Origin: Liolophura sinensis
Lineage: Eukaryota > Mollusca > Polyplacophora > Chitonida > Chitonidae
Reading direction: 5' to 3'
DNA length: 64,000 nt
NCBI RefSeq assembly: GCF_032854445.1
Contig: NC_088301.1
Coordinates: forward strand, 27,140,402-27,204,401
The notes under the pieces were generated by a model. That model was not told where the DNA came from, searched no databases, and saw only the letters and a list, made by a program, of their open reading frames with translations. This document shows positions 1 to 64,000 of this stretch, piece by piece. The position numbers and the translations under genes are program-made. How positions within the stretch are numbered: position 1 is the stretch's first letter; each line of letters begins with the position of its first letter.

Positions 1-27
1 CAGCTAGAGACAGAACAATATTTCTCT
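1..27 (+). CDS. ROCK: ROCK exon (window exon 1, cut by window edge)
   Basis: Encodes QLETEQYFS, matching the conserved EEQYFS segment of the ROCK coiled coil. The donor GTGAGT follows at position 28. The left end is the window boundary, not a splice site that I can see. Confidence 0.85.
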
Positions 28-3000
28 GTGAGTAGTCTGCACTTGCATGCAATTCCTTTACTAAAAAAAGTACGTAAGATAAAATTAAGATTAAAAGTTG
101 TTATTAAGAGATGTAAGATTATTCAGTTTTGGCTTGATTAGGGACTTAACTGTTAGCAGTGGTTAAGGATGCATGCCTTTCTGTCGCTAGGACACTTGTG
201 ATGCAGGTTCAAAACCAGCCATTGATAAGGAATTTGTGAACTTTACTGTTCTCTGTGCTTGTGAGGTCTTGGTCAAAATAAGTAATCTGTGATGCTGGTA
301 TAGTCGATGTGTCTTCCACCAATATGGTTTGTTTATTTGGGGGCCTCTGTGGCTCAGTTGGTTAGCGTGCTAGCGCAGCATAATGACCCAGGAGCCTCTC
401 ACCAATGCGGCCGCTGTGAGTTCAAGTCCAGCTCATGCTGGCTTACTCTCTGGCCGTAAGTGGGAAGGTCTGGCATCAACCTGCGGATGGTTGTGGGATT
501 CCTCCGGGCTGTGCCCGGTTTCTACCCACCGTAATGCTGGCCGCCATCGTATAAGTGAAATATTCTTGAGTATGGCGTAAAACACCAATCAAATAAATAA
601 ATAAATTGTTTATTTGTAGGCATCTATCGCATATGGGAATGTTTACCTCAAGCACTAGGGTTTCCCCCTCCCACAACACTGACCCCCAAAGTATAAGTGA
701 AAAATTCTTCATTGTTGGCATAAAACAAAAGTCAAATGAACAAAAAAAAAAACCGAATGTAGTGCTCTGGTTTTTGTATTGTTGTTCGCATGGATGAATG
801 TTGTTTGTTGTTCAGGCTCTGTACAAGGCCCAGGTGAAGGAGTTGAAAGAAGAGGTGGAGGAGAAGGGCAAACAAGTACAGGAGCAGGAGGCTAAGCTCA
901 AGGTCATGCTCCAGGAGAGGTGAGTTATCTGCTCGTGTCAAACTTTAGTGTGTCAACAAGTCAAGCAGTGCTTAGTGTGCACGTCAATGTGTGTGAGAAA
1001 GGGGTTGAAATGTGGCTACACATACAGCTTACCTGACAAGCATTTTGAAAACATCAGCAGCCACACCATTCTTATGTAAGAAGTGATGGAAATTACAAAG
1101 GTATCTCCAACTGACGACTACAGACTGCATGTCTTCAAACATTTGCACTCAGTGCAAACGACAAAATCACGAAGTAAAATAAAGTTCTTAATTGGCACAT
1201 CTTTATCAATGAGGCGATCAAATAGCTCTCAACATTGTTGGTCAAAAGAGAATATACACTCTTTATCCCACCCACTTTACCCCATATTCTTGGTCACATT
1301 TAAGGGGACCAGCCCCGATAGCTCAGCTGGTAGAGCATCTGCTTCGGGGGCGATAGATCCAGGGTCAATCCTGGTTCGGGTCACACATAAGACCTTAAAA
1401 GAGGAAGTTGTCCCCTACTTGGTGTTCAGTACTAAGGGGATAGTGCAACGACTTTTTGACTCGTATCATTATAATGGCTCAAGCGGGTGGTCTGCTTGCC
1501 GTTGGTAAGTTGTCTCAGTGAAGCAGCACTAGATAAGAAAGAGGGTTGGAAATCTGTCCTGCAACAAGGAGGCACATTACACGTACAAGCACTCTAAGGA
1601 TTCCTTCATCGTCATATGACTGAAAAATTTATAAGTACGACGTTAAACCCCAAGCAACACACTCACTCACTCACTCACTGGCATTGAAGGGATAAAACTG
1701 TGTATCTCACTTGTTGGAGTCCGCATTCGTCATTTATTTCCCACGATCCTCTCATAATTTTTGCAGGTTTTAGGGTGTTATTTGCTGAATTCACTGTATA
1801 AGCCTGTTGTTCATTGTGTCAGGCATGTGTTTCCCAGGGACTCTGTTGTGGATCAGCTACAGCTGGCCTTCTCCCGCGCAGACTCAGAGAAGTTGGCCAG
1901 GACTATCGCAGAAGACCAGTTGTCAGATGTGGAGAAGGAGAAGACAATGCTGGAGCTGGAGATTAAAGATCTGATGTCTCGTCATAAGACAGACCTTGCC
2001 AAGAAAGATGCCACCATTGATGATGTAAGTTTGGCCGTGTCTTAATTCCCCAAATCTGAATCTATTGCAGTATACATTGCCTCGGTAGGGGGCCACCGGC
2101 TTTTACCAATATGGTTCCTGTGATTTCAAGTCCAGCTCATGCTGGCTTCCTCCCTGGCTGTATGTGGAAAGGTCTGGCAGCAACCTGTGGATGGTCATGA
2201 GTTTCCCCAAGGCTCTACCGGGTTTCCTCCCACCATAATGCTGGCCTCCATTGTATAAGTGAAATATTCTTGAGTACAACGTAAAACTCCAATCAAATAA
2301 ATAACTAAATTATTTGCCCCGGCAGTGTTCACTGGCATAAGCAATTGGCCTCAGAAATGTATTTGACCTTAACCTCAACCTTATACTTATCTATTATGAC
2401 AAATTTGTGAATGTTTAGAGAACACATCTCCAGAGTTATGTAATACAGCAACATGTTAAGAAGGCTCTATAACTTAATAGTTGTATGAATGAATGAATGT
2501 TGATATTTAAAGTTCACATCCTCTGTATTTGATCTAAAATTTTATCTATGACTAAATTACTTGTGAGCGGGATTCACCAAAAGTAGTATTCAATGACCTG
2601 TTCGGCTTCATTCTAAAACTGTACTTTTGGTTTTGGTGTAAATTTCTGTTTCAAATAGTATTTGGGGTGTATGACATTGATCAGTACAGTAGATGAAAAA
2701 GTAAATGTATTTTGGCGTGAAGGAAATGTACTTGGTCTATTTGATAGATGGAGCAGACCAAAAGGGAGATGGCATCTCTGTGTGAAAAGTTAAAGGCAGA
2801 GAAGGAGGACTTAGAAAACAAATACAAGAGGTTGAAAGAAGGTGAGCAGGATTTTTGCAGTCTTCCCTCATTCTGTGCCAAGGACAGCAATAAGTTTTTG
2901 TCAAGCAGTTTGACAAATTTTTTTCATACTGGCATAATGTTTTTATATTTATACATCTAATTTGCTCATACCTATGAAAAGACATAGCACTTCACTGAGA

Positions 3001-6000
3001 GGCATATCTTGATTTACACATGTATTTGTGTTTCCCAAGTAATTTTTTTGATGGGACTGCGAGCAGGCCATGACCTCATGATTATGCATTAAGTTGACCT
3101 TGCTGTCACTCCCACTTATGTACAAGGAATTTGTTTGGTGCAAAAGCAATGATGTGTGAACAGTGTTCCGCTGTGTTGTCTCACATGAAGTTTACTGCAG
3201 ACCAGTTGTCTCCCACCATTATGACATGTCTAATGTGAAAAAGTTTGAGAGTACCTTGCCAAAGGCTGGTGGTTTTCTATGGGCATTCTGAAACCAGCCA
3301 CCATCCTTAGGTATGTGGCTTATAAAGAACAATACAGTACGTAAGTCAATAATGAAGGTACTTGGCGTGCCTGGCTGGCTAAGAAAGTTAATGGGTTCTG
3401 CTGTATGTCAACGACCCCGTGAGGTGGATTATTAACAGTCAACTCCAGGCTGCTTTGATTTCAGGATGATGTATTTTGGGAAACAAATGGGTACCTGTAT
3501 GCCGAAACAGTAAACAAATCCATTTAAGTCTTTAAGTTTTCTTCTATCATTTTAAGACATGAACTGATGTCAGTTTTTTTTCATTTTTGAACTTTCAGAC
3601 TTTAAAAACACAATGTCTGCTAATAAACATACAGACACAGACATTGCACTACTGAAAACCAAACTCAACGAAGAGAAAATCAAGAAAGAACAGGTGAGTT
3701 GGTATTAGTAAGTTAAAGAGGTCTTTTTGATTTTTTTTAAACAAGATTGAATGATATTCCCTCGTTTTAACCATGAGGATTTTTGTCTTGGGTCTCTCCT
3801 CACATCAGCATCAATACCAGTACCAGGGGTCACCCCATTTAACTGGTTAACTTGGGAGAGGCCTTGTGGGCCAAGAATTGTGGAATTCCCAGGCCTTTTT
3901 TAGGTTTAGAATTAACTGCAAAAAGTCGCTGACCGAAAGACACGTGTTGTTTGAGGTCTATGTACTTGTCCTCCTCAGTAATACTGGGATTTTCAGTCAA
4001 ATACAAAAGACATTATGAAAGTGTGCTATGATTTATGTTCATCTTATTGTTTAGCATCGAGTAGAAACCATCTTTTTAGATGATTAATTCTTTGTAAATT
4101 TCAGCACATTTAGGTGCTACTGAATTAAATGTTGAATGAATGAATCACAGACAAATCGAACAAGCACTTTGCCTCTTTGAGTAATTGCTGATCTAGCAGC
4201 ATGGGTATTGATTTATGATGTCAAGACTGACAACAAAATGTGCTGATTTATTCCCTCACAGGCTGTCAACAAATTGGCTGAGATTATGAACAGAAAAGAG
4301 TTTAGGAACACTAATAAACGTGGAAGCGTCAATTCATCAGAACTGAAGAAAAAAGAGAAAGAGTGCAGAAAACTTCAGCAGGAGTTAACAATGGTGAGTA
4401 AACAGGTTAAGGTAAGATAACTTGTTGGTTAGAGAGCAGAGAGCTCAAGTTCAGCTGATTCTAGCTACCTCTCCGGTAAATATTTGGGAAGACCAGCAAC
4501 TTTCAGACAGAAATGGGTTTCATCCCACCATATTTTTGAGTATTCCATAAAACATCAATCAGATATATAAAACAAGTTAGATACTAGAAATTGCAGCTGA
4601 TTTTGCCTAAGATTATGTTTTTGGACATTCTATTGCTTGTAGATATAACTTAGTGTGGGTTATAAATCTGCTACTTTAAATGTCTAAAGTAAATGAAAAA
4701 CTTCTGGCTGTTAGAAAAAAAAACTTGTTTCAGCCTCATGTGTTGGTTATGTTGAAAAAGTCAGACTTGAAATTGGTCTCCTTGTAAGGGCTAAGAAGTT
4801 CATAAAAGTTATAATGTTTCAATTTATGAAAAGCACTTTTGTCCAGCGTTTCTTTTTTGGTGACTATTTCAGGAGAGAGAGAAGTATAACAAAATGGTAG
4901 ATAAGTACCAAAGAGATTTGTCCGAGACTCAAGCTGCTCTGTACGAGGAGGGACAAGGTCGCAATAAACTACAGATGGAGATGGATGCCAAGGACTGTGA
5001 GATTGAGCAGCTGCGCTCTAAGTTGTTCTACATCAGTAATGACAGTGGTTCTGTGAACAGCGGAACTCTGGAAGAGGATGCTGCGACTGGTGAGAGACGG
5101 GCTCGATGGCTAGCCTGCAGTTTTTACGTTTTTTTGACAGGCCTCTAACTGGTGAGAGACGGGCTCGATAGCTAGCCTGCAGTTTTTACGTTTTTTTTGA
5201 CAGGCCTCTGACCAGCTTTTTCCTCTGCTCTGGACAGCTTTCAGTGAACAACTTAAAAACTTCAACTTCACTTGTAGATATTTTTGGCATTTTTCACCAG
5301 GCAGTATTGGTTTCACCTCAGTTGGTCTGTTTACACCATGTATAGATGCTGCAGATTACAAAATAAGATGATCTTACGGCAGTTATATGGATGGTGCTGT
5401 AACTTACTGGTTTTTCTATGCAAACAAGATGAAGTGTAAAGAAAATTTAGCCAACTGCTGAAATTACACCGAGTTGTGTTGAAGTAAAGCTGAAAGTTAT
5501 TTTATGAAAGCAGTAGTGAGTGAAAAAAAAGTTTGTTGAAGGTCAGAAGAAAAAGGAGGATCAAGAGCGGGGGCATGATGAAGGGAAAAAACTTTGAAAA
5601 GGGGAACAGCAGTACACAAAGAATGGGCGTTTCTGTTAAATCTGTGTGCACTGTGTATTCCAAGTTTCTCTTGTGCTCACCTGTCAGAGACCTCTGTGGG
5701 GGCCTCTTTGGGTCTAGAAGGTTAGTGTGCTAGCACAGTGCAATGACCCAGAAGACTCCCACCAATGCAGTCACTGTGAATTCAGCTTTTTCTGACTTCC
5801 TCTTCGACTGTACGTGGGAAGGTCTACCAGCAACTTGCAGGGCATGGGTTTCCCCTGAGCTCTGCCAGGTTTCCTCCAATCATAATGCTGGCCGTCTTAT
5901 AAGTGAAAAATATTCTTGAGCATAGCGACCGGCCCGGATAGCACAGTTGGTAGAGCGTCCGCTTCAGGACCGGTAGATCCAGGATCAATCCTTGATCGAG

Positions 6001-9000
6001 TCACACCTAAGACTTTAAAAGAGGAAGTTGTAACTTCCTCGCTTGGCGTTCAGCATGAAGGGGATAGTGCAACGACTGGTTGACCCGTATCAGTATAATG
6101 GCTCGGGCGGGGCGGCTTAGTTGCCTTCGGTAAGTCGTCTCAGTGAAGCAGCACTAAATAAAAGAGCGGTGGAAATCCGTCCTGCAACAAGGAGGCACAT
6201 TACACGTACATGCACCCTAATGATTCCTTCGTCATCATATGACTGAAAAATTGTTGAGTACGACGTTAAACCCCAAGCACTCACTAACTCACTCTTGAGC
6301 ATAGCGTAAAATAACAATCAATCAAATAAATAAATAAGTCAAATACCTGTGTTCCAGGTGAGAATCATATGGAAGGATGGCTAGCTGTACCTGCTGGGAA
6401 AAAGACCAAAGGAATAACGTGGAAGAAACAGTTCATCGTGGTCAGCAGCAAAAAAATATTTTTCTACAACTCGGAGAATGACAAGATGGCAGCAGATCCT
6501 ATTATGGTGATAGATATTGAGTACGTTGATGAAAATTGCCTTTTGTTGTCAGTTAAAACTGCAGATCAATTAACATGTAATACCAAAACAACTTGAGTCA
6601 TCTGAATTTCACTTTCGTCAGTGCCTGAAACAGTTATTTTACTTGTGTGCTATTAACAATGAATGATACATTTAATTGTAACATTGGTGTAGCAAAACTT
6701 ATTTTACATCTGATCCATATGATCCGTCATCTAAACCAGTTTATAAACTTGCTTAACTCTAAACTCAGTAGCAACATGCGGCTGGTCGTGGGTTTCCCCC
6801 CTCGGTTTCCCTCCGCCATAACACTGGTTGCTGTTGTATAAGTGAAATGTTCTTGAGTACGACCTAGATCAATATCGAATTTCGAACTATTTTGAGAAAT
6901 TACAGACCAACACAGAATTATCATCTTCTTTCCCTCTTCAGCAGACCAGTTTGTTGTTCTGACTGAATCTGACATTTAATCATATTTGTGATTCATGTTT
7001 CAGAAAATTATTCCATGTGCGTCCAGTTACACAGGGTGATGTGTACAGGGCAGAAGCCAAAGACATCCCCAGAATATTCCAGGTAACTAGGCACTGGGTC
7101 AGACAGCTGTCTAAAGCTTAGGAGAATAGGCTACCTTTAAAATGAAGTATACTTCATCCAAAAAGTTCATTTCATACGGCCCACAAATATGGTGTTCATG
7201 ATTTCTTTACACTTTATATTTGCAATGAATAAACTGTAAATAAATATAAATGTTCTGCGGTGCCTGGCTGAAGGTAAATGTTACTCCGTTCATTAGCATT
7301 TAATTCAAATCATATAGATGGGCTCGGTTTCAAATACATCCCAGTGAGGCGCAGTGACCCAGGAGCCTCTCACCAATGTGGTCATTGTGAATTCAAGTCC
7401 AGCTCATGCTGACTTCCACTCTGGCAATACGTGAGGAGATCTGTCAGCAGCCTGCGAATGGTTGTGCGTTTCGAGAGCCCGGTTTCCTCCTACCATAATG
7501 CTGTCCATAAAACAGCAATCAAATCAATACATAAATAAACAAATACATATATTTGACACAGTTAACATGAGTAGTAACAATTTCATATTAAAGAGCTGAA
7601 GTGTAAATTATGGGGATGGGCCGTGTATGGGGATTAGATCGGGTGTCTTTGTATGGTGTCTTTGACTTCATTAGCATTGAATTCAAATTGCATAAATGGG
7701 CTTTGTTGCAAATAAATATCTTTGACACTCTTAACATGAATAACAGGTTTATGTAAAACCTGACCTAAAATCGATAGGGCTTGTTCCAGTCAATGTAAAG
7801 GGGATCAGGTGGAGTGTCGGTGTCTGGTGTCTTTGACCTGATATTGTGATTATGCAGCATTAACTGAACATTTAGGATATCACATAACGGAAAGACACTA
7901 TAACCCCAGATAAACCAACCAACCAGTACTGCTTTGTGAAAACTAGCCGGTGTGATGTTACATATTTTGTTCTTCATGTGTAGATACTATATGCCTCAGA
8001 AGGAGAAAACAGGAAGCTAGAAAGTCCCCAGGATCAGCAGACACAGGTAAGTGGGGCAGTTTTGTTTATTTTATTGGCAAGAATGGTGTTTTAGGACATT
8101 TTAAACCATGCCTTAAAGTGGTGGTTTAGAACATGTTAAACCATGTGTCGTTTTTGAACATGCATGCAAGTACATGTAGCTTGCAGTTTAGGTCACTGTT
8201 TACTGAGAATTAGCTGAAGAAAGTTATTATATTAAGTAAACACTGGCATTTAATGTACAGATAGTTTTGTGTCATCTTTTGGTTGCTGGATGTTTTGCTC
8301 TTGCATAGCAGGTTTTGATTAAAGACCGTGTACGTTGCTGTGTAATGGTTGTGATTGACCCAACATTTCCATGCCTAGACAAGCCGATTCCAAGCCATGT
8401 AAAAACACACACCATTGTCTGTTAGGCTTCAGTACTTGTGAACTGTCTCTTTGCTTTATAAGCACAACTGTATGCAGAAAGAGAATATTTTTGAGTATGG
8501 TGTAAAACACCAATCCAATAAATAAAGAAAGAGCGATGTATCACAGCATTTTGATTTTGATTTTGGATGATTCAGGGTGGTAGATTTCCTATACCTACAT
8601 GCACAAAGCATTATCAGTGACTATTGACAGTTTATTGAGGCATTTATTTGATTTTGATGTCATGAGTGTGGCATGGAGTGCAAAGACCTTGATTTGCTTT
8701 TACTTACCATGTACTGTAGATGATTTATTGAGGCAGCGTTTTGTTTTGAATGTTTCAGGGTGGTATGGAGTACAAAGGCCACGATTTCCTTGCTCTCCAT
8801 TTCCGCACGCCCACAACCTGTGAGACCTGCAATAAACCTGTCTGGCACATGCTGCATCCACCACCAGCCTTAGAGTGTCGGCGTAAGTACATTATGTATA
8901 TCTTAGTATCTTGATGTAGTGCTCATATCTCCACTTATCTCCACTTATAAGGTGCCACTTTTATATGCTGATAAAACTAAGCACTTGTATTGTCCTATTT

Positions 9001-10795
9001 TCTCTTGCTTGGACACGTCAGGTGTGGGTCTTTGACAGGCAATTTGTGGATTGCTCGCTCGCTCTTTTCATCGGGCCTTGGTGACATGAAGTGGTCAATA
9101 CGTCTCCAATGGCTGTTTGTGCAGTTTAACAAAACATGACTGAAGACCACCAGTGTGGTGTGAATGTCTGTACAGCACAGGTGGAAAAGTTTGTCAGTTA
9201 CTTGCCAAAGGTTGGTGGATCCCCCAGTCCATTCCTGTTTCCTCGATCCATAAACCTGACACCCATTGTACAAGTAAAAAAGTAAATGCAATAGTCACAG
9301 ATAGGGAACACATGAATATGGTGTTTCAAAAGTTGTTACAAATAGTAATTCTGGCTAATTTTTATGGGAAATGGGGGCAGGGGGAGGGGCGGTTTTAGGG
9401 GGGCTAGAATGCGTCTGCAGTAGGTTGCACTAATGTTTATTTGTTTTGTTACAGGTTGCCATGTTAAAGTTCACAAAGATCATTTTGATAAAAATGAAGA
9501 ATTTATAGGATATTGTAAAGGTGAGTGTGACAATATGTTTGTTGGCATCGATGATTTTGAAGCTCAGTCAAATACCCGCAGGTTGTGGTTTTACCTTCAT
9601 ACTATTAGCTGCAAAAAAAAAAAAAGTCCAATAAAGACCGTAATTTACTATGTGTATCTCTCTGATGGTCACAACGTCTGCCTGGTCTCGCTTAAGGATC
9701 CTGATGTCTCTCAAGATGACGTGGACATTTTAACAAATGTGGCAGCTAGGGCAAATTTGCTCTTGTTTCTTTCACTCTCATTTATGGGATCTTGCCGTGC
9801 TGTAAATTTATAGCTGTGTTCGTTTCTTTCACTGTCGGTGTGTGAAGTCCAGCCGAGTATATACTAACAGAAGTACACCTTCATTTGTTTTGCAGTTGTC
9901 CTTGAGTAGCCTCCTTGTGTAAATGTCATAAATTTGTTTTTCTGTTTGTGTGACAGTCAACTTTGAGATCCAGGCTAAGGAAATGTTACTGCTGGCTGAG
10001 AGTCCTGACAAACAGCAGGACTGGGTGAAACATCTGAGGAAGAAAGTCTCAAAGAAAGGCATCGTCAGCTCAGGAAGCCTAGGGTAAGAACAACAGCGTT
10101 TTTCTCTGGGGCTTCCCTGGCTAAGTGATTAACGTGCTAGCACCATGACTCTAGTGTCATCAATGCAGTCGCTGTGTGTTCAAGTCCGGCTGATGCTGGC
10201 CTTCTGTGTGGTTGTACGTGGGAAGGTCTTCCAGCAACTTGCAGATAGGCGTGAGTTTCTGCTCGGTTTTCTCCCATCATAATACTGGCCGCCAACGAAT
10301 AAATGAAATATTTTTGAGTATGGTGTGAAACACCAATTAAATGAGCAATACATATTTGTATGTGACTTAGCCTGTAATTAACTGTATTTAGTCGGATGTT
10401 TTCTCTGTCTTCCAACGGTCAAATGTTTGACATCCTCAATTATGGAACGGGCCTGGTATATTTTGTCGTGGACAAATTCACTTCAGAAGGGACCTTAGTT
10501 TGACGACAACATGAAATTGTATGTGGGGGACGTTGTGCATTTTGAATTTCGAAATTGGACTGGTTTTCATTTCAGTTCATTTCGGTATGATAGCCTCATT
10601 TAAATCAAAGTATTAAAGGTTTGGTTAAAATGTACTTGGTTGATGGTTGATTTGCTTGCGTTTAATGTGGTTTGCTTTGTCTGTTGTAGGCCATCGGCCA
10701 CACGAGGCACCAAGCAGTACTCATCAATGCAACGGTCTTCATCCTCCTCCAGTACTGCCAGCAAGTCGTCAACATTACCAGCAGGGAGACCGTAA
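1..10795 (+). CDS. ROCK: Rho-associated coiled-coil kinase (ROCK), 3' part, 14 exons
   Basis: This is the C-terminal 527 codons of a ROCK-type Ser/Thr kinase, the RhoA effector that phosphorylates myosin light chain and myosin phosphatase subunits to drive actomyosin contraction. Seen here: coiled-coil exons rich in Lys, Glu and Leu, a Rho-binding segment, the first half of a PH domain, a C1 zinc-binding insert, the second half of the PH domain and a Ser-rich tail. PH split by C1 is diagnostic of ROCK. Fourteen exons (listed separately) join in one frame with GT-AG junctions. The kinase domain and most of the coiled coil lie left of position 1, so the gene is partial only because of the window edge. 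A single invertebrate ROCK is expected, so ROCK1 versus ROCK2 is not assigned. It is convergent with WDR11. Confidence 0.96.
339..604 (+). mobile_element. tRNA-derived SINE, family A, full length
   Basis: 5' end GGGGGCCTCTGTGGCTCAGT with an A-box-like TGGCTCAGTTGGTTAGCG and B-box-like GAGTTCAAGTCC. A conserved body (CTGCGGATGGTTGTGGG) leads to the 3' end AAGTGAAATATTCTTGAGTA and an (AAAT)n tail. Flanked by an 11-bp target duplication TTGTTTATTTG. Confidence 0.93.
645..745 (+). mobile_element. SINE A, degraded 3' fragment
   Basis: GGGTTTCCCCCTCCCACAAC followed by ATAAGTGAAAAATTCTTCAT and an A-rich tail. Confidence 0.7.
816..919 (+). CDS. ROCK: ROCK window exon 2, coiled coil
   Basis: Acceptor TTGTTCAG precedes 816 and donor GTGAGT follows 919. 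It reads ALYKAQVKELKEEVEEK and onward, a heptad-rich segment continuous in frame with the previous exon. It ends after two bases of an Arg codon. Confidence 0.93.
1310..1682 (+). mobile_element. tRNA-derived SINE, family B
   Basis: Head CCCCGATAGCTCAGCTGGTAGAGC (tRNA-like, Box A) with a GGTTCGGGTC Box-B-like segment. The body includes AGTGCAACGACT and GTGAAGCAGCACTA, ending TACGACGTTAAACCCCAAGC plus (ACTC)n. A possible imperfect 12-bp duplication flanks it. Confidence 0.9.
1838..2024 (+). CDS. ROCK: ROCK window exon 3, coiled coil
   Basis: Acceptor TTCCCAG and donor GTAAGT. The encoded segment includes ADSEKLARTIAEDQLSDVEK, which matches the conserved ROCK SEQLARGLLEEQ region. It ends in phase 0. 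Confidence 0.94.
2085..2315 (+). mobile_element. SINE A, 5'-damaged copy
   Basis: Body and tail match the family (TTCAAGTCCAGCTCATGCTG; AAGTGAAATATTCTTGAGTA; AAATAAATAA tail). The tRNA-like head is mostly lost. Confidence 0.88.
2748..2841 (+). CDS. ROCK: ROCK window exon 4, coiled coil
   Basis: Acceptor TTGATAG and donor GTGAGC. Encodes MEQTKREMASLCEKLKAEKE and onward, a charged coiled-coil segment. It ends with one base of a codon completed by the next exon. Confidence 0.9.
3599..3693 (+). CDS. ROCK: ROCK window exon 5, coiled coil
   Basis: Acceptor ACTTTCAG and donor GTGAGT. Encodes FKNTMSANKHTDTDIALLKT and onward, ending KKEQ in phase 0. Too short for an ORF search, but the phase and flanking conserved exons support it. 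Confidence 0.9.
4262..4393 (+). CDS. ROCK: ROCK window exon 6, highly conserved coiled-coil segment
   Basis: Acceptor CCTCACAG and donor GTGAGT. It begins AVNKLAEIMNRKEF, nearly identical to the AVNKLAEIMNRKDF stretch of vertebrate ROCK just before the Rho-binding domain. 44 codons, phase 0 at both ends. Confidence 0.96.
4435..4570 (+). mobile_element. SINE A, old internal fragment
   Basis: GAGCTCAAGTTCAGCTGATT through TTTTTGAGTATTCCATAAAA and CATCAATCAGATA. Many substitutions and deletions. Confidence 0.65.
4873..5089 (+). CDS. ROCK: ROCK window exon 7, Rho-binding region
   Basis: Acceptor ATTTCAG and donor GTGAGA. Encodes the Rho-binding coiled coil (EKYNKMVDKYQRDL, then DCEIEQLRSKL). It ends LEEDAATG where vertebrate ROCK1 carries its caspase-cleaved DETDG; the cleavage motif itself is absent. 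The last four exonic bases and the donor are duplicated 62 bp downstream (see repeat at 5086). Confidence 0.95.
5086..5210 (+). repeat. 62-bp tandem duplication across the ROCK exon 7 splice donor
   Basis: Two copies of a 62-bp segment begin at the exon end ACTG|GTGAGAGACGG (donors at 5090 and 5152) and run through a CTGCAG-T5 tract. The second copy differs by G/A and one extra T; a third partial copy follows. The first copy is read open from exon 7 but reaches TAA at 5145-5147, immediately before the second donor. Confidence 0.93.
5696..6337 (+). mobile_element. SINE A split by a nested SINE B
   Basis: SINE A occupies 5696-5935 and 6293-6337. The interruption is SINE B, flanked by the 14-bp duplication TCTTGAGCATAGCG derived from SINE A itself. 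The SINE A tail ends 20 bp before ROCK exon 8. Confidence 0.92.
5936..6292 (+). mobile_element. SINE B, full length, nested in SINE A
   Basis: Head GGCCCGGATAGCACAGTTGG, body AGAGGAAGTTGTAACTTCCT and CAGTGAAGCAGCACTAAATA, 3' end GAGTACGACGTTAAACCCCA with ACTC repeats. TSDs are visible on both sides. Confidence 0.93.
6358..6520 (+). CDS. ROCK: ROCK window exon 8, start of PH domain
   Basis: Acceptor GTTCCAG, donor GTACGT. Encodes MEGWLAVPAGKKTKGITWKK, then QFIVVSSKKIFFYNSENDK, the first PH beta strands, matching IEGWLSVP..WKKQYVVVSSKKI of vertebrate ROCK. A SINE tail ends about 20 bp before this acceptor. Confidence 0.97.
6775..6862 (+). mobile_element. SINE A, 3' fragment
   Basis: GCGGCTGGTCGTGGGTTTCC to AAGTGAAATGTTCTTGAGTA in the ROCK PH-domain intron. 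Confidence 0.75.
7004..7082 (+). CDS. ROCK: ROCK window exon 9, PH domain
   Basis: Acceptor GTTTCAG, donor GTAACT. Encodes KLFHVRPVTQGDVYRAEA, which is almost invariant in animal ROCKs. Phase fits exon 8 (carry of two bases). Confidence 0.97.
7342..7545 (+). mobile_element. SINE A, partial
   Basis: GCAGTGACCCAGGAGCCTCT and CACCAATGTGGTCATTGTGA through ATAATGCTG and an AAATAAA-like tail; the 3' conserved end is internally deleted. Confidence 0.88.
7984..8046 (+). CDS. ROCK: ROCK window exon 10, PH to C1 linker
   Basis: Acceptor ATGTGTAG, donor GTAAGT. 21 codons, ILYASEGENRKLESPQDQ and onward, matching the ILYANEGE segment of ROCK before the C1 insert. Phase 0 at both ends. Confidence 0.95.
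8485..8530 (+). mobile_element. SINE A, tail fragment
   Basis: ATTTTTGAGTATGGTGTAAA then ACACCAATCCAATAAATAAA. Confidence 0.7.
8759..8882 (+). CDS. ROCK: ROCK window exon 11, C1 zinc finger, first part
   Basis: Acceptor GTTTCAG, donor GTAAGT. Encodes KGHDFLALHFRTPTTCETC, then NKPVWHMLHPPPALECRR. This gives the initial His, the CxxC pair and the first Cys of the next CxxC of the C1 domain. Confidence 0.96.
9180..9285 (+). repeat. Dispersed family C (TTGCCAAAGGTTGGTGG core)
   Basis: CAGTTACTTGCCAAAGGTTG then GTGGATCC and CTGTTTCCTCGATCCATAAA. Related cores occur at about 3255 (+) and, inverted, at 20829, 22619, 53142 and 57718. This suggests a third, mostly decayed SINE-like family. Confidence 0.6.
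9455..9520 (+). CDS. ROCK: ROCK window exon 12, C1 zinc finger, second part
   Basis: Acceptor TGTTACAG, donor GTGAGT. Encodes CHVKVHKDHFDKNEEFIGYC, completing the CRRC and the remaining His and Cys ligands. Vertebrate ROCK has Cys where this has Val (CHVKC versus CHVKV), but that position is not a canonical ligand. Confidence 0.95.
9957..10083 (+). CDS. ROCK: ROCK window exon 13, end of PH domain
   Basis: Acceptor GTGACAG, donor GTAAGA. Encodes FEIQAKEMLLLAESPDKQQD, then WVKHLRKKVSKK, the C-terminal PH helix with its conserved Trp. Confidence 0.95.
10108..10352 (+). mobile_element. SINE A, near full length
   Basis: GGGGCTTCCCTGGCTAAGTG head to ATTTTTGAGTATGGTGTGAA and CACCAATTAAA, in the last ROCK intron. 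Confidence 0.9.
10690..10795 (+). CDS. ROCK: ROCK window exon 14, Ser-rich tail and stop
   Basis: Acceptor TGTTGTAG. Encodes 34 residues (GTKQYSSMQRSSSSSSTASK within them) and ends at TAA 10793-10795. The basic, Ser-rich tail is typical of ROCK C-termini. Confidence 0.9.
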
Positions 10796-10991
10796 CCATG
10801 GGACACGCCCCTCCTTAGATACTACTGATCTACTAATATTAGAACAATATGTTAAGGTGGGCAGTTTGCGCCAACTCATGATGTAGATTTTGTCTGAAGG
10901 TCTGACTTGTGCTGTCGGACATATTTATGTACTATTAGTTATGGCAGCCATCAAAATAGAAATCTGTCAAGGTTGCCAGTCAGAATTAATG

Positions 10992-11028
<37 letters not shown>

Positions 11029-12239
11029 GGATCTATCATCTAGAGAATGATAAGTATTCTCCCTTCTAATTAAATTTGGTCCTACTGAAGATTTTCAACA
11101 AAGTCAGACTTAATTTTGTCTTAATTTCTAGGATGAAAAAAAGAATATATATGGTTACAAAGTAGCCAATTCTGTGCCATAATGGCAGCTTTTACCGCTT
11201 TAGAACGTAGTATTACATGCAGAGCTCATTAATATTTAAAGAACTTAATCACATGTACTATCTTTTAACTGGTCAAGCTTTCGACTGATGTGTGGTTAAA
11301 TTTTGTATTAAATAACAATGCATTTGCATAAATATATGAGAAATGAGACAAAATTCAGTAGAACTCGATGGACTGAAAATCTTCAGCACGGTCTTTGTAT
11401 TCCGCTTTCATGGCTGCTTCTTTGATGACATTTGTGCTTATCTTCTCATTATCGTTTCATTAACATCACTCATTGATGTACTCCCGTTTTGTTCTAATTC
11501 CCAAATTTATGAATCTACGTTGCATTTTAATGATTGTGCCAGTGTAAATATGGTTGCACGTATGGCTTTAAGTCTTTCTGTCAAGCAGCCACGTTTCGCT
11601 TTGGGCAGTTTTGTCATGCAAATTGTGGGACACACTTCATGTAATGCAAAATCCCACTTCTCAGCTTGTATTTTCTTCAAAAGTGATAGGACTGACGGAA
11701 CATCAGCCCATCTGATAACGTGTAAATCTCGTTCTAAAGTCTAATGTCATGTTACATGAAGTTCTCATTCAAATTGTATGTAAATTATCCCTGCTTTCCT
11801 ACATGTAAATGTATCACGACAAACATTTTTCTTATTGGTTGACGAATCCAGTATTTTTCCTCCTAAGTCATATGCTGTATGGAACTGTCCACTCAATGTT
11901 TCATTGATGACTTATTAACAGTGTATACGTTCCTGAACTCCTGAAATTGAAGACCTCTCGTTTCAAGGGAGACAACCTTTGATACCAATCCCATTTCACT
12001 TATAACACCTGATAAAACCAAGTGCTGATGAAGTTTGGACCGAGTGCTGATGTAATTATGTCACAATGCGGGGTGTCCCTCTATTTTTATACAAAAAGCA
12101 TGTGGTTGCTGTTGGCTTGTTGGTGAGTGAGTTTACAGCTGTTGAAGTGTATGCCAAGTTGTTAATGGTTGTGTTATTGTGGATATGTTAATATTGTAAA
12201 GTGTGACCCACATTTTGGTCACATTTTCTGGTGCAATTC

Positions 12240-12640
12240 TTTCAGGCTGCTGCCAAACTGAATGTCACACTGATTGACAATAGCTGAATACTCTGCTTTT
12301 TGTGTGCTGGAAATGTGTTGATTTCATGTTGATTAAAAATGGGTAAATCATCAAAAAAGCTTTGTTCGGGCTGAGAACCTGAATGTCTTATTGATAAAAC
12401 AAACATGGCTGAATACTCAAACAGTTTTTTTTTTCAGATGCAAAACTGAATGTCAAATTAATTAAAATTGGTTGAATCCTCAGATAGCTTATTGAAAATG
12501 GCTGAATCCTTATTTCGCTTTAAATCCATATATGCCTGCTTTAAAACTGTCATAATCTTGAATAACGCACATGTACAGATGAAACCCCACAAGCGAGGCT
12601 ATTCAGACTGCTTGAAAATGGCTGAAACCTGGAACAGCTA
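12240..12640. repeat. Diverged tandem repeat with ATGGCTGAAT motif
   Basis: Four or five degraded repetitions of a segment containing CTGAATGTC and GGCTGAATCCT, in the space downstream of ROCK. Confidence 0.5.
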
Positions 12641-14244
12641 TCCCGTCTTCTGTTCTGTTTTCTGACGCAAACAAATTCAAATTAACTCTCAAAAAAACAA
12701 AAAAACAAGAGCCCAAGTGTAAAGAGACCCATATTATTCAATGTGTCATAATTTATAAGTAATGGAGTTTTTGTGAGGAGTTTTTGAAACTATTAGGCTG
12801 CAACTAATCAATTACATGTAGTTGTCAGTTTGGAAGTGAACTAGTCTGAATCACAGCAGGGTATTGCGAGCAAAATGTGAATTACATGTAGTGTGTTTGA
12901 CCGAAAATTTCGTCCATGACTGAAAAGTTACTCATTTTGCCCATTCTGAAAGTTTTATTAACCTCATGAAGGTGTTCTGAAGTTATTTTAGAAGCCAAGA
13001 TGATATCCCACTGATGAAAATGTAAGCTTCAGCATTCAGAGGAGGATTTTATTACATTTGCCTCTGAAAACATTTTTCAGAAATAGCTCTGAAAACAGCT
13101 ATTTTAGCGTAAATGTAGTATAAATGGTTTTGCATGATTTGTTTGCATGGCAAGTGTTGTGTTAAACTTTGCATAATGAGTCAGCATTTATTCACCGGTA
13201 TGGTTGATGCAGAGTATGCACAGCTCTGTTTTTCACCTGAGTAAGTGAACTGGCTGTAACACCTATAGAATACATACATGAAAGTGCATTTACATTTTAC
13301 CCAGTGTTGAAGTAGAAAACTCCACACATATGCTGAAAATGTAAATGTTGATGCGCAGTTCTTTTTTCAGTGCTGGCATGTTGCCAAAGTCTTTATGTCA
13401 CAAGCTGACAGTTGATCCTTGGTTTACTGGACATGCTTGATTTGCGAGTCACAAGTGAAAAATTGTCACCCCATCCCCTCAACCCCACCCCCACGCTGGT
13501 TATGTCCTGAGATATATGTCCAAACGGTGCATCAGCAGTGAGTTTATAAAATCTATTGTACATTTATATGTGTATATATATATATATGGTGTAATCTGCT
13601 CTTGCCATTTCAGGTACTGTTTGGTTCATGTGTAAGGCTCTTGACAATAACTTGAAATGTATGTGTTGTAGGTAACAATATAGGGTGTCTTTAGGCCGGC
13701 CCCTACTACGTCATATGTACCATCATTTTTGTTAGAAGCCATACATATAGGTTACATAATTTGTTTGCTTTAATTTAACTCCTGTTTAACTCTTTTTTTT
13801 TTATGTTATTCATCCTGGTAAATCTTCATTCTGGGTTTTGTTGATGTGAAGTTCTGTATACTTAGTGCTGATTGGTCCACGTGTGTGAGGACCTTTTGAC
13901 TGATGGGCGGATGTTCCTTTCACAAAAGTTTGACCCTCATTTGTACATGTTGATCATTTCTACAGAAAAACTGTATATAAACTCCATATTGTACGAGAAT
14001 GCATGTTATACTCTGATCGAACACTCATTCCCACAGCTTGTACAAAATCGTAGATTCGTTTCCATGATTTACATATTGTTTTTCTTTCCTAGGGATAGTT
14101 GACCTCCAACCAAACCCCTGAGTAAACTAATTACTTAATAATACACTTTATTAAATCCTGTTTCCTTGGTTTTAATTTGTTTTAACTTTGTGCTGGGTCA
14201 TATTGAGGTTTCATCTTGGCAATATTTTGCACATACTTTTGACA

Positions 14245-14355
14245 CAATGACCCAGGAGCCTCTCACCAATGCAATCATGTAAGTTCATGTTCAGCTCCTT
14301 CTGCAGTTGGCTTCCTCTCCAGTTGTACGTGGGAAGGTCTTGCACCAACCACACA
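14245..14355 (+). mobile_element. SINE A, 3'-truncated fragment
   Basis: AATGACCCAGGAGCCTCTCA to GTACGTGGGAAGGTCT, then unrelated sequence. Confidence 0.8.
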
Positions 14356-14952
14356 GGTCAGTTTACCCTTATTCATCCAATCGCCACAAAACTGGATATG
14401 GATTTAACAGACGCAACAAAAATGGTAGTTTTTGAATAAATACAATAGGCCATATACATTTATTTTATATTTATGCAACAGCTTCACTAGCTGAAACTAA
14501 AAACAGCCATTACACAGATCACATGAGGGGGGAAAAATACTGCACAATTTCCTCTGCATATTAAACAAAATAACAATGCCTAGCACCATGACACCGCTTG
14601 ATACACGTCTTACAACCATGACAGAAGACACTTCAGAATGCGACTTTTAACATTGACAAAGCCAGCTTAACCAGACTGTTTAATTGCACAAGGAAATTTA
14701 AATGAAGAATTTTGTTCAGCAATTAACTGAAACAAGCATAATCTCTTGAACTACTCTAATTTATAGTATGTTACCTCCCTTAAGTCAGCCAGCCAGCCAG
14801 CCAGTGATATGTTCCAAAATTTTCTAAATTTAACCCATATGGGTTCACAGAGCCCAGACAGCATTGTACTCTGTCTTAACAAAATGCCTCAGATATTTAC
14901 ATGTACATTGTTTCACAGCAACAAACTGAATCCACTGAAAACACAGATTTGT

Positions 14953-14998
<46 letters not shown>

Positions 14999-15937
14999 TT
15001 AGTAAATGCAAGATTTATCCACGAACATTAGCACTGTACACACAACTGAAAATGACCCAAAACTGAATTATGGTAGCCTAGAGGTTAATAGAGCGTCTTC
15101 TTCAATCCTGAAGAAAACTTATACGTTTGCAGGCTAGACACCCCTATTGGTATATACACACATGTAAAGTGTCTGTGCTTCAGTGAGGCAGCATGGCTAC
15201 AGTGTCTCTGCCTATTTAAGTGAGGCAGCATGGTCAGTGATAGAACCGACAGTTAGCAGACATGATGCATGTACCAGGACTGCAAGCTGTCTTGAAACTA
15301 CAATGGAATAGACAATGATAAACAAACATTCCAGTTTTACCCTGTAAAATGAGAAAAATGAGATGTCAATTTACAATAGAGATAATACATTAATGCACCG
15401 GTCATCAAAGTACATTAACACTGTACAAACTACTGTGATGGCTTAGAGGTTTGCGCATCTTCCTCTAGAGTAAGAGGCCCCAGTTTCAATTCTGGGTTGT
15501 TTCAACCAATGTTGGGAGAGGATACAACTAGTACTGGTTAGTCTTGGTATTTGTGATACAGTGTCTCTATATCAGTGAGGCAGCAGGTCAGTACTGGAAC
15601 TGACGGTTAATATCTGATACATGTGTGACAATGATGAGAATTTCCCCAATGATAACACCTAACCTGCACAGCTTCTCGACAAGTGAACGGTGAAAATGCA
15701 TCAACATGTAAGAAAATTTCCGAACAGATAAAGTTTCATAAATGTAGCTAACTGCTAAGAGATTGGTCCCATGATCGTTAATACACTAAATGTATGGATT
15801 CATGCTTGGGAAGTCTGTACATATCACGTCAGAATCACAGAGAATATGGGAATGTGCAGGCCAAATAAAATTAAATGCTAACTTATTGAATTCATAAAAT
15901 TAAGAAACTCCATACTGATGTCATTTGCATTCAATTG

Positions 15938-16045
15938 CTCACCAATGCAGTGGCTGTTAGTTCAAGGTCACGCCGGCTTCCTCTTCGGTTGCACATGGAA
16001 TCGTGTTGACCAGTTTCCTTCCACTATAATGCTGACTGCCATCAT
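15938..16045 (+). mobile_element. SINE A fragment, left arm of an inverted pair
   Basis: CTCACCAATGCAGTGGCTGT to CACTATAATGCTGACTGCCA, then directly an opposite-strand copy. Confidence 0.8.
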
Positions 16046-16186
16046 ATATAATTTATTTATTTATTTGATTGGTGTTTTACGCCGTACCCAAAAATATTTT
16101 ACTTATGCAATGGCAGTCAGTATTATGGTGGGAGGAAACCGGGCACAGCCCGGGGGAAACCCACAACCATCTGCAGGTTGCTGACA
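16046..16186 (-). mobile_element. SINE A 3' half, right arm of an inverted pair
   Basis: TTATTTATTTGATTGGTGTT then TTACGCCGTAC through CCGCAGGTTGC-like sequence (complement of the SINE body). Confidence 0.88.
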
Positions 16187-16194
16187 GACGTTCC

Positions 16195-16352
16195 ACACTG
16201 GCCATTACATCAACTCTGGCCAGTGAGTTACATCCACAACAACCAGTGAGTTACATCAACACTGGCCAGTGACTTACATCAACTCTGGCCAGTGAGTTAC
16301 ATCCACAACAACCAGTGAGTTACATCAACACTGGCCAGTGAGCTACATCAAA
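16195..16352. repeat. 23-bp minisatellite with 69-bp higher order
   Basis: Units around GGCCAGTGAGTTACATCAAC; three variants in order form a 69-bp block present twice. It lies about 0.9 kb beyond the WDR11 stop codon. Confidence 0.9.
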
Positions 16353-17197
16353 GGTTTAAATGAGACAATTAGATCTATAGGCTGTTGCGTTCGTCCATTG
16401 ATCATGTTTTTGTCATCATATCCCTTAACAAGTGTGTTAAATGACATTGACTATTTGCTGGATATCACAGCTATGATGAATTTGCATCTCTACTGATGGA
16501 AACCATTTTGGACTGACATGCACATTTTCATAAGTATTCAATATTGTGATAAAGCAACACAATATGAAACAGAGTTTAATGGGTTGTGTCAAAGTGGAGT
16601 TGAACTGAACTGGTCAAGTTTTGTGTGAAAAAATTAAACCTGCAAAGGGCAGACAGGCAGTCTTGCCCAGGTGTGCTGTTCGTGAAGTCAATAGATTATT
16701 ATTAATACATTTGACAGATGAATTCTCCAAGCAGACTGGCAGCCATCACAGACATGAGAAGGAGGAGAAAATTATACTTGTATGGAAATGTACCCAAACC
16801 CTACGGATGTTATCTGATAAATGGGGACACATTAAAATACATACTAGGTAATTACATTTAACCAGAGTAACACAGAGTATTAATAGGTGCGTAGTTGGTG
16901 CACAACTCACCAGCTAGGTCTAACCAAGCACAAAACAGCAGCTTGCTTCATAGATATATAATAATAATAATAATAATAACTATAAAAGTATCTCCCAACC
17001 AACACTTTTAACTTTTCTTATATCATAACCATAAAACTCTGTATAAATTCCCCCCCACGGTTGTCCATGACTAGTCACACTTGAAAATGCTCAGCGTTAC
17101 AACTACACGAAACTGTGTTGAAAAACTGTCCAAATACTCAACTCAGCATGTGTCCAGACACTGTCCAAATATACATCATGTACACATGTAGCAGATA

Positions 17198-17340
17198 TTA
17201 TCCAAAGAGAATTTCCACTTCCTTCAGAAACTGAGCGCCTTTGTCTCCAGCCAGCTCACAGTAGTATTCAGCTGCTTTCCTGTGTCGCAGATTAGTGAGG
17301 TAGCGGGCGTACTCCAGGTAAACTGCTTCAAACAGTGGTG
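17198..17340 (-). CDS. WDR11: WDR11 exon 31 (stop)
   Basis: Acceptor CTTTTTTAG. Encodes PLFEAVYLEYARYLTNLRHR then KAAEYYCELAGDKGAQFLKE and VEILFG, followed by TAA. It is shorter than the vertebrate end, which has an additional acidic tail. Confidence 0.94.
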
Positions 17341-20300
17341 CTAAAAAAGTGACGTAAAGATGTGCTGACAAGTCGAAAACATTGTTTCAGAGACACAGGA
17401 AAAACACTTGTGCTGACAGGTTGAAAACAGTGTTGTAGAGACATGGGGAAGAGAGTAGTGCGGATGGGTTGAAAACAGTGTTGTAGAGACACGGGGAAGA
17501 GAGTAGTGCTGACGGGCTGAAAACAGTGTTGTTGAGACATGGGGAAGAGAGTAGTGCTGACAGGTTGAAAACAGAGTTATAGAAACAGGGGGAAGAGAGT
17601 AGTACTGACAGATTGAAAACAGTGTTGTAGAGACATGGGAAAAGAGTAGTGCTGACAGATGGAAAACAGTGTTGTAGTGACATGGGAAAGAGAATAGTGC
17701 TGACAGGTTGAAAACAGTGTTTTAGAGATATGGAGAAGGGAGTAGTGCTGACGGGTTGAAAACAGTGTTGTACAGACATTAGGAAGAGAGTATTGCTGAC
17801 GAGTTGAAAACAGTGTTGTTGAGACATGGGAAGAGAGTAGTGCTGACAGATGGAAAACAGTGTTGTAGAGACATGGGGAAGAGAATAGTGCTGACGGTTG
17901 AAAACTGTTTTATAGACATGGAGAAGAGAATAGTGCTGACGGGTTGAAAACAGTGTTGTACAGACATTAGGAAGAGAGTATTGCTGACGAGATGAAAACA
18001 GTGTTGTACAGATGGTTAATACTAATTTGAAGAATTGCAACAATAGCAGCACTGTAGCAGGGAAAATACAGTAGTTGGGGAAATAAAACAAAAAAATCCA
18101 AGAAAATAAATATCCAATTACATAAGCTAAATACGTACATGTATGGGGGTAGATGGCAAAGACAAAAGAGTGCAAATGTACCCATTTACTAGTCATTACT
18201 ACCTGGTTATTTAACCACATAATTTGTCAATTAAACAGAACTGCAATGCACTGAATACTCAGTGCCAATACATCTTATTACTCCCAAACTACACTTACAA
18301 GTTTCCTCAGTCTTCTCTAACAGTCCAAACTCCATGCAGGCTTCCAGAAAGCAGACGGCTCTGTCAAAATGTCTCATCCCGTACAACATCTCCACAACCT
18401 TGAGGAACTGACCCAAGGACAACATGACCAACACAGCCTTACTCTGTGAATGTAGAATGCGGAGATCAACGATGGACTGGATGGTAAAGGCATCGATATA
18501 TGCAACAAGAATCAGAGGTGTAGCAAGGCTACAAGTGGCGTAGCCCTGCGATATATGCATGTAGAGATGTAGCAGAACTACATATAGTGTAGCAGAACTA
18601 CATGTAGTGTAGCATCCCAAAAACAAAAGTTTCAGAACCTCAAGACAATCTCGTCGGTTAACACGCTAGCGCAGCGTAATGACCCAGAAGCCTCTCACCA
18701 ATGCAGTCGCTGTGAGTTCAAGACCAGCTCATGCTGGCTTCCTCTCCGGCCATATGTGGGAAGGTCTGCCAGCAGCCTGCGGATGGTCGTGGGTTTCCTC
18801 CTGGCTCTGCTCGGTTTCCACCCACCATAATGCTGGCCGCCGTCGTATAAGTGAAATATTCTTGAGTACAACGTAAAACAGCAATCATGAAGATCTGTTG
18901 AAAACTGATAACAATTGACCCAAACATAAAGCCTTACTCTGAGGCTACATATACATTTGTGAAGTGAACGTGAGCACGCCAAGTCCAGAACATGGTAGTT
19001 TTTACCAAAACAGAAAAATCAAGTACCGTTTCAAGTTTCATGAACGTATCATGAAAACCTGGACAACAGCTGACCCAAACAAAAAAGCTTACTTCGTACC
19101 GGTGAACTAAAAATGCAAATATCCCTATTTAGTCATAATGCTTAAATCCACAAATTTTGTTCACCATTTCCACCAATTTTCATATAGACAATGTGAAAAC
19201 TGTTGAAATATTTGACCCAAACATAAAACATTACACTGGCCTACAAAACTGAACAGTCTAAAAAACCTAACAATTTGAATACAAATGCAAACATCCCAAA
19301 TTTATAATCAAAATCAGCAAATGTTCAAATTATGTTCATCATTCCAACCAAGTTTCATAAAGGTGATGTGAAAACTGAAACTAGCAGACCCAAACAAAAG
19401 CTGTTACTCAACTGACCCAATCAAAAAAGCTGACTCTGACTCTGACACCGACGGACCTTTTCTCCCACACTCAAAATACCTTGCCTTACTTCGTCACAGT
19501 GAGCTAAAAACTGGCTTCTTGTAAATAAAATGACTTCTGAAGTTAGGACAATGAACTTATAAACTTAATGCAGTGAAAAGAAACACAAACTATGTTCTAA
19601 AGCTATCAGAATTCCGCTGGTGCTCAGACTGACCTTTTGGTTGGCATGAGGCCCACACAGATGATCTGCCCACCTCTTCATCACCTCACTATATTCTGAG
19701 AACTGCAAGCTGGCCTGAGAAGACAAAATGAGCACATGAAAATTGTTATTCTGTAGTCTAACAATGCATAATGAGCTCTTGAGAACTTTTTATGTGATCT
19801 GACCACAAAACTATCTGCACAAGAGAACTGTTATTCTTTGTCTTAACAGCACAAAGTCTGTACCATTACATGAGAACTATTATTCTGTGTCAAAAACAGC
19901 ACAAAGTCTGTACTGCTACATGAGAACAGTTATTCTGTGTCAAAAACAGCACAAAGTCTTTACTGCTACATGAGAACAGTTATTCTGTGTCAAAAACAGC
20001 AGAAAGTCTTTACTGCTACATGAGAACAGTTATTTTGTGTAAAAAAAAACAGGACAAAGTCTGTACAGCTACATGAGAACAGTTATTCTGTGTGAAGAAC
20101 AGCACCAAATCTCTACTGCTACAGGAGAATAGTTAATGTGTGCATTAACAGCACAAAGTCTATATCGTTACATGAGAATAGTTATTCTGTGTCAAAAACA
20201 GCACAAAATCTGTACTGCTACATGAGAACAGTTATTCTGTGTCAAAAACAGCAGAAAGTCTTTACTGCTACATGAGAACTATTATTCTGTGTCAAAAACA

Positions 20301-23300
20301 GCACAAAGTCTGTACTGCTACATGAGAACAGTTATTCTGTGTGAAGAACAGCACCAAATCTGTACTGCTACAGGAGAACCGTTAATGTGTGCATTAACAG
20401 CACAAAGTCTGTACCGTTACATGAGAACAGTTATTTTGTGTCTTAACAGCACAAAATTTGTACCGCTACATGAGAACTTTTATTCTGTGGCCTGACAACA
20501 CAACTGTCAATAAAGAAGAGCTGCTATTCTGTGATCTGACAATACAAAACCCTCTAGCCTAGTCGGCATTGTAAACTACATTACCTTAGCGAGCCAGGCT
20601 GCCTGATGCCAGACCCCATAAGTCTGGAGATAGCGACAGGCATCTAGTCCCTTGTCTATCAGACACAGCAACTGGACGCCCTCTGCAACAGGAATAGGCC
20701 ATGTTTACGTTTTACAATAAAGAACACTTAAATGTTAGATAGAGACTGACTAGTGCAGAAGGATATTTCACATGTAAAGTGACAATAAGTTAAATGAGTG
20801 GAGGAAAGCAGGGTGCCTGGAGCAAACCATGGACCTTTGGCAAGTAACTGAAACACTTTTGTAAGAACGTACAGATTTTCACTGGAAGAATAAACTCAAT
20901 GTGTATGCCACTACCTTGGTTATGGCCTAATGATTTGAACTGAACTGGAAATGGGACAGTGTTTATTAGTAGAAATTTACCAGAGAGGCGACCATTAGCG
21001 ATGAGGTTGGTGGCGACCAGTTTGATAGTGCTCTGCGAGGCTCCTGATGAACGAATACTGGCGACCAGGCAGGCTCTGTAAACAGAAAAGTCCACAAAGC
21101 ATAAGAGAGTATTTCAAAAGCAGGATCATACCATACAACATAGGGAGTTCTCTTGAACTGTCTTACTCAGAATCTAGAGTAGCTATATTCGAAATAAAAT
21201 TTCATCTGTCATGAAATTATTCATTTTGCCTTTAGAGAGTTCTGTGGATCATACAAAAGTTCTTTCAGTTTTTTTCGTTCAACCGCAGGATAATATTCTA
21301 CAGGTTTAATGTAAGTTTCAGCAGAAAACATAATGTTTTTTACCCTTTTTTTGTCTCTATTTGATTTTCTCAGGCTGATACCAGACCCGTCTGCTATGCC
21401 TCTTCAAGACATATCAAACATTTGAAAACAGTAAGCCATTAACATTGCTTGGAAAAACTGTGCAGTTTCACTTCGGCGTTACAATAAAAAACGTTATCCT
21501 CAAAAGATGACATTAATATAACCTGAGCTGCACATCAGTGAGTTCAGGCATTAAGGAGTGCCATACAAAATTCAGTCAACTGCCTTAGACTAGGCATATG
21601 CATGGTAGTGACACTATGATGTAGCGCAGCATCTTTATGGCAGAAAGGATATGATTTGGTTATATTTATAAAGGATATACGACGAGTGACCCATTATATC
21701 AGTTTCATTATTAAACGGTGGCGAGGAACACAGGAAAATTACATCACGAGTTTAAATAAATTTGATATAATGGGTCATGAATTGATGTAATTTGTTGCTC
21801 GCCAAAGGCTCAGAACAAATGAAAATTAGATCACGAGTTTAATAAATCTGATATAATGGATCAAGAATTGCATATCCTATTTATCCCATAAACTATTCTG
21901 AATGGATTTAGGTGGTTAATAGAGAAGATAACGTTTGTTTGTTTTGACAAGTATGTAAATGAGATGCGTATTGATATTGATATATGTGAAACGGTTGGAG
22001 CCGAACCACACATTTAACTACACAGCAGTTTTTGAAAACATTGAAGAAGTCCATGATTTCTGGGAACAGAAAACATACCACAGTCCTTTAGTGTGCTATA
22101 AAATGACGTGCTTTGATTTTTTTTTCTCAAAAATGTCGGCATTCATAACTGTTCATTTATGGAAACATTTGGCTCCAAAATTGTAACCTAAATATAGGTC
22201 GTATCTCAATGACGTCACGTGATGACATTTAGGGTGCGCGAAGTGGTGATGTTGAAATCATACTAAACAGAATATTTAAATTTACGCTTTTAATGTGAAT
22301 AATTCACTCAAAACTTATTTGCTGATCTTACTAACCACCACGGAGCTTGGAGAATGCATCAAAACAGTGCCAAACAATCAAGAATATTTTACTCATATGA
22401 CAGGGGTTAGTTTTATGGCTAGAGAATCTCACCAATGCGGTCGCTGTGAGTTCAAGTCTAGCTTCCTCTCCAGCTGTATGTGGGAAGGTCTGACAGCAAC
22501 CTGTGGATGGTCCTGGGTTGCCTCCCACCACAACGCTGGCCATCATGGTATAAATGAAATATTCTTGAGTATGGTGTGAAACATCAATCAAACAAATAAA
22601 TATGGATGCAGAAAACCACTGACCTTTGGCAAGTCTCTGACAAAACTTTGCCCTGTGTGACGTACAGAGGTGCACAATATATTGGTGGAAGATAGCTGGG
22701 CTTCAACAAACGGAAGACTAGCAAAGGCTGGGTCACACGAGTGTCGTCAACTGATTGTTTTCACTGCGCCTCTACTGATTCATTGAGAATCTACAAATTC
22801 CCCGTTCAAGGTTAGGATTGAACTCACACTTCACTAATCATACATCAATACACATTTGGTTCAGGACAACCTAGTTACACACAGACATGGTTTCCCAATC
22901 ATATCAAGGCGTATTCCTATGCACACTTACAAAAGCGAGTCGACATAGTAGCTGTCATTCTCAGACTCCGTCTCTAACAGCAGCTGTACAGCACGGTCGG
23001 TCTGACCCAGAAGAATGTAGTTCTCTGCGCACTTCTTGGTGTGTTCATACGTCGCTCGTTTACTGTCGTGTAGGGCCACGCGATCCAACTGATACTTCTG
23101 ATAATGACAGCAATATACATCCTGATGAAATCTTCAAATACAACATAACAGCTAAACACACTTTACAAAGTACAAGTCATGACAAAACTAACCAGTAACT
23201 TGCCTGTGGTATATGTTTAACAATTTTACGCACTCGGAGGATAAGTCCCCTAATTCTTCTAATTTTTGGGATACCTGGTCTGCTCTTTTCAGCCAATATA

Positions 23301-26300
23301 CATGTAACTGCAACAGGGATATTTACTTTCCTTTCTCTAATGAACAACTTTTTCATATCTTCACTTTTCCATACAGCTGGAAAAAAAAATGTAATATTCC
23401 GGTTTCAACATTCCTAATATTTGTCCCAAAAATAAAAAGAATTAGTTGTAAAAAGCCTGCAACCTACAGGTGCCATTGATAATCTGGTTCATACTGTACA
23501 CAGAATTAAAACTTCATTAAGTTTTAGTCTATGACTGCTATTTTTTTCTTTTTGTCTCTGTAGCAAAACTGACAAATGACTACTGTAATTCTTGAACCTT
23601 TTTGCAGGTTAGCAAGGTGTTTAATCAAGCATATTCTGGGGGCATTATTATGTGTGAACTGATAAAACTAGACTTTCTCTGAAGCCCTGAAATTGGCCAA
23701 CACAACGAATGCCGATTTGCCTCAAAAATTGAAGTGCAACGGTGCATAAATCACATTAATAGTTGCTCTTTAATATGTGAAAAGGTTGAGGAATTAGGGT
23801 ATGGGCATTTTTTTTATTATTAAAAAGATGGACAGTCCAAAATTATCTGTGAAATTCACTGCCATACATTTACAAGACTCAAGCCAAGTACCTAACTAAC
23901 ATACACATACAAGGTGTCATGACTTCCTCTGACGTAAAGCATATCTCTACAATATGAGATCTTTATTGATACTCAGTGAATTTACCTAGTTATGAAGTGG
24001 TATATTATAAAGGATATCAATCAACGAGACTACCAGCTGTTCTTTTCAAATACAGTTGCACAACAAGCATCGTCTTCTATTTACAAACTTTACAAAAAGT
24101 CTGATTTCAAAGTATGTGTTGGATAGGATAAACCGATTATTTTTTTTCTTCTTAGCTTTACAAAAAAGTACTTATAAATTACTTTCTATTACACTTATGT
24201 CAGTTCCTTACCGCTTTGCTCTGGCTAATTCATATGTGTGAGACTTTGTACAAGAACAAACCTGGAATGATTCTTTATCACAAAGCACATCGTAACATCT
24301 CTCTAACGGTTGGTCCCTGAACTCTTCACTGATGGAGGAAGACTGTGGAGTATCTTTCTCCAAATCAAGCTCAGATGTCTCCTTTCCGGGTGTGCCAGGT
24401 ACGAACACATCCGAACTGGACTCCGTTTGAGAGGAGACTCGACTTGGAGGCTGTAAAGATCAAAGAGAAAAAGATAAATAACTTTATAAAGTTATATATA
24501 GTAAAAATAAATTTTGACAACAGCTACAGCACTGGCAACACTTTTACTGCACGTTAATCTAAATGACCTAAAATCTTCGTTCACGCATAACTTTCTCATT
24601 TTCCCTGATGCGGAGAGTCTTCCTGACTTCAGAAAGGTCCTTTAAAATTTGCTTCTCCTACCGGAACAATGTGACGATATTTTATGACACTTTATATATA
24701 ATAAATGCATTTTTGGGGTGTAATATTCAGTCATTTTAATTGGGTACATTTACATTTTGTCTGAACATTTACACAAAAGTACACACTCGATACAATCACT
24801 GAGATGTGCGTCAACAGTAACCAGCACTGTCAACATAACAGTCGTTTACTTGAAGTTAAAATGCTGTAATCAAGAACTGTTTACTTAGATGATGGTGGTC
24901 ATCCTTATGGATGGAGGGAGCTATCAGAGATCACAAATGAACACAAATTTTGATCATTAGCTTGTATTGTGGTATGTTTGTCAGTGCCTGCGTAAACTGA
25001 CCTTACTGATTGGAGAAATCTTATTGGTCCTCAGGTAATGGAGGGCAACGGTCCAAAAATGTGTCTCAGACTCATCCCCAAACAACCTTAAACAACAGAG
25101 TACATACTGATTAATAGTCCTATAACACTAGACCAAATGTACACATCCATCGATACAGTGTGATACAGCTCTAAGTTGTTGCACACCTGAGATATCACTG
25201 TTCAATGTACACAAAATCGCCTACACTGAGACAACCAAAAGCACTGCTCATGTTATCAGTTTTATCCAATCAGGTTCCAAAAGCACTGCTCATGTTATCA
25301 GTTTTATCCAACCAGGTGCCAAAAGCACTGCTCATGTTATCAGTTTTATCCAACCAGGTTCCAAAAGCACTGCTCATGTTATCAGTTTTATCCAATCAGG
25401 TTCCAAAAGCACTGCTCATGTTATCAGTTTTATCCAATCAGGTTCCAAAAGCACTGCTCATGTTATCAGTTTTATCCAACCAGGTGCCAAAAGCACTGCT
25501 CATGTTATCAGTTTTATCCAACCAGGTGCCAAAAGCACTGCTCATGTTATCAGTTTTATCCAATCAGGTGCCAAAAGCACCATTCATGTTATCGGTTTTA
25601 TCCAATCAGGTGCCAAAAACACTGTTCATGTTATCAGTTTTATCCAATCAGATGCCAAAAGCACTGCTCATGTTATCAGTTTTATCCAATCAGGTTCCAA
25701 AAGCACTGCTCATGTTATCAGTTTTATCCAATCAGGTTCCAAAAGCACTGCTCATGTTATCAGTTTTATCCAATCAGGTTCCAAAAGCACTGCTCATGTT
25801 ATCAGTTTTATCCAACCAGGTGCCAAAAGCACTGCTCATGTTATCAGTTTTATCCAACCAGGTGCCAAAAGCACTGCTCATGTTATCAGTTTTATCCAAT
25901 CAGGTGCCAAAAGCACCATTCATGTTATCAGTTTTATCCAATCAGATGCCAAAAGCACTGCCTGTGTTATTAGTTTTATCCAATCAGATGCCAAAAGCAC
26001 TGCTTGTGTTATCAGTTTTATCCAATCAAGTGGGAGCTATTTCTATGACCTGAGGACACAGCAGTTTCTGCTTACCTGAACCCTGTTCTGCCTTTCTTAT
26101 GTAAACCATATGTAAGTCGGGTAAGAGTGACATGACATCGTATTTCTGAATGCTCTCTAAACATGGCACATACGATGGCCTCGTAAGAATGTCTGTGAAA
26201 ATTCAGGTCTGTTTTCCCCTCTTTCTAAATAACTTCAGCCTCAGGAGCACAAAGCCATTTTAAACTTAAGTCAGATGGAGGACTTAGCCAGAATTCTAAG

Positions 26301-29300
26301 TGTTTAAGTAGTATTAAAGTAAAAATTCTTTGGGTAAGTTACAATTTTAGCGCAGTAAAAGTAAGTGCAAATTACTACAACAATATCCCTTGACTGACTA
26401 TGGGTTAGAGGTGAAATAAAGATATATAAGACGGCTTGTGCAAAATCAGTATGCAGACAGAAACGCGAGCAAATAGCAGAAGAAGCTGAGTACCTACCTG
26501 GCTACTAACAGACATCTGTGAGCTGTGCCAAACTTACAGACAGGAAGGTAATCCGACAACTCACTGAAACATGGCAGACAGGTGGGAAATTAATGAACGC
26601 AAAAAGTGATCAAATTAACCACAGTAATTATATACACGTGGCTTGCTTTTCTTATTTATAAAGCCAAACCGCTTTCCACCAAAACCATATCCCATTAACA
26701 TTATTCCTTTTATTCCAAGCTTCTACTGGAGATTAGGTAAACAAATCCAGATTTAAATCAAATTTTTTTCAAGAATTGCTCAAAATAATGTCTGTCAGTA
26801 AATATCAGATATACTTCGGAGGTTTGAAAAAGTTATAATGTGACCCGCTACATAAATGTCACAAACTGTCTCACCTATATGTATACTTAATGGTAACATG
26901 TGCACGGATGAGGCTGACATTTTGTGAAAGGTAATTATTTGGGCTATTCCAAAACAGCAAAAATTTGATTCACTTTGATTTAATTTTTATTTTTGTTTTA
27001 ATGAAATTCTATCTTTTTCTTTAAACATCTCCATTTTCCTTTCGCATATACAACAAACACTGTTATGTAAAGCTTTCTCCTAAGAAAATGTTATTTTCTT
27101 TCTTTAAGAGTTATTAATTTGATTGTTGATCATGTCAATAGAACTCTGGGATATTTCTCTCACATGAGGAGAAAGTTAGTCTTATGGGTGGAGTAAAACA
27201 AAACAGGCCTTGAAGGAAACCACTGCACCCTGACAGGCACTTAACAAATATCCCGACACAAAGCTGCAGCCAAGTATGTGAGATTTTTCTTATTGGCTAG
27301 AAAGACGTAATTGATCTCTTCAGGTTTTGTTTTAGTTTATATCTGTCCACAAGCTACATGTAAAAAGCTGAAAACCACAGTGTATATGTGTATGCGAACT
27401 CACTGATCCAGCACTTCCAGCTGTTGGTTAATGCTTTTCTCCAGCTCTGCATCACTCTCTTCCATTCCCTCCAGCTTCAGGGAAAACTCTGTTTTCCAAG
27501 GTTGGTGCTGCAGGAGACATTTCAACAACAACGCTGCCTTGGATGAGAGCAGGTGTGGGCAAAATACCGGTTCTGGTAAAAGGAAGAAATATATATATAT
27601 AAATAATACACTGAATTATGGCATATTTGTATGACATAGTTAATGTACAAATGGCATAGTTAATGTACAAATGACATAGTTAATGTACAAAATGTACGTA
27701 CAGACTTTCATCATGTTTTTCTAATACGAAAAAGCAAAATGGCAGTGTGAGGCTGAACTATAAATGAAAACTCTTTTCTAAATATGTAACGATTATTAGA
27801 AATTTATTAATTTCACGAGTTTTGAGATAGGATGTTACTACACCAGAGTGATGCCCTTTGTGATGTGACTTTGTTTCTTTACAAGACGGTGAGGTCAATC
27901 TGACACTCCTTGGCTGAGGTGGTATACAGCACATGCATACACACAACTAATTTTATTTATTTGATTGGTGTTTTACGCCGTACTCAAGAATATTTCACTT
28001 ATACGACGACGGCCAGCATTATGGTGGGTGGAAACCGGGCACAGCCTGAGGGAAACCCACGACCATCCGCAGGTTGCTGGCAGACCTTCCCACTTACGAC
28101 AACTAATTAAAGTTAGATCAATCATTTGAATTATATTCTTGCATGAGTTTGGGTGTCAAATATTGCAAAAATATTATCTTGAAAGTTTCAAACACTGTGT
28201 ACTCTACATTTATTTGTTCTTTCTATAATATGCCCTTCTCTAAATTTACATGTACGTGTACTTTTGTCTGTAGTGAAATTCAATACACCTGGCAGTTCCC
28301 TCTCCTCCACAGCTGCTGAGACACTGATCAGCCTGACACACCTGTAATCAGCATAACTCACCTGGCAGGTCCCTCTCCTCCACAGCTGCTGAGACAGTCA
28401 TCAGTCTGACATACCTGTAATCAGCATAACTCACCTGGCAGGTCTCTCTCCTCCACAGCTGATGAGACAGTCATCAGCCTGACACACCTGTAATCAGCAT
28501 AACTCACCTGGCAGGTCTCTCTCCTCCACAGCTGCTGAGACAGTCATCAGCCTGACACACCTGTAATCAGCATAACTCACCTGGCAGGTCTCTCTCCTCC
28601 ACAGCTGCTGAGACAGTCATCAGCCTGACACATCTGTAATCAGCATAACTCACCTGGCAGGTCCCTCTCCTCCACAGCTGATGAGACAGTCATCAGCCTG
28701 ACACACCTGTAATCAGCATAACTCACCTGGCAGGTCCCTCTCCTCCACAGCTGCTGAGACAGTCATCAGTCTGACACACCTGTAATCAGCATAACTCACC
28801 TGGCAGGTCTCTCTCCTCCACAGCTGCTGAGACAGTCATCAGCCTGACACACCTGTAATCAGCATAACTCACCTGGCAGGTCTCTCTCCTCCACAGCTGC
28901 TGAGGCAGTCATCAGCCTGACACACCTGTAATCAGCATAACTCACCTGGCAGGTCTCTCTCCTCCACAGCTGCTGGGACAGTCATCAGCCTGACACACCT
29001 GTAATCAGCATAACTCACCTGGCAGGTCTCTCTCCTCCACAGCTGCTGAGACAGTCATCAGCCTGACACACCTGTAATCAGCATAACTCACCTGGCAGGT
29101 CCCTCTCCTCCACAGCTGATGAGACAGTGATCAGCCTGACATACCTGTAATCAGCATAACTCACCTGGCAGGTCCCTCTTCTCTACAGCTGCTGAAACAG
29201 TGATCAGCTTGACACACCTGTAATCAGCATAACTCACCTGGCAGGTCCCTCTTCTCTACAGCTGCTGAAACAGTGATCAGCCTTACACACCTGTAATCAG

Positions 29301-32300
29301 CATAACTCACCTGGCAGGTCCCTCTCCTCTACAGCTGCTGAAACAGTGATCAGCTTGACACACCTGTAATCAGCATAACTCACCTGGCAGGTCTCTCTCC
29401 TCTACAGCTGCTGAGGCAGTGGTCAGTTTAAGATCCATCACACGAACACACCCATCCTCTGTGGTTATGACTGGTTTGTCAGAGCATGACCACTCAGCAT
29501 CAATAATACGAGACATCTCCTTTGGAGTCTTAATGCTATACAGACTTTTACCCTATAAGACAAAACACATGCTAGTATTTCAATAAAAATTCACTTTGTC
29601 ATACAATAGCATATTGCATTATAACCTTAACATAGCAAAAACCATGTTACACTTTTACTATGTTTACCCAAAAACCCTTTTACCCTAACACAGAGAAAAC
29701 AAATTTTCCCTTGTTCAGGCAAAAACCCTTTTACCCTAACACAGAGAAAACAAAACATATTACAAACTCAGCCAAGGGGGCCAAACATCCTATTGTTATA
29801 TAACTATAAAAGCAGATTCCCCTAGTTTTGATTCACATGTCAGGACAAAAATATGAGTCCTGTTTGGAGCACAGTCCTGCTAGTTTTGAACCCGATTCTC
29901 CAATCAATAGCGACTGATGGTCGAGTAGATTAACTACACCGAGCATGATAACTTTGCCCACCTCTACAGCATCCCAGATCTCCAGCCCACTACTGAACAT
30001 GGCCAGGAATCTCATGTTACCCCGACCTGGGGCAAACCGGATCTTCTTCACCCAGCCACGGTTTGTTGGGAAATATCTAGGTGATGAAACGAAGAGATAT
30101 TTGACATATAATATAATTAACAATTAATTTCATATCCCAAAACTGAAAGTAATGATGTTCATTACAGGACATAAAGTCAGTACACAAACCTTGAACAAAA
30201 TATGAGCATACCATTAGTGACTCATGGAAAGTCCAATTAGTCACATGGCTACTCAGTGACTCAAGGAAAGTCCAATTAGTCACATGGCTACTCAGTGACT
30301 CAAGGAAAGTCCAATTAGTCACAAGGCTACTCAGTGACTCAAGGAAAGTCCAATTAGTCACATGGCTACTCAGTGACTCAAGGAAAGTCCAATTAGTCAC
30401 ATGGCTACTCAGTGACTCAAGGAAAGTCCAATTAGTCACATGGCTACTCAGTGACTCAAGGAAAGTCCAATTAGTCACATGGCTACTCAGTGACCCAAGG
30501 AAAGTCCAATTAGTCACATGGCTACTCAGTGACTCAAGGAAAGTCCAATTAGTCACATGGCTACTCAGTGACTCAAGGAAAGTCCAATTAGTCACATGGC
30601 CACTCAGTGACTCAAGGAAAGTCCAATTAGTCACATGGCTACTCAGTGACTCAAGGAAAGTCCAATTAGTCACATGGCTACTCAGTGACCCAAGGAAAGT
30701 CCAATTAGTCACATGGCCACTCAGTGACTCAAGGAAAGTCCAATTAGTCACATGGCTACTCAGTGACTCAAGGAAAGTCCAATTAGTCACATGGCCACTC
30801 AGTGACTCAAGGAAAGTCCAATTAGTCACATGGCTACTCAGTGACTCAAGGAAAGTCCAATTAGTCACATGGCTACTCAGTGACCCAAGGAAAGTCCAAT
30901 TAGTCACATGGCCACTCAGTGACTCAAGGAAAGTCCAATTAGTCACATGGCTACTCAGTGACTCAAGGAAAGTCCAATTAGTCACATGGCCACTCAGTGA
31001 CTCAAGGAAAGTCCAATTAGTCACATGGCTACTCAGTGACTCAAGGAAAGTCCAATTAGTCACATGGCTACTCAGTGACCCAAGGAAAGTCCAATTAGTC
31101 ACATGGCCACTCAGTGACTCAAGGAAAGTCCAATTAGTCACATGGCTACTCAGTGACTCAAGGAAAGTCCAATTAGTCACATGGCCACTCAGTGACTCAA
31201 GGAAAGTCCAATTAGTCACATGGCTACTCAGTGACTCAAGGAAAGTCCAATTAGTCACATGGCTACTCAGTGACCCAAGGAAAGTCCAATTAGTCACATG
31301 GCTACTCAGTGACTCAAGGAAAGTCCAATTAGTCACATGGCTACTCAGTGACTCAAGGAAAGTCCAATTAGTCACATGGCTACTCAGTGACTCAAGAAAA
31401 GTCTAAAGAAGTTACAGGGCCACTCAGTGACTCCTGAGTAAAATTAGTTACACAGTGACTCAAGAAAAGTCAAAATAGTTACACAATTACTCAGTGACTC
31501 TTGCAAAGTCAAATTAGTTACTTAATTACTAAGTGACTCATGGAAAGCCAAACAAGATACATGGCTTCTCAGTGACTCAAGAAAAGTCAAATTAGTTACA
31601 CATTCACTCGGTAACTCATGGAAAGCCAAATTAGTTTCACAGCTACTCACTGACAAGATATGTGGTTAGTATCCCTCATACTGGGCTTGACCCTATCACC
31701 CTATATAAAGGTTAATGACCCCATAAATTTCCATATCCTGTCACTGAGTAACTGTGTAACTAATCTATCTCACAGAAGATCCATCAATACGGAGCGGAAG
31801 ACAAATTTTATCAGTTTTGACAGCCACACAAAGGGAGGTAACTTTCTCTGCATTCGCCAATGACACAGGCTGCAAGATTCAGAAATATACAAGGTGAAGC
31901 TGCACTAAAACGGTCACTGGTTTTACTATTTATTTACATTTATTTATTTGATTGAGGTTTTACGCTGTACTTAATGATATTTGACTGATACGACAGCGGC
32001 CAGAATCACGGTAGGAGGAAAGCAGGCAGAGCCCGGGAGGACACCCACGATCATCCGCAGGTTGCTCACTACTTATTTACATATTGGTCACTGTAATACT
32101 TTTGATTTTGTTTATTCAGGCTACTTACTTTGACTTTTTATTTTTCAGGTCCCAAATATTAATGTGTCCTTCAACATCTCCAAAGATGATCTGGTCACCT
32201 TTCCAGGCTATACTGTTCACCACAGCCATTCCAGGCTACAACAACAACAACAACACACAGCGATATACCCCTCGTACAAAACAATACCAAATGAGCCAAT

Positions 32301-34445
32301 GAGCACTGTAGGAAATCCTACTCCACTACACTTGAAGTATCTTAGTACATCTGTGTATTAAGGAATTTAGCTTTGAAGAAATAACCGATTTCTAATTTTT
32401 TTTTCAGCTGTATAATGGCTATATACGTGTTTAAAACTGCAATGTGTAAATTCACTCATGCATTCTTGTCTTTGTGGATGGTCCAATGAAATTCCAAATG
32501 TTTAAATACAAATGTTATGAAAAAAAACAAGAAATAAACCACTATTATGTCACCTTTGGCTAAAGTGTCATTCCTTAATTTGGAATCCCATTCAATTGCT
32601 TTTTCAAAAAACTTTTCACAATATCCTAGATACAATGTACATGTCATGTAGCACAGGTGTACCTTGAAAAGAGGTATAAATACAGGATGGAATCTGAAAA
32701 AAATGTTTTTGTGTTTCATTTAAGATGAGTTTGTGGTAGTTTGACGTACATGTCGCAAACTACACAAAGGTACAATGAAAGAGAAACCGCCTGATAAATC
32801 GCTGGGCTCACCTCTGCCGGTATTTTGCTGCTGTCCGTGATGGTGCTGCCCTCTACAATGAAGTGGTACACCACGGATTCAGAATCTGTGATGATGACAT
32901 GTTCCTTCGCTGGAGATCTTAGAGCGTTCTTGGAGTCGCTGAAACGGTAGAAAAACTTTTTCATGCAGATACAACTAGTGCACACTGTGAACACATGTTC
33001 TGGACTTTAAGGATAACTATAAAAACTGCAAACACCTTTTTGCCCTCTTTTTTATACTAGAAATCAAATATCCTTTAAATTCTAAGATGCAGGTGGGGGG
33101 GGCGGGGGGGGGGGGGAAACAGACTGAGCCATGATCTGTCACTCAACACTGGCTTTGTATGGACAACTGTGGTAATTTTCGGCTTTTTATTATCTTAATC
33201 TGAATTATTTTCCAATACTTGCTCAAAACTACATATTAATAAATTCATATAAAAGTTTCTCACAACCTGTTATTCCTACTTGCAAAAACCTGGGGCTCTC
33301 AATATTTTGGCAAACTGACATCGAACACTGCTTATTTAGAATCAGTTATAGATCTTTTCTAATTATTAAATCTGCAAACTGTACTATGTTAAAAAAAAAA
33401 ATTATTAAAAAGCAAGCCATGTTCAGTGGTTAAAAAACTTACCTGTTTGACATCTCACTATACAGCAGCATGATTGGATGGAAAAGCGACAGGTGTGAGT
33501 AATGATAAAGGGGTTTATGATATATCGGAGCCCTGGATCTACTGTACATGTCTGATAAGAATGGGCTGACAATGTAACAATGTCATGAGCTGCGTTTTAG
33601 GGGGTTTAGTTTGTTTGATTGGTGTTTTACGCTGTACTCAAGAATATTTCTCTCATACAATGGTGGCCAGCATTACAGTGGGAGGAAACCGGGCCAAGCC
33701 AGGGGGAACCCCAAGATCATCCGCAGGTTGCAGGTGGAACTTTCTATGTAAGACCAAAGAGGAGGCCAGCAGGAGCTGGACTTGAACTCACAGCGATCGC
33801 ATTAGTGAGAGGGTCGTGGGTCATTATGCTGTGCTAGCATGCTAGCCAGCAGGCCATTGAAGTCCCTTAGAGCCTTTAGTGGAAATGTTAAACTACAACA
33901 ATATGGTAGAAGTTTCCAAGAATGTTGTCAAACTCTTGCACATCTTCAAACTGAACTCTTCAAACGAGAGCACACAAGTACATGTATACAAAAATGACAA
34001 TGGCAAAATAAAGGATTCTTTCTCGGTTTCATCACACCATAATGTTTGCTGACATGAGAGTGAAATATTGAGTGCAGTGTAAAACACCAATCAAATACAT
34101 AATTAATAATAATCAAGCATTCCCTTTCTAAATATGCAAAACTTATTCATGAAGCAAGCTGTGATCAAACTTGATTGAAGTGGCCACAAAATGTACTTTC
34201 ACACAAAATCAAATTTTATCAAACTTTTAAATTTAAAAAAAAAATTTAATTTTTATCGATTTTATCAAAATAAAAGTAGTTACCGCAAAAAAAATCAACA
34301 GCCAATCAGAATCAAGAGTATATATTTACAAACCTTATGGGCTGATCCATAACTTAATATACTTGGGATGGGTGAGTTTTGAATATTTGATGCCAGGCTC
34401 CACATAGTGAACCTGCACACAACATTTTATGTAATTCCGAGAGGC

Positions 34446-34476
<31 letters not shown>

Positions 34477-37400
34477 AGTAGTATCCCTTGCTTTTGTCGA
34501 AGGTTGCGATTAAAATATCACCAAAGACAGTGTCAGAAGCCTGCTCTCTGCCATGCACTGCCCAGACAGACAGATTTTCTGGAAAATCTTCTGCTTTTTA
34601 CAGCCTGGTTTCAGAAGGCTTGTTAGGGCTTTTGGAAGTGGTAGAGTTCAAATCCAGTGGACAGAAATAATGTTCTAGAAGAAGAGGTTAAATTGAGTTG
34701 ACCTCGGATTTTACCTCCCAGAGGGGTCAGTGATGGCTGTAATGGCAGGTCCCGGGGGTGCCTCCTGGTTGGTGGGGGGACTCTCGTGTCTCTGTAACAG
34801 ACGTCTCTTCAGGGTCTTGATGGCATGTGAAGGGGACCACTCCTGTGACAACAATCAGGGTGAATTGAAATGAAACTTTTATTTACAGAGGGTATAAAAC
34901 TGTCAAATTTGCTTGTCACAGAAGCCCCTCTACAACAACATATGGATAAGCATGGACAGTTTATGCCAAATTTGGATTATTCCATTTGTGAAATTTGAAG
35001 AAATTCATTAACACAATAATGACAATGATGTTATAATATCACAATGTGAATTCAAAACATGGCAAGACCTGTGCACTCGGATTGTGGTCAAAATGTGTAA
35101 ATCGCACAGGTTGCTTTGTTGAGTAGCTCTGTATGGAACAGCCCTGGCATTTCAGGGTGAGGCGTTACTGAAGACTGTGACAACGCAATGTGATATTTTT
35201 ACAGCTGTTGCAGAGTGTTTGTGAGAAATTTACTGCATCACTGTTGTTGTGGCCTTCAGAATGATGACATGTCGTCCTCATGCTGTTATTCACAGCCTGC
35301 ACTCAAGTGAAATGGGCTGAATTCTATGTGAAATTCTATGCCATAGACTGCACTCAAGTGAAATGGGCTGAATTCTATGTGAAATTCTATGTCACAGCCT
35401 GCACTCAAGTGAAATGGACTGAATTCTATGTGAAATTCTAAGCCACGGACTGCACTCAAGTGAAATGGGCTGAATTCTATGTGAAATTCTGTCATAGACT
35501 GCACTCAAGTGAAATGGACTGAATTCTATGTGAAATTCTATGTCGTAGACTGCACTCAAGTGAAATGGGCTGAATTCTATGTGAAATTCTATGTCGTAGA
35601 CTGCACTCAAGTGAAATGGGCTGAATTCTATGTGAAATTCTATGTCATAGACTGCACTCAAGTGAAATGGGCTGAATTCTATGTGAAATTCTATGTCGTA
35701 GACTGCACTCAAGTGAAATGGGCTGCATTCTATGCGAAATTCTATGTCATAGACTGCACTCAAGTGAAATGGGCTGAATTCTATGTGAAATTCTATGTCA
35801 TAGACTGCACTTGAGTGAAATGGGCTCATTTCAGAGCCATCCTTCTTCTACATACAAATAAACATTTCTGCCACATTACCATTTTGATGGCATCAACGTT
35901 TAGTGCCTCCATCTTGTTTGCGCCCCACAGCCCAACATTTTTCACATTATGACATGTGTTAATGTATGTAACACAGTGTGGTAATTAAATCTACTGACAT
36001 CCATTACTACATTTTATTACATTTTTCACATTATGACATGTGTTCATGTATCTAACATATAGTGTGGTAATTAAATCTACTGACATCCATTACTACATTT
36101 TATTACACTTTTCACATTATGACATGTGTTAATGTATCTAACATACAGTGCCATAATTAAATCTACTGACATCCATTACTACATTTTATTGCACTTTTCA
36201 CATTATGACATGTGTTAATGTATCTAACATACAGTGCCATAATTAAATCTACTGACATCCATTACTACATTTTATTACACTTTTCACATTATGACATGTG
36301 TTAATGTATCTAACATACAGTGCCATAATTAAATCTACTGACATCCATTACTACATTTTATTACACTTTTCACATTATGACATGTGTTAATGTATCTAAC
36401 ATATAGTGCCATAATTAAATCTACTGACATCCATTAACTACATAATTATCTTAAAGGTGGAGAAAACATAAAAATGACATAAAGTTCAGATGAAAGAGTG
36501 CGAATATTATTCTTAAATGTTTATTCTGATTTTTCCTTAAGGAGAAAAAGACTCTTGTAAATAATTTGTGTATGGCAGGTATTTGGGACCACCTTTTGAT
36601 ATTTATAGTCTTTGTTTAATAATGTCATAAATAAATATTGTTGCACTATCACTGTTCTTTTCAGCTAACAAATGTATTAACCATCAATTTGGATCATATT
36701 TATATTTTTAATGTGTTCATAAATATTATCATAATTTAGGTTAAATGCATTTGTTTCGATATAAACAATAAATTTACATTCAAATAAATTTATCAGACAA
36801 GCATCATATAACATTATTATTCAACAAAGATATATACCAAAAGTTGGTCCCAAATACCCACCATACAAAAATATTTTCAAATACCCTTTTCTCTTGAAAA
36901 AAAAAATCTAAAAAAATATTAAAGATCATATTTGCAAAAAAGTTTTGACACTCTTTCATCTGATTTTGGCATCATTTTTATGTTTTCTTCTCCTTTAAAG
37001 CTGTTAATAAATAAATATCAAGAAATATGTCCCACGACTCAAGTTTTGGCATTGATATTTAAAGATACACATAAACCCAAACTGCTCATTTCGCATGTTG
37101 TCAGGCATGATGAACATGGTCGTTTACCAACAAACACAAATTAATCTGCCTGATGACATCATGATGTTTGCAACTTGCAAATTAGGTCTATTATTAAAAT
37201 GATCTAGATATAATCCTAAAACCTCACAGATTTGAAGAGTTTGGAAAATGTATTAGTCCAGTGAAAGGGGCTACATATGAACTTCACAGAAATGACAAGA
37301 TAGCCTGCTCAGATGAGATAACATTCATCTAACATGTCCTAAACATGTATTATGTCTGTGTCGGATTTTGTTGAGGATTTAGGCCAGTTCCGAGCATCTG

Positions 37401-40400
37401 ACTTACCAGAGCAGTGACTGTAGGGAAGCGTTTGGGCATCTCCCTTAATAACGTCAAAGTCTTCATGTCCCATAGCTCAAATGGCTGGTCCTTAAAACAC
37501 ACTGCAAAGTACTGTCTGTAGCGAAAAAAAAATGTTACATCCACTTAAACATAATCATTTAGAGATCATTTTTATTAAAGACACAAAAGGAATGCAAACT
37601 TTGCCAACCGTATGAGAGGTTTAATTCACTACCGGACACTGCTTGTGACCACAGAGGTATTTTCAGCTTCCTATATTTTTGCAGGTCAAATACTCGCACA
37701 AATGCAGATCATGAAGAAGTCGGCAAGATGTGCGAGTGCAGATTATTTACATTCCAATAAGAAATCCAGGCTTGACCCCCAACAGTGGCACATTCAGTGG
37801 CCATTTGAGGGCACCATGTGACGTCACAATTTAACAAAAGGCTCCCATGAGCTAAGACACTATAACATAGGCCAATGCCTCCGCTGATGACAGACCTGGT
37901 CGGGGCACTGGCACCACAGGTGTCTCCTGTAGAGCGAACGAAACGACGTATCAGCTGAAACGGAACACACCCCTGATGTCAACCTGCTGGTTGGTTTTGA
38001 ACTTGAATCATGGTTCCTATATCTAGACTACTAGTCCTCCTCTGGATGCCAGCTAACATCAGACAGCATGATATTCCATACCAAGCAGGTCAACATAACT
38101 ATGTGAGATAGAACCATGAGTGAGTGAGTGAGTGCTTGGGGTTTAACGTCGTACTCAACAATTTTTCAGTCATATGACGACGAAGGAATCCTTAGGGTGC
38201 ATGTACATGTAATGTGCCTCCTTGTTGCAGGACGGATTTCCACCGCTCTTTTATTTAGTGCTGCTTCACTGAGACGACTTACCAAAGGCAAGTAAGCTGC
38301 CCCGCCCGAGCCATTATACTGATATGGGTCAACCAGTCGTTGCACTATCCCCTTCATGCTGAACGCCAAGCGAGGAAGTTACAACTTCCTCTTTTAAAGT
38401 CTTAGGTGTGACTCGATCAAGGATTGATCCTGGATCTACCAGTCGCGGAACCATGAGTGAAAAATTTGGTACTCACTTTAAACAAGAGACTTTAATGAAC
38501 TCTATGGGTGATTCTTCTCCCTTGTATTTTCTCACAGGTGTCATTTTACCTGTAAAAGACAATTAAGACTGAAATCAAGACAAGAATCCAGAAGATCACG
38601 GCCACGGGATAACGCAGCAATCTTTGAATAATGCAGCAAAAAAACTCGATAACGCAGCAAAAATTTGAAATCAGTTTAAAACTTTTATTTCTGATGTAAC
38701 AACGTCAAAAAAATTGCTTGATAACTGTACAAAAATCTGATTTATTTATTTATCTGATTGGTGTTTTATGTCCTACTCAAGAATATTTCACTTATACGAC
38801 GGCGGCCAGCATTATGGTGGGTGGAAACCAGGCAGAGCCCGGGGTAAACCCACGACCATCCGCAGGTTGCTGACAGACCTTCCCACTTACGGCTGGACAA
38901 CAAATTTGAGCTGAAATAACGGAAAGGAACATGCCAAATTGAATGACTAACATTTTGACTTATTATAAGTCTAAGTCTGCGTTGTGATCCCGGGACAAGG
39001 TGCTACATTACTGAGCATTTATTTAGAAGTGAACAAAAAAGCACATACACATATACATGTAATGACGAGAAAAAAAAATAATTTGGGAGAACAAATTGAA
39101 AACCTTGTGCACATTTTGAAACTGATAGTATCCATCACAAAACATGTATGTTTCACACGTTTCCTTACTTCATTTATACTCTAGGTTAATTACACAAAAA
39201 TATACCGTTACTCAGTGCGGTAGCACTGATATGACGGCAGACATATTTAATGATTATGCGTCAAAGCTTGTTGCTGCACCATACCATGTTAACCAAATGC
39301 TTATACCCACACCCCGCTTCTCTCGTTATCGAGAATACTTATTAATTTCTTTAGTTGATTGATGTTTATGCTGTACTCAAGAATATTTCACTTGTATGGC
39401 CATGGGCAGCAATCTGGTAAACTTATTAAAACTTTCTTAAAATTTCTTTCAAAAATTATTTAAATCCTGACTGTAATGGCATGACAGTAGTGATAAGAAG
39501 GATTGCCCTAAATTTGAATAATTTTTTTCAACAAGTCCTTTAATTGCTCACAAGATTACCATTAACACAAACAGGACCATAAACAGACAGGTATAAAATC
39601 AAGCTGCCCCTATTGCATTCAAATATTTGTCAAGTTCAGGTATAAAACGGGTATAAATCCCCATATTTATAAAACCATTTATATTTCTCATTTCTCCACT
39701 TCATCAAACCCAATTCCCAGACTTTTAAAATTTGGTCAGATTAGTTCCAAATCAAAAGACAAAATCAGTATAAAAAAAAACGGTCACTGTTTAATGACAC
39801 AAGCAGAAAGAATGAATGAACGAATGAATGATTATGGCTTAAAGCCACATCGGCAATCTTTCAGCCATATCGTGGCGAGAACAAGGTGAAAACAAGAGAC
39901 AGTTAAGGTTTTCGAAATGATGGTGAGAACATCAAAAATCAAACAAAAAGGTACTGACATGTTTAATATCAGATAAGAAAAAAAAACCAAAATAGTTAAA
40001 ACTCGAAAACCATCATATTTAAAAATAGTATATCTGGAAAGCTGTATGTATATAACTTTTATCTATAAATATTTCAGACAATTGAAATTTATATTTTATG
40101 ATATAGGCCAATGGCCTTCAAATATTTTATGACAACATCGCCACAAGCAGAAAGAGCGACCTACCAGACACGACATCCACCAGCATCACCTCATTCTTCA
40201 CCAGGTTATTTGTTCCCGGGTTAGGGAATGAGAATGACAAGAAGCTGTTCAGGTTCACCCATTCAATACCCCTGTAATTCAAAATATAGCAAAATATAAT
40301 TTCCAAAACGTAAAAAAAATGACGCAAACAGATACAATTACATGGAGATCCATACCAATGAGGGACATTTGTTATTTCGGGATAAGGGCCACTACACTCG

Positions 40401-43400
40401 CCACAACAGAGAAGCCGTGATCAAATTAATGACCATTTGCATACAGTGGCCCTGACATTTCTGTTTTTCACGGCCAATAAAACGGCAAGCTTTCAAAGTA
40501 ACACTTTTTACTCTTTGGCATTCTCACTTTCTCCATTGTTTTCCCCTATAAGTTACTGTAAATGGGGACAGGATTTCCAATGCAGAATTTCAAAGAAACA
40601 GATATTTAATGTAGCAAGCATGCTGCCGTTAGGTTAAAACAGACTGTTGAGTGAAAATTAGCACCCAGCTTCCGTGTAATGCGAGATCCCGCAACATTCC
40701 TGTTAAAAAAATGGCGGCCTTCTGAAATGCAAAAGTGACTTTTAGTGTAGGTATGGATCTGATATTTACTGAAACGTCATAATTGAAGTCATTCTTGGTA
40801 TAAATGGAAAATTTGTTTGGATCTGCGCTGATCGAATTCTTTGACAAAATTTGAAGATACAGCCTCTTTAATAAACCAGAGCTATGAGATTTACAGGTGA
40901 ATGGATCTTAAATGCCTGTAAATTGCAGATTTTAACATGACAAGACTTGCCAGGCCTAAGGGCAATGATAAAATGATGGATTTTTCACCTGATAATGGTA
41001 TAAAGGTGAGACATTCGTCAGGTTATACCATTATCAGGTGAGACATCCATCAGGTTATACCATTATCGGGGGCCTCCGTGGCTCAGTCGGTTAGCGCGCT
41101 AGTGCAGCGTAATGACCCAGGAGTCTCTCACCAATGCGGTCGCTCTGAGTTCAAGTCCACCTCATGCTGGCTTCCTCTTTGACTGTGTGTGGGAAGGTCT
41201 GCAGCAACCTGCGGATGGTCGTGGGTTTCCCCCAGGCTCTGCCCGGTTTCCTCCCACCATAACGCTGGCCGCCGTCATATAAGTGAAATATTCTTGAGTA
41301 CGGTGTAAAACACCAATCAAATAAATACCATTATCAGGTAAGACATTCTTCAGAGTATGCCATTATCAGGTGAGATATCCATCAGGTTATACCATTATTG
41401 GGTGAGACATCCTTCAGGCTGTACCATTATTGGGTGAGAAATCCATGACGTTAAGGCCCGTTCTCGTGATGCGATTTGTAGTACCAGCTTGTAGAATCGA
41501 CTTATAGTGTTTGACAAAAATCGCATGGAAAATGGTCACTTTTTCTGCTAAGGTACTGGCGTTTTTTGTTAACATGTTTGTCATGATGAGTTGCTGGCTG
41601 TAATTTACATGATGTGTAATTTCATGGTAGATCTTGACAGAGATAGTAAGCAAATGACAAATGACACAGTGAGAACAGGCCTTAACGTCATGGATTTCTC
41701 ACCCAATAATCGTACAGCCTGATGGATGTCTCACCCAATAATGGTATAACCTCATGGATGTCTCACCAGATAATGGTATAACCTGATGGATGTCTTACCT
41801 GATAATGGTATGAACTGATGGATGTCTCACCTGATAATGGTATAACCTGATGGATGTCTCACCTGATAATGGTGTAACCTGATGAATGTCTCACCTGATA
41901 ATGGTATAACCTGATGGATGTCTCACCTGATAATGGTATAAACTGATGGATGTCTCACCTGATAATGGTGTAACCTGATGGATGTCTCACCTGATAATGG
42001 TGTAACCTGATGAATGTCTCACCTGATAATGGTATAACCTGATGGATGTCACACCCAATAATGGTATAACCTGCTGGATGTCTCACATGATAATGGTATA
42101 AACTGATGGATGTCTCACCTGATAATGGTATGAACTGATGGATGTCTCACCTGACACTGGTATAACCTGATGGATGTCTCACCTGATAATGGTATGACCT
42201 GATGGATGTCTCACCTGATAGTGGTATAACCTGATGGATGTCTCACCTGATAATGGTATGACCTGATGGATGTCTCACCTGATAGTGGTATAACCTTATT
42301 GATGTCTCACCTGATAATGGCATGACCTGATGGATGTCTCACCTGATAGTGGTATAACCTTATTGATGTCTCACCTGATAATGGTATGACCTGATGAATG
42401 TCTCACCTGATAACAGTATAACCTGATGGATGTCTCACCCAATAATGGTATAACCTGATGGATGTCTCACTTGATAATGGTATGACTTGATGGATGTCTC
42501 ACCTGATAACAGTATAACCTCATGGATGTCTCACCCAATAATGGTATAACCTGATGGATGTCTCACCTGATAATGGTGTAACCTGATGAATGTCTCACCT
42601 GATAATGGTATAACCTGATGGATGTCACACCCAATAATGGTATAACCTGCTGGATGTCTCACATGATAATGGTATAACCTGATGCACGTCTCACCTTATA
42701 ATGGTATAACCTGACAAATGTCTCACCTGATACTGGTATAACCTGATGGATGTCTCACCTGATAATGGTGTAACCTGATGGATGTCTCACCTGATAATGG
42801 TGTAACCTGATGGATGTCTCACCTGATAATGGCATAACCTGATGGATGTCTCACATGATAATGGTATAACCTAATGGATGTCTCACCTGATAATGGTATA
42901 ACCTGATGGAGGTCTCACTCGATAATGGTATAACCTGATGCACGTCTCACCTTATAATGGTATAACCTGACGAATGTCTCACCTGATAATGGTGTAACCT
43001 TATGGATGTCTCACCTGATAATGGAGGTGTGAACACTGTACTCCTTCACCAGCTGACCACTAGACAGGTTGTAGATCTGTATATAGCCCGTCTGTGTACC
43101 TGTCCATGATACAAACAACAGTAAAGTATAAACACTGAAGATAATTTTATTATTTTATTTCAATGTTATACATTCACTTCTACAATGGGAGTCGGTTTTA
43201 TGGGTTTATCTACTGTAATTCATGCCAGAAGAAGGTATTAGGTTAACAAATTTAACCAAGCAATTGGTAGTTTTATCTTTTTGCAGTGTTCAAACATATG
43301 GACCTTTGGAAAGTGACATTTTGCAAAATGTGTGATGTATGGATATCTCCACCATATTTGTCAAAGGTCTTGAACACGTGTTCACGAGTAAGCTAGCGCT

Positions 43401-46400
43401 AACAGCCACACCAGTGACCCTCAACTGCTAAATGTCACCGAGTCTACACAAGGGGAAAGCAAATGTCCCACAAACTCCCTGTCCTTGAACTCGCATTCCA
43501 GTGACTGGAAGACTACTTGGCAATAACCAATGCCCCACTTTGTCATATAAAACATATATGTACACATATTGAATAATATAACTGCTGCAGGAAATGTGTC
43601 CCAAACTACATCTTACGTTGACAGCGCTGGATTTGTTTTATATATTTATTTGATTGTTGTTGTAATGCCATAATCAAGAATTTTTTTCTCCTACAGGTCA
43701 GGTTTTTGGTTTAGGACACCAGGGACAGCACTGGGCAGAGAGACATACCCAATGCTAACAGTGGTTGGAAGTAACTCCAATTCTTTGTGGTCATTGGTGG
43801 GCACATCCGCAGGACAGACACATGACCCATCACTCCGCTGATCAGACCGGTCAGCAGAAGTTTCATCACTACAGTGTGCTTAGGCTGAATGGCCACACTG
43901 TCAGACATGGTGTTCTGGGACTGGCCAATCAAATCTGCCATGGTCAGCCTTGGATATGGTACGTCACTCAGGATTGGTAGTTTAGCCATGGCTTCTGGTT
44001 TGTTGTTGATGGTCAGCTGACTGAAGTCTGTCAGAGACACCCCTGGTGTGTACAGTGGGGAAGAGAAGGCCTGGTTGTTCACATTGTTATCCTGGAACAG
44101 ACAAGATTAGCTGACATGAGGAGAGAGTCGTTAGTTGACAGAGAGACTTACTGATAATATAACTGATTCATGATGCAAAATGCATTAACTTTCTGAGATT
44201 CATACTGTCAGGTCTCTGAACTAGGTTCTCAAGTTACACTTAAGCATGAATGGAATACATGTGAAGTAATGGTTCCTGCCACACGGCCACATCTAAGTCA
44301 GCGGTCAAGGTCACATGATCTGACAGCTCATCAGAAAGTGCAGTTAAATATGCAAATTTTAGGGATGACATTATAATTCATGGGGATTGCATAATTCCAT
44401 GTTTACATTTTAACGAAGACTTTCTACTGAAAGTTATCCACATGACAGGAACAAACAAATACACCTACCATAACATTAATTGTCTTAATTTCCCAGAAGA
44501 TGACCCGGCTGTCACTCATAATAAGGGCCACTCCCCTTTCTGTGACTGGCGACATGGCCACGCCCAGCACCTTACTGTGTTTGGTTAATCTCATAGGGTC
44601 TGACTGACACCTCAGGTCATAGGCCACATCCAAGGACACCTGAGGGGGTGTGTCATCTGAAAATTGATAGCCAGTAATATTAAATGTATTCAGCTGAAGT
44701 GAGCAAATGGTTTCATATACTATAAAGTCATCAGACTGGATTAGTTGCAGTCAAATGAAGAAAAAGGAACACGTAAAACACAAGACATATTCTCCTCTCT
44801 TTATACGGTAATTATATGGCCTTTTCGACCAACTGAGCAGCACTCGTGGTCGAAGTCCTCAAGGGAAAGTTGACAAAACAGGGTCAGGGGCTGTAGGGGG
44901 AATCTGAAGTTGAACCGTGGGTGCTTCATGTTTCTCACCCATGTAACTATAGCTAATATAGAAAGTCTGTAGGTGTCAACTGGTCAGCGATGAGCATGGC
45001 TACACTCTCGCCAGTGAAGGGGCGACGTAGACTTGGAGTGGTTAGTCTGAGACAAACACACAAGGCAAAAATGTAGACCCATTCGCTCAGGTGATTTCCC
45101 AAGTCACGCTGTCTCTTACGTAATATCATTTGTTCAATGCTGGCAATGGTGGACTGCGAAACACTGTAATAGCCTATTACACTGCTTTATTTATTATAAA
45201 AGCTCATGTGTAAGAGCTTGCTTAAGTGGCATTTAGAAGTCGGTGAGGAGGTACACTGGACAAGGCATTCTTATGGATGTACAACTTCTTGGTTTATTTA
45301 ACACAACGTTTCGATGCAGATACTAGCATCGTTATCAAGTGAATGACATCAAAATTACTACTGCGCTTATATATAGCAAGAGATGCAAATGTCAACAGAT
45401 AAAACAAAAAAGAGGGTAAACAGTCCTCAGGGGATTAAGGTGTCCTGGGGTGGGTGTTGGCGTACTGACTAGGCTCGGTGGGGTTCCTGAGCGGTTTGGA
45501 GGATTAGCAGATCATAAGCTGAGGGGAGGTAGATGCCGTGATCTCTGTTCAGGCTGGGCTTTAATCTCTTAATCTGGATGGCTTCCTGTAGTTTTCGTTT
45601 CTTCCAATGGGGCTGATTCATGTTCAGTGTCCTGACTGTATTCCAGTTGATGATGTGGGATGTACTGATGATTGGTGTTCTTTAATTCTGGTTTGAAGCG
45701 GTCTGCCTGTTTCACCTATGTAGGAGTTGTTGCAACTGCATTTTAATTGGTAGACAACTCCTTTGGGTGGCTGGGGTTTGGTTGGTGTCTTCTTTCCTGT
45801 GGCATGTAGGTGGGTCTTTAGTGTAATCAGGCTTCTGATTCTTCTTGGTTTTGGGTGGGTGGTTGGACTTGTAGTGGATGTACTGGTCGGAGTGGGTCGG
45901 TTTGCGGTACACTGTGGTTTGGAGAGCGTCTGCTGTTCTCTTCACGTGGACATCTAGGAATGGTATTTGTTGATCTTTCTCAGTTTCCATGGTGAATTTG
46001 ATGCGTTGGTGTTGTGAATTTAGGTGGTCAAGTAAGGCAGATGGATCTTGGTGGTGTTGAAGTGCGACGAAGGTATCGTCCACTTTTCGCATCCAACAGA
46101 TGGGCTGGATGGGTGACGTGGCTAAGGCTTTGTTCTCTAGTTCAGTTAGGTAGATCTCGGAGACAATCGGTGATAGTGGGGATCCCATGGGGAGGCCATG
46201 GATCTGCTCATAAATTGTGTCACCCCAAGTGAAGTAAGTGGATGACAGGCAACAGTCCAGTAGGCTGATGATGTTATCTGGGGATAGGGATGTCGTCGGT
46301 GGTGTGGCTGTTATCTTGTCTCTTATCACATCTAGGGCTTGGCTGGTTGGGACATTGGTAAATAGGTCAACAACGTCGTAGCTCACAAGTTTGCAGGGTT

Positions 46401-49400
46401 CATTGATCTGACATATTTTGTAACAGAAGTCAGCTGAGTCTTTGATAAAGGAGTCGGCAGCCTTAGACCATAGTGATAGTAGTTTCGTGAGGTACTGGGC
46501 AGTGTTATAGAAGACAGTTCCTCTGGAGCATATCAGTAACCTGGCTTTTACAGGGTCCTTGTGGATTTTGATGGTTGCACGGGCATACGGTGCACGGGGG
46601 TGTTGCACTGTTAACTTTTGTTGGATTTCAGGTGTGATCTCACCACTGGTTTTGAGTTGGTTCAGGAGGGATCTGTGTTGCCGGTCAAACTTGTTGGTGG
46701 GGTCAGTTTTCAGGGTTCGGTATGTGGACTGGTCTGTTAGTAAGTTGTCTACCAGTTTGTTAAAATCTGTTTTGTCAAGAATGGCTGCGGCTTTTCCTTT
46801 ATCAGCTGGTGCTATGGTTATGGACTTGTCTTTCTTCAGTTCGACCAGGGCTCTGCTTTCTTCTTTACCCGCTGGGTAACCTGAATCACCCGCTGGGTAA
46901 CCTGAACCACCCGCTGGGTAACCTGAACCACCTGCTGGGTAACATGAACCACCCGCTGGGTAACCTGAACCACCCGCTGGGTAACCTGAACCACCCGCTG
47001 GGTAACCTGAACCACCTGCTGGGTAACCTGAACCACCCACTGGGTAACCTGAACCACCTGCTGGGTAACCTGAACCACCCGCTGGGTAATCTGAACCACC
47101 TGCTGGGTAATCTGAACCACCCGCCATAATCAGTCAAACTTTCTTGTTCAGGGTTTCCAAGATTTTTTTTTTGTCCTTTCATCAGATTGAACACAATATT
47201 GTTAAAAACGAGCCACTGTGCTGCTCTGACTCAACGTTACAAGTCTCTTCTTGTAAGAAAAACCCTCTTTGTTTGAACCAAAACATACATATGTCTCGAT
47301 CCTCGTGATTTAACAATAGCATTCTTTGTGTGGAAACTTAGGAGAGGAAGGGTCAATCTAAATTAAAACATTCACCGATGCAGTGTAGCTGACAGTTGGA
47401 GAAGCAGTTGTTAGCTTGCCAGTTTGACAGGAAAATGCTTTGAGACAGTTTCAGAATTTACAGGTACGTAAACAACTGTGACTTGATACTTTCTTCACTT
47501 TAATTCATGGGTAGAAATAAAGGTACTGTCAAGCCTGTACCCATTGGACTACTTTCATGTCACCAAGCATGTGCACTGCCTTCCCGTGCTTGTCTAGCCA
47601 CCAGTCGACTTACTTATTTATTTACTTGATTGGTGTTTTACGCTGTACTCAAGAATTTTTCACTTATATGATGGAATACAGCATTATGGTGGGAGGAAAC
47701 TCATACTGGTGGTGGACAAGTGGGTGAGGGAAACCTGAATACACACGGCCCACGAATTACAGCCTTGTGCGTCATACTGGTGGTGGACAAGTGGGTGAGG
47801 GAAACCTCACTGCACAAGGCCCACGAGTTACAGCCTTGTGCATCACACTGGTGGTGGACAATTGGGTGAGGGAAACCTGAATACACACGGCCCACGAGTT
47901 ACAGCCTTGTGCGTCATACTGGTGGTGGACAAGTGGGTGAGGGAAACCTGAATACACACGGCCCACGAATTACAGCCTTGTGCGTCATACTGGTGGTGGA
48001 CAAGTGGGTGAGGGAAACCTCAATGCACAAGGCCCACGAGTTACAGCCTTGTGCATCATACTGGTGGTGGACAAGTGGGTGAGGGAAACCTGAATGCACA
48101 CGGCCCACGAGTTACAGCCTTGTGCGTCATACTGGTGGTGGAGAAGTGGGTGAGGGAAACCTCAATACACGAGGCCCACGAGTTACAGCCTTGTGCGTCA
48201 TATTGGTGGTGGACAAGTGGGTGAGGGAAGCCTCAATACACATGGCCCACGAGTTACAGCCTTGTGCGTCATACTGGTGGAGGACAAGTGGGTGAGGGAA
48301 ACCTCAATACACGAGGCCCACAAGTTACAGCCTTGTGCGTCATACTGGTGGTGGACAAGTGGGTGAGGGAAACCTCAATCCACGAGGCCCACAAGTTACA
48401 GCCTTGTGCATCATACTGGTGGTGGACAAGTGGGTGAGGGAAACCTCAATACACGAGGCCCACGAGTTACAGTCTTGTGCGTCATACTGGTGGTGGACAA
48501 GTGGGTGAGGGAAACCTCAATACACGAGGCCCACGAGTTACAGCCTTGTGCGTCATACTGGTGGTGGACAAGTGGGTGAGGGAAACCTCAATACACGAGG
48601 CCCACGAGTTACAGCCTTGTGCGTCATACTGGTGGTGGACAAGTGGGTGAGGGAAACCTCAATACACGTGTTACAGCCTTGTGTGTAGTACTGGTGGTGG
48701 ACAAGTGGGTGAGGGAAACCTCAATACACGAGGCCCACGAGTTACAGCCTTGTGCGTCATACTGGTGGTGGACAAGTGGGTGAGGGAAACCTCAATACAC
48801 GTGTTACAGCCTTGTGTATGGTACTGGCGGTGGACAAGTGGGTGAGGGACACCTCAATACACGAGGCCCACGAGTTACAGCCTTGTGCGTCATACTGGTG
48901 GTGGACAAGTGGGTGAGGGAAACCTCAATACACGAGGCCCACGAGTTACAGCCTTGTGCGTCATACTGGTGATGGACAAGTGGGTGAGGGAAACCTCAAT
49001 ACACACAGCCCACGAGTTACAGCCTTGTGCGTCATACTGGTGGTGGACAAGTGGGTGAGGGAAACCTCAATACACGTGTTACAGCCTTGTGTGTAGTACT
49101 GGTAGTGCTTAAAGGAAAAGACCTCTAAAAATCGTAGATTTTCATAAATCCCACCATAGTTTTTACATATTTGAAAGACTCTTGAAAGAGTGAAATGAAA
49201 GCATTTTTATGCCTGCTTTTCAGTTGTCTGTATGATGAACCTTACTTCGTATTTTAGCTTTCTTTTACTTTAATGAACATAAAACTGCGCAAATGGCCCT
49301 GCAAGTGACATCATCCACTTTCTGTCACCATGGTAACGGCATAGTTTAAGGACTAAACGCTTGCAGTTACACTTTTCCCCCAAATGGGTGATTTTGCCAC

Positions 49401-52400
49401 TTAATATATAACAAGGTAGATGGAGGATAAGGATAGCAAAGGCAACATAGATATAATCCTACCAAATGCTCCAGTGCCTTCAGAGGCTGGCGTGCAGATG
49501 ACGTTGGTCTTCCTCCTCACACGTACAGTCACACTACCGTTGTCATGGAGACACATCAGCGCATCTCTCTGTCTGCAGGACAGTATCTGAAAAAATAGCG
49601 CAACAGAGTTAGTGAGATAATATTGATGAATTTTAGCACTAAACTAGCCAGACACATGATCTACAAATGTACTGTAAATGACCTAAAATTTTGTCCATGG
49701 CCAAGCTGCTCTGCCTGATTCTGAGATATCTACTGATGTTAACAAGGCATTCAGGGAATACTAGTACCTCACCTGATTGAACAGTTTGCTCATCATGTGA
49801 TACATTCAAATATTGGCCTTTAAAACAAAAAACGAGAGTGATTGACACTGTCATACACAGATATTATCCTCTAATTACATAGTGCTAGGATCTTGCCATT
49901 AAATCAACAAAAAAGAACAAAATTATTATACTGTCACAACTATGACTGTTTATCGTATGCATAGGAATTGCAGGGCAGTGACTTTGTATGTTATGGAGTT
50001 GTAAATTATTGTGGTGGTAAAATACATTATGGGAGTTTGGTGCACAACTTTACCACAGGGGTCTGCGATATGCAAATCGCAAACTGCAATTGTCAATCTA
50101 TGTACTATGGGAGGCAATTGCATTCCTGTGACTAGCTGAGCAAAGACTTCCTTGGTCTTTGCAGACTGCTACCCACGGTTGGCTATCTGTGTACTATGGG
50201 TGGCCATTGCAACCCTATCACTGGCCAAAACTTTAAACAAACTGGACACTGACACCAACAGCATCTGATTCAATACCTCTCCCTGATTGGTAAGTGAGCT
50301 AAAAAGAACTTTTGTGGTTGTTTGAAAAGTAAGAAAATATTCTCTTCAAAAAATATAAGATTCAGTACCAAAAGTAATATCTTATGACATTTGTTTGCCT
50401 GTGGAAAAGCACATTATTAGCAAAACCAAATACTCAGTTCTCAACACATAGGACAATTCACACAAATACAAGCGGCTGTCCCACCTGTCTGAAGGGTGAG
50501 CCAGTCCTCTCTATGCGACACCAAATACTCAGTTCTCAACACATGGGACAATTCAAACAAATACAGCGGGCTGTCCCACCTGTGTGAAGGCTGAGCCAGT
50601 CCTCTCCATGGGACACCAAATACTCAATTCTCACACACGGGACTATTCTCACAAATACAGCGGGCTGTCCCACCTGTGTGAAGGCTGAGCCAGTCCTCTC
50701 CATGGGACACCAAATACTCAGTTCTCAACACATTGGACTATTCTCACAAATACAGCGGGCTGTCCCACATGTCTGAAGGCTGAGCCAGTCCTCTCCATGG
50801 GACACCAAATACTCAGTTCTCAACACATTGGACTATTCTCACATATACAGCTGTCCCACTTGTGTGAAGGCTGAGCCAGTCCTCTCCATGAGACACCAAA
50901 TACTCAATTCTCAACACAAGGACTATTCTCACATATACAGCTGTCCCACTTGTGTGAAGGCTGAGCCAGTCCTCTCCATGGGACACCAAATACTCAATTC
51001 TCAACACAAGGACTATTCTCACAAATACAGCGGGCTGTCCCACCTGTGTGAAGGCTGAGCCAGTCCTCTCCATGGGACACCAAATACTCAATTCTCAACA
51101 CACGGGACTATTCACACAAATACAGCGGGCTGTCCCACCTGTCTGAAGGCTGAGCCAGTCCTCTCCATGAGACACCAAATACTCAATTCTCAACACAAGG
51201 ACTATTCTCACAAATACAGCGGGCTGTCCCACCTGTGTGAAGGCTGAGCCAGTCCTCTCCATGGGACACCAAATACTCAATTCTCAACACACGGGACTAT
51301 TCTCACAAATACAGTGGGCTGTCCCACTTGTGTGAAGGCTGAGCCAGTCCTCTCCATGGGACACCAAATACTCAATTCTCAACACACGGGACTATTCACA
51401 CAAATACAGCGGGCTGTCCCACTTGTATGAAGGGTGAGCCAATCCTCTCCATGGGACACCAAATACTCAATTCTCAACACATTGGACTATTCACAGGAAT
51501 ACAGCGACTATCCCACCTGTGTGAAGGCTGAGCCAGTCCTCTCCATGGGACACCAAATACTCAGTTCTCAACACATAGGACACTTCACACAAATACAGCG
51601 GGCTGTTCCACCTGTGTGAAGGCTGAGCCAGTCCTCTCTATGCGACACCAAATACTCAATTCTCAACACATGGGACAATTCAAACAAATACAGCGGGCTG
51701 TCCCACCTGTGTGAAGGCTGAGCCAATTCCTCTCCATGGGACACCAAATACTCAGTTCTCAACACATAGGACAATTTTCACAAATACAGCGGGCTGTCCC
51801 AACTGTCTGAAGGGTGAGCCAGTCCTCTCCATGGGACACCAAATACTCAGTTCTCAACACATAGGACTATTCACACAAATACAGCGGGCTGTCCCACCTG
51901 TGTGAAGGCTGAGCCAGTCCTCTTCATGGGACCCCAAATATTCAGTTCTCAACACATAGGACAATTCACACAAATACAGCGGGCTGTCCCACCTGTATGA
52001 AGGCTGAGCCAGTCCTCTCCATTGGACACCAAATACTCAGTTCTCAACACATAGGACAATGCACACAAATACAGCGGGCTGTCCCACCTGTGTGAAGGCT
52101 GAGCCAGTCCTCTCCATGGGACACCAAATACTCAGTTCTCAACACATAGGACAATTCACACAAATACAGTGCGCTGTCCCACCTGTGTGAAGGCTGAGCC
52201 AGTCCTCTCCATGGGACACCAAATACTCAGTTCTCAACACATGGGACTATTCTCACAAATACAGCGGGCTGTCCCAACAGTCTGAAGGCTGAGCCAGTCC
52301 TCTCCATGAGACACCAAATACTCAATTCTCAACACACGGGACTATTCTCACAAATACAGTGGGCTGTCCCACCTGTGTGAAGGCTGAGCCAGTCCTCTCC

Positions 52401-55400
52401 ATGGGACACCAAATACTCAATTCTCAACACATGGGACTATTCTCACAAATACAACGGGCTGTCCCACTTGTGTGAAGGCTGAGCCAGTCCTCTTCATGGG
52501 ACACCAAATACTCAATTCTCAACACATGGGACTATTCTCACAAATACAGTGGGCTGTCCCACCTGTGTGAAGGCTGAGCCAGTCCTCTCCATGGGACACC
52601 AAATACTCAGTTCTCAACACATAGGACAATTCACACAAATACAGCGGGCTGTCCCACCTGTCTGAAGGCTGAGCCAGTCCTCTCCATGGGACACCAAATA
52701 CTCAGTTCTCAACACATAGGACAATTCACACAAATACAGCGGGCTGTCCCACCTGTGTGAAGGCTGAGCCAGTCCTCTCCATGGGACACCAAATACTCAA
52801 TTCTCAACACATGGGACTATTCTCACAAATACAGTGGGCTGTCCTACCTGTGTGAAGGGTGAGCCAGTCCTCTCCATGGGTATCGTGCCCACTGTCTGAT
52901 TGATCTCCAAGTCCAGGATGAGCAGTTCCCGGGGGTAGAGCAGGATCAGATGGTGACGGCAAGCCTGGTGATACACCAGCTGTATACACTCATTCAGGTT
53001 CACACTCTCCTCCACTGACTTGTTGGAGCTGGAAGATTGAATGATTAGTACTTAATGTACCTGCCTGAGAATTTTCTTTTACATGACAGCAGTATGGTTT
53101 ACTGGCTGAGGAAACCTACATTGAGGTAAGTGCTTGGAATAAACCACCAACCTTTGGCAAGTACTAGGCCAAAAACGAAAGTAAGAAACAAAGTGATTTA
53201 TTATTAGATTGTGTGATCCACTGCAGTGCATTATTTTGGCAGATTTTGCGCATCACCAGTTTGGGAACCAAAAGTAGGAAATACATGTATAATGACATTA
53301 ACTCCTGCTGTGCCCTATCCATCTGATCCAACCAAAATTGAAAGACAGAAAGACAAAAATCTGCTTTTTCTTTGTATGAAGGTTTCGTGGAGATATTTAT
53401 GTAACACTTCTTTTAGCTCTGTTTTATACTGCATCCCAAAGATCTATGAAACTATCAAATTAAATCAGCTCTTGAACCTTTTGGATGGGCATCCAGACTT
53501 TTATCCAACATCTGACACTCATCAGGCTTACGTAGGAATTTTGATTTGATTCATATCTAAACACATTATTTCATTTATTTATTTGCGTGGTGTTTTACGC
53601 CGTACTCAAAAATATTTCACTTAGAAGACGGCAACCAGTATTACAGTGGGAGGAAACCGGCCAGAACCAGGAGGAAACTCACAACCATCCACAGGTTGGT
53701 GCCAGACCTTCTCAGGTACAGCCGGAGAGGAAGTCAGCATGAGCTGGACTTGAACTCACAGCGACCACATTGGTGAGAGGCTTCTGGGCCTTTGCACTGT
53801 GCTGGCGTGCAAGACACCTCTGTCACAGAGGACCCCATATGCATATAGAGGAAAATGGCCAGAACCTGAGGGAAACCCACATTCATCTGCAGGTTGCTGG
53901 CAGACCATCCCACGTATGGCCAGAGAGGAGTCAAGGAAGAGCTGGACCGCAATGGTGAGTGCCTCTAGTGTCATCATAATGGCGTGCTAACCACAGAGGC
54001 CTTGTAAAGATATGTCCCATACAACTTTGAGTGTGATACCGTTACAGGTACGTGAGTATGTATATGTACTTACCTTTGTTTCACTTCTCCCACGAGTATT
54101 CGGCTCACCCTTTTAGCTAAAGTGCTCGACTCTCTCCTCTCTGCATTGTTGTTCACATTTCCTGTATCAAAATTAGACATGAAGGATAACGCTTCACGGC
54201 AATCCTGGTGCTTTGTAAATTTGTTACATGTACCTCTGCCAAGGAGATTACTTTTTTTTTCAGGCTATTTATTCAATTTTATTTCACTTTTTTGACTTAC
54301 AAGATGGCAGTCAGCATTGTGGGTGGTACCTGGAATAAACCATCTACCGTAAATCGGGCAGAGCTTAGCCGACGATTTCAAAAAGATTATCCCATGATTC
54401 CTTGTGTGTGACTGTGATTCTTGGTAAGTGGACACAGCTGGAGGGGGGGCAGTCGGGGGGGGGGAGGGGCAGTGGGGGGTCTCAGGAGTGTGTTCACAGG
54501 ATTGCACGTGCCTGTGACCAGACCAGTAAACCTGTTCACGCTTCACTGAACATTCAACTGTTAGCTCTAGTAGAATCGCTACACAGCTACTGCCAGAATG
54601 CACATCTCATGTACATTGTGCCGAGTGATTCGTGCCAAAACGCTTCAGTGAGAAATGAAATGTTAGCACAAGTACCATCTACATATCTTCTACCAGAATG
54701 CATGTTTCACGCATGGTCTGCAACAGCATGTCGTGCAGACTGAGGTTAGACGGTGGACCAGTAACAAATAGGCCTACACTGATAAGTGTGCAGGTCGTTT
54801 AAAACAATCACTGAACAACAAATATGTGTCTAAAGTCAATAATTACCCATATGCGCTTAAGAAGCTAATTTTCAAAATACAAATACAACACTTCACTGCT
54901 CCGATTTACCGCGATTAGGTCCAGCTTTGCCTGTGTTAGAGTAGGAAAATCCACTTTCACGCAATTTGCTTGAATCAGAACTCATGATTACACCTTACCA
55001 GTGTAGGCCTTGACGACCTAACAATAGCACTCATTATATGGAAATTATAGAGGAGAAAGTGCCAAACTATAACCTATTAAGTATTCAGATATAAACGGCT
55101 GAGTTGTACTGATATCATGGGTAATCCCAACCTTTTGCACAGCTTTGGGTATAGTCACTGAAGTTTCAACATAGTTTAGGAGACCCGTCAATCACAGCAT
55201 AGACCCGATCCAAACATCTGATGTTTTGACAATTGTTTTTAATTCTACTTGCTGTAAATGGGTTACGTGTCTTGATTACATGGCTTTACTGAAATGGTTT
55301 AGCACCAAAATCCAAAACGGTCTCAGGAAAAATTACTGAACATGCATTTCACTGGGCACGTGGCTGTATGTAAATTAATGGACCTCCGTCTGCTAGTCTA

Positions 55401-58400
55401 GATTCACCGGGAGACTTCACAACTGTGACTATCCCAAGGGGCGGGTCAATGCAAATAAATGCATCTAACTGATTGGTGTTGAAATTGGAAAGTTGTGAGT
55501 TACGTGACTGTGAGTTCTCAGTCCTGTGCATGGCAATCGACCGTCACAACAATGCGAGAACGAGGTTAGAACACGTGGTATATCTAGTTCTGGAAACTTT
55601 GCCGCAATGTGTTTTCTGTGTTGAACTGAAGGTACCGGATTTGATAAGGCGGGAAAATACAACTCTTCTTGGAGGTGAGTTTCTATTGTAGTGAAACAAC
55701 ACCGTGGTTTAGATGTGGCAAACATAATTTCTATTTTGCCAGAGCCTGACGACTGATATTTACCATTCAGACCTATTTCGCTGAAATACCTTTGTATGCC
55801 AATTTGTGAAATTTATTTACGACATTGTAAACAGACAACTCTGTTCCCCAGATAATGCTATCATCGGTCGACCTTCACGTAACCTAAACAATTAAGAATT
55901 CGCCCTTTTAAATTGAGGCCAGCAAGTGTAACCCGCAAATTTAGGTAGTAAAGCTGAGAAGAAATGTGTGAAGTAGCCTGTTTAGCATGGACATTTTGGG
56001 AATTTACACATTTGTTCACTTTAATTCATGAGTAAAAACAAAGGTGTTGGGAAATCTTTAAGCCTCACTGTCAAGTACTGTAGCCGACCCCTATACGGTG
56101 TGGATTAACAACCTAAGCCTTTATGAAGTTTAATGAGGGAGGGGGGAAGGTTGCTAATACCTCATGTCGCACCACCCCCAACTCAGACTGTGTCGAAGTA
56201 ACTGATGGGGGAAACTTTAGCTCATTGTCTGCACGTTATTTCCACAAATTATTTTTTCAACGACCGACGGACCCAAATTTGAGAACAAGTCACTGCCTTG
56301 TTACGCGCAGCCAACAAAGTTGAGAGTCTAGCTGCACTCGTGGGTGTATAATCACCCTTCTCTCAGTCCATGCCTGGGGGAGTTTACGCTATGTGGCGAG
56401 GGCCAGCAGCCAGACAGTCACTGCTGTTTACGGCACAGCTGGGGGCTGATCACTCTCCTCTGTCATCTTGTCATGCAACCCAAATCGGCTAAACTTTATG
56501 ACCAGAAATTTTCGGCTAACCTCTACGTGATTTACGGTACCTTTGGCACGTTACTGACAAACTCTCGTACAGATGTGCACAGATACGTAAACCACATTGG
56601 CGGAAGCCAAGTGGTCTTCAACAAATGTTAGACTATGCAACCTGCCACATGAGCATAATGGATAGCTTGCTGCCCCTAGGGCCCCACCCAGGCCTCCACC
56701 AAGGCCCCACTAAGGCCAAACCCAGGCCTCCACCGAGGCCCCACTAAGGCCCCACCCAAGTCTCCACCAAGGCCTCACTAAGGCTCCACCATGGACAGCA
56801 GGGGAATCTACAATTTTTTTCCTGTCCTTTTTGCAGTTTTGAAACTGAACCTCATGTTACCTAGTAAATCAAAGGCCAGTACTATCGTCACTCCACCACA
56901 AAGTGAGCTCATTGTAGACCACCATTCTTTGGATGTTATGAACATTGGCGTCCTGAACCAAACTCACCTGGGCTGGAAGGGCTGGATATGTAAAACTTCT
57001 TCCCATTGCTGGATGGCACCCTAGTGATGGTGAAGTCATGAATAAACACGATGCAATCTTGTCCCAGAACTGCAAGATCCCATAGAGAAACTCATCAATA
57101 AATAATGTTATACCAGACAACAAGTAATTGCAGAGGCATGTCAAAGCATGTCAAAGTGTAATATTTATATTACACTAAGATCACTTGAGCGTCATCCACA
57201 GAAACATTTATCATGATGTTTACAGCATTTCTAAACCACAGGACCTTAAAGGATACAGGGAAAGCTTTGGTTTTATTTCTTAATATGCAAATTATCATGT
57301 GTAATAACATACAAAAGTACAAAAAAAAATTTGTTAACTTTCACTTTGGGGGGTAAAAATGGCTTCAAAGTAAATGTTTCTCAAGGCTCCAGCGGTCAGT
57401 CCGGAACTTAAGTAGCTTGCAGCAGTGACGTCAACGATGAACCCTTTGTAAAATTAACTCTGTAGGGCACAGATCAAACAGGTGTGTCTGAGTGGGGGCA
57501 AAGGTATGGGGAACAGGCCAAATGGGGGCAGGCCTAGGGGCGCTAAGCGGGGCGCTACGCTGGTTCGAAGAAGCCATGCAGTATCTGTGTACATATCACC
57601 TTGCTCACACTTTCTTTTTTTTGTTATGACTGTTGTTAGTCAAAATTGGTAACTTGTGCGTTAAACGGCCAGCAGGCATTACATTATGGATGGAAGAAGC
57701 TGAAGTGTTCTGTGTAAATCACCAACCTTTGGCAAGTTATACTTTCTCAAATTTCAGTGGAAGTCAAAGTATGTTTCCACTGATCTTCAAGTAAGTCTTC
57801 ACTTGGGAGCCCTGTTGACCACTAATTCTCCGCAAAGTTTAGATATACATATATTATAAATATACATAAAAATAACGTAGCAGGTGAACAAAATCTATTT
57901 TAGGAAAGTCATGGGTACTTACATGCAACCTGTTTGGGGTCAAAAGGATCAAACGCAAACGAGAGGAGTGGCTCTGTATAAGACTTCTTCCACAGCTTGG
58001 TGCCTGTGTCTGCATTCCACACGATCATGGAGTATGGGGGGTGGAGGGCAACCAGCAGATCTCTGGAGGCGTCCTGACCACTCACCCACTGTAAGTCTAC
58101 ACAAACAAAACATACTGTAACTTTTCAGCCTTTTCACATGTTTTCAAGCTGTGTTTTATTGAAGCATATTCTGAAAGCATTATTCTGTGTTGGCTGATAA
58201 AATTATACTTTTTGTGAAGCCCTCACACTGGCCAATCCAACCAATTTAGGCTTGTCACCAAAAAACACAAATTAAAAACGTGCACAAATTGCACTGAAAG
58301 TTGTTCTTTCATATGCGAAAATGTTGAGGAATTAGGGTAAGATCTATACAATATTCTATAACCATACAGTTTCAAAAAGCCAAATTTGATCCCTTGTCTC

Positions 58401-61291
58401 ATTCCCTCAGTCTGCAACATTATTCTTACAATGAAGCTGTGCCTGACACAAGGGCACCTGACACAATTATCTCCCTTACTTAGTGCTATCACCAAATCAA
58501 ACTCAAAATCTCCATATCTTCATTAGCATATTAGCTGTTACTCAACTGACCCTGAATGGACCGGCTCCCCTCACTAAACTCCGCCTTGATGTAACCCTGG
58601 GCAACATCCCAGACTATGATTGTGCCCGTTGTGTCGGCAGAGGCCAACCTGAGCATGTATGGGCTGCCAATGTCATGGTGGTAACTCTCATGGGCCCACT
58701 TCAACTAAACATGGTACAATGAATATGTAAACATATAAATTAGAAACAGTATCATCTTCCATGAACTTAATTGTAAAAAAAATTCAAAAGCTAACAAAAA
58801 TGAAATTATTGAGGAGATGAACGTTATACTTTGTAAGGAAGCACTGCTTATTGGATTTAAACACTAGACGGATAAGCATCTTCTTAACTTCAAAAAAAAA
58901 GCATGTGCCAGGTGGCATTAGGGAAATGTAGCTGATTTCTTTCTTTCTTTGATTGGTGTTTTACGCCGTACTCAAGAATATTTCACAGCAGGTTCAAAAT
59001 TTGAACAATAATAATAACGACAAATAATGGCTTTGACACAGTAAAATATTACATCATATTACCTTTGTAACATTGGCCTTATGACCTTCAAGGACTTGGA
59101 TGTTCTGGAAACAATCATAGTGAACTTTAAATCGCAATTAAAATAATACGTGTAAAACATCATTGGTTTTTGTTCACAGGAAAATTAAAAAATATTTATG
59201 GATAAGAAATAAGTTAAAGGTTAAACTAAAATTACCTGTTTTGTTCATCATTTTCATTTATAGAGAAATTAGAATCACTGTTTACATCTCATTTAATGTT
59301 GCAATTAACTGGATTAAAATAAAACGGAAGGATGTTCTAATATTTGCAGCTTCCTCAACTTTTATGCGTTTTTATTACTTTATATGAAGGGGAAAGAACA
59401 AATTTTATAAACAGACCAAAAAATAAACATGTGGAAAGGTTGACAATATATGCTGCATTGCTTTTGATGGCAAAATAATAAAAATTGTCTCATCTAATTA
59501 TAGAAGTTTTAATAACCAAACCCTGATCAATGTATTACAATCAATTATTGCTGTTTGAACAAATCAACCTGGACAAGGAATTGCACATACACTACTGCTG
59601 TTTGAACAAATCAACATGGTCAAGGAATTGCACATACACTACCGCTGTTTGAACAAATCGACATGGTCAAGGAATTGCACATACACTACTGCTGTTTGAA
59701 CAAATCAACATGGTCAAGGAATTGCACATACACTACTGCTGTTTGAACAAATCAACATGGTCAAGAAATTACACATATATTACTGCTGTTTGAAGAAATC
59801 AACATGGTCAAGGAATTACATGCAGAGGACTGCTGTTTGAAGACATCAACATGGTCAAGGAATTACACTGCTGTAGGGCCATACATAAAAGGTGTATGTT
59901 GGGGTAACAAAACTCTTATCAGAAAGTTTTGTTTTATTGTTTATTTGTTTTATTTTGGCTAATGAGGGTTGGTCAGATTAACTCCAATGAATACTTATTT
60001 AATGACGGCCTAATGTACAAATTACCCTGATCAAGCAGCTATCAAAAGTGGTCTGAAACTGCCGTTGTAATGATGATCCTGGTGATATCTGGACATGACA
60101 ACTTGATACAGGATGTCCCTCAAACTACTGGCGCAAATACTGCACTTGACCTGAATGACTAAGTTACGCATTTGTCCGATAATCTAGTGATCTTAGAAAG
60201 CTATTGGGAAGTTTATTTGGAAAGTGGGATATCCTACTGAGAATACAATTCAACACCAATTATAACATTTTATGGACTGCCAAAAAAGCCATCTTGGGGA
60301 CAAATTTTTAAGTCATATACAGTTCTATATACTTTTAATTATGAAAGAAATTATATTAGGACAATCACAAACATACCTGAACAGTTTTTGGATCAATGAC
60401 AACAACAAAACTCTGGCTCCCATGGGCTAACATACCCTGCCATCCCCTACAATACAAAACATGGGGATGAAAGACAATATGTTTTGATCAAATGATCATT
60501 TAAAAACTACCCACGTACATTTAGCTTGTAATTAATTGGAGAGAAGTAGATTTCATTCATATATCTTCTTTTAAATAGTAGTGTCGGCTCTCAGTACAGC
60601 TCTATCTGTCTTGATTCAAAACAGATGTGAGGGGCCTTCGTGGCTCAGTTGGTTAGCGCGCTAGCGCAGTGTAATGACCCAGGAGCCTCTCACCAAAGTG
60701 GTCGCTATGAGTTCAAGACCAGCTTATGCTTGCTTCCTCTCTGGCCGTATGTGGGAAGGTCCGGCATGCTGTTATACTAGTTTGTCCAAGGGTAACATCA
60801 CTGGACCCTTTCCTCCGGGAGGGGTGGTAAAGAGGCTAAACCTTTACTCTTTACTACTCTGTTTATTTACTAGGATATAATAAACCATAAATGTTTGACA
60901 TGGGAGTTAATGTGAGCAAAATCAGTTTTCCTGAGTTTTATCCAATGACAGCTGTTAAAGAAATTCTTGCATTTTTAAAGTCTGTACTGAGTATATTGTG
61001 CGGTCTGGTCATAGACTGGAAAATTAGAACTCTTTCTCATTAACTTTGATTTTCATTCACAAATATTTTAATCATTTTTAGCAATCTTTACCATGTTATG
61101 GTCAAGAATGGTTGATGAAACAGTCATTTTCTCGACAGAACTTCGACCTAACGAAAACTGGACCCTATTCAACCTTTTTCCGGAGTCATATGACAGTTGG
61201 TTATTTAAGACAGGCCCACTTACCAATCGCATGCACCCTTGTTGGCAGGGTGCAGCGACCCTGTCAACACTTTGGGAGCTAGTTTCATCAT
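17198..61291 (-). CDS. WDR11: WDR11, complete coding region, 31 exons
   Basis: WDR11 is a double beta-propeller protein that acts in tethering endosome-derived vesicles at the trans-Golgi, in a complex with FAM91A1, and is linked to Hedgehog signalling and cilia in vertebrates. Thirty-one segments on the minus strand, from ATG at 61291 to TAA at 17198-17200, join in phase throughout and give about 1268 residues; human WDR11 has 1224. The N-terminal two-thirds carries WD-type repeats (for example IIVWDV, IVWNADTGTKLWKKSY, INIWDLK, LEIWDA). The C-terminal third is helical (SQSTIKLVATNLIANGRL, LLGQTDRAVQLLLE). The start is fixed by an in-frame TAG directly upstream of two consecutive ATG codons. 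Introns are loaded with minisatellites, SINEs and a Penelope-like element. Exon 17 is only a candidate; skipping it keeps frame. Confidence 0.96.
17345..18005. repeat. 48-bp minisatellite, about 14 copies, in last WDR11 intron
   Basis: Tandem units of about 48 bp with a shared core GAAAACAGTGTTGTAGAGAC and AGAGAGTAGTGCTGAC. The array abuts the acceptor of exon 31, and the core resembles the exon start read on + (TTCAAACAGTGGTGCTAA). Long open frames through it are repeat artefacts. Confidence 0.95.
18299..18443 (-). CDS. WDR11: WDR11 exon 30
   Basis: Acceptor ATTCACAG, donor GTAAGT. Encodes SKAVLVMLSLGQFLKVVEML then YGMRHFDRAVCFLEACMEFG, matching SKALLVLLSLGCFFSVAETLHSMRYFDRAALFVEAC. Confidence 0.97.
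18650..18887 (+). mobile_element. SINE A, lacking the first bases
   Basis: GGTTAACACGCTAGCGCAGC to AAGTGAAATATTCTTGAGTA and CAGCAATCA in WDR11 intron 29. Confidence 0.9.
19634..19714 (-). CDS. WDR11: WDR11 exon 29
   Basis: Acceptor TCTTCTCAG, donor GTCAGT. Encodes ASLQFSEYSEVMKRWADHLC then GPHANQK, against ADVLRRWVDHLCSPQVNQK. Confidence 0.95.
19805..20490. repeat. 50-bp minisatellite, about 12 copies, WDR11 intron 28
   Basis: Tandem imperfect 50-bp units containing ACATGAGAACAGTTATTCTG and CAGCACAAAGTCTGTACTGC. Divergence rises towards both ends. Confidence 0.93.
20585..20682 (-). CDS. WDR11: WDR11 exon 28
   Basis: Acceptor TGTTGCAG, donor GTAATG. Encodes EGVQLLCLIDKGLDACRYLQ then TYGVWHQAAWLAK, matching EGVQLLCLIDKAADACRYLQTYGEWNRAAWLAK. 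Confidence 0.97.
20981..21075 (-). CDS. WDR11: WDR11 exon 27
   Basis: Acceptor GTTTACAG, donor GTAAAT. Encodes ACLVASIRSSGASQSTIKLV then ATNLIANGRLS, near-identical to vertebrate SGPSQSTIKLVATNMIANGKL. Confidence 0.97.
21671..21880. mobile_element. Foldback/MITE-like element in WDR11 intron 26
   Basis: Left end GGATATACGACGAGTGACCC, right end (complement) GGATATGCAATTCTTGATCC, both followed by ATTATATCA. Internal direct repeats of ATCACGAGTTTA..TGATATAATGG are also present. No ORF. Confidence 0.55.
22418..22604 (+). mobile_element. SINE A, 5'-truncated
   Basis: CTCACCAATGCGGTCGCTGT to AAATGAAATATTCTTGAGTA and AATCAAACAAATAAAT. Confidence 0.88.
22931..23097 (-). CDS. WDR11: WDR11 exon 26
   Basis: Acceptor ATTATCAG, donor GTAAGT. 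Encodes RATYEHTKKCAENYILLGQT then DRAVQLLLETESENDSYYVD, matching the DHTRKCTDQLLLLGQTDRAVQLLLET helices. Confidence 0.97.
23098..24261. other. WDR11 intron 25
   Basis: Apart from the family D element, no feature recognised. Confidence 0.7.
23579..23810. mobile_element. Dispersed family D, copy 1
   Basis: TACTGTAATTCTTGAACCTT, then AAGCATATTCTG, GAAGCCCTGAAATTGGCC and GTTGAGGAATTAGGGTA. Alignable end to end with the copy at 58109, same orientation, so a non-autonomous mobile element is likely. Intron 25. Confidence 0.7.
24262..24450 (-). CDS. WDR11: WDR11 exon 25
   Basis: Acceptor CTTTACAG, weak donor GTTTGT. A Ser/Glu-rich linker (EFRDQPLERCYDVLCDKESF at its end) matches the LDICYDVLCENAYFQ motif of WDR11. 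Confidence 0.93.
25002..25086 (-). CDS. WDR11: WDR11 exon 24
   Basis: Acceptor TGTTTAAG, donor GTCAGT. Encodes LFGDESETHFWTVALHYLRT then NKISPISK, matching LYGDESELHFWTVAAHYL. A GTAAGG five bases earlier breaks frame with exon 25. Confidence 0.95.
25225..26035. repeat. 42-bp minisatellite, about 19 copies, WDR11 intron 23
   Basis: Near-identical 42-bp units (AAAAGCACTGCTCATGTTAT core). Unit length divisible by three leaves a stop-free 282-codon frame, which is not a gene. A run of variant units ending in an ACCATTC form occurs twice, so a block of several units has been duplicated. Confidence 0.97.
26498..26563 (-). CDS. WDR11: WDR11 exon 23
   Basis: Acceptor TGTTTCAG, donor GTAGGT. Encodes ELSDYLPVCKFGTAHRCLLV then AR, matching the QRCLLVSRL helix. 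Confidence 0.92.
27404..27572 (-). CDS. WDR11: WDR11 exon 22
   Basis: Acceptor TTTACCAG, donor GTGAGT. Encodes PVFCPHLLSSKAALLLKCLL then QHQPW and an acidic helix (MEESDAELEKSINQQLEVLD), matching EPVWCPYLLVPRASLALKAFLLHQPW. Confidence 0.95.
27950..28098 (-). mobile_element. SINE A, 3' half
   Basis: TTTATTTATTTGATTGGTGT and GCCGTACTCAAGAATATTTC to CAGACCTTCCCACTTACG; the tRNA-related head is absent. Confidence 0.9.
28275..29426. repeat. 73-bp array made of WDR11 exon 21 tail plus splice donor
   Basis: About 15 tandem 73-bp units lie in the intron downstream of exon 21. On the minus strand each unit is about 43 nt of exon-21 3' end (ending GACCTGCCAG), then GTGAGTTATGCTG and about 30 nt of intron. 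The real exon end at 29384-29426 is the array's terminal unit. Confidence 0.97.
29384..29552 (-). CDS. WDR11: WDR11 exon 21
   Basis: Acceptor TCTTATAG, donor GTGAGT. Encodes SRIIDAEWSCSDKPVITTED then GCVRVMDLKL, matching RILDVDWCTSDKVILASDDGCIRVLEM. Its last 43 nt (through ERDLP) and donor are the founder of the 73-bp array in the following intron. Confidence 0.96.
29962..30076 (-). CDS. WDR11: WDR11 exon 20
   Basis: Acceptor TCACCTAG, donor GTGGGC. Encodes GWVKKIRFAPGRGNMRFLAM then FSSGLEIWDAVE, matching SWVRKIRFAPGKGNQKLIAM. Confidence 0.97.
30215..31400. repeat. 39-bp minisatellite, about 30 copies, with 195-bp higher-order period, WDR11 intron 19
   Basis: 39-bp units (core CTCAGTGACTCAAGGAAAGT). 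A single-base CCCAAGG variant recurs every fifth unit and a GGCCACTC variant occurs in the same relative places, giving a five-unit block repeated about four times. Because 39 is a multiple of 3, a 432-codon open frame results; not a gene. Confidence 0.97.
31401..31660. repeat. Decayed edge of the 39-bp array
   Basis: Units with the same CTCAGTGACTC core but many substitutions and variable spacing, as expected at the older margin of an array homogenised in its centre. Confidence 0.8.
31925..32070 (-). mobile_element. SINE A, 3' half
   Basis: TTATTTGATTGAGGTTTTAC to CATCCGCAGGTTGC; lies close to WDR11 exon 19. Confidence 0.87.
32129..32235 (-). CDS. WDR11: WDR11 exon 19
   Basis: Acceptor GTTGTAG, donor GTAAGT. 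Encodes VNSIAWKGDQIIFGDVEGHI then NIWDLKNKKSK, matching ITCIAWKGDTLVLGDMDGNLNFWDLK. Confidence 0.96.
32812..32938 (-). CDS. WDR11: WDR11 exon 18
   Basis: Acceptor CGTTTCAG, donor GTGAGC. Encodes AKEHVIITDSESVVYHFIVE then GSTITDSSKIPAE, matching AREHFVFTDIDGQVYHLTVEG. Confidence 0.96.
33443..33457 (-). CDS. WDR11: WDR11 candidate microexon 17 (15 nt)
   Basis: Fifteen bases bounded by a pyrimidine-rich tract ending TATAG and a consensus donor GTAAGT. Inserted between exons 16 and 18 it codes SEMSN and keeps phase 2 on both sides, so inclusion or skipping are both frame-neutral. Support is from splice sites and phase only. Confidence 0.5.
33610..33858 (-). mobile_element. SINE A, near full length
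   Basis: TTGTTTGATTGGTGTTTTAC to GAACTCACAGCGATCGCATT, TCATTATGCTGTGCTAGCAT and GCTAGCCAGC. Confidence 0.9.
34012..34115 (+). mobile_element. SINE A, 3' fragment
   Basis: CGGTTTCATCACACCATAAT to GTGTAAAACACCAATCAAAT. Confidence 0.78.
34443..34475. repeat. (CAGA)n microsatellite
   Basis: About eight CAGA tetranucleotides in WDR11 intron 16. Confidence 0.95.
34715..34842 (-). CDS. WDR11: WDR11 exon 16
   Basis: Acceptor GTCACAG, donor GTAAAA. Encodes EWSPSHAIKTLKRRLLQRHE followed by a Pro-rich linker ending DPSGR, matching EWSPSHNLKSLRKKQ. The linker is less conserved. Confidence 0.93.
35284..35820. repeat. 51-bp minisatellite, about 10 copies, WDR11 intron 15
   Basis: Tandem 51-bp units (GCACTCAAGTGAAATGGGCT core followed by GAATTCTATGTGAAATTCTA). 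Open on both strands because 51 is divisible by three; no coding support. Confidence 0.96.
35935..36445. repeat. 86-bp minisatellite, about 6 copies, WDR11 intron 15
   Basis: AT-rich 86-bp units (CACATTATGACATGTGTTAA core with CTACTGACATCCATTACTAC). It follows the 51-bp array after about 115 bp of non-repeated sequence. Confidence 0.95.
36446..37406. other. AT-rich part of WDR11 intron 15
   Basis: Low-complexity AT-rich sequence after the 86-bp array; nothing recognised. Confidence 0.7.
37407..37515 (-). CDS. WDR11: WDR11 exon 15
   Basis: Acceptor CGCTACAG, donor GTAAGT. Encodes QYFAVCFKDQPFELWDMKTL then TLLREMPKRFPTVTAL, a conserved WD blade. Confidence 0.97.
38125..38449 (-). mobile_element. 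SINE B, 5'-truncated
   Basis: GAGTGAGTGAGTGCTTGGGG and TTTAACGTCGTACTCAACAA run through the family body and stop at CTACCAGTCGCGG, before the tRNA-like head. Flanking duplication GAACCATGAGTGA marks the insertion. Confidence 0.9.
38477..38549 (-). CDS. WDR11: WDR11 exon 14
   Basis: Acceptor TTTTACAG, donor GTGAGT. Encodes KMTPVRKYKGEESPIEFIKV then SCLK, matching FRGERGNDESAIEMIKVSHLK. Confidence 0.93.
38740..38895 (-). mobile_element. SINE A, 3' half
   Basis: TTATTTATTTATCTGATTGG to GACCTTCCCACTTACGGCTG. Confidence 0.9.
38896..40164. other. WDR11 intron 13, non-array part
   Basis: One SINE A tail fragment (39345-39415); otherwise AT-rich unique sequence with no feature. Confidence 0.7.
39345..39415 (-). 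mobile_element. SINE A, tail fragment
   Basis: TTTAGTTGATTGATGTTTAT then GCTGTACTCAAGAATATTTC. Confidence 0.8.
40165..40271 (-). CDS. WDR11: WDR11 exon 13
   Basis: Acceptor AATTACAG, donor GTAGGT. Encodes GIEWVNLNSFLSFSFPNPGT then NNLVKNEVMLVDVVSG, against GIEWTSLTSFLSFATS. The donor was chosen over a GT four bases downstream because only it keeps frame with exon 14. Confidence 0.95.
40977..41455. repeat. Inverted segment of the 32-bp exon-12 array
   Basis: One unit in the same orientation as the main array (40977-41007), then units in the opposite orientation (core TACCATTATCAGGTGAGACA on +) up to 41455, interrupted by a SINE at 41069-41330. The switch near 41008 forms a short perfect hairpin. 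Confidence 0.9.
41069..41330 (+). mobile_element. SINE A, full length, inserted in the exon-12-derived array
   Basis: GGGGCCTCCGTGGCTCAGTC to AAGTGAAATATTCTTGAGTA and CACCAATCAAATAAA. Target duplication TACCATTATC is part of the array unit, so the SINE arrived after the array existed. Confidence 0.95.
41455..41690. mobile_element. Foldback element at the array inversion point
   Basis: Left ATCCATGACGTTAAGGCCCG and the complement of the right ATCCATGACGTTAAGGCCTG are nearly identical, and identity continues (TTCTC). The interior has no ORF. Array units outside it are also inverted with respect to each other. Confidence 0.75.
41690..43024. repeat. 32-bp array made of WDR11 exon 12 tail plus splice donor
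   Basis: About 40 units of 32 bp. Read on the minus strand each carries CCATTATCAG|GTGAGACATCC: the last 10 nt of exon 12 and its donor. The functional exon end (43015-43024) is the outermost unit. Variant units (CCCAATAATGG) recur. Confidence 0.96.
43015..43099 (-). CDS. WDR11: WDR11 exon 12
   Basis: Acceptor ATGGACAG, donor GTGAGA. Encodes TQTGYIQIYNLSSGQLVKEY then SVHTSIIR, matching SNGSVLVYHLTSGLLHKELSIHS. Its last 10 nt and donor seed the 32-bp array in the next intron. Confidence 0.95.
43640..43700 (-). mobile_element. SINE A, tail fragment
   Basis: TATATTTATTTGATTGTTGT then CATAATCAAGAATTTTTTTC. Confidence 0.7.
43749..44091 (-). CDS. WDR11: WDR11 exon 11 (largest, 343 nt)
   Basis: Acceptor TGTTCCAG, donor GTATGT. 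Encodes DLIGQSQN, then KLLLTGLISGVMGHVSVLRM and CPPMTTKNWSYFQPLLALG. These match DNMIGQS, KFLLTGLLSGLP and IRMCPPLTTKN of human WDR11. Confidence 0.97.
44469..44656 (-). CDS. WDR11: WDR11 exon 10
   Basis: Acceptor ATTTTCAG, donor GTAGGT. Encodes VAYDLRCQSDPMRLTKHSKV, then ALIMSDSRVIFWEIKT, matching LTYDLRSQCDAIRVTK..VVSDGRVMIWELK. Confidence 0.96.
45290..45365 (-). ncRNA. Hammerhead-ribozyme-like remnant in the Penelope 3' tail
   Basis: On minus: GATGTC, then TTGATAACGATGC, TAGTATCT loop, GCATCGAAACG. GATGC/GCATC could form stem II and GAAACG resembles the conserved GAAA plus stem III strand. The core reads UUGAUAA rather than CUGANGA and stem I is very short, so it is a degraded relative of the hammerheads known in Penelope-like elements, not an evident active ribozyme. 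Confidence 0.4.
45469..45785 (-). pseudogene. GIY-YIG endonuclease remnant of the Penelope-like element
   Basis: In a frame different from the RT, minus-strand sequence near 45670-45785 reads KGVVYQLKCSCNNSYIGETG, carrying the GVVY and YIG motifs and downstream Arg and His-Glu. After a second shift the C-terminal part continues (HIINWNTVRTLNMNQPHWKK, then IQIKRLKPSLNRDHGIYLPS) to a TAG at 45469. Two frame breaks separate three pieces of one domain set. Confidence 0.85.
45712..47127 (-). pseudogene. Penelope-like reverse transcriptase ORF
   Basis: A 471-codon open frame. Residues 1 to about 85 are GGSGYPA repeats. The RT core follows: KDKSITIAPADKGKAAAILD (motif 1), then a motif-2 IKIHKD segment. 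Next come VSYDVVDLFTNVP (motif 3, catalytic Asp), GLPMGSPLSPIVSEIYL (motif 4), KVDDTFVAL (motif 5, the two Asp kept but Lys where Tyr is usual), IPFLDVHVKR and VYRKPTHSDQYIHYKSNHP. After that the frame drifts and stops within the endonuclease region. It is classed as a pseudogene because of the missing N-terminus and downstream frameshifts. Confidence 0.88.
46868..47122. repeat. 21-bp minisatellite at the 5' end of the Penelope-like ORF
   Basis: About 12 units of 21 bp (GGTTCAGGTTACCCAGCGGG on minus). In the reverse-transcriptase frame they read GGSGYPA repeats. Sequence expected upstream of the RT core in Penelope-like ORFs is missing here. Confidence 0.95.
47612..47699 (-). mobile_element. 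SINE A, 3' part, cut by the 71-bp array
   Basis: TATTTACTTGATTGGTGTTT to GCATTATGGTGGGAGGAAAC, then the first unit of the 71-bp minisatellite without a gap. Confidence 0.88.
47700..49105. repeat. 71-bp minisatellite, about 20 copies, WDR11 intron 9
   Basis: Units of 71 bp (GGTGGTGGACAAGTGGGTGA, then AGTTACAGCCTTGTGCGTCA). A shortened unit lacking the AGGCCCACGA portion recurs at about 48660, 48800 and 49075. The left end is fused directly to a truncated SINE. Confidence 0.96.
49463..49586 (-). CDS. WDR11: WDR11 exon 9
   Basis: Acceptor TTTTTTCAG, donor GTAGGA. Encodes ILSCRQRDALMCLHDNGSVT then VRVRRK, matching FQRDGLFCLHENGCITLRVRR. Confidence 0.95.
50423..52880. repeat. 95-bp array made of WDR11 exon 8 tail plus splice donor
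   Basis: About 25 units of 94-95 bp. On the minus strand each contains a copy of the last 33 nt of exon 8 (CCATGGAGAGGACTGGCTCA region) followed by a donor GTGGGACAGCC and about 62 nt of intron. The genuine exon end occupies 52848-52880 and has donor GTAGGA. Each unit has stops in the exon-8 frame. Confidence 0.97.
52848..53028 (-). CDS. WDR11: WDR11 exon 8
   Basis: Acceptor TCTTCCAG, donor GTAGGA. Encodes LNECIQLVYHQACRHHLILL, then YPRELLILDLEINQTVG and ERTGSPFTQ. The last 33 nt (PMERTGSPFTQ) plus donor are the founder of the 95-bp array that follows. Confidence 0.96.
53568..53822 (-). mobile_element. SINE A, full length
   Basis: TTATTTATTTGCGTGGTGTT to CTTGAACTCACAGCGACCAC and GTGCTGGCGTGC. 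Confidence 0.9.
53825..54003 (-). mobile_element. SINE A, second partial copy in tandem
   Basis: CCAGAACCTGAGGGAAACCC to GGCGTGCTAACCACAGAGGC, immediately following the previous copy in the same orientation. Its 3' conserved tail is missing. Confidence 0.8.
54074..54161 (-). CDS. WDR11: WDR11 exon 7
   Basis: Acceptor TGATACAG, donor GTAAGT. Encodes NVNNNAERRESSTLAKRVSR then ILVGEVKQ, a polar linker leading to the ILITQEK-like strand of vertebrate WDR11. Confidence 0.88.
54162..56967. other. WDR11 intron 6
   Basis: 2.8 kb without an exon. Contains G-rich runs near 54446-54480 and the short GGCC/CCACC repeat at 56680-56795. Segments near 55020 and 56015 resemble sequence at 47310 and 47500 (TAACAATAGCA; CACTTTAATTCATG), suggesting another low-copy dispersed repeat. 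Confidence 0.6.
56680..56795. repeat. Short CCACC/AAGGCC tandem repeat
   Basis: Imperfect repeats of about 14-15 bp (AGGCCCCACTAAGG, AGGCCTCCACC) in WDR11 intron 6. Confidence 0.85.
56968..57069 (-). CDS. WDR11: WDR11 exon 6
   Basis: Acceptor ATCTTGCAG, donor GTGAGT. Encodes LGQDCIVFIHDFTITRVPSS, then NGKKFYISSPSSP, matching SEGIVFISDFS..GKKVYISSPHSSP. Confidence 0.94.
57923..58096 (-). CDS. WDR11: WDR11 exon 5
   Basis: Acceptor TGTGTAG, donor GTAAGT. Encodes QWVSGQDASRDLLVALHPP, then NADTGTKLWKKSY and FAFDPFDPKQVA, strongly conserved with vertebrates. A GT six bases earlier (CAG|GTTGCA) was rejected because only the GTAAGT site keeps frame. Confidence 0.96.
58109..58345. mobile_element. 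Dispersed family D, copy 2
   Basis: TACTGTAACTTTTCAGCCTT, then AAGCATATTCTG, GAAGCCCTCACACTGGCC and GTTGAGGAATTAGGGTA. It starts about 12 bp upstream of the exon 5 acceptor side, inside intron 4. Confidence 0.7.
58551..58704 (-). CDS. WDR11: WDR11 exon 4
   Basis: Acceptor TGTTTAG, donor GTCAGT. Encodes LKWAHESYHHDIGSPYMLRL, then ASADTTGTIIVWDV, a complete WD repeat (residues 61-112). Confidence 0.96.
58938..58990 (-). mobile_element. SINE A, tail fragment
   Basis: TTTCTTTGATTGGTGTTTTA then CGCCGTACTCAAGAATATTT. Confidence 0.82.
59063..59104 (-). CDS. WDR11: WDR11 exon 3 (42 nt)
   Basis: Acceptor TTTCCAG, donor GTAATA. 14 codons, NIQVLEGHKANVTK, matching TLQVLEKHKADVVKVKW. Phase 0 at both ends. 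Confidence 0.93.
59540..59875. repeat. 47-bp minisatellite, about 7 copies, WDR11 intron 2
   Basis: Tandem 47-bp units with core CTGCTGTTTGAACAAATCAA and CATGGTCAAGGAATTGCACA, decaying to the right. Confidence 0.94.
60377..60446 (-). CDS. WDR11: WDR11 exon 2
   Basis: Acceptor GTATTGTAG, donor GTATGT. Encodes GWQGMLAHGSQSFVVVIDPK, first propeller strands (residues 23-46), against GWQGLIAYGCHSLVVVID in human. Confidence 0.95.
60631..60767 (+). mobile_element. SINE A, 5' half only
   Basis: GAGGGGCCTTCGTGGCTCAG to CCGTATGTGGGAAGGTCC. The tRNA-like head is intact and the 3' half is lost. Confidence 0.88.
61224..61291 (-). CDS. WDR11: WDR11 exon 1 (start codon)
   Basis: Encodes MMKLAPKVLTGSLHPANKGA then CD and two bases of Trp, matching the TLTGALNAHNKAAVDW N-terminus of vertebrate WDR11. 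Donor GTAAGT lies at 61218-61223. An in-frame TAG immediately 5' of the first ATG rules out a longer N-terminus in this exon. Confidence 0.88.
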
Positions 61292-61370
61292 CTATGTGTC
61301 TTGGTCAGGTAACCAAGCGACGAAGAGTTCAACTGCAAAAGCTAGAAAAAGAGCTTCGAACGAGATCAGC

Positions 61371-61385
61371 GCTTCCGGATCACGT
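61371..61385 (-). promoter_or_regulatory. Possible promoter motifs 5' of WDR11 (ETS-like, CRE/E-box-like)
   Basis: On minus, GACGTGATCCGGAAGC lies about 80-95 bp upstream of the start codon. CCGGAAGC fits an ETS core and GACGTG a CRE/E-box half. Placement suits a housekeeping promoter or 5' UTR, but this is motif matching only. Confidence 0.25.
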
Positions 61386-61654
61386 CTTCATTTTCCTTGA
61401 CTGGGTTGATGTAAAATTGAAAAGGGGACATAAAACGAACTCGGACTTTCCTGTCGACAAACACTCAGTGCCTTACTCAGGCATGATGTCAAATTTTTTC
61501 AGCTGTTTTTGCCTAGTTATGTAATAATCTAACATTATTGGCTAAGACAAACATCCTTTGTCTTAGCAATTACTGAACTACCGGCACTCAATATTATTCA
61601 GTCTTGTAAATCATGAAACTCAAGCAAGCAATCATTCTATATACATGTACATGT

Positions 61655-61925
61655 GCATATATTTATTTATTTATTTGATTAATGTTTTCACGCCGTACTC
61701 AAAATTATTTCAATTATACGACGGCAGCCAGTATTATGGTGGGAGTAAACCGGACAGAACCTGGGGGAAACTCACAACCATCCACAGGTTGGTGCCAGAA
61801 ATTCCCACGTACCGTCGGAGAGGAAGTCAGCATGAGCTGGACTTGAACTCACAGCGACCGCATTGGTGAGAGGCTTCTGGGCCTTGTGCTGGCGCGCAAA
61901 CCACCTGCGTCACGGAGGCCCGTAT
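61655..61925 (-). mobile_element. SINE A, full length, upstream of WDR11
   Basis: TTATTTATTTGATTAATGTT to GAACTCACAGCGACCGCATT and CACCTGCGTCACGGAGGCCC. A short duplication TGCATATA may flank it. It lies about 365 bp 5' of the WDR11 start codon. Confidence 0.9.
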
Positions 61926-62810
61926 ATGCATATAGGACTGTTCAATCAGCAAGCATTTATCTTCCGCAAACATGGCGTACAATGGAGAACCAGAAATTTA
62001 TAACATAAATTGTACCGGTACTTCAACTTTATCAGCGATTAGACCTACATTAAGAATTGCCCTATAGGCCCTATACCCTGCAGGTCAAAGGTGAAAGTTG
62101 ACATTAGTTCAATCCGTGTCACAGGTCATTAGTACCGGTACCTGGAATCAGTATGTAAATTATACAACCTCCTGCATATATGAGTCGCCTGTACAAAGTC
62201 GTCCCGAGGAGACTGATCACCAAAGGCCCGTCTAAAGCCCAACTAATGCACATGGAGTTATCACCTTAACATCAGGATAATGCATACCATTTGTTTTGCA
62301 ATCTTTTTGGCTTTGTTCCAAGAGGGTAAGTATATGTAGTTGAAAATGTTGTTTCTTTTTTTTTTTTGTTTTTTTTTTGTTTTTGTTTATATATATATAT
62401 AGGCCTGTACACCGATAGTACTAAGGCAGTAAGTTGGTATAGCTGCATGTATGATGTCTTATCACAGAAAATTACTTAGGTCCGCATTTTATTCACACAC
62501 AATGCCTCCCGTCGACGAAGAAAATTTTGCATGCAGGCCTAACAAACTGAATGTTAATGTCGTATAAAAGATTTGATGGGACCATACAGAGATATTTTTT
62601 GATAATTTTTCTTTCTTTCTATATGGAATGAAGACCACAAGCTCTTAGTCATGTCGCGTGTTCGACCCCAGCTTTGGCAGGATTGCCTGCGGCCTTGTCT
62701 GTAGTTTTGTCAAGTAGTACCTCATACCGTGCACGCAGCTATTTCACCCAGGCTGTACAGTTGTCTTTAACAAACACAAGACTTAAATATATGATTGATA
62801 TCAAAATACG

Positions 62811-62814
<4 letters not shown>

Positions 62815-62900
<86 letters not shown>
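62815..62900. repeat. (TA)n microsatellite, about 43 repeats
   Basis: Uninterrupted TA dinucleotides about 1.5 kb upstream of the WDR11 start codon. Shorter TA runs also lie at 10998-11022 and 14958-14992. Confidence 0.98.
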
Positions 62901-62903
<3 letters not shown>

Positions 62904-63527
62904 ATATGACTGAAAACCTGTTAAGTACGATCACCATTTATTTAACGACACAATTCAATATTCTAGAGGCCAAAAGGCACTAAACACCTGAAGTCTGATA
63001 AGTGTATCAAGTTTTGCTCCAGTCAGATTGCAATGACCTTTCAGTTGGCAGATATGTATATGGGTGGCTTCATGTAACATTCAACGATACACAGGCCTTC
63101 CTACAGAAATGTTAAGTACTACAGAACCGAAAGATGGGGATGTGTCAACGGAAAGTATATCAAACTTGAGCAGCATGCGTTGATCCAAGTGTTGACTTCC
63201 TTCGGGTCTTTCCGGCACCTTCCGGCATAACCGCTAACTTTCTACCGCCACACATATACTATATCACAGTCCATTATTTACCACAGAGATTTTACGCTGA
63301 ATCAGGAGGAAACAACTTAATATATGTGCATTGATTGACCGAGATATTTTTCAAATGCGTACAATAATTAATTACAGAGGGACAGTAGACTGCATTCGGC
63401 AGTCAAATCGCACCCCTTTTTATTAAGGAACTTGACGTTGGGTGAGACCAAGCTGCGGTTTCTTTGAACTTTGAACCATATTATATCACAGCAGTTGTAA
63501 CGTTTACGTCATCTGCTCTTAACAGTA

Positions 63528-63776
63528 GAACGTTTACTCTCAAAGAAATATTCTGTTAAATTTAACAAACAATCTGCTGTCCGAATGATGCCAGAATGGA
63601 TTGTGCTATTGAAAGAGATTATTCTTTTAAATATGACATACATATTCTATTACTTCAAGAGAACGATACTATCAGAATAACAGGACTTTTTATTAAACAT
63701 GACACAATGGTGTGCTAAATTAACAGAATACAGTAGACTTTCTGTTAAAATTAACAGATTAATTTTTTGAGTGATA
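63528..63776. mobile_element. MITE-like element with terminal inverted repeats, upstream of WDR11
   Basis: Left ACTCTCAAAGAAATATTCTG then TTAAATTTAAC; complement of right CACTCAAAAAATTAATCTGT then TAATTTTAAC. About 250 bp, no ORF. The target duplication is not clear. Confidence 0.5.
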
Positions 63777-64000
63777 TAAATAATTAAAGACCCCTAACCC
63801 CTACCCCCCCCCCCCCCTCAATTCCCTTATGCATAAATGCATGAAACTGCACGATTAGTAAATGTTTTGAGCAGACATACACACGAATAAACATCATACG
63901 CTACCAATATCACGCCGGTCCTTAAAGGTTCCAATAGGCAGGGATAATATACGTAGGCCAGGTATATAACTATCGGAGAGAGCCTCACATGATGCCAGCG

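What the first reader, a model, noticed from the sequence alone, without database searches (positions are those of the whole stretch)
28275..52880. Recurrent minisatellites seeded at exon-intron junctions: exon tail plus 5' splice site is the repeat unit
In three separate WDR11 introns (after exons 8, 12 and 21) the tandem unit begins inside the exon, crosses the AG|GT donor and continues into the intron. The last unit of each array is the functional exon end. Unit lengths (95, 32, 73 bp) and sequences are unrelated, so these are independent events with the same geometry. ROCK exon 7 has the same arrangement with only two copies. Tandem duplication spanning AGGT is a proposed route to new introns (the tandem genomic duplication model). 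Here it seems to run away into arrays, giving tens of decoy splice donors. A mechanism linked to transcription, R-loops or donor sequence is conceivable but is inference.
Basis: partly seen in the sequence, partly recalled or inferred. Interest (0 to 1): 0.88.

Follow-up and report, generated by a model that had tools for sequence, protein, structure and literature searches.

The report
Tandem repeats grown across exon ends
In this animal genome, short tandem duplications that covered the end of a gene's coding segment have grown into long repeats carrying dozens of spare splice signals; the pattern is real and recurs in other genes, but it is more likely one outcome of a genome rich in such repeats than a mechanism aimed at splice sites.

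Summary
In three WDR11 introns, 95-, 32- and 73-bp arrays begin 33, 10 and 37 nt inside the exon, cross the donor and run into the intron; 79 of 81 decoy copies keep GT. Correction: the functional exon end is the first unit in the transcript, not the last. The ROCK case shares at most 4 exonic nt.

The geometry recurs: of 16 arrays elsewhere, chosen for repeated AGGTGAGT, 7 start at exons with homology support (Raptor, OGDH, Mot1/BTAF1 twice and others), 2 probably do, 3 do not, 4 are unresolved.

Donor-specific seeding is not shown. In ROCK two arrays cross acceptors; over 52 introns 3 donors and 2 acceptors lie in local repeats. Genome-wide the tandem donor motif is twofold over one control per occurrence, and the two gene bodies hold two- to threefold more arrays per kb than their flanks.

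Best reading: untargeted minisatellite growth, with selection sparing the exon-side copy. A mild donor preference stays open. No RNA evidence.

The parts
50425..52880 (-). 95-bp minisatellite, 26 copies, crossing the donor of a WDR11 exon; 25 decoy donors, 23 with GT
   Evidence: TRF, unit table, 33 exonic nt
52848..53028 (-). WDR11 exon whose last 33 nt are the first unit of the 95-bp array
   Evidence: PDB WDR11 alignment to the last codon; splice signals
41683..43024 (-). 32-bp minisatellite, 42 copies, crossing the donor of a WDR11 exon; 41 decoys, all with GT
   Evidence: TRF, unit table, 10 exonic nt
43015..43099 (-). WDR11 exon ending in the 32-bp unit
   Evidence: Open frame, splice signals and gene order; PDB gave only other WD40 proteins among those shown
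28286..29420 (-). 73-bp minisatellite crossing the donor of a WDR11 exon; 15 decoys, all with GT
   Evidence: TRF, unit table, 37 exonic nt
29384..29552 (-). WDR11 exon whose last 37 nt are the first unit of the 73-bp array
   Evidence: PDB WDR11 alignment; splice signals
5086..5209 (+). 62-bp duplication, two copies, starting 4 nt inside a ROCK exon and duplicating its donor
   Evidence: TRF; equal donor scores at 5089 and 5151
4873..5089 (+). ROCK exon ending at the duplicated donor
   Evidence: tblastn with a recalled ROCK1 probe; splice signals

Best explanation
These are locus-specific minisatellites whose founding tandem duplication happened to straddle an exon-intron junction. This genome forms minisatellites at a high rate, about 0.4 per kb in the two genes studied. 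A duplication inside an exon usually breaks the protein; one across a junction leaves an intact exon end against the exon body and pushes the extra copies into the intron, so it is tolerated and can grow, by slippage or unequal exchange, to tens of copies. Shown: the geometry, its recurrence at unrelated exon ends, its presence at acceptors, no repeats at exon midpoints, and no special conservation of donor columns inside the arrays. Inferred: that the copy next to the exon body is the one spliced (exon definition), that decoys are mostly unused, and that founding duplications land without regard to splice sites.
For: Six of 32 arrays in ROCK and WDR11 cross a junction, 4 donors and 2 acceptors, with mirror geometry at acceptors. 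Local repeats at 3 of 52 donors, 2 of 52 acceptors, 0 of 54 exon midpoints, 491 of 2500 random intronic points or 2.7% with each array counted once. Donor columns vary as other columns do: 0 against a mean of 4.3, 24 against 23.1, 6 against 6.5 minor cells. Of 12 AGGTGAGT outside arrays in 264 kb, 5 are donors of the two genes, a share like the 7 to 9 of 16 AGGTGAGT arrays found at exon ends. Gene bodies hold 0.41-0.42 arrays per kb, flanks 0.14-0.21. All four window donor cases meet an in-frame stop before donor 2, so only the exon-side donor gives the normal protein.
Against: Uniform landing predicts 1.21 donor crossings and 4 are seen (P 0.031; either kind 6 against 2.42, P 0.029). The tandem donor motif is 2.0-fold over its control per occurrence. 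The density comparison rests on two genes, and with a stricter array filter the contrast runs from 1.4- to 3-fold. On C1 the in-frame stop comes only after donor 2 in L029, L033, L035 and L037 and was not met in L042, so inner donors are not always ruinous. No RNA data show which donor is used.
Confidence: 0.66

Rival explanations
1. Donor-seeded growth: something about 5' splice sites (the G-rich donor sequence, pausing, R-loops or U1 binding on nascent RNA) promotes tandem duplication there, and the arrays then run away.
For: 3 of 3 junction-crossing arrays in WDR11 are at donors; 4 donors against 1.21 expected over two genes, P 0.031; tandem AGGTGAGT 1261 against 479 matches while singles are 24,391 against 18,803; 13 donor-motif against 5 control-motif arrays in C1:0-10.45 Mb; donor arrays are longer (16-42 copies) than the two acceptor arrays (2.8 and 4.6).
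Against: Acceptor arrays exist; 3 of 52 donors and 2 of 52 acceptors do not differ; the twofold excess has one control motif and is matched by array density in gene bodies; survival could favour donors without any seeding bias.
Confidence: 0.17
2. Selection asymmetry without seeding bias: junction arrays arise equally at both ends, but upstream decoy acceptors are harmful and are purged or mutated, while downstream decoy donors are harmless and accumulate.
For: In the 79-bp acceptor array 3 of 4 decoys read CAAG where the functional copy reads CAG, in the 57-bp one 1 of 2 reads CCTG; donor decoys keep GT in 79 of 81.
Against: Two acceptor arrays only; the CAAG copies probably share one change and still hold an AG one base on; lengths could differ by chance.
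Confidence: 0.1
3. The decoys are kept for use: inner donors are spliced to make variant exon ends or to tune expression through nonsense-mediated decay.
For: Decoys stay intact; L037 and L042 units are multiples of 3 and read on past donor 2.
Against: Donor columns are not more conserved than other columns; window units 95, 32, 73 and 62 are not multiples of 3 and stop before donor 2.
Confidence: 0.04
4. Assembly error: collapsed or invented copies at exon ends.
For: ROCK 5' exons occur twice 9.7 kb apart and the 264 kb hold 200 N, so the assembly is not perfect.
Against: Copies differ from each other, with variants spread along the arrays; the geometry recurs in unrelated genes on another contig.
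Confidence: 0.03

Closest known systems
Human IFI6 / 6-16 minisatellite with multiple splice donors (Nucleic Acids Res 1995; only its title seen, in the reference list of PMC2572611; the paper itself is not held; details recalled)
   Same: A minisatellite at an exon end whose units each carry a splice donor
   Different: Short units and one gene there (recalled); here units of 31-96 bp at many unrelated exon ends, with up to 37 or more exonic nt per unit; donor use in RNA not known here
Internal tandem repeats at exon-intron boundaries in human segmental duplications (PMC2812944, passages)
   Same: Minisatellites across exon-intron boundaries change gene structure; 27 intron modifications after manual check, about 30-bp units repeated about 4 times
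   Different: There: young primate gene families, with transcript support and altered splicing; here: conserved genes such as WDR11, Raptor and OGDH, tens of copies, no transcript data
[quoted passage not shown] passages)
   Same: Tandem duplication of a stretch holding AGGT; fission yeast shows a multi-copy 24-nt case, potato a copy of an intron-exon structure
   Different: Here the duplicated stretch spans a donor plus intron sequence, and no new intron is seen in WDR11

Membership tests
Minisatellite | head-to-tail array of units of about 10-100 bp | tested here: met
   TRF periods 95, 32, 73 with 26.0, 41.9, 15.5 copies
Minisatellite providing multiple splice donors (IFI6 type) | array straddles an exon end and each unit carries a donor | tested here: met
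   GT in 16/16, 42/42, 24/26 units; 37, 10, 33 exonic nt
Minisatellite providing multiple splice donors (IFI6 type) | several of the donors are used in transcripts | not testable with these tools
   No RNA data for this genome
[quoted passage not shown]
   Two WDR11 exon ends read AG|GTGAG and one AG|GTAGG
[quoted passage not shown]
   Units hold 22-62 nt of non-exonic sequence and the introns run 714, 1412 and 839 bp beyond the arrays
[quoted passage not shown]
   The genome tool holds no relatives of this genome
   4 donors, 2 acceptors in 52 introns; 3 and 2 without TRF
   P 0.031 by uniform seeds; 5.8% of donors against 19.6% raw or 2.7% array-collapsed intronic points; 2.0-fold over one control motif

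The most novel reading that the evidence does not exclude
Exon 3' ends are preferred birthplaces of tandem arrays in this genome, through a process tied to transcription or to the donor sequence itself, so that a noticeable share of strong donors carry rows of 10-40 near-identical decoys among which the spliceosome must choose by position alone.
Probability: 0.17. Interest if true: 0.85.

Novelty: new variant of a known kind. Interest (0 to 1): 0.52.

Why it matters
Even without a special seeding mechanism these are natural experiments: up to 42 near-identical donors, many with duplicated exonic context, stand in a row in conserved genes, so position must tell the right one from the decoys. 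That makes exon definition against intron-proximal choice testable in vivo and gives splice predictors a hard test. The arrays also show a standing supply of junction-crossing duplications from which new exon ends or introns could arise, and a donor/acceptor difference in decoy decay, if it holds, would measure how harmful each kind of decoy is.

Tried and rejected
Donor hot spot from WDR11 alone: nominally significant, weaker once ROCK and its two acceptor arrays were added.

Selection on decoy donors: donor columns neither more conserved nor more decayed than other columns (full-length units only, 15, 41 and 18).

Dispersed repeat family: a query from the 73-bp array matched its own locus only; the other two arrays were not searched.

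Rfam on the window: one tRNA-like hit at 1312-1382, unrelated.

A 50-kb stretch of C1: 12 arrays and only weak coding predictions; predictions more than half inside arrays were dropped, so it cannot test junction crossing.

L034 gave no Pfam and no PDB match, L035 no Pfam match; both stay 'probable' on open frame, splice signals or codon score alone. L044 was first taken as 'no exon', but its repeat runs off the stretch read, so it counts as unresolved.

Paper searches for this geometry; among the listed titles and abstracts I saw no closer match than those under Closest known systems. PMC6304787 (passages) was irrelevant.

Rows dropped before counts: TRF periods under 10; overlapping TRF rows merged; ROCK upstream of -24622 left out because of a suspected false duplication; ROCK exons between -17439 and -10527 may be missed; a few junctions had a second candidate site.

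Not obtained: further control motifs (AGGTAAGT, GGTAGATG) and an acceptor motif (TTTGCAGG); those searches did not complete.
Full report
What is there. TRF on the window gives, after merging and dropping periods under 10, 21 arrays (raw rows). WDR11 lies on the minus strand; its gene model was built from open frames and splice signals, and translated exons match WDR11 chains in the PDB. Three arrays cross a donor. In transcript orientation exons end ...CTGCCAG|GTGAGT (29384)...ATTATCAG|GTGAGA (43015) and ...TTCACACAG|GTAGGA (52848), and after each the same exon tail plus donor returns about every 73, 32 or 95 bp. The exonic part is 37, 10 and 33 nt. GT survives in 15 of 15, 41 of 41 and 23 of 25 decoys. 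For the 95-bp array the PDB alignment runs to the last codon: the exon tail is ordinary WDR11 sequence, so the exon is the source and the array derived. 'Last unit' is true only in plus-strand coordinates. The ROCK duplication at 5086-5209 shares 4 nt with the exon.

Coding consequences. Units of 95, 32, 73 and 62 bp are not multiples of 3, and reading past donor 1 meets a stop 48, 1, 11 and 56 nt on, before donor 2. So only the exon-side donor gives the normal protein there (inference; no RNA). Elsewhere this is mixed: on C1 the stop comes before donor 2 in L036, L041 and L043, after it in L029, L033, L035 and L037, and none was met in L042, whose 81-bp unit stays open and might itself be coding; L034 stops at once but its unit was not well aligned.

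Is it specific to donors? The window is part of a held genome of 609,464,459 bases in 632 contigs; I read 100 kb on each side. TRF gives 72 arrays of period 10 or more in 264 kb. A ROCK probe placed upstream ROCK exons. Two arrays there cross ACCEPTORS in mirror geometry, the last unit being the functional exon start: 79 bp x 4.6 at window -2453..-2092 (L013:7547-7908), exon start -2110; and 57 bp x 2.8 at -22193..-22034 (L011:7807-7966), exon start -22049, in the kinase domain. Among 32 arrays in 52 introns of the two genes, 4 cross a donor and 2 an acceptor; with uniform landing 1.21 of each are expected (P = 0.031 for donors, 0.34 for acceptors, 0.029 together). Without TRF, asking whether the 30 nt around a point recur within 400 nt at 80% or more: 3 of 52 donors, 2 of 52 acceptors, 0 of 54 exon midpoints, 491 of 2500 random intronic points; weighting each array as one unit lowers the last to 2.7%. 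Junctions are at most mildly enriched and donors cannot be told from acceptors.

Genome-wide. Three AGGTGAGT spaced 26-56 nt gave 1261 matches against 479 for the same motif read backwards (one search gave the same two totals from the other side). Singles are 24,391 and 18,803: per occurrence 5.2% and 2.5%, a 2.0-fold difference. Matches in one array are not independent: by hand, the listed donor matches fall in 13 arrays within C1:0-10.45 Mb; the listed control matches in 15 arrays over C1:0-93.7 Mb, 5 of them below 10.45 Mb and one of those the same array as a donor one (both lists are capped). The singles listed for the C1 plus strand, to 2.98 Mb, are by hand about 56 separate loci, 5 with three or more copies. 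Arrays per kb are 0.42 and 0.41 in the ROCK and WDR11 spans against 0.21 and 0.14 in the flanks; with period 26-95 and at least 3 copies 0.14 and 0.24 against 0.10 and 0.08. Location may thus give the excess, but this rests on two genes and one control motif. AGGTGAGT stands at 6 of 52 donors, and of 12 AGGTGAGT outside arrays in the 264 kb 5 are donors of the two genes.

Recurrence. I read the upstream edges of 16 AGGTGAGT arrays on C1: the 13 above (L029-L041, about 1 kb each) and 3 of the multi-copy loci (L042-L044). Seven start at an exon with homology support: L029 ankyrin (PF12796), L033 iron-hydrogenase-like (PF02906; NAR1/CIAO3 by recall), L036 and L037 two exons of a Mot1-type ATPase (PDB 7zb5 and 6g7e, 'helicase-like protein'; Mot1/BTAF1 by recall; alignments reach the last residue), L041 2-oxoglutarate dehydrogenase (7wgr, to the last residue), L042 antistasin (PF02822; donor uncertain as said) and L043 Raptor (5h64, to the last residue). 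L034 and L035 look like exon ends without database support. Three show no exon at the edge: L030, L040, and L039, where an apparent exon ends about 45 nt before the array. Four are unresolved: L031, L032, L038, L044. The motif chose these arrays, so this shows recurrence, not a rate.

Signs of selection. Donor columns in the WDR11 arrays vary as other columns do. At acceptors, 3 of 4 decoys in one array read CAAG and 1 of 2 in the other CCTG where the functional copies read CAG. If upstream acceptors are harmful and downstream donors harmless, acceptor arrays should stay short and decay while donor arrays grow; the few cases fit (2.8 and 4.6 copies against 15.5-41.9), but CAAG copies probably share one change and keep an AG one base on.

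What it works like and what it is. It works like the human IFI6 minisatellite with multiple donors (title only; details recalled) and the repeats at exon-intron boundaries in human segmental duplications (PMC2812944, passages). It is not, in WDR11, intron creation by tandem duplication (PMC3443670, PMC4974935, PMC3629103, passages): the units contain intron sequence and the introns run 714, 1412 and 839 bp beyond the arrays.

Verdict. A real, recurrent geometry in conserved genes; the most economical cause is untargeted minisatellite growth plus selection that spares the exon-side copy. A mild donor preference stays open.

Noticed in passing
window 41325-41479 and 41657-41811: The 32-bp array ends in an inverted continuation: arms of 155 nt, 89% complementary, 177 nt apart; further inverted units lie at 41004-41067.
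   Followed up: partly
window -47572 and -37843 (L009 and L010), also -44294 and -34591: ROCK 5' exons occur twice about 9.7 kb apart with identical translations; the 264 kb hold 200 N. Possibly a false duplication in the assembly.
   Followed up: no
window 45715-47133, minus strand: Long open frame with a reverse transcriptase match (PF00078), Penelope-like by recall, with a 21-bp array at its upstream end (46867-47124).
   Followed up: partly
window 17362-18012: A 48-bp array stops 22 bp short of the acceptor of the last WDR11 exon found, without crossing it.
   Followed up: no
L042:451-901 (C1:1.309 Mb): 81-bp repeat, a multiple of 3, reads open through an antistasin-like frame: coding array and donor array cannot be told apart.
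   Followed up: no
L036 and L037 (C1:4.18-4.19 Mb): Two unrelated donor-crossing arrays about 12 kb apart at two exons of one Mot1-type gene, as in WDR11.
   Followed up: no
window 1312-1382: tRNA-like match (RF00005, 31.6 bits) at the head of a SINE-like stretch; similar stretches are frequent in these introns.
   Followed up: no
window coordinates 97789-99053 (right flank, L017), minus strand: Long coding-like segments that by eye recall a DNA polymerase of a large transposon; not searched.
   Followed up: no
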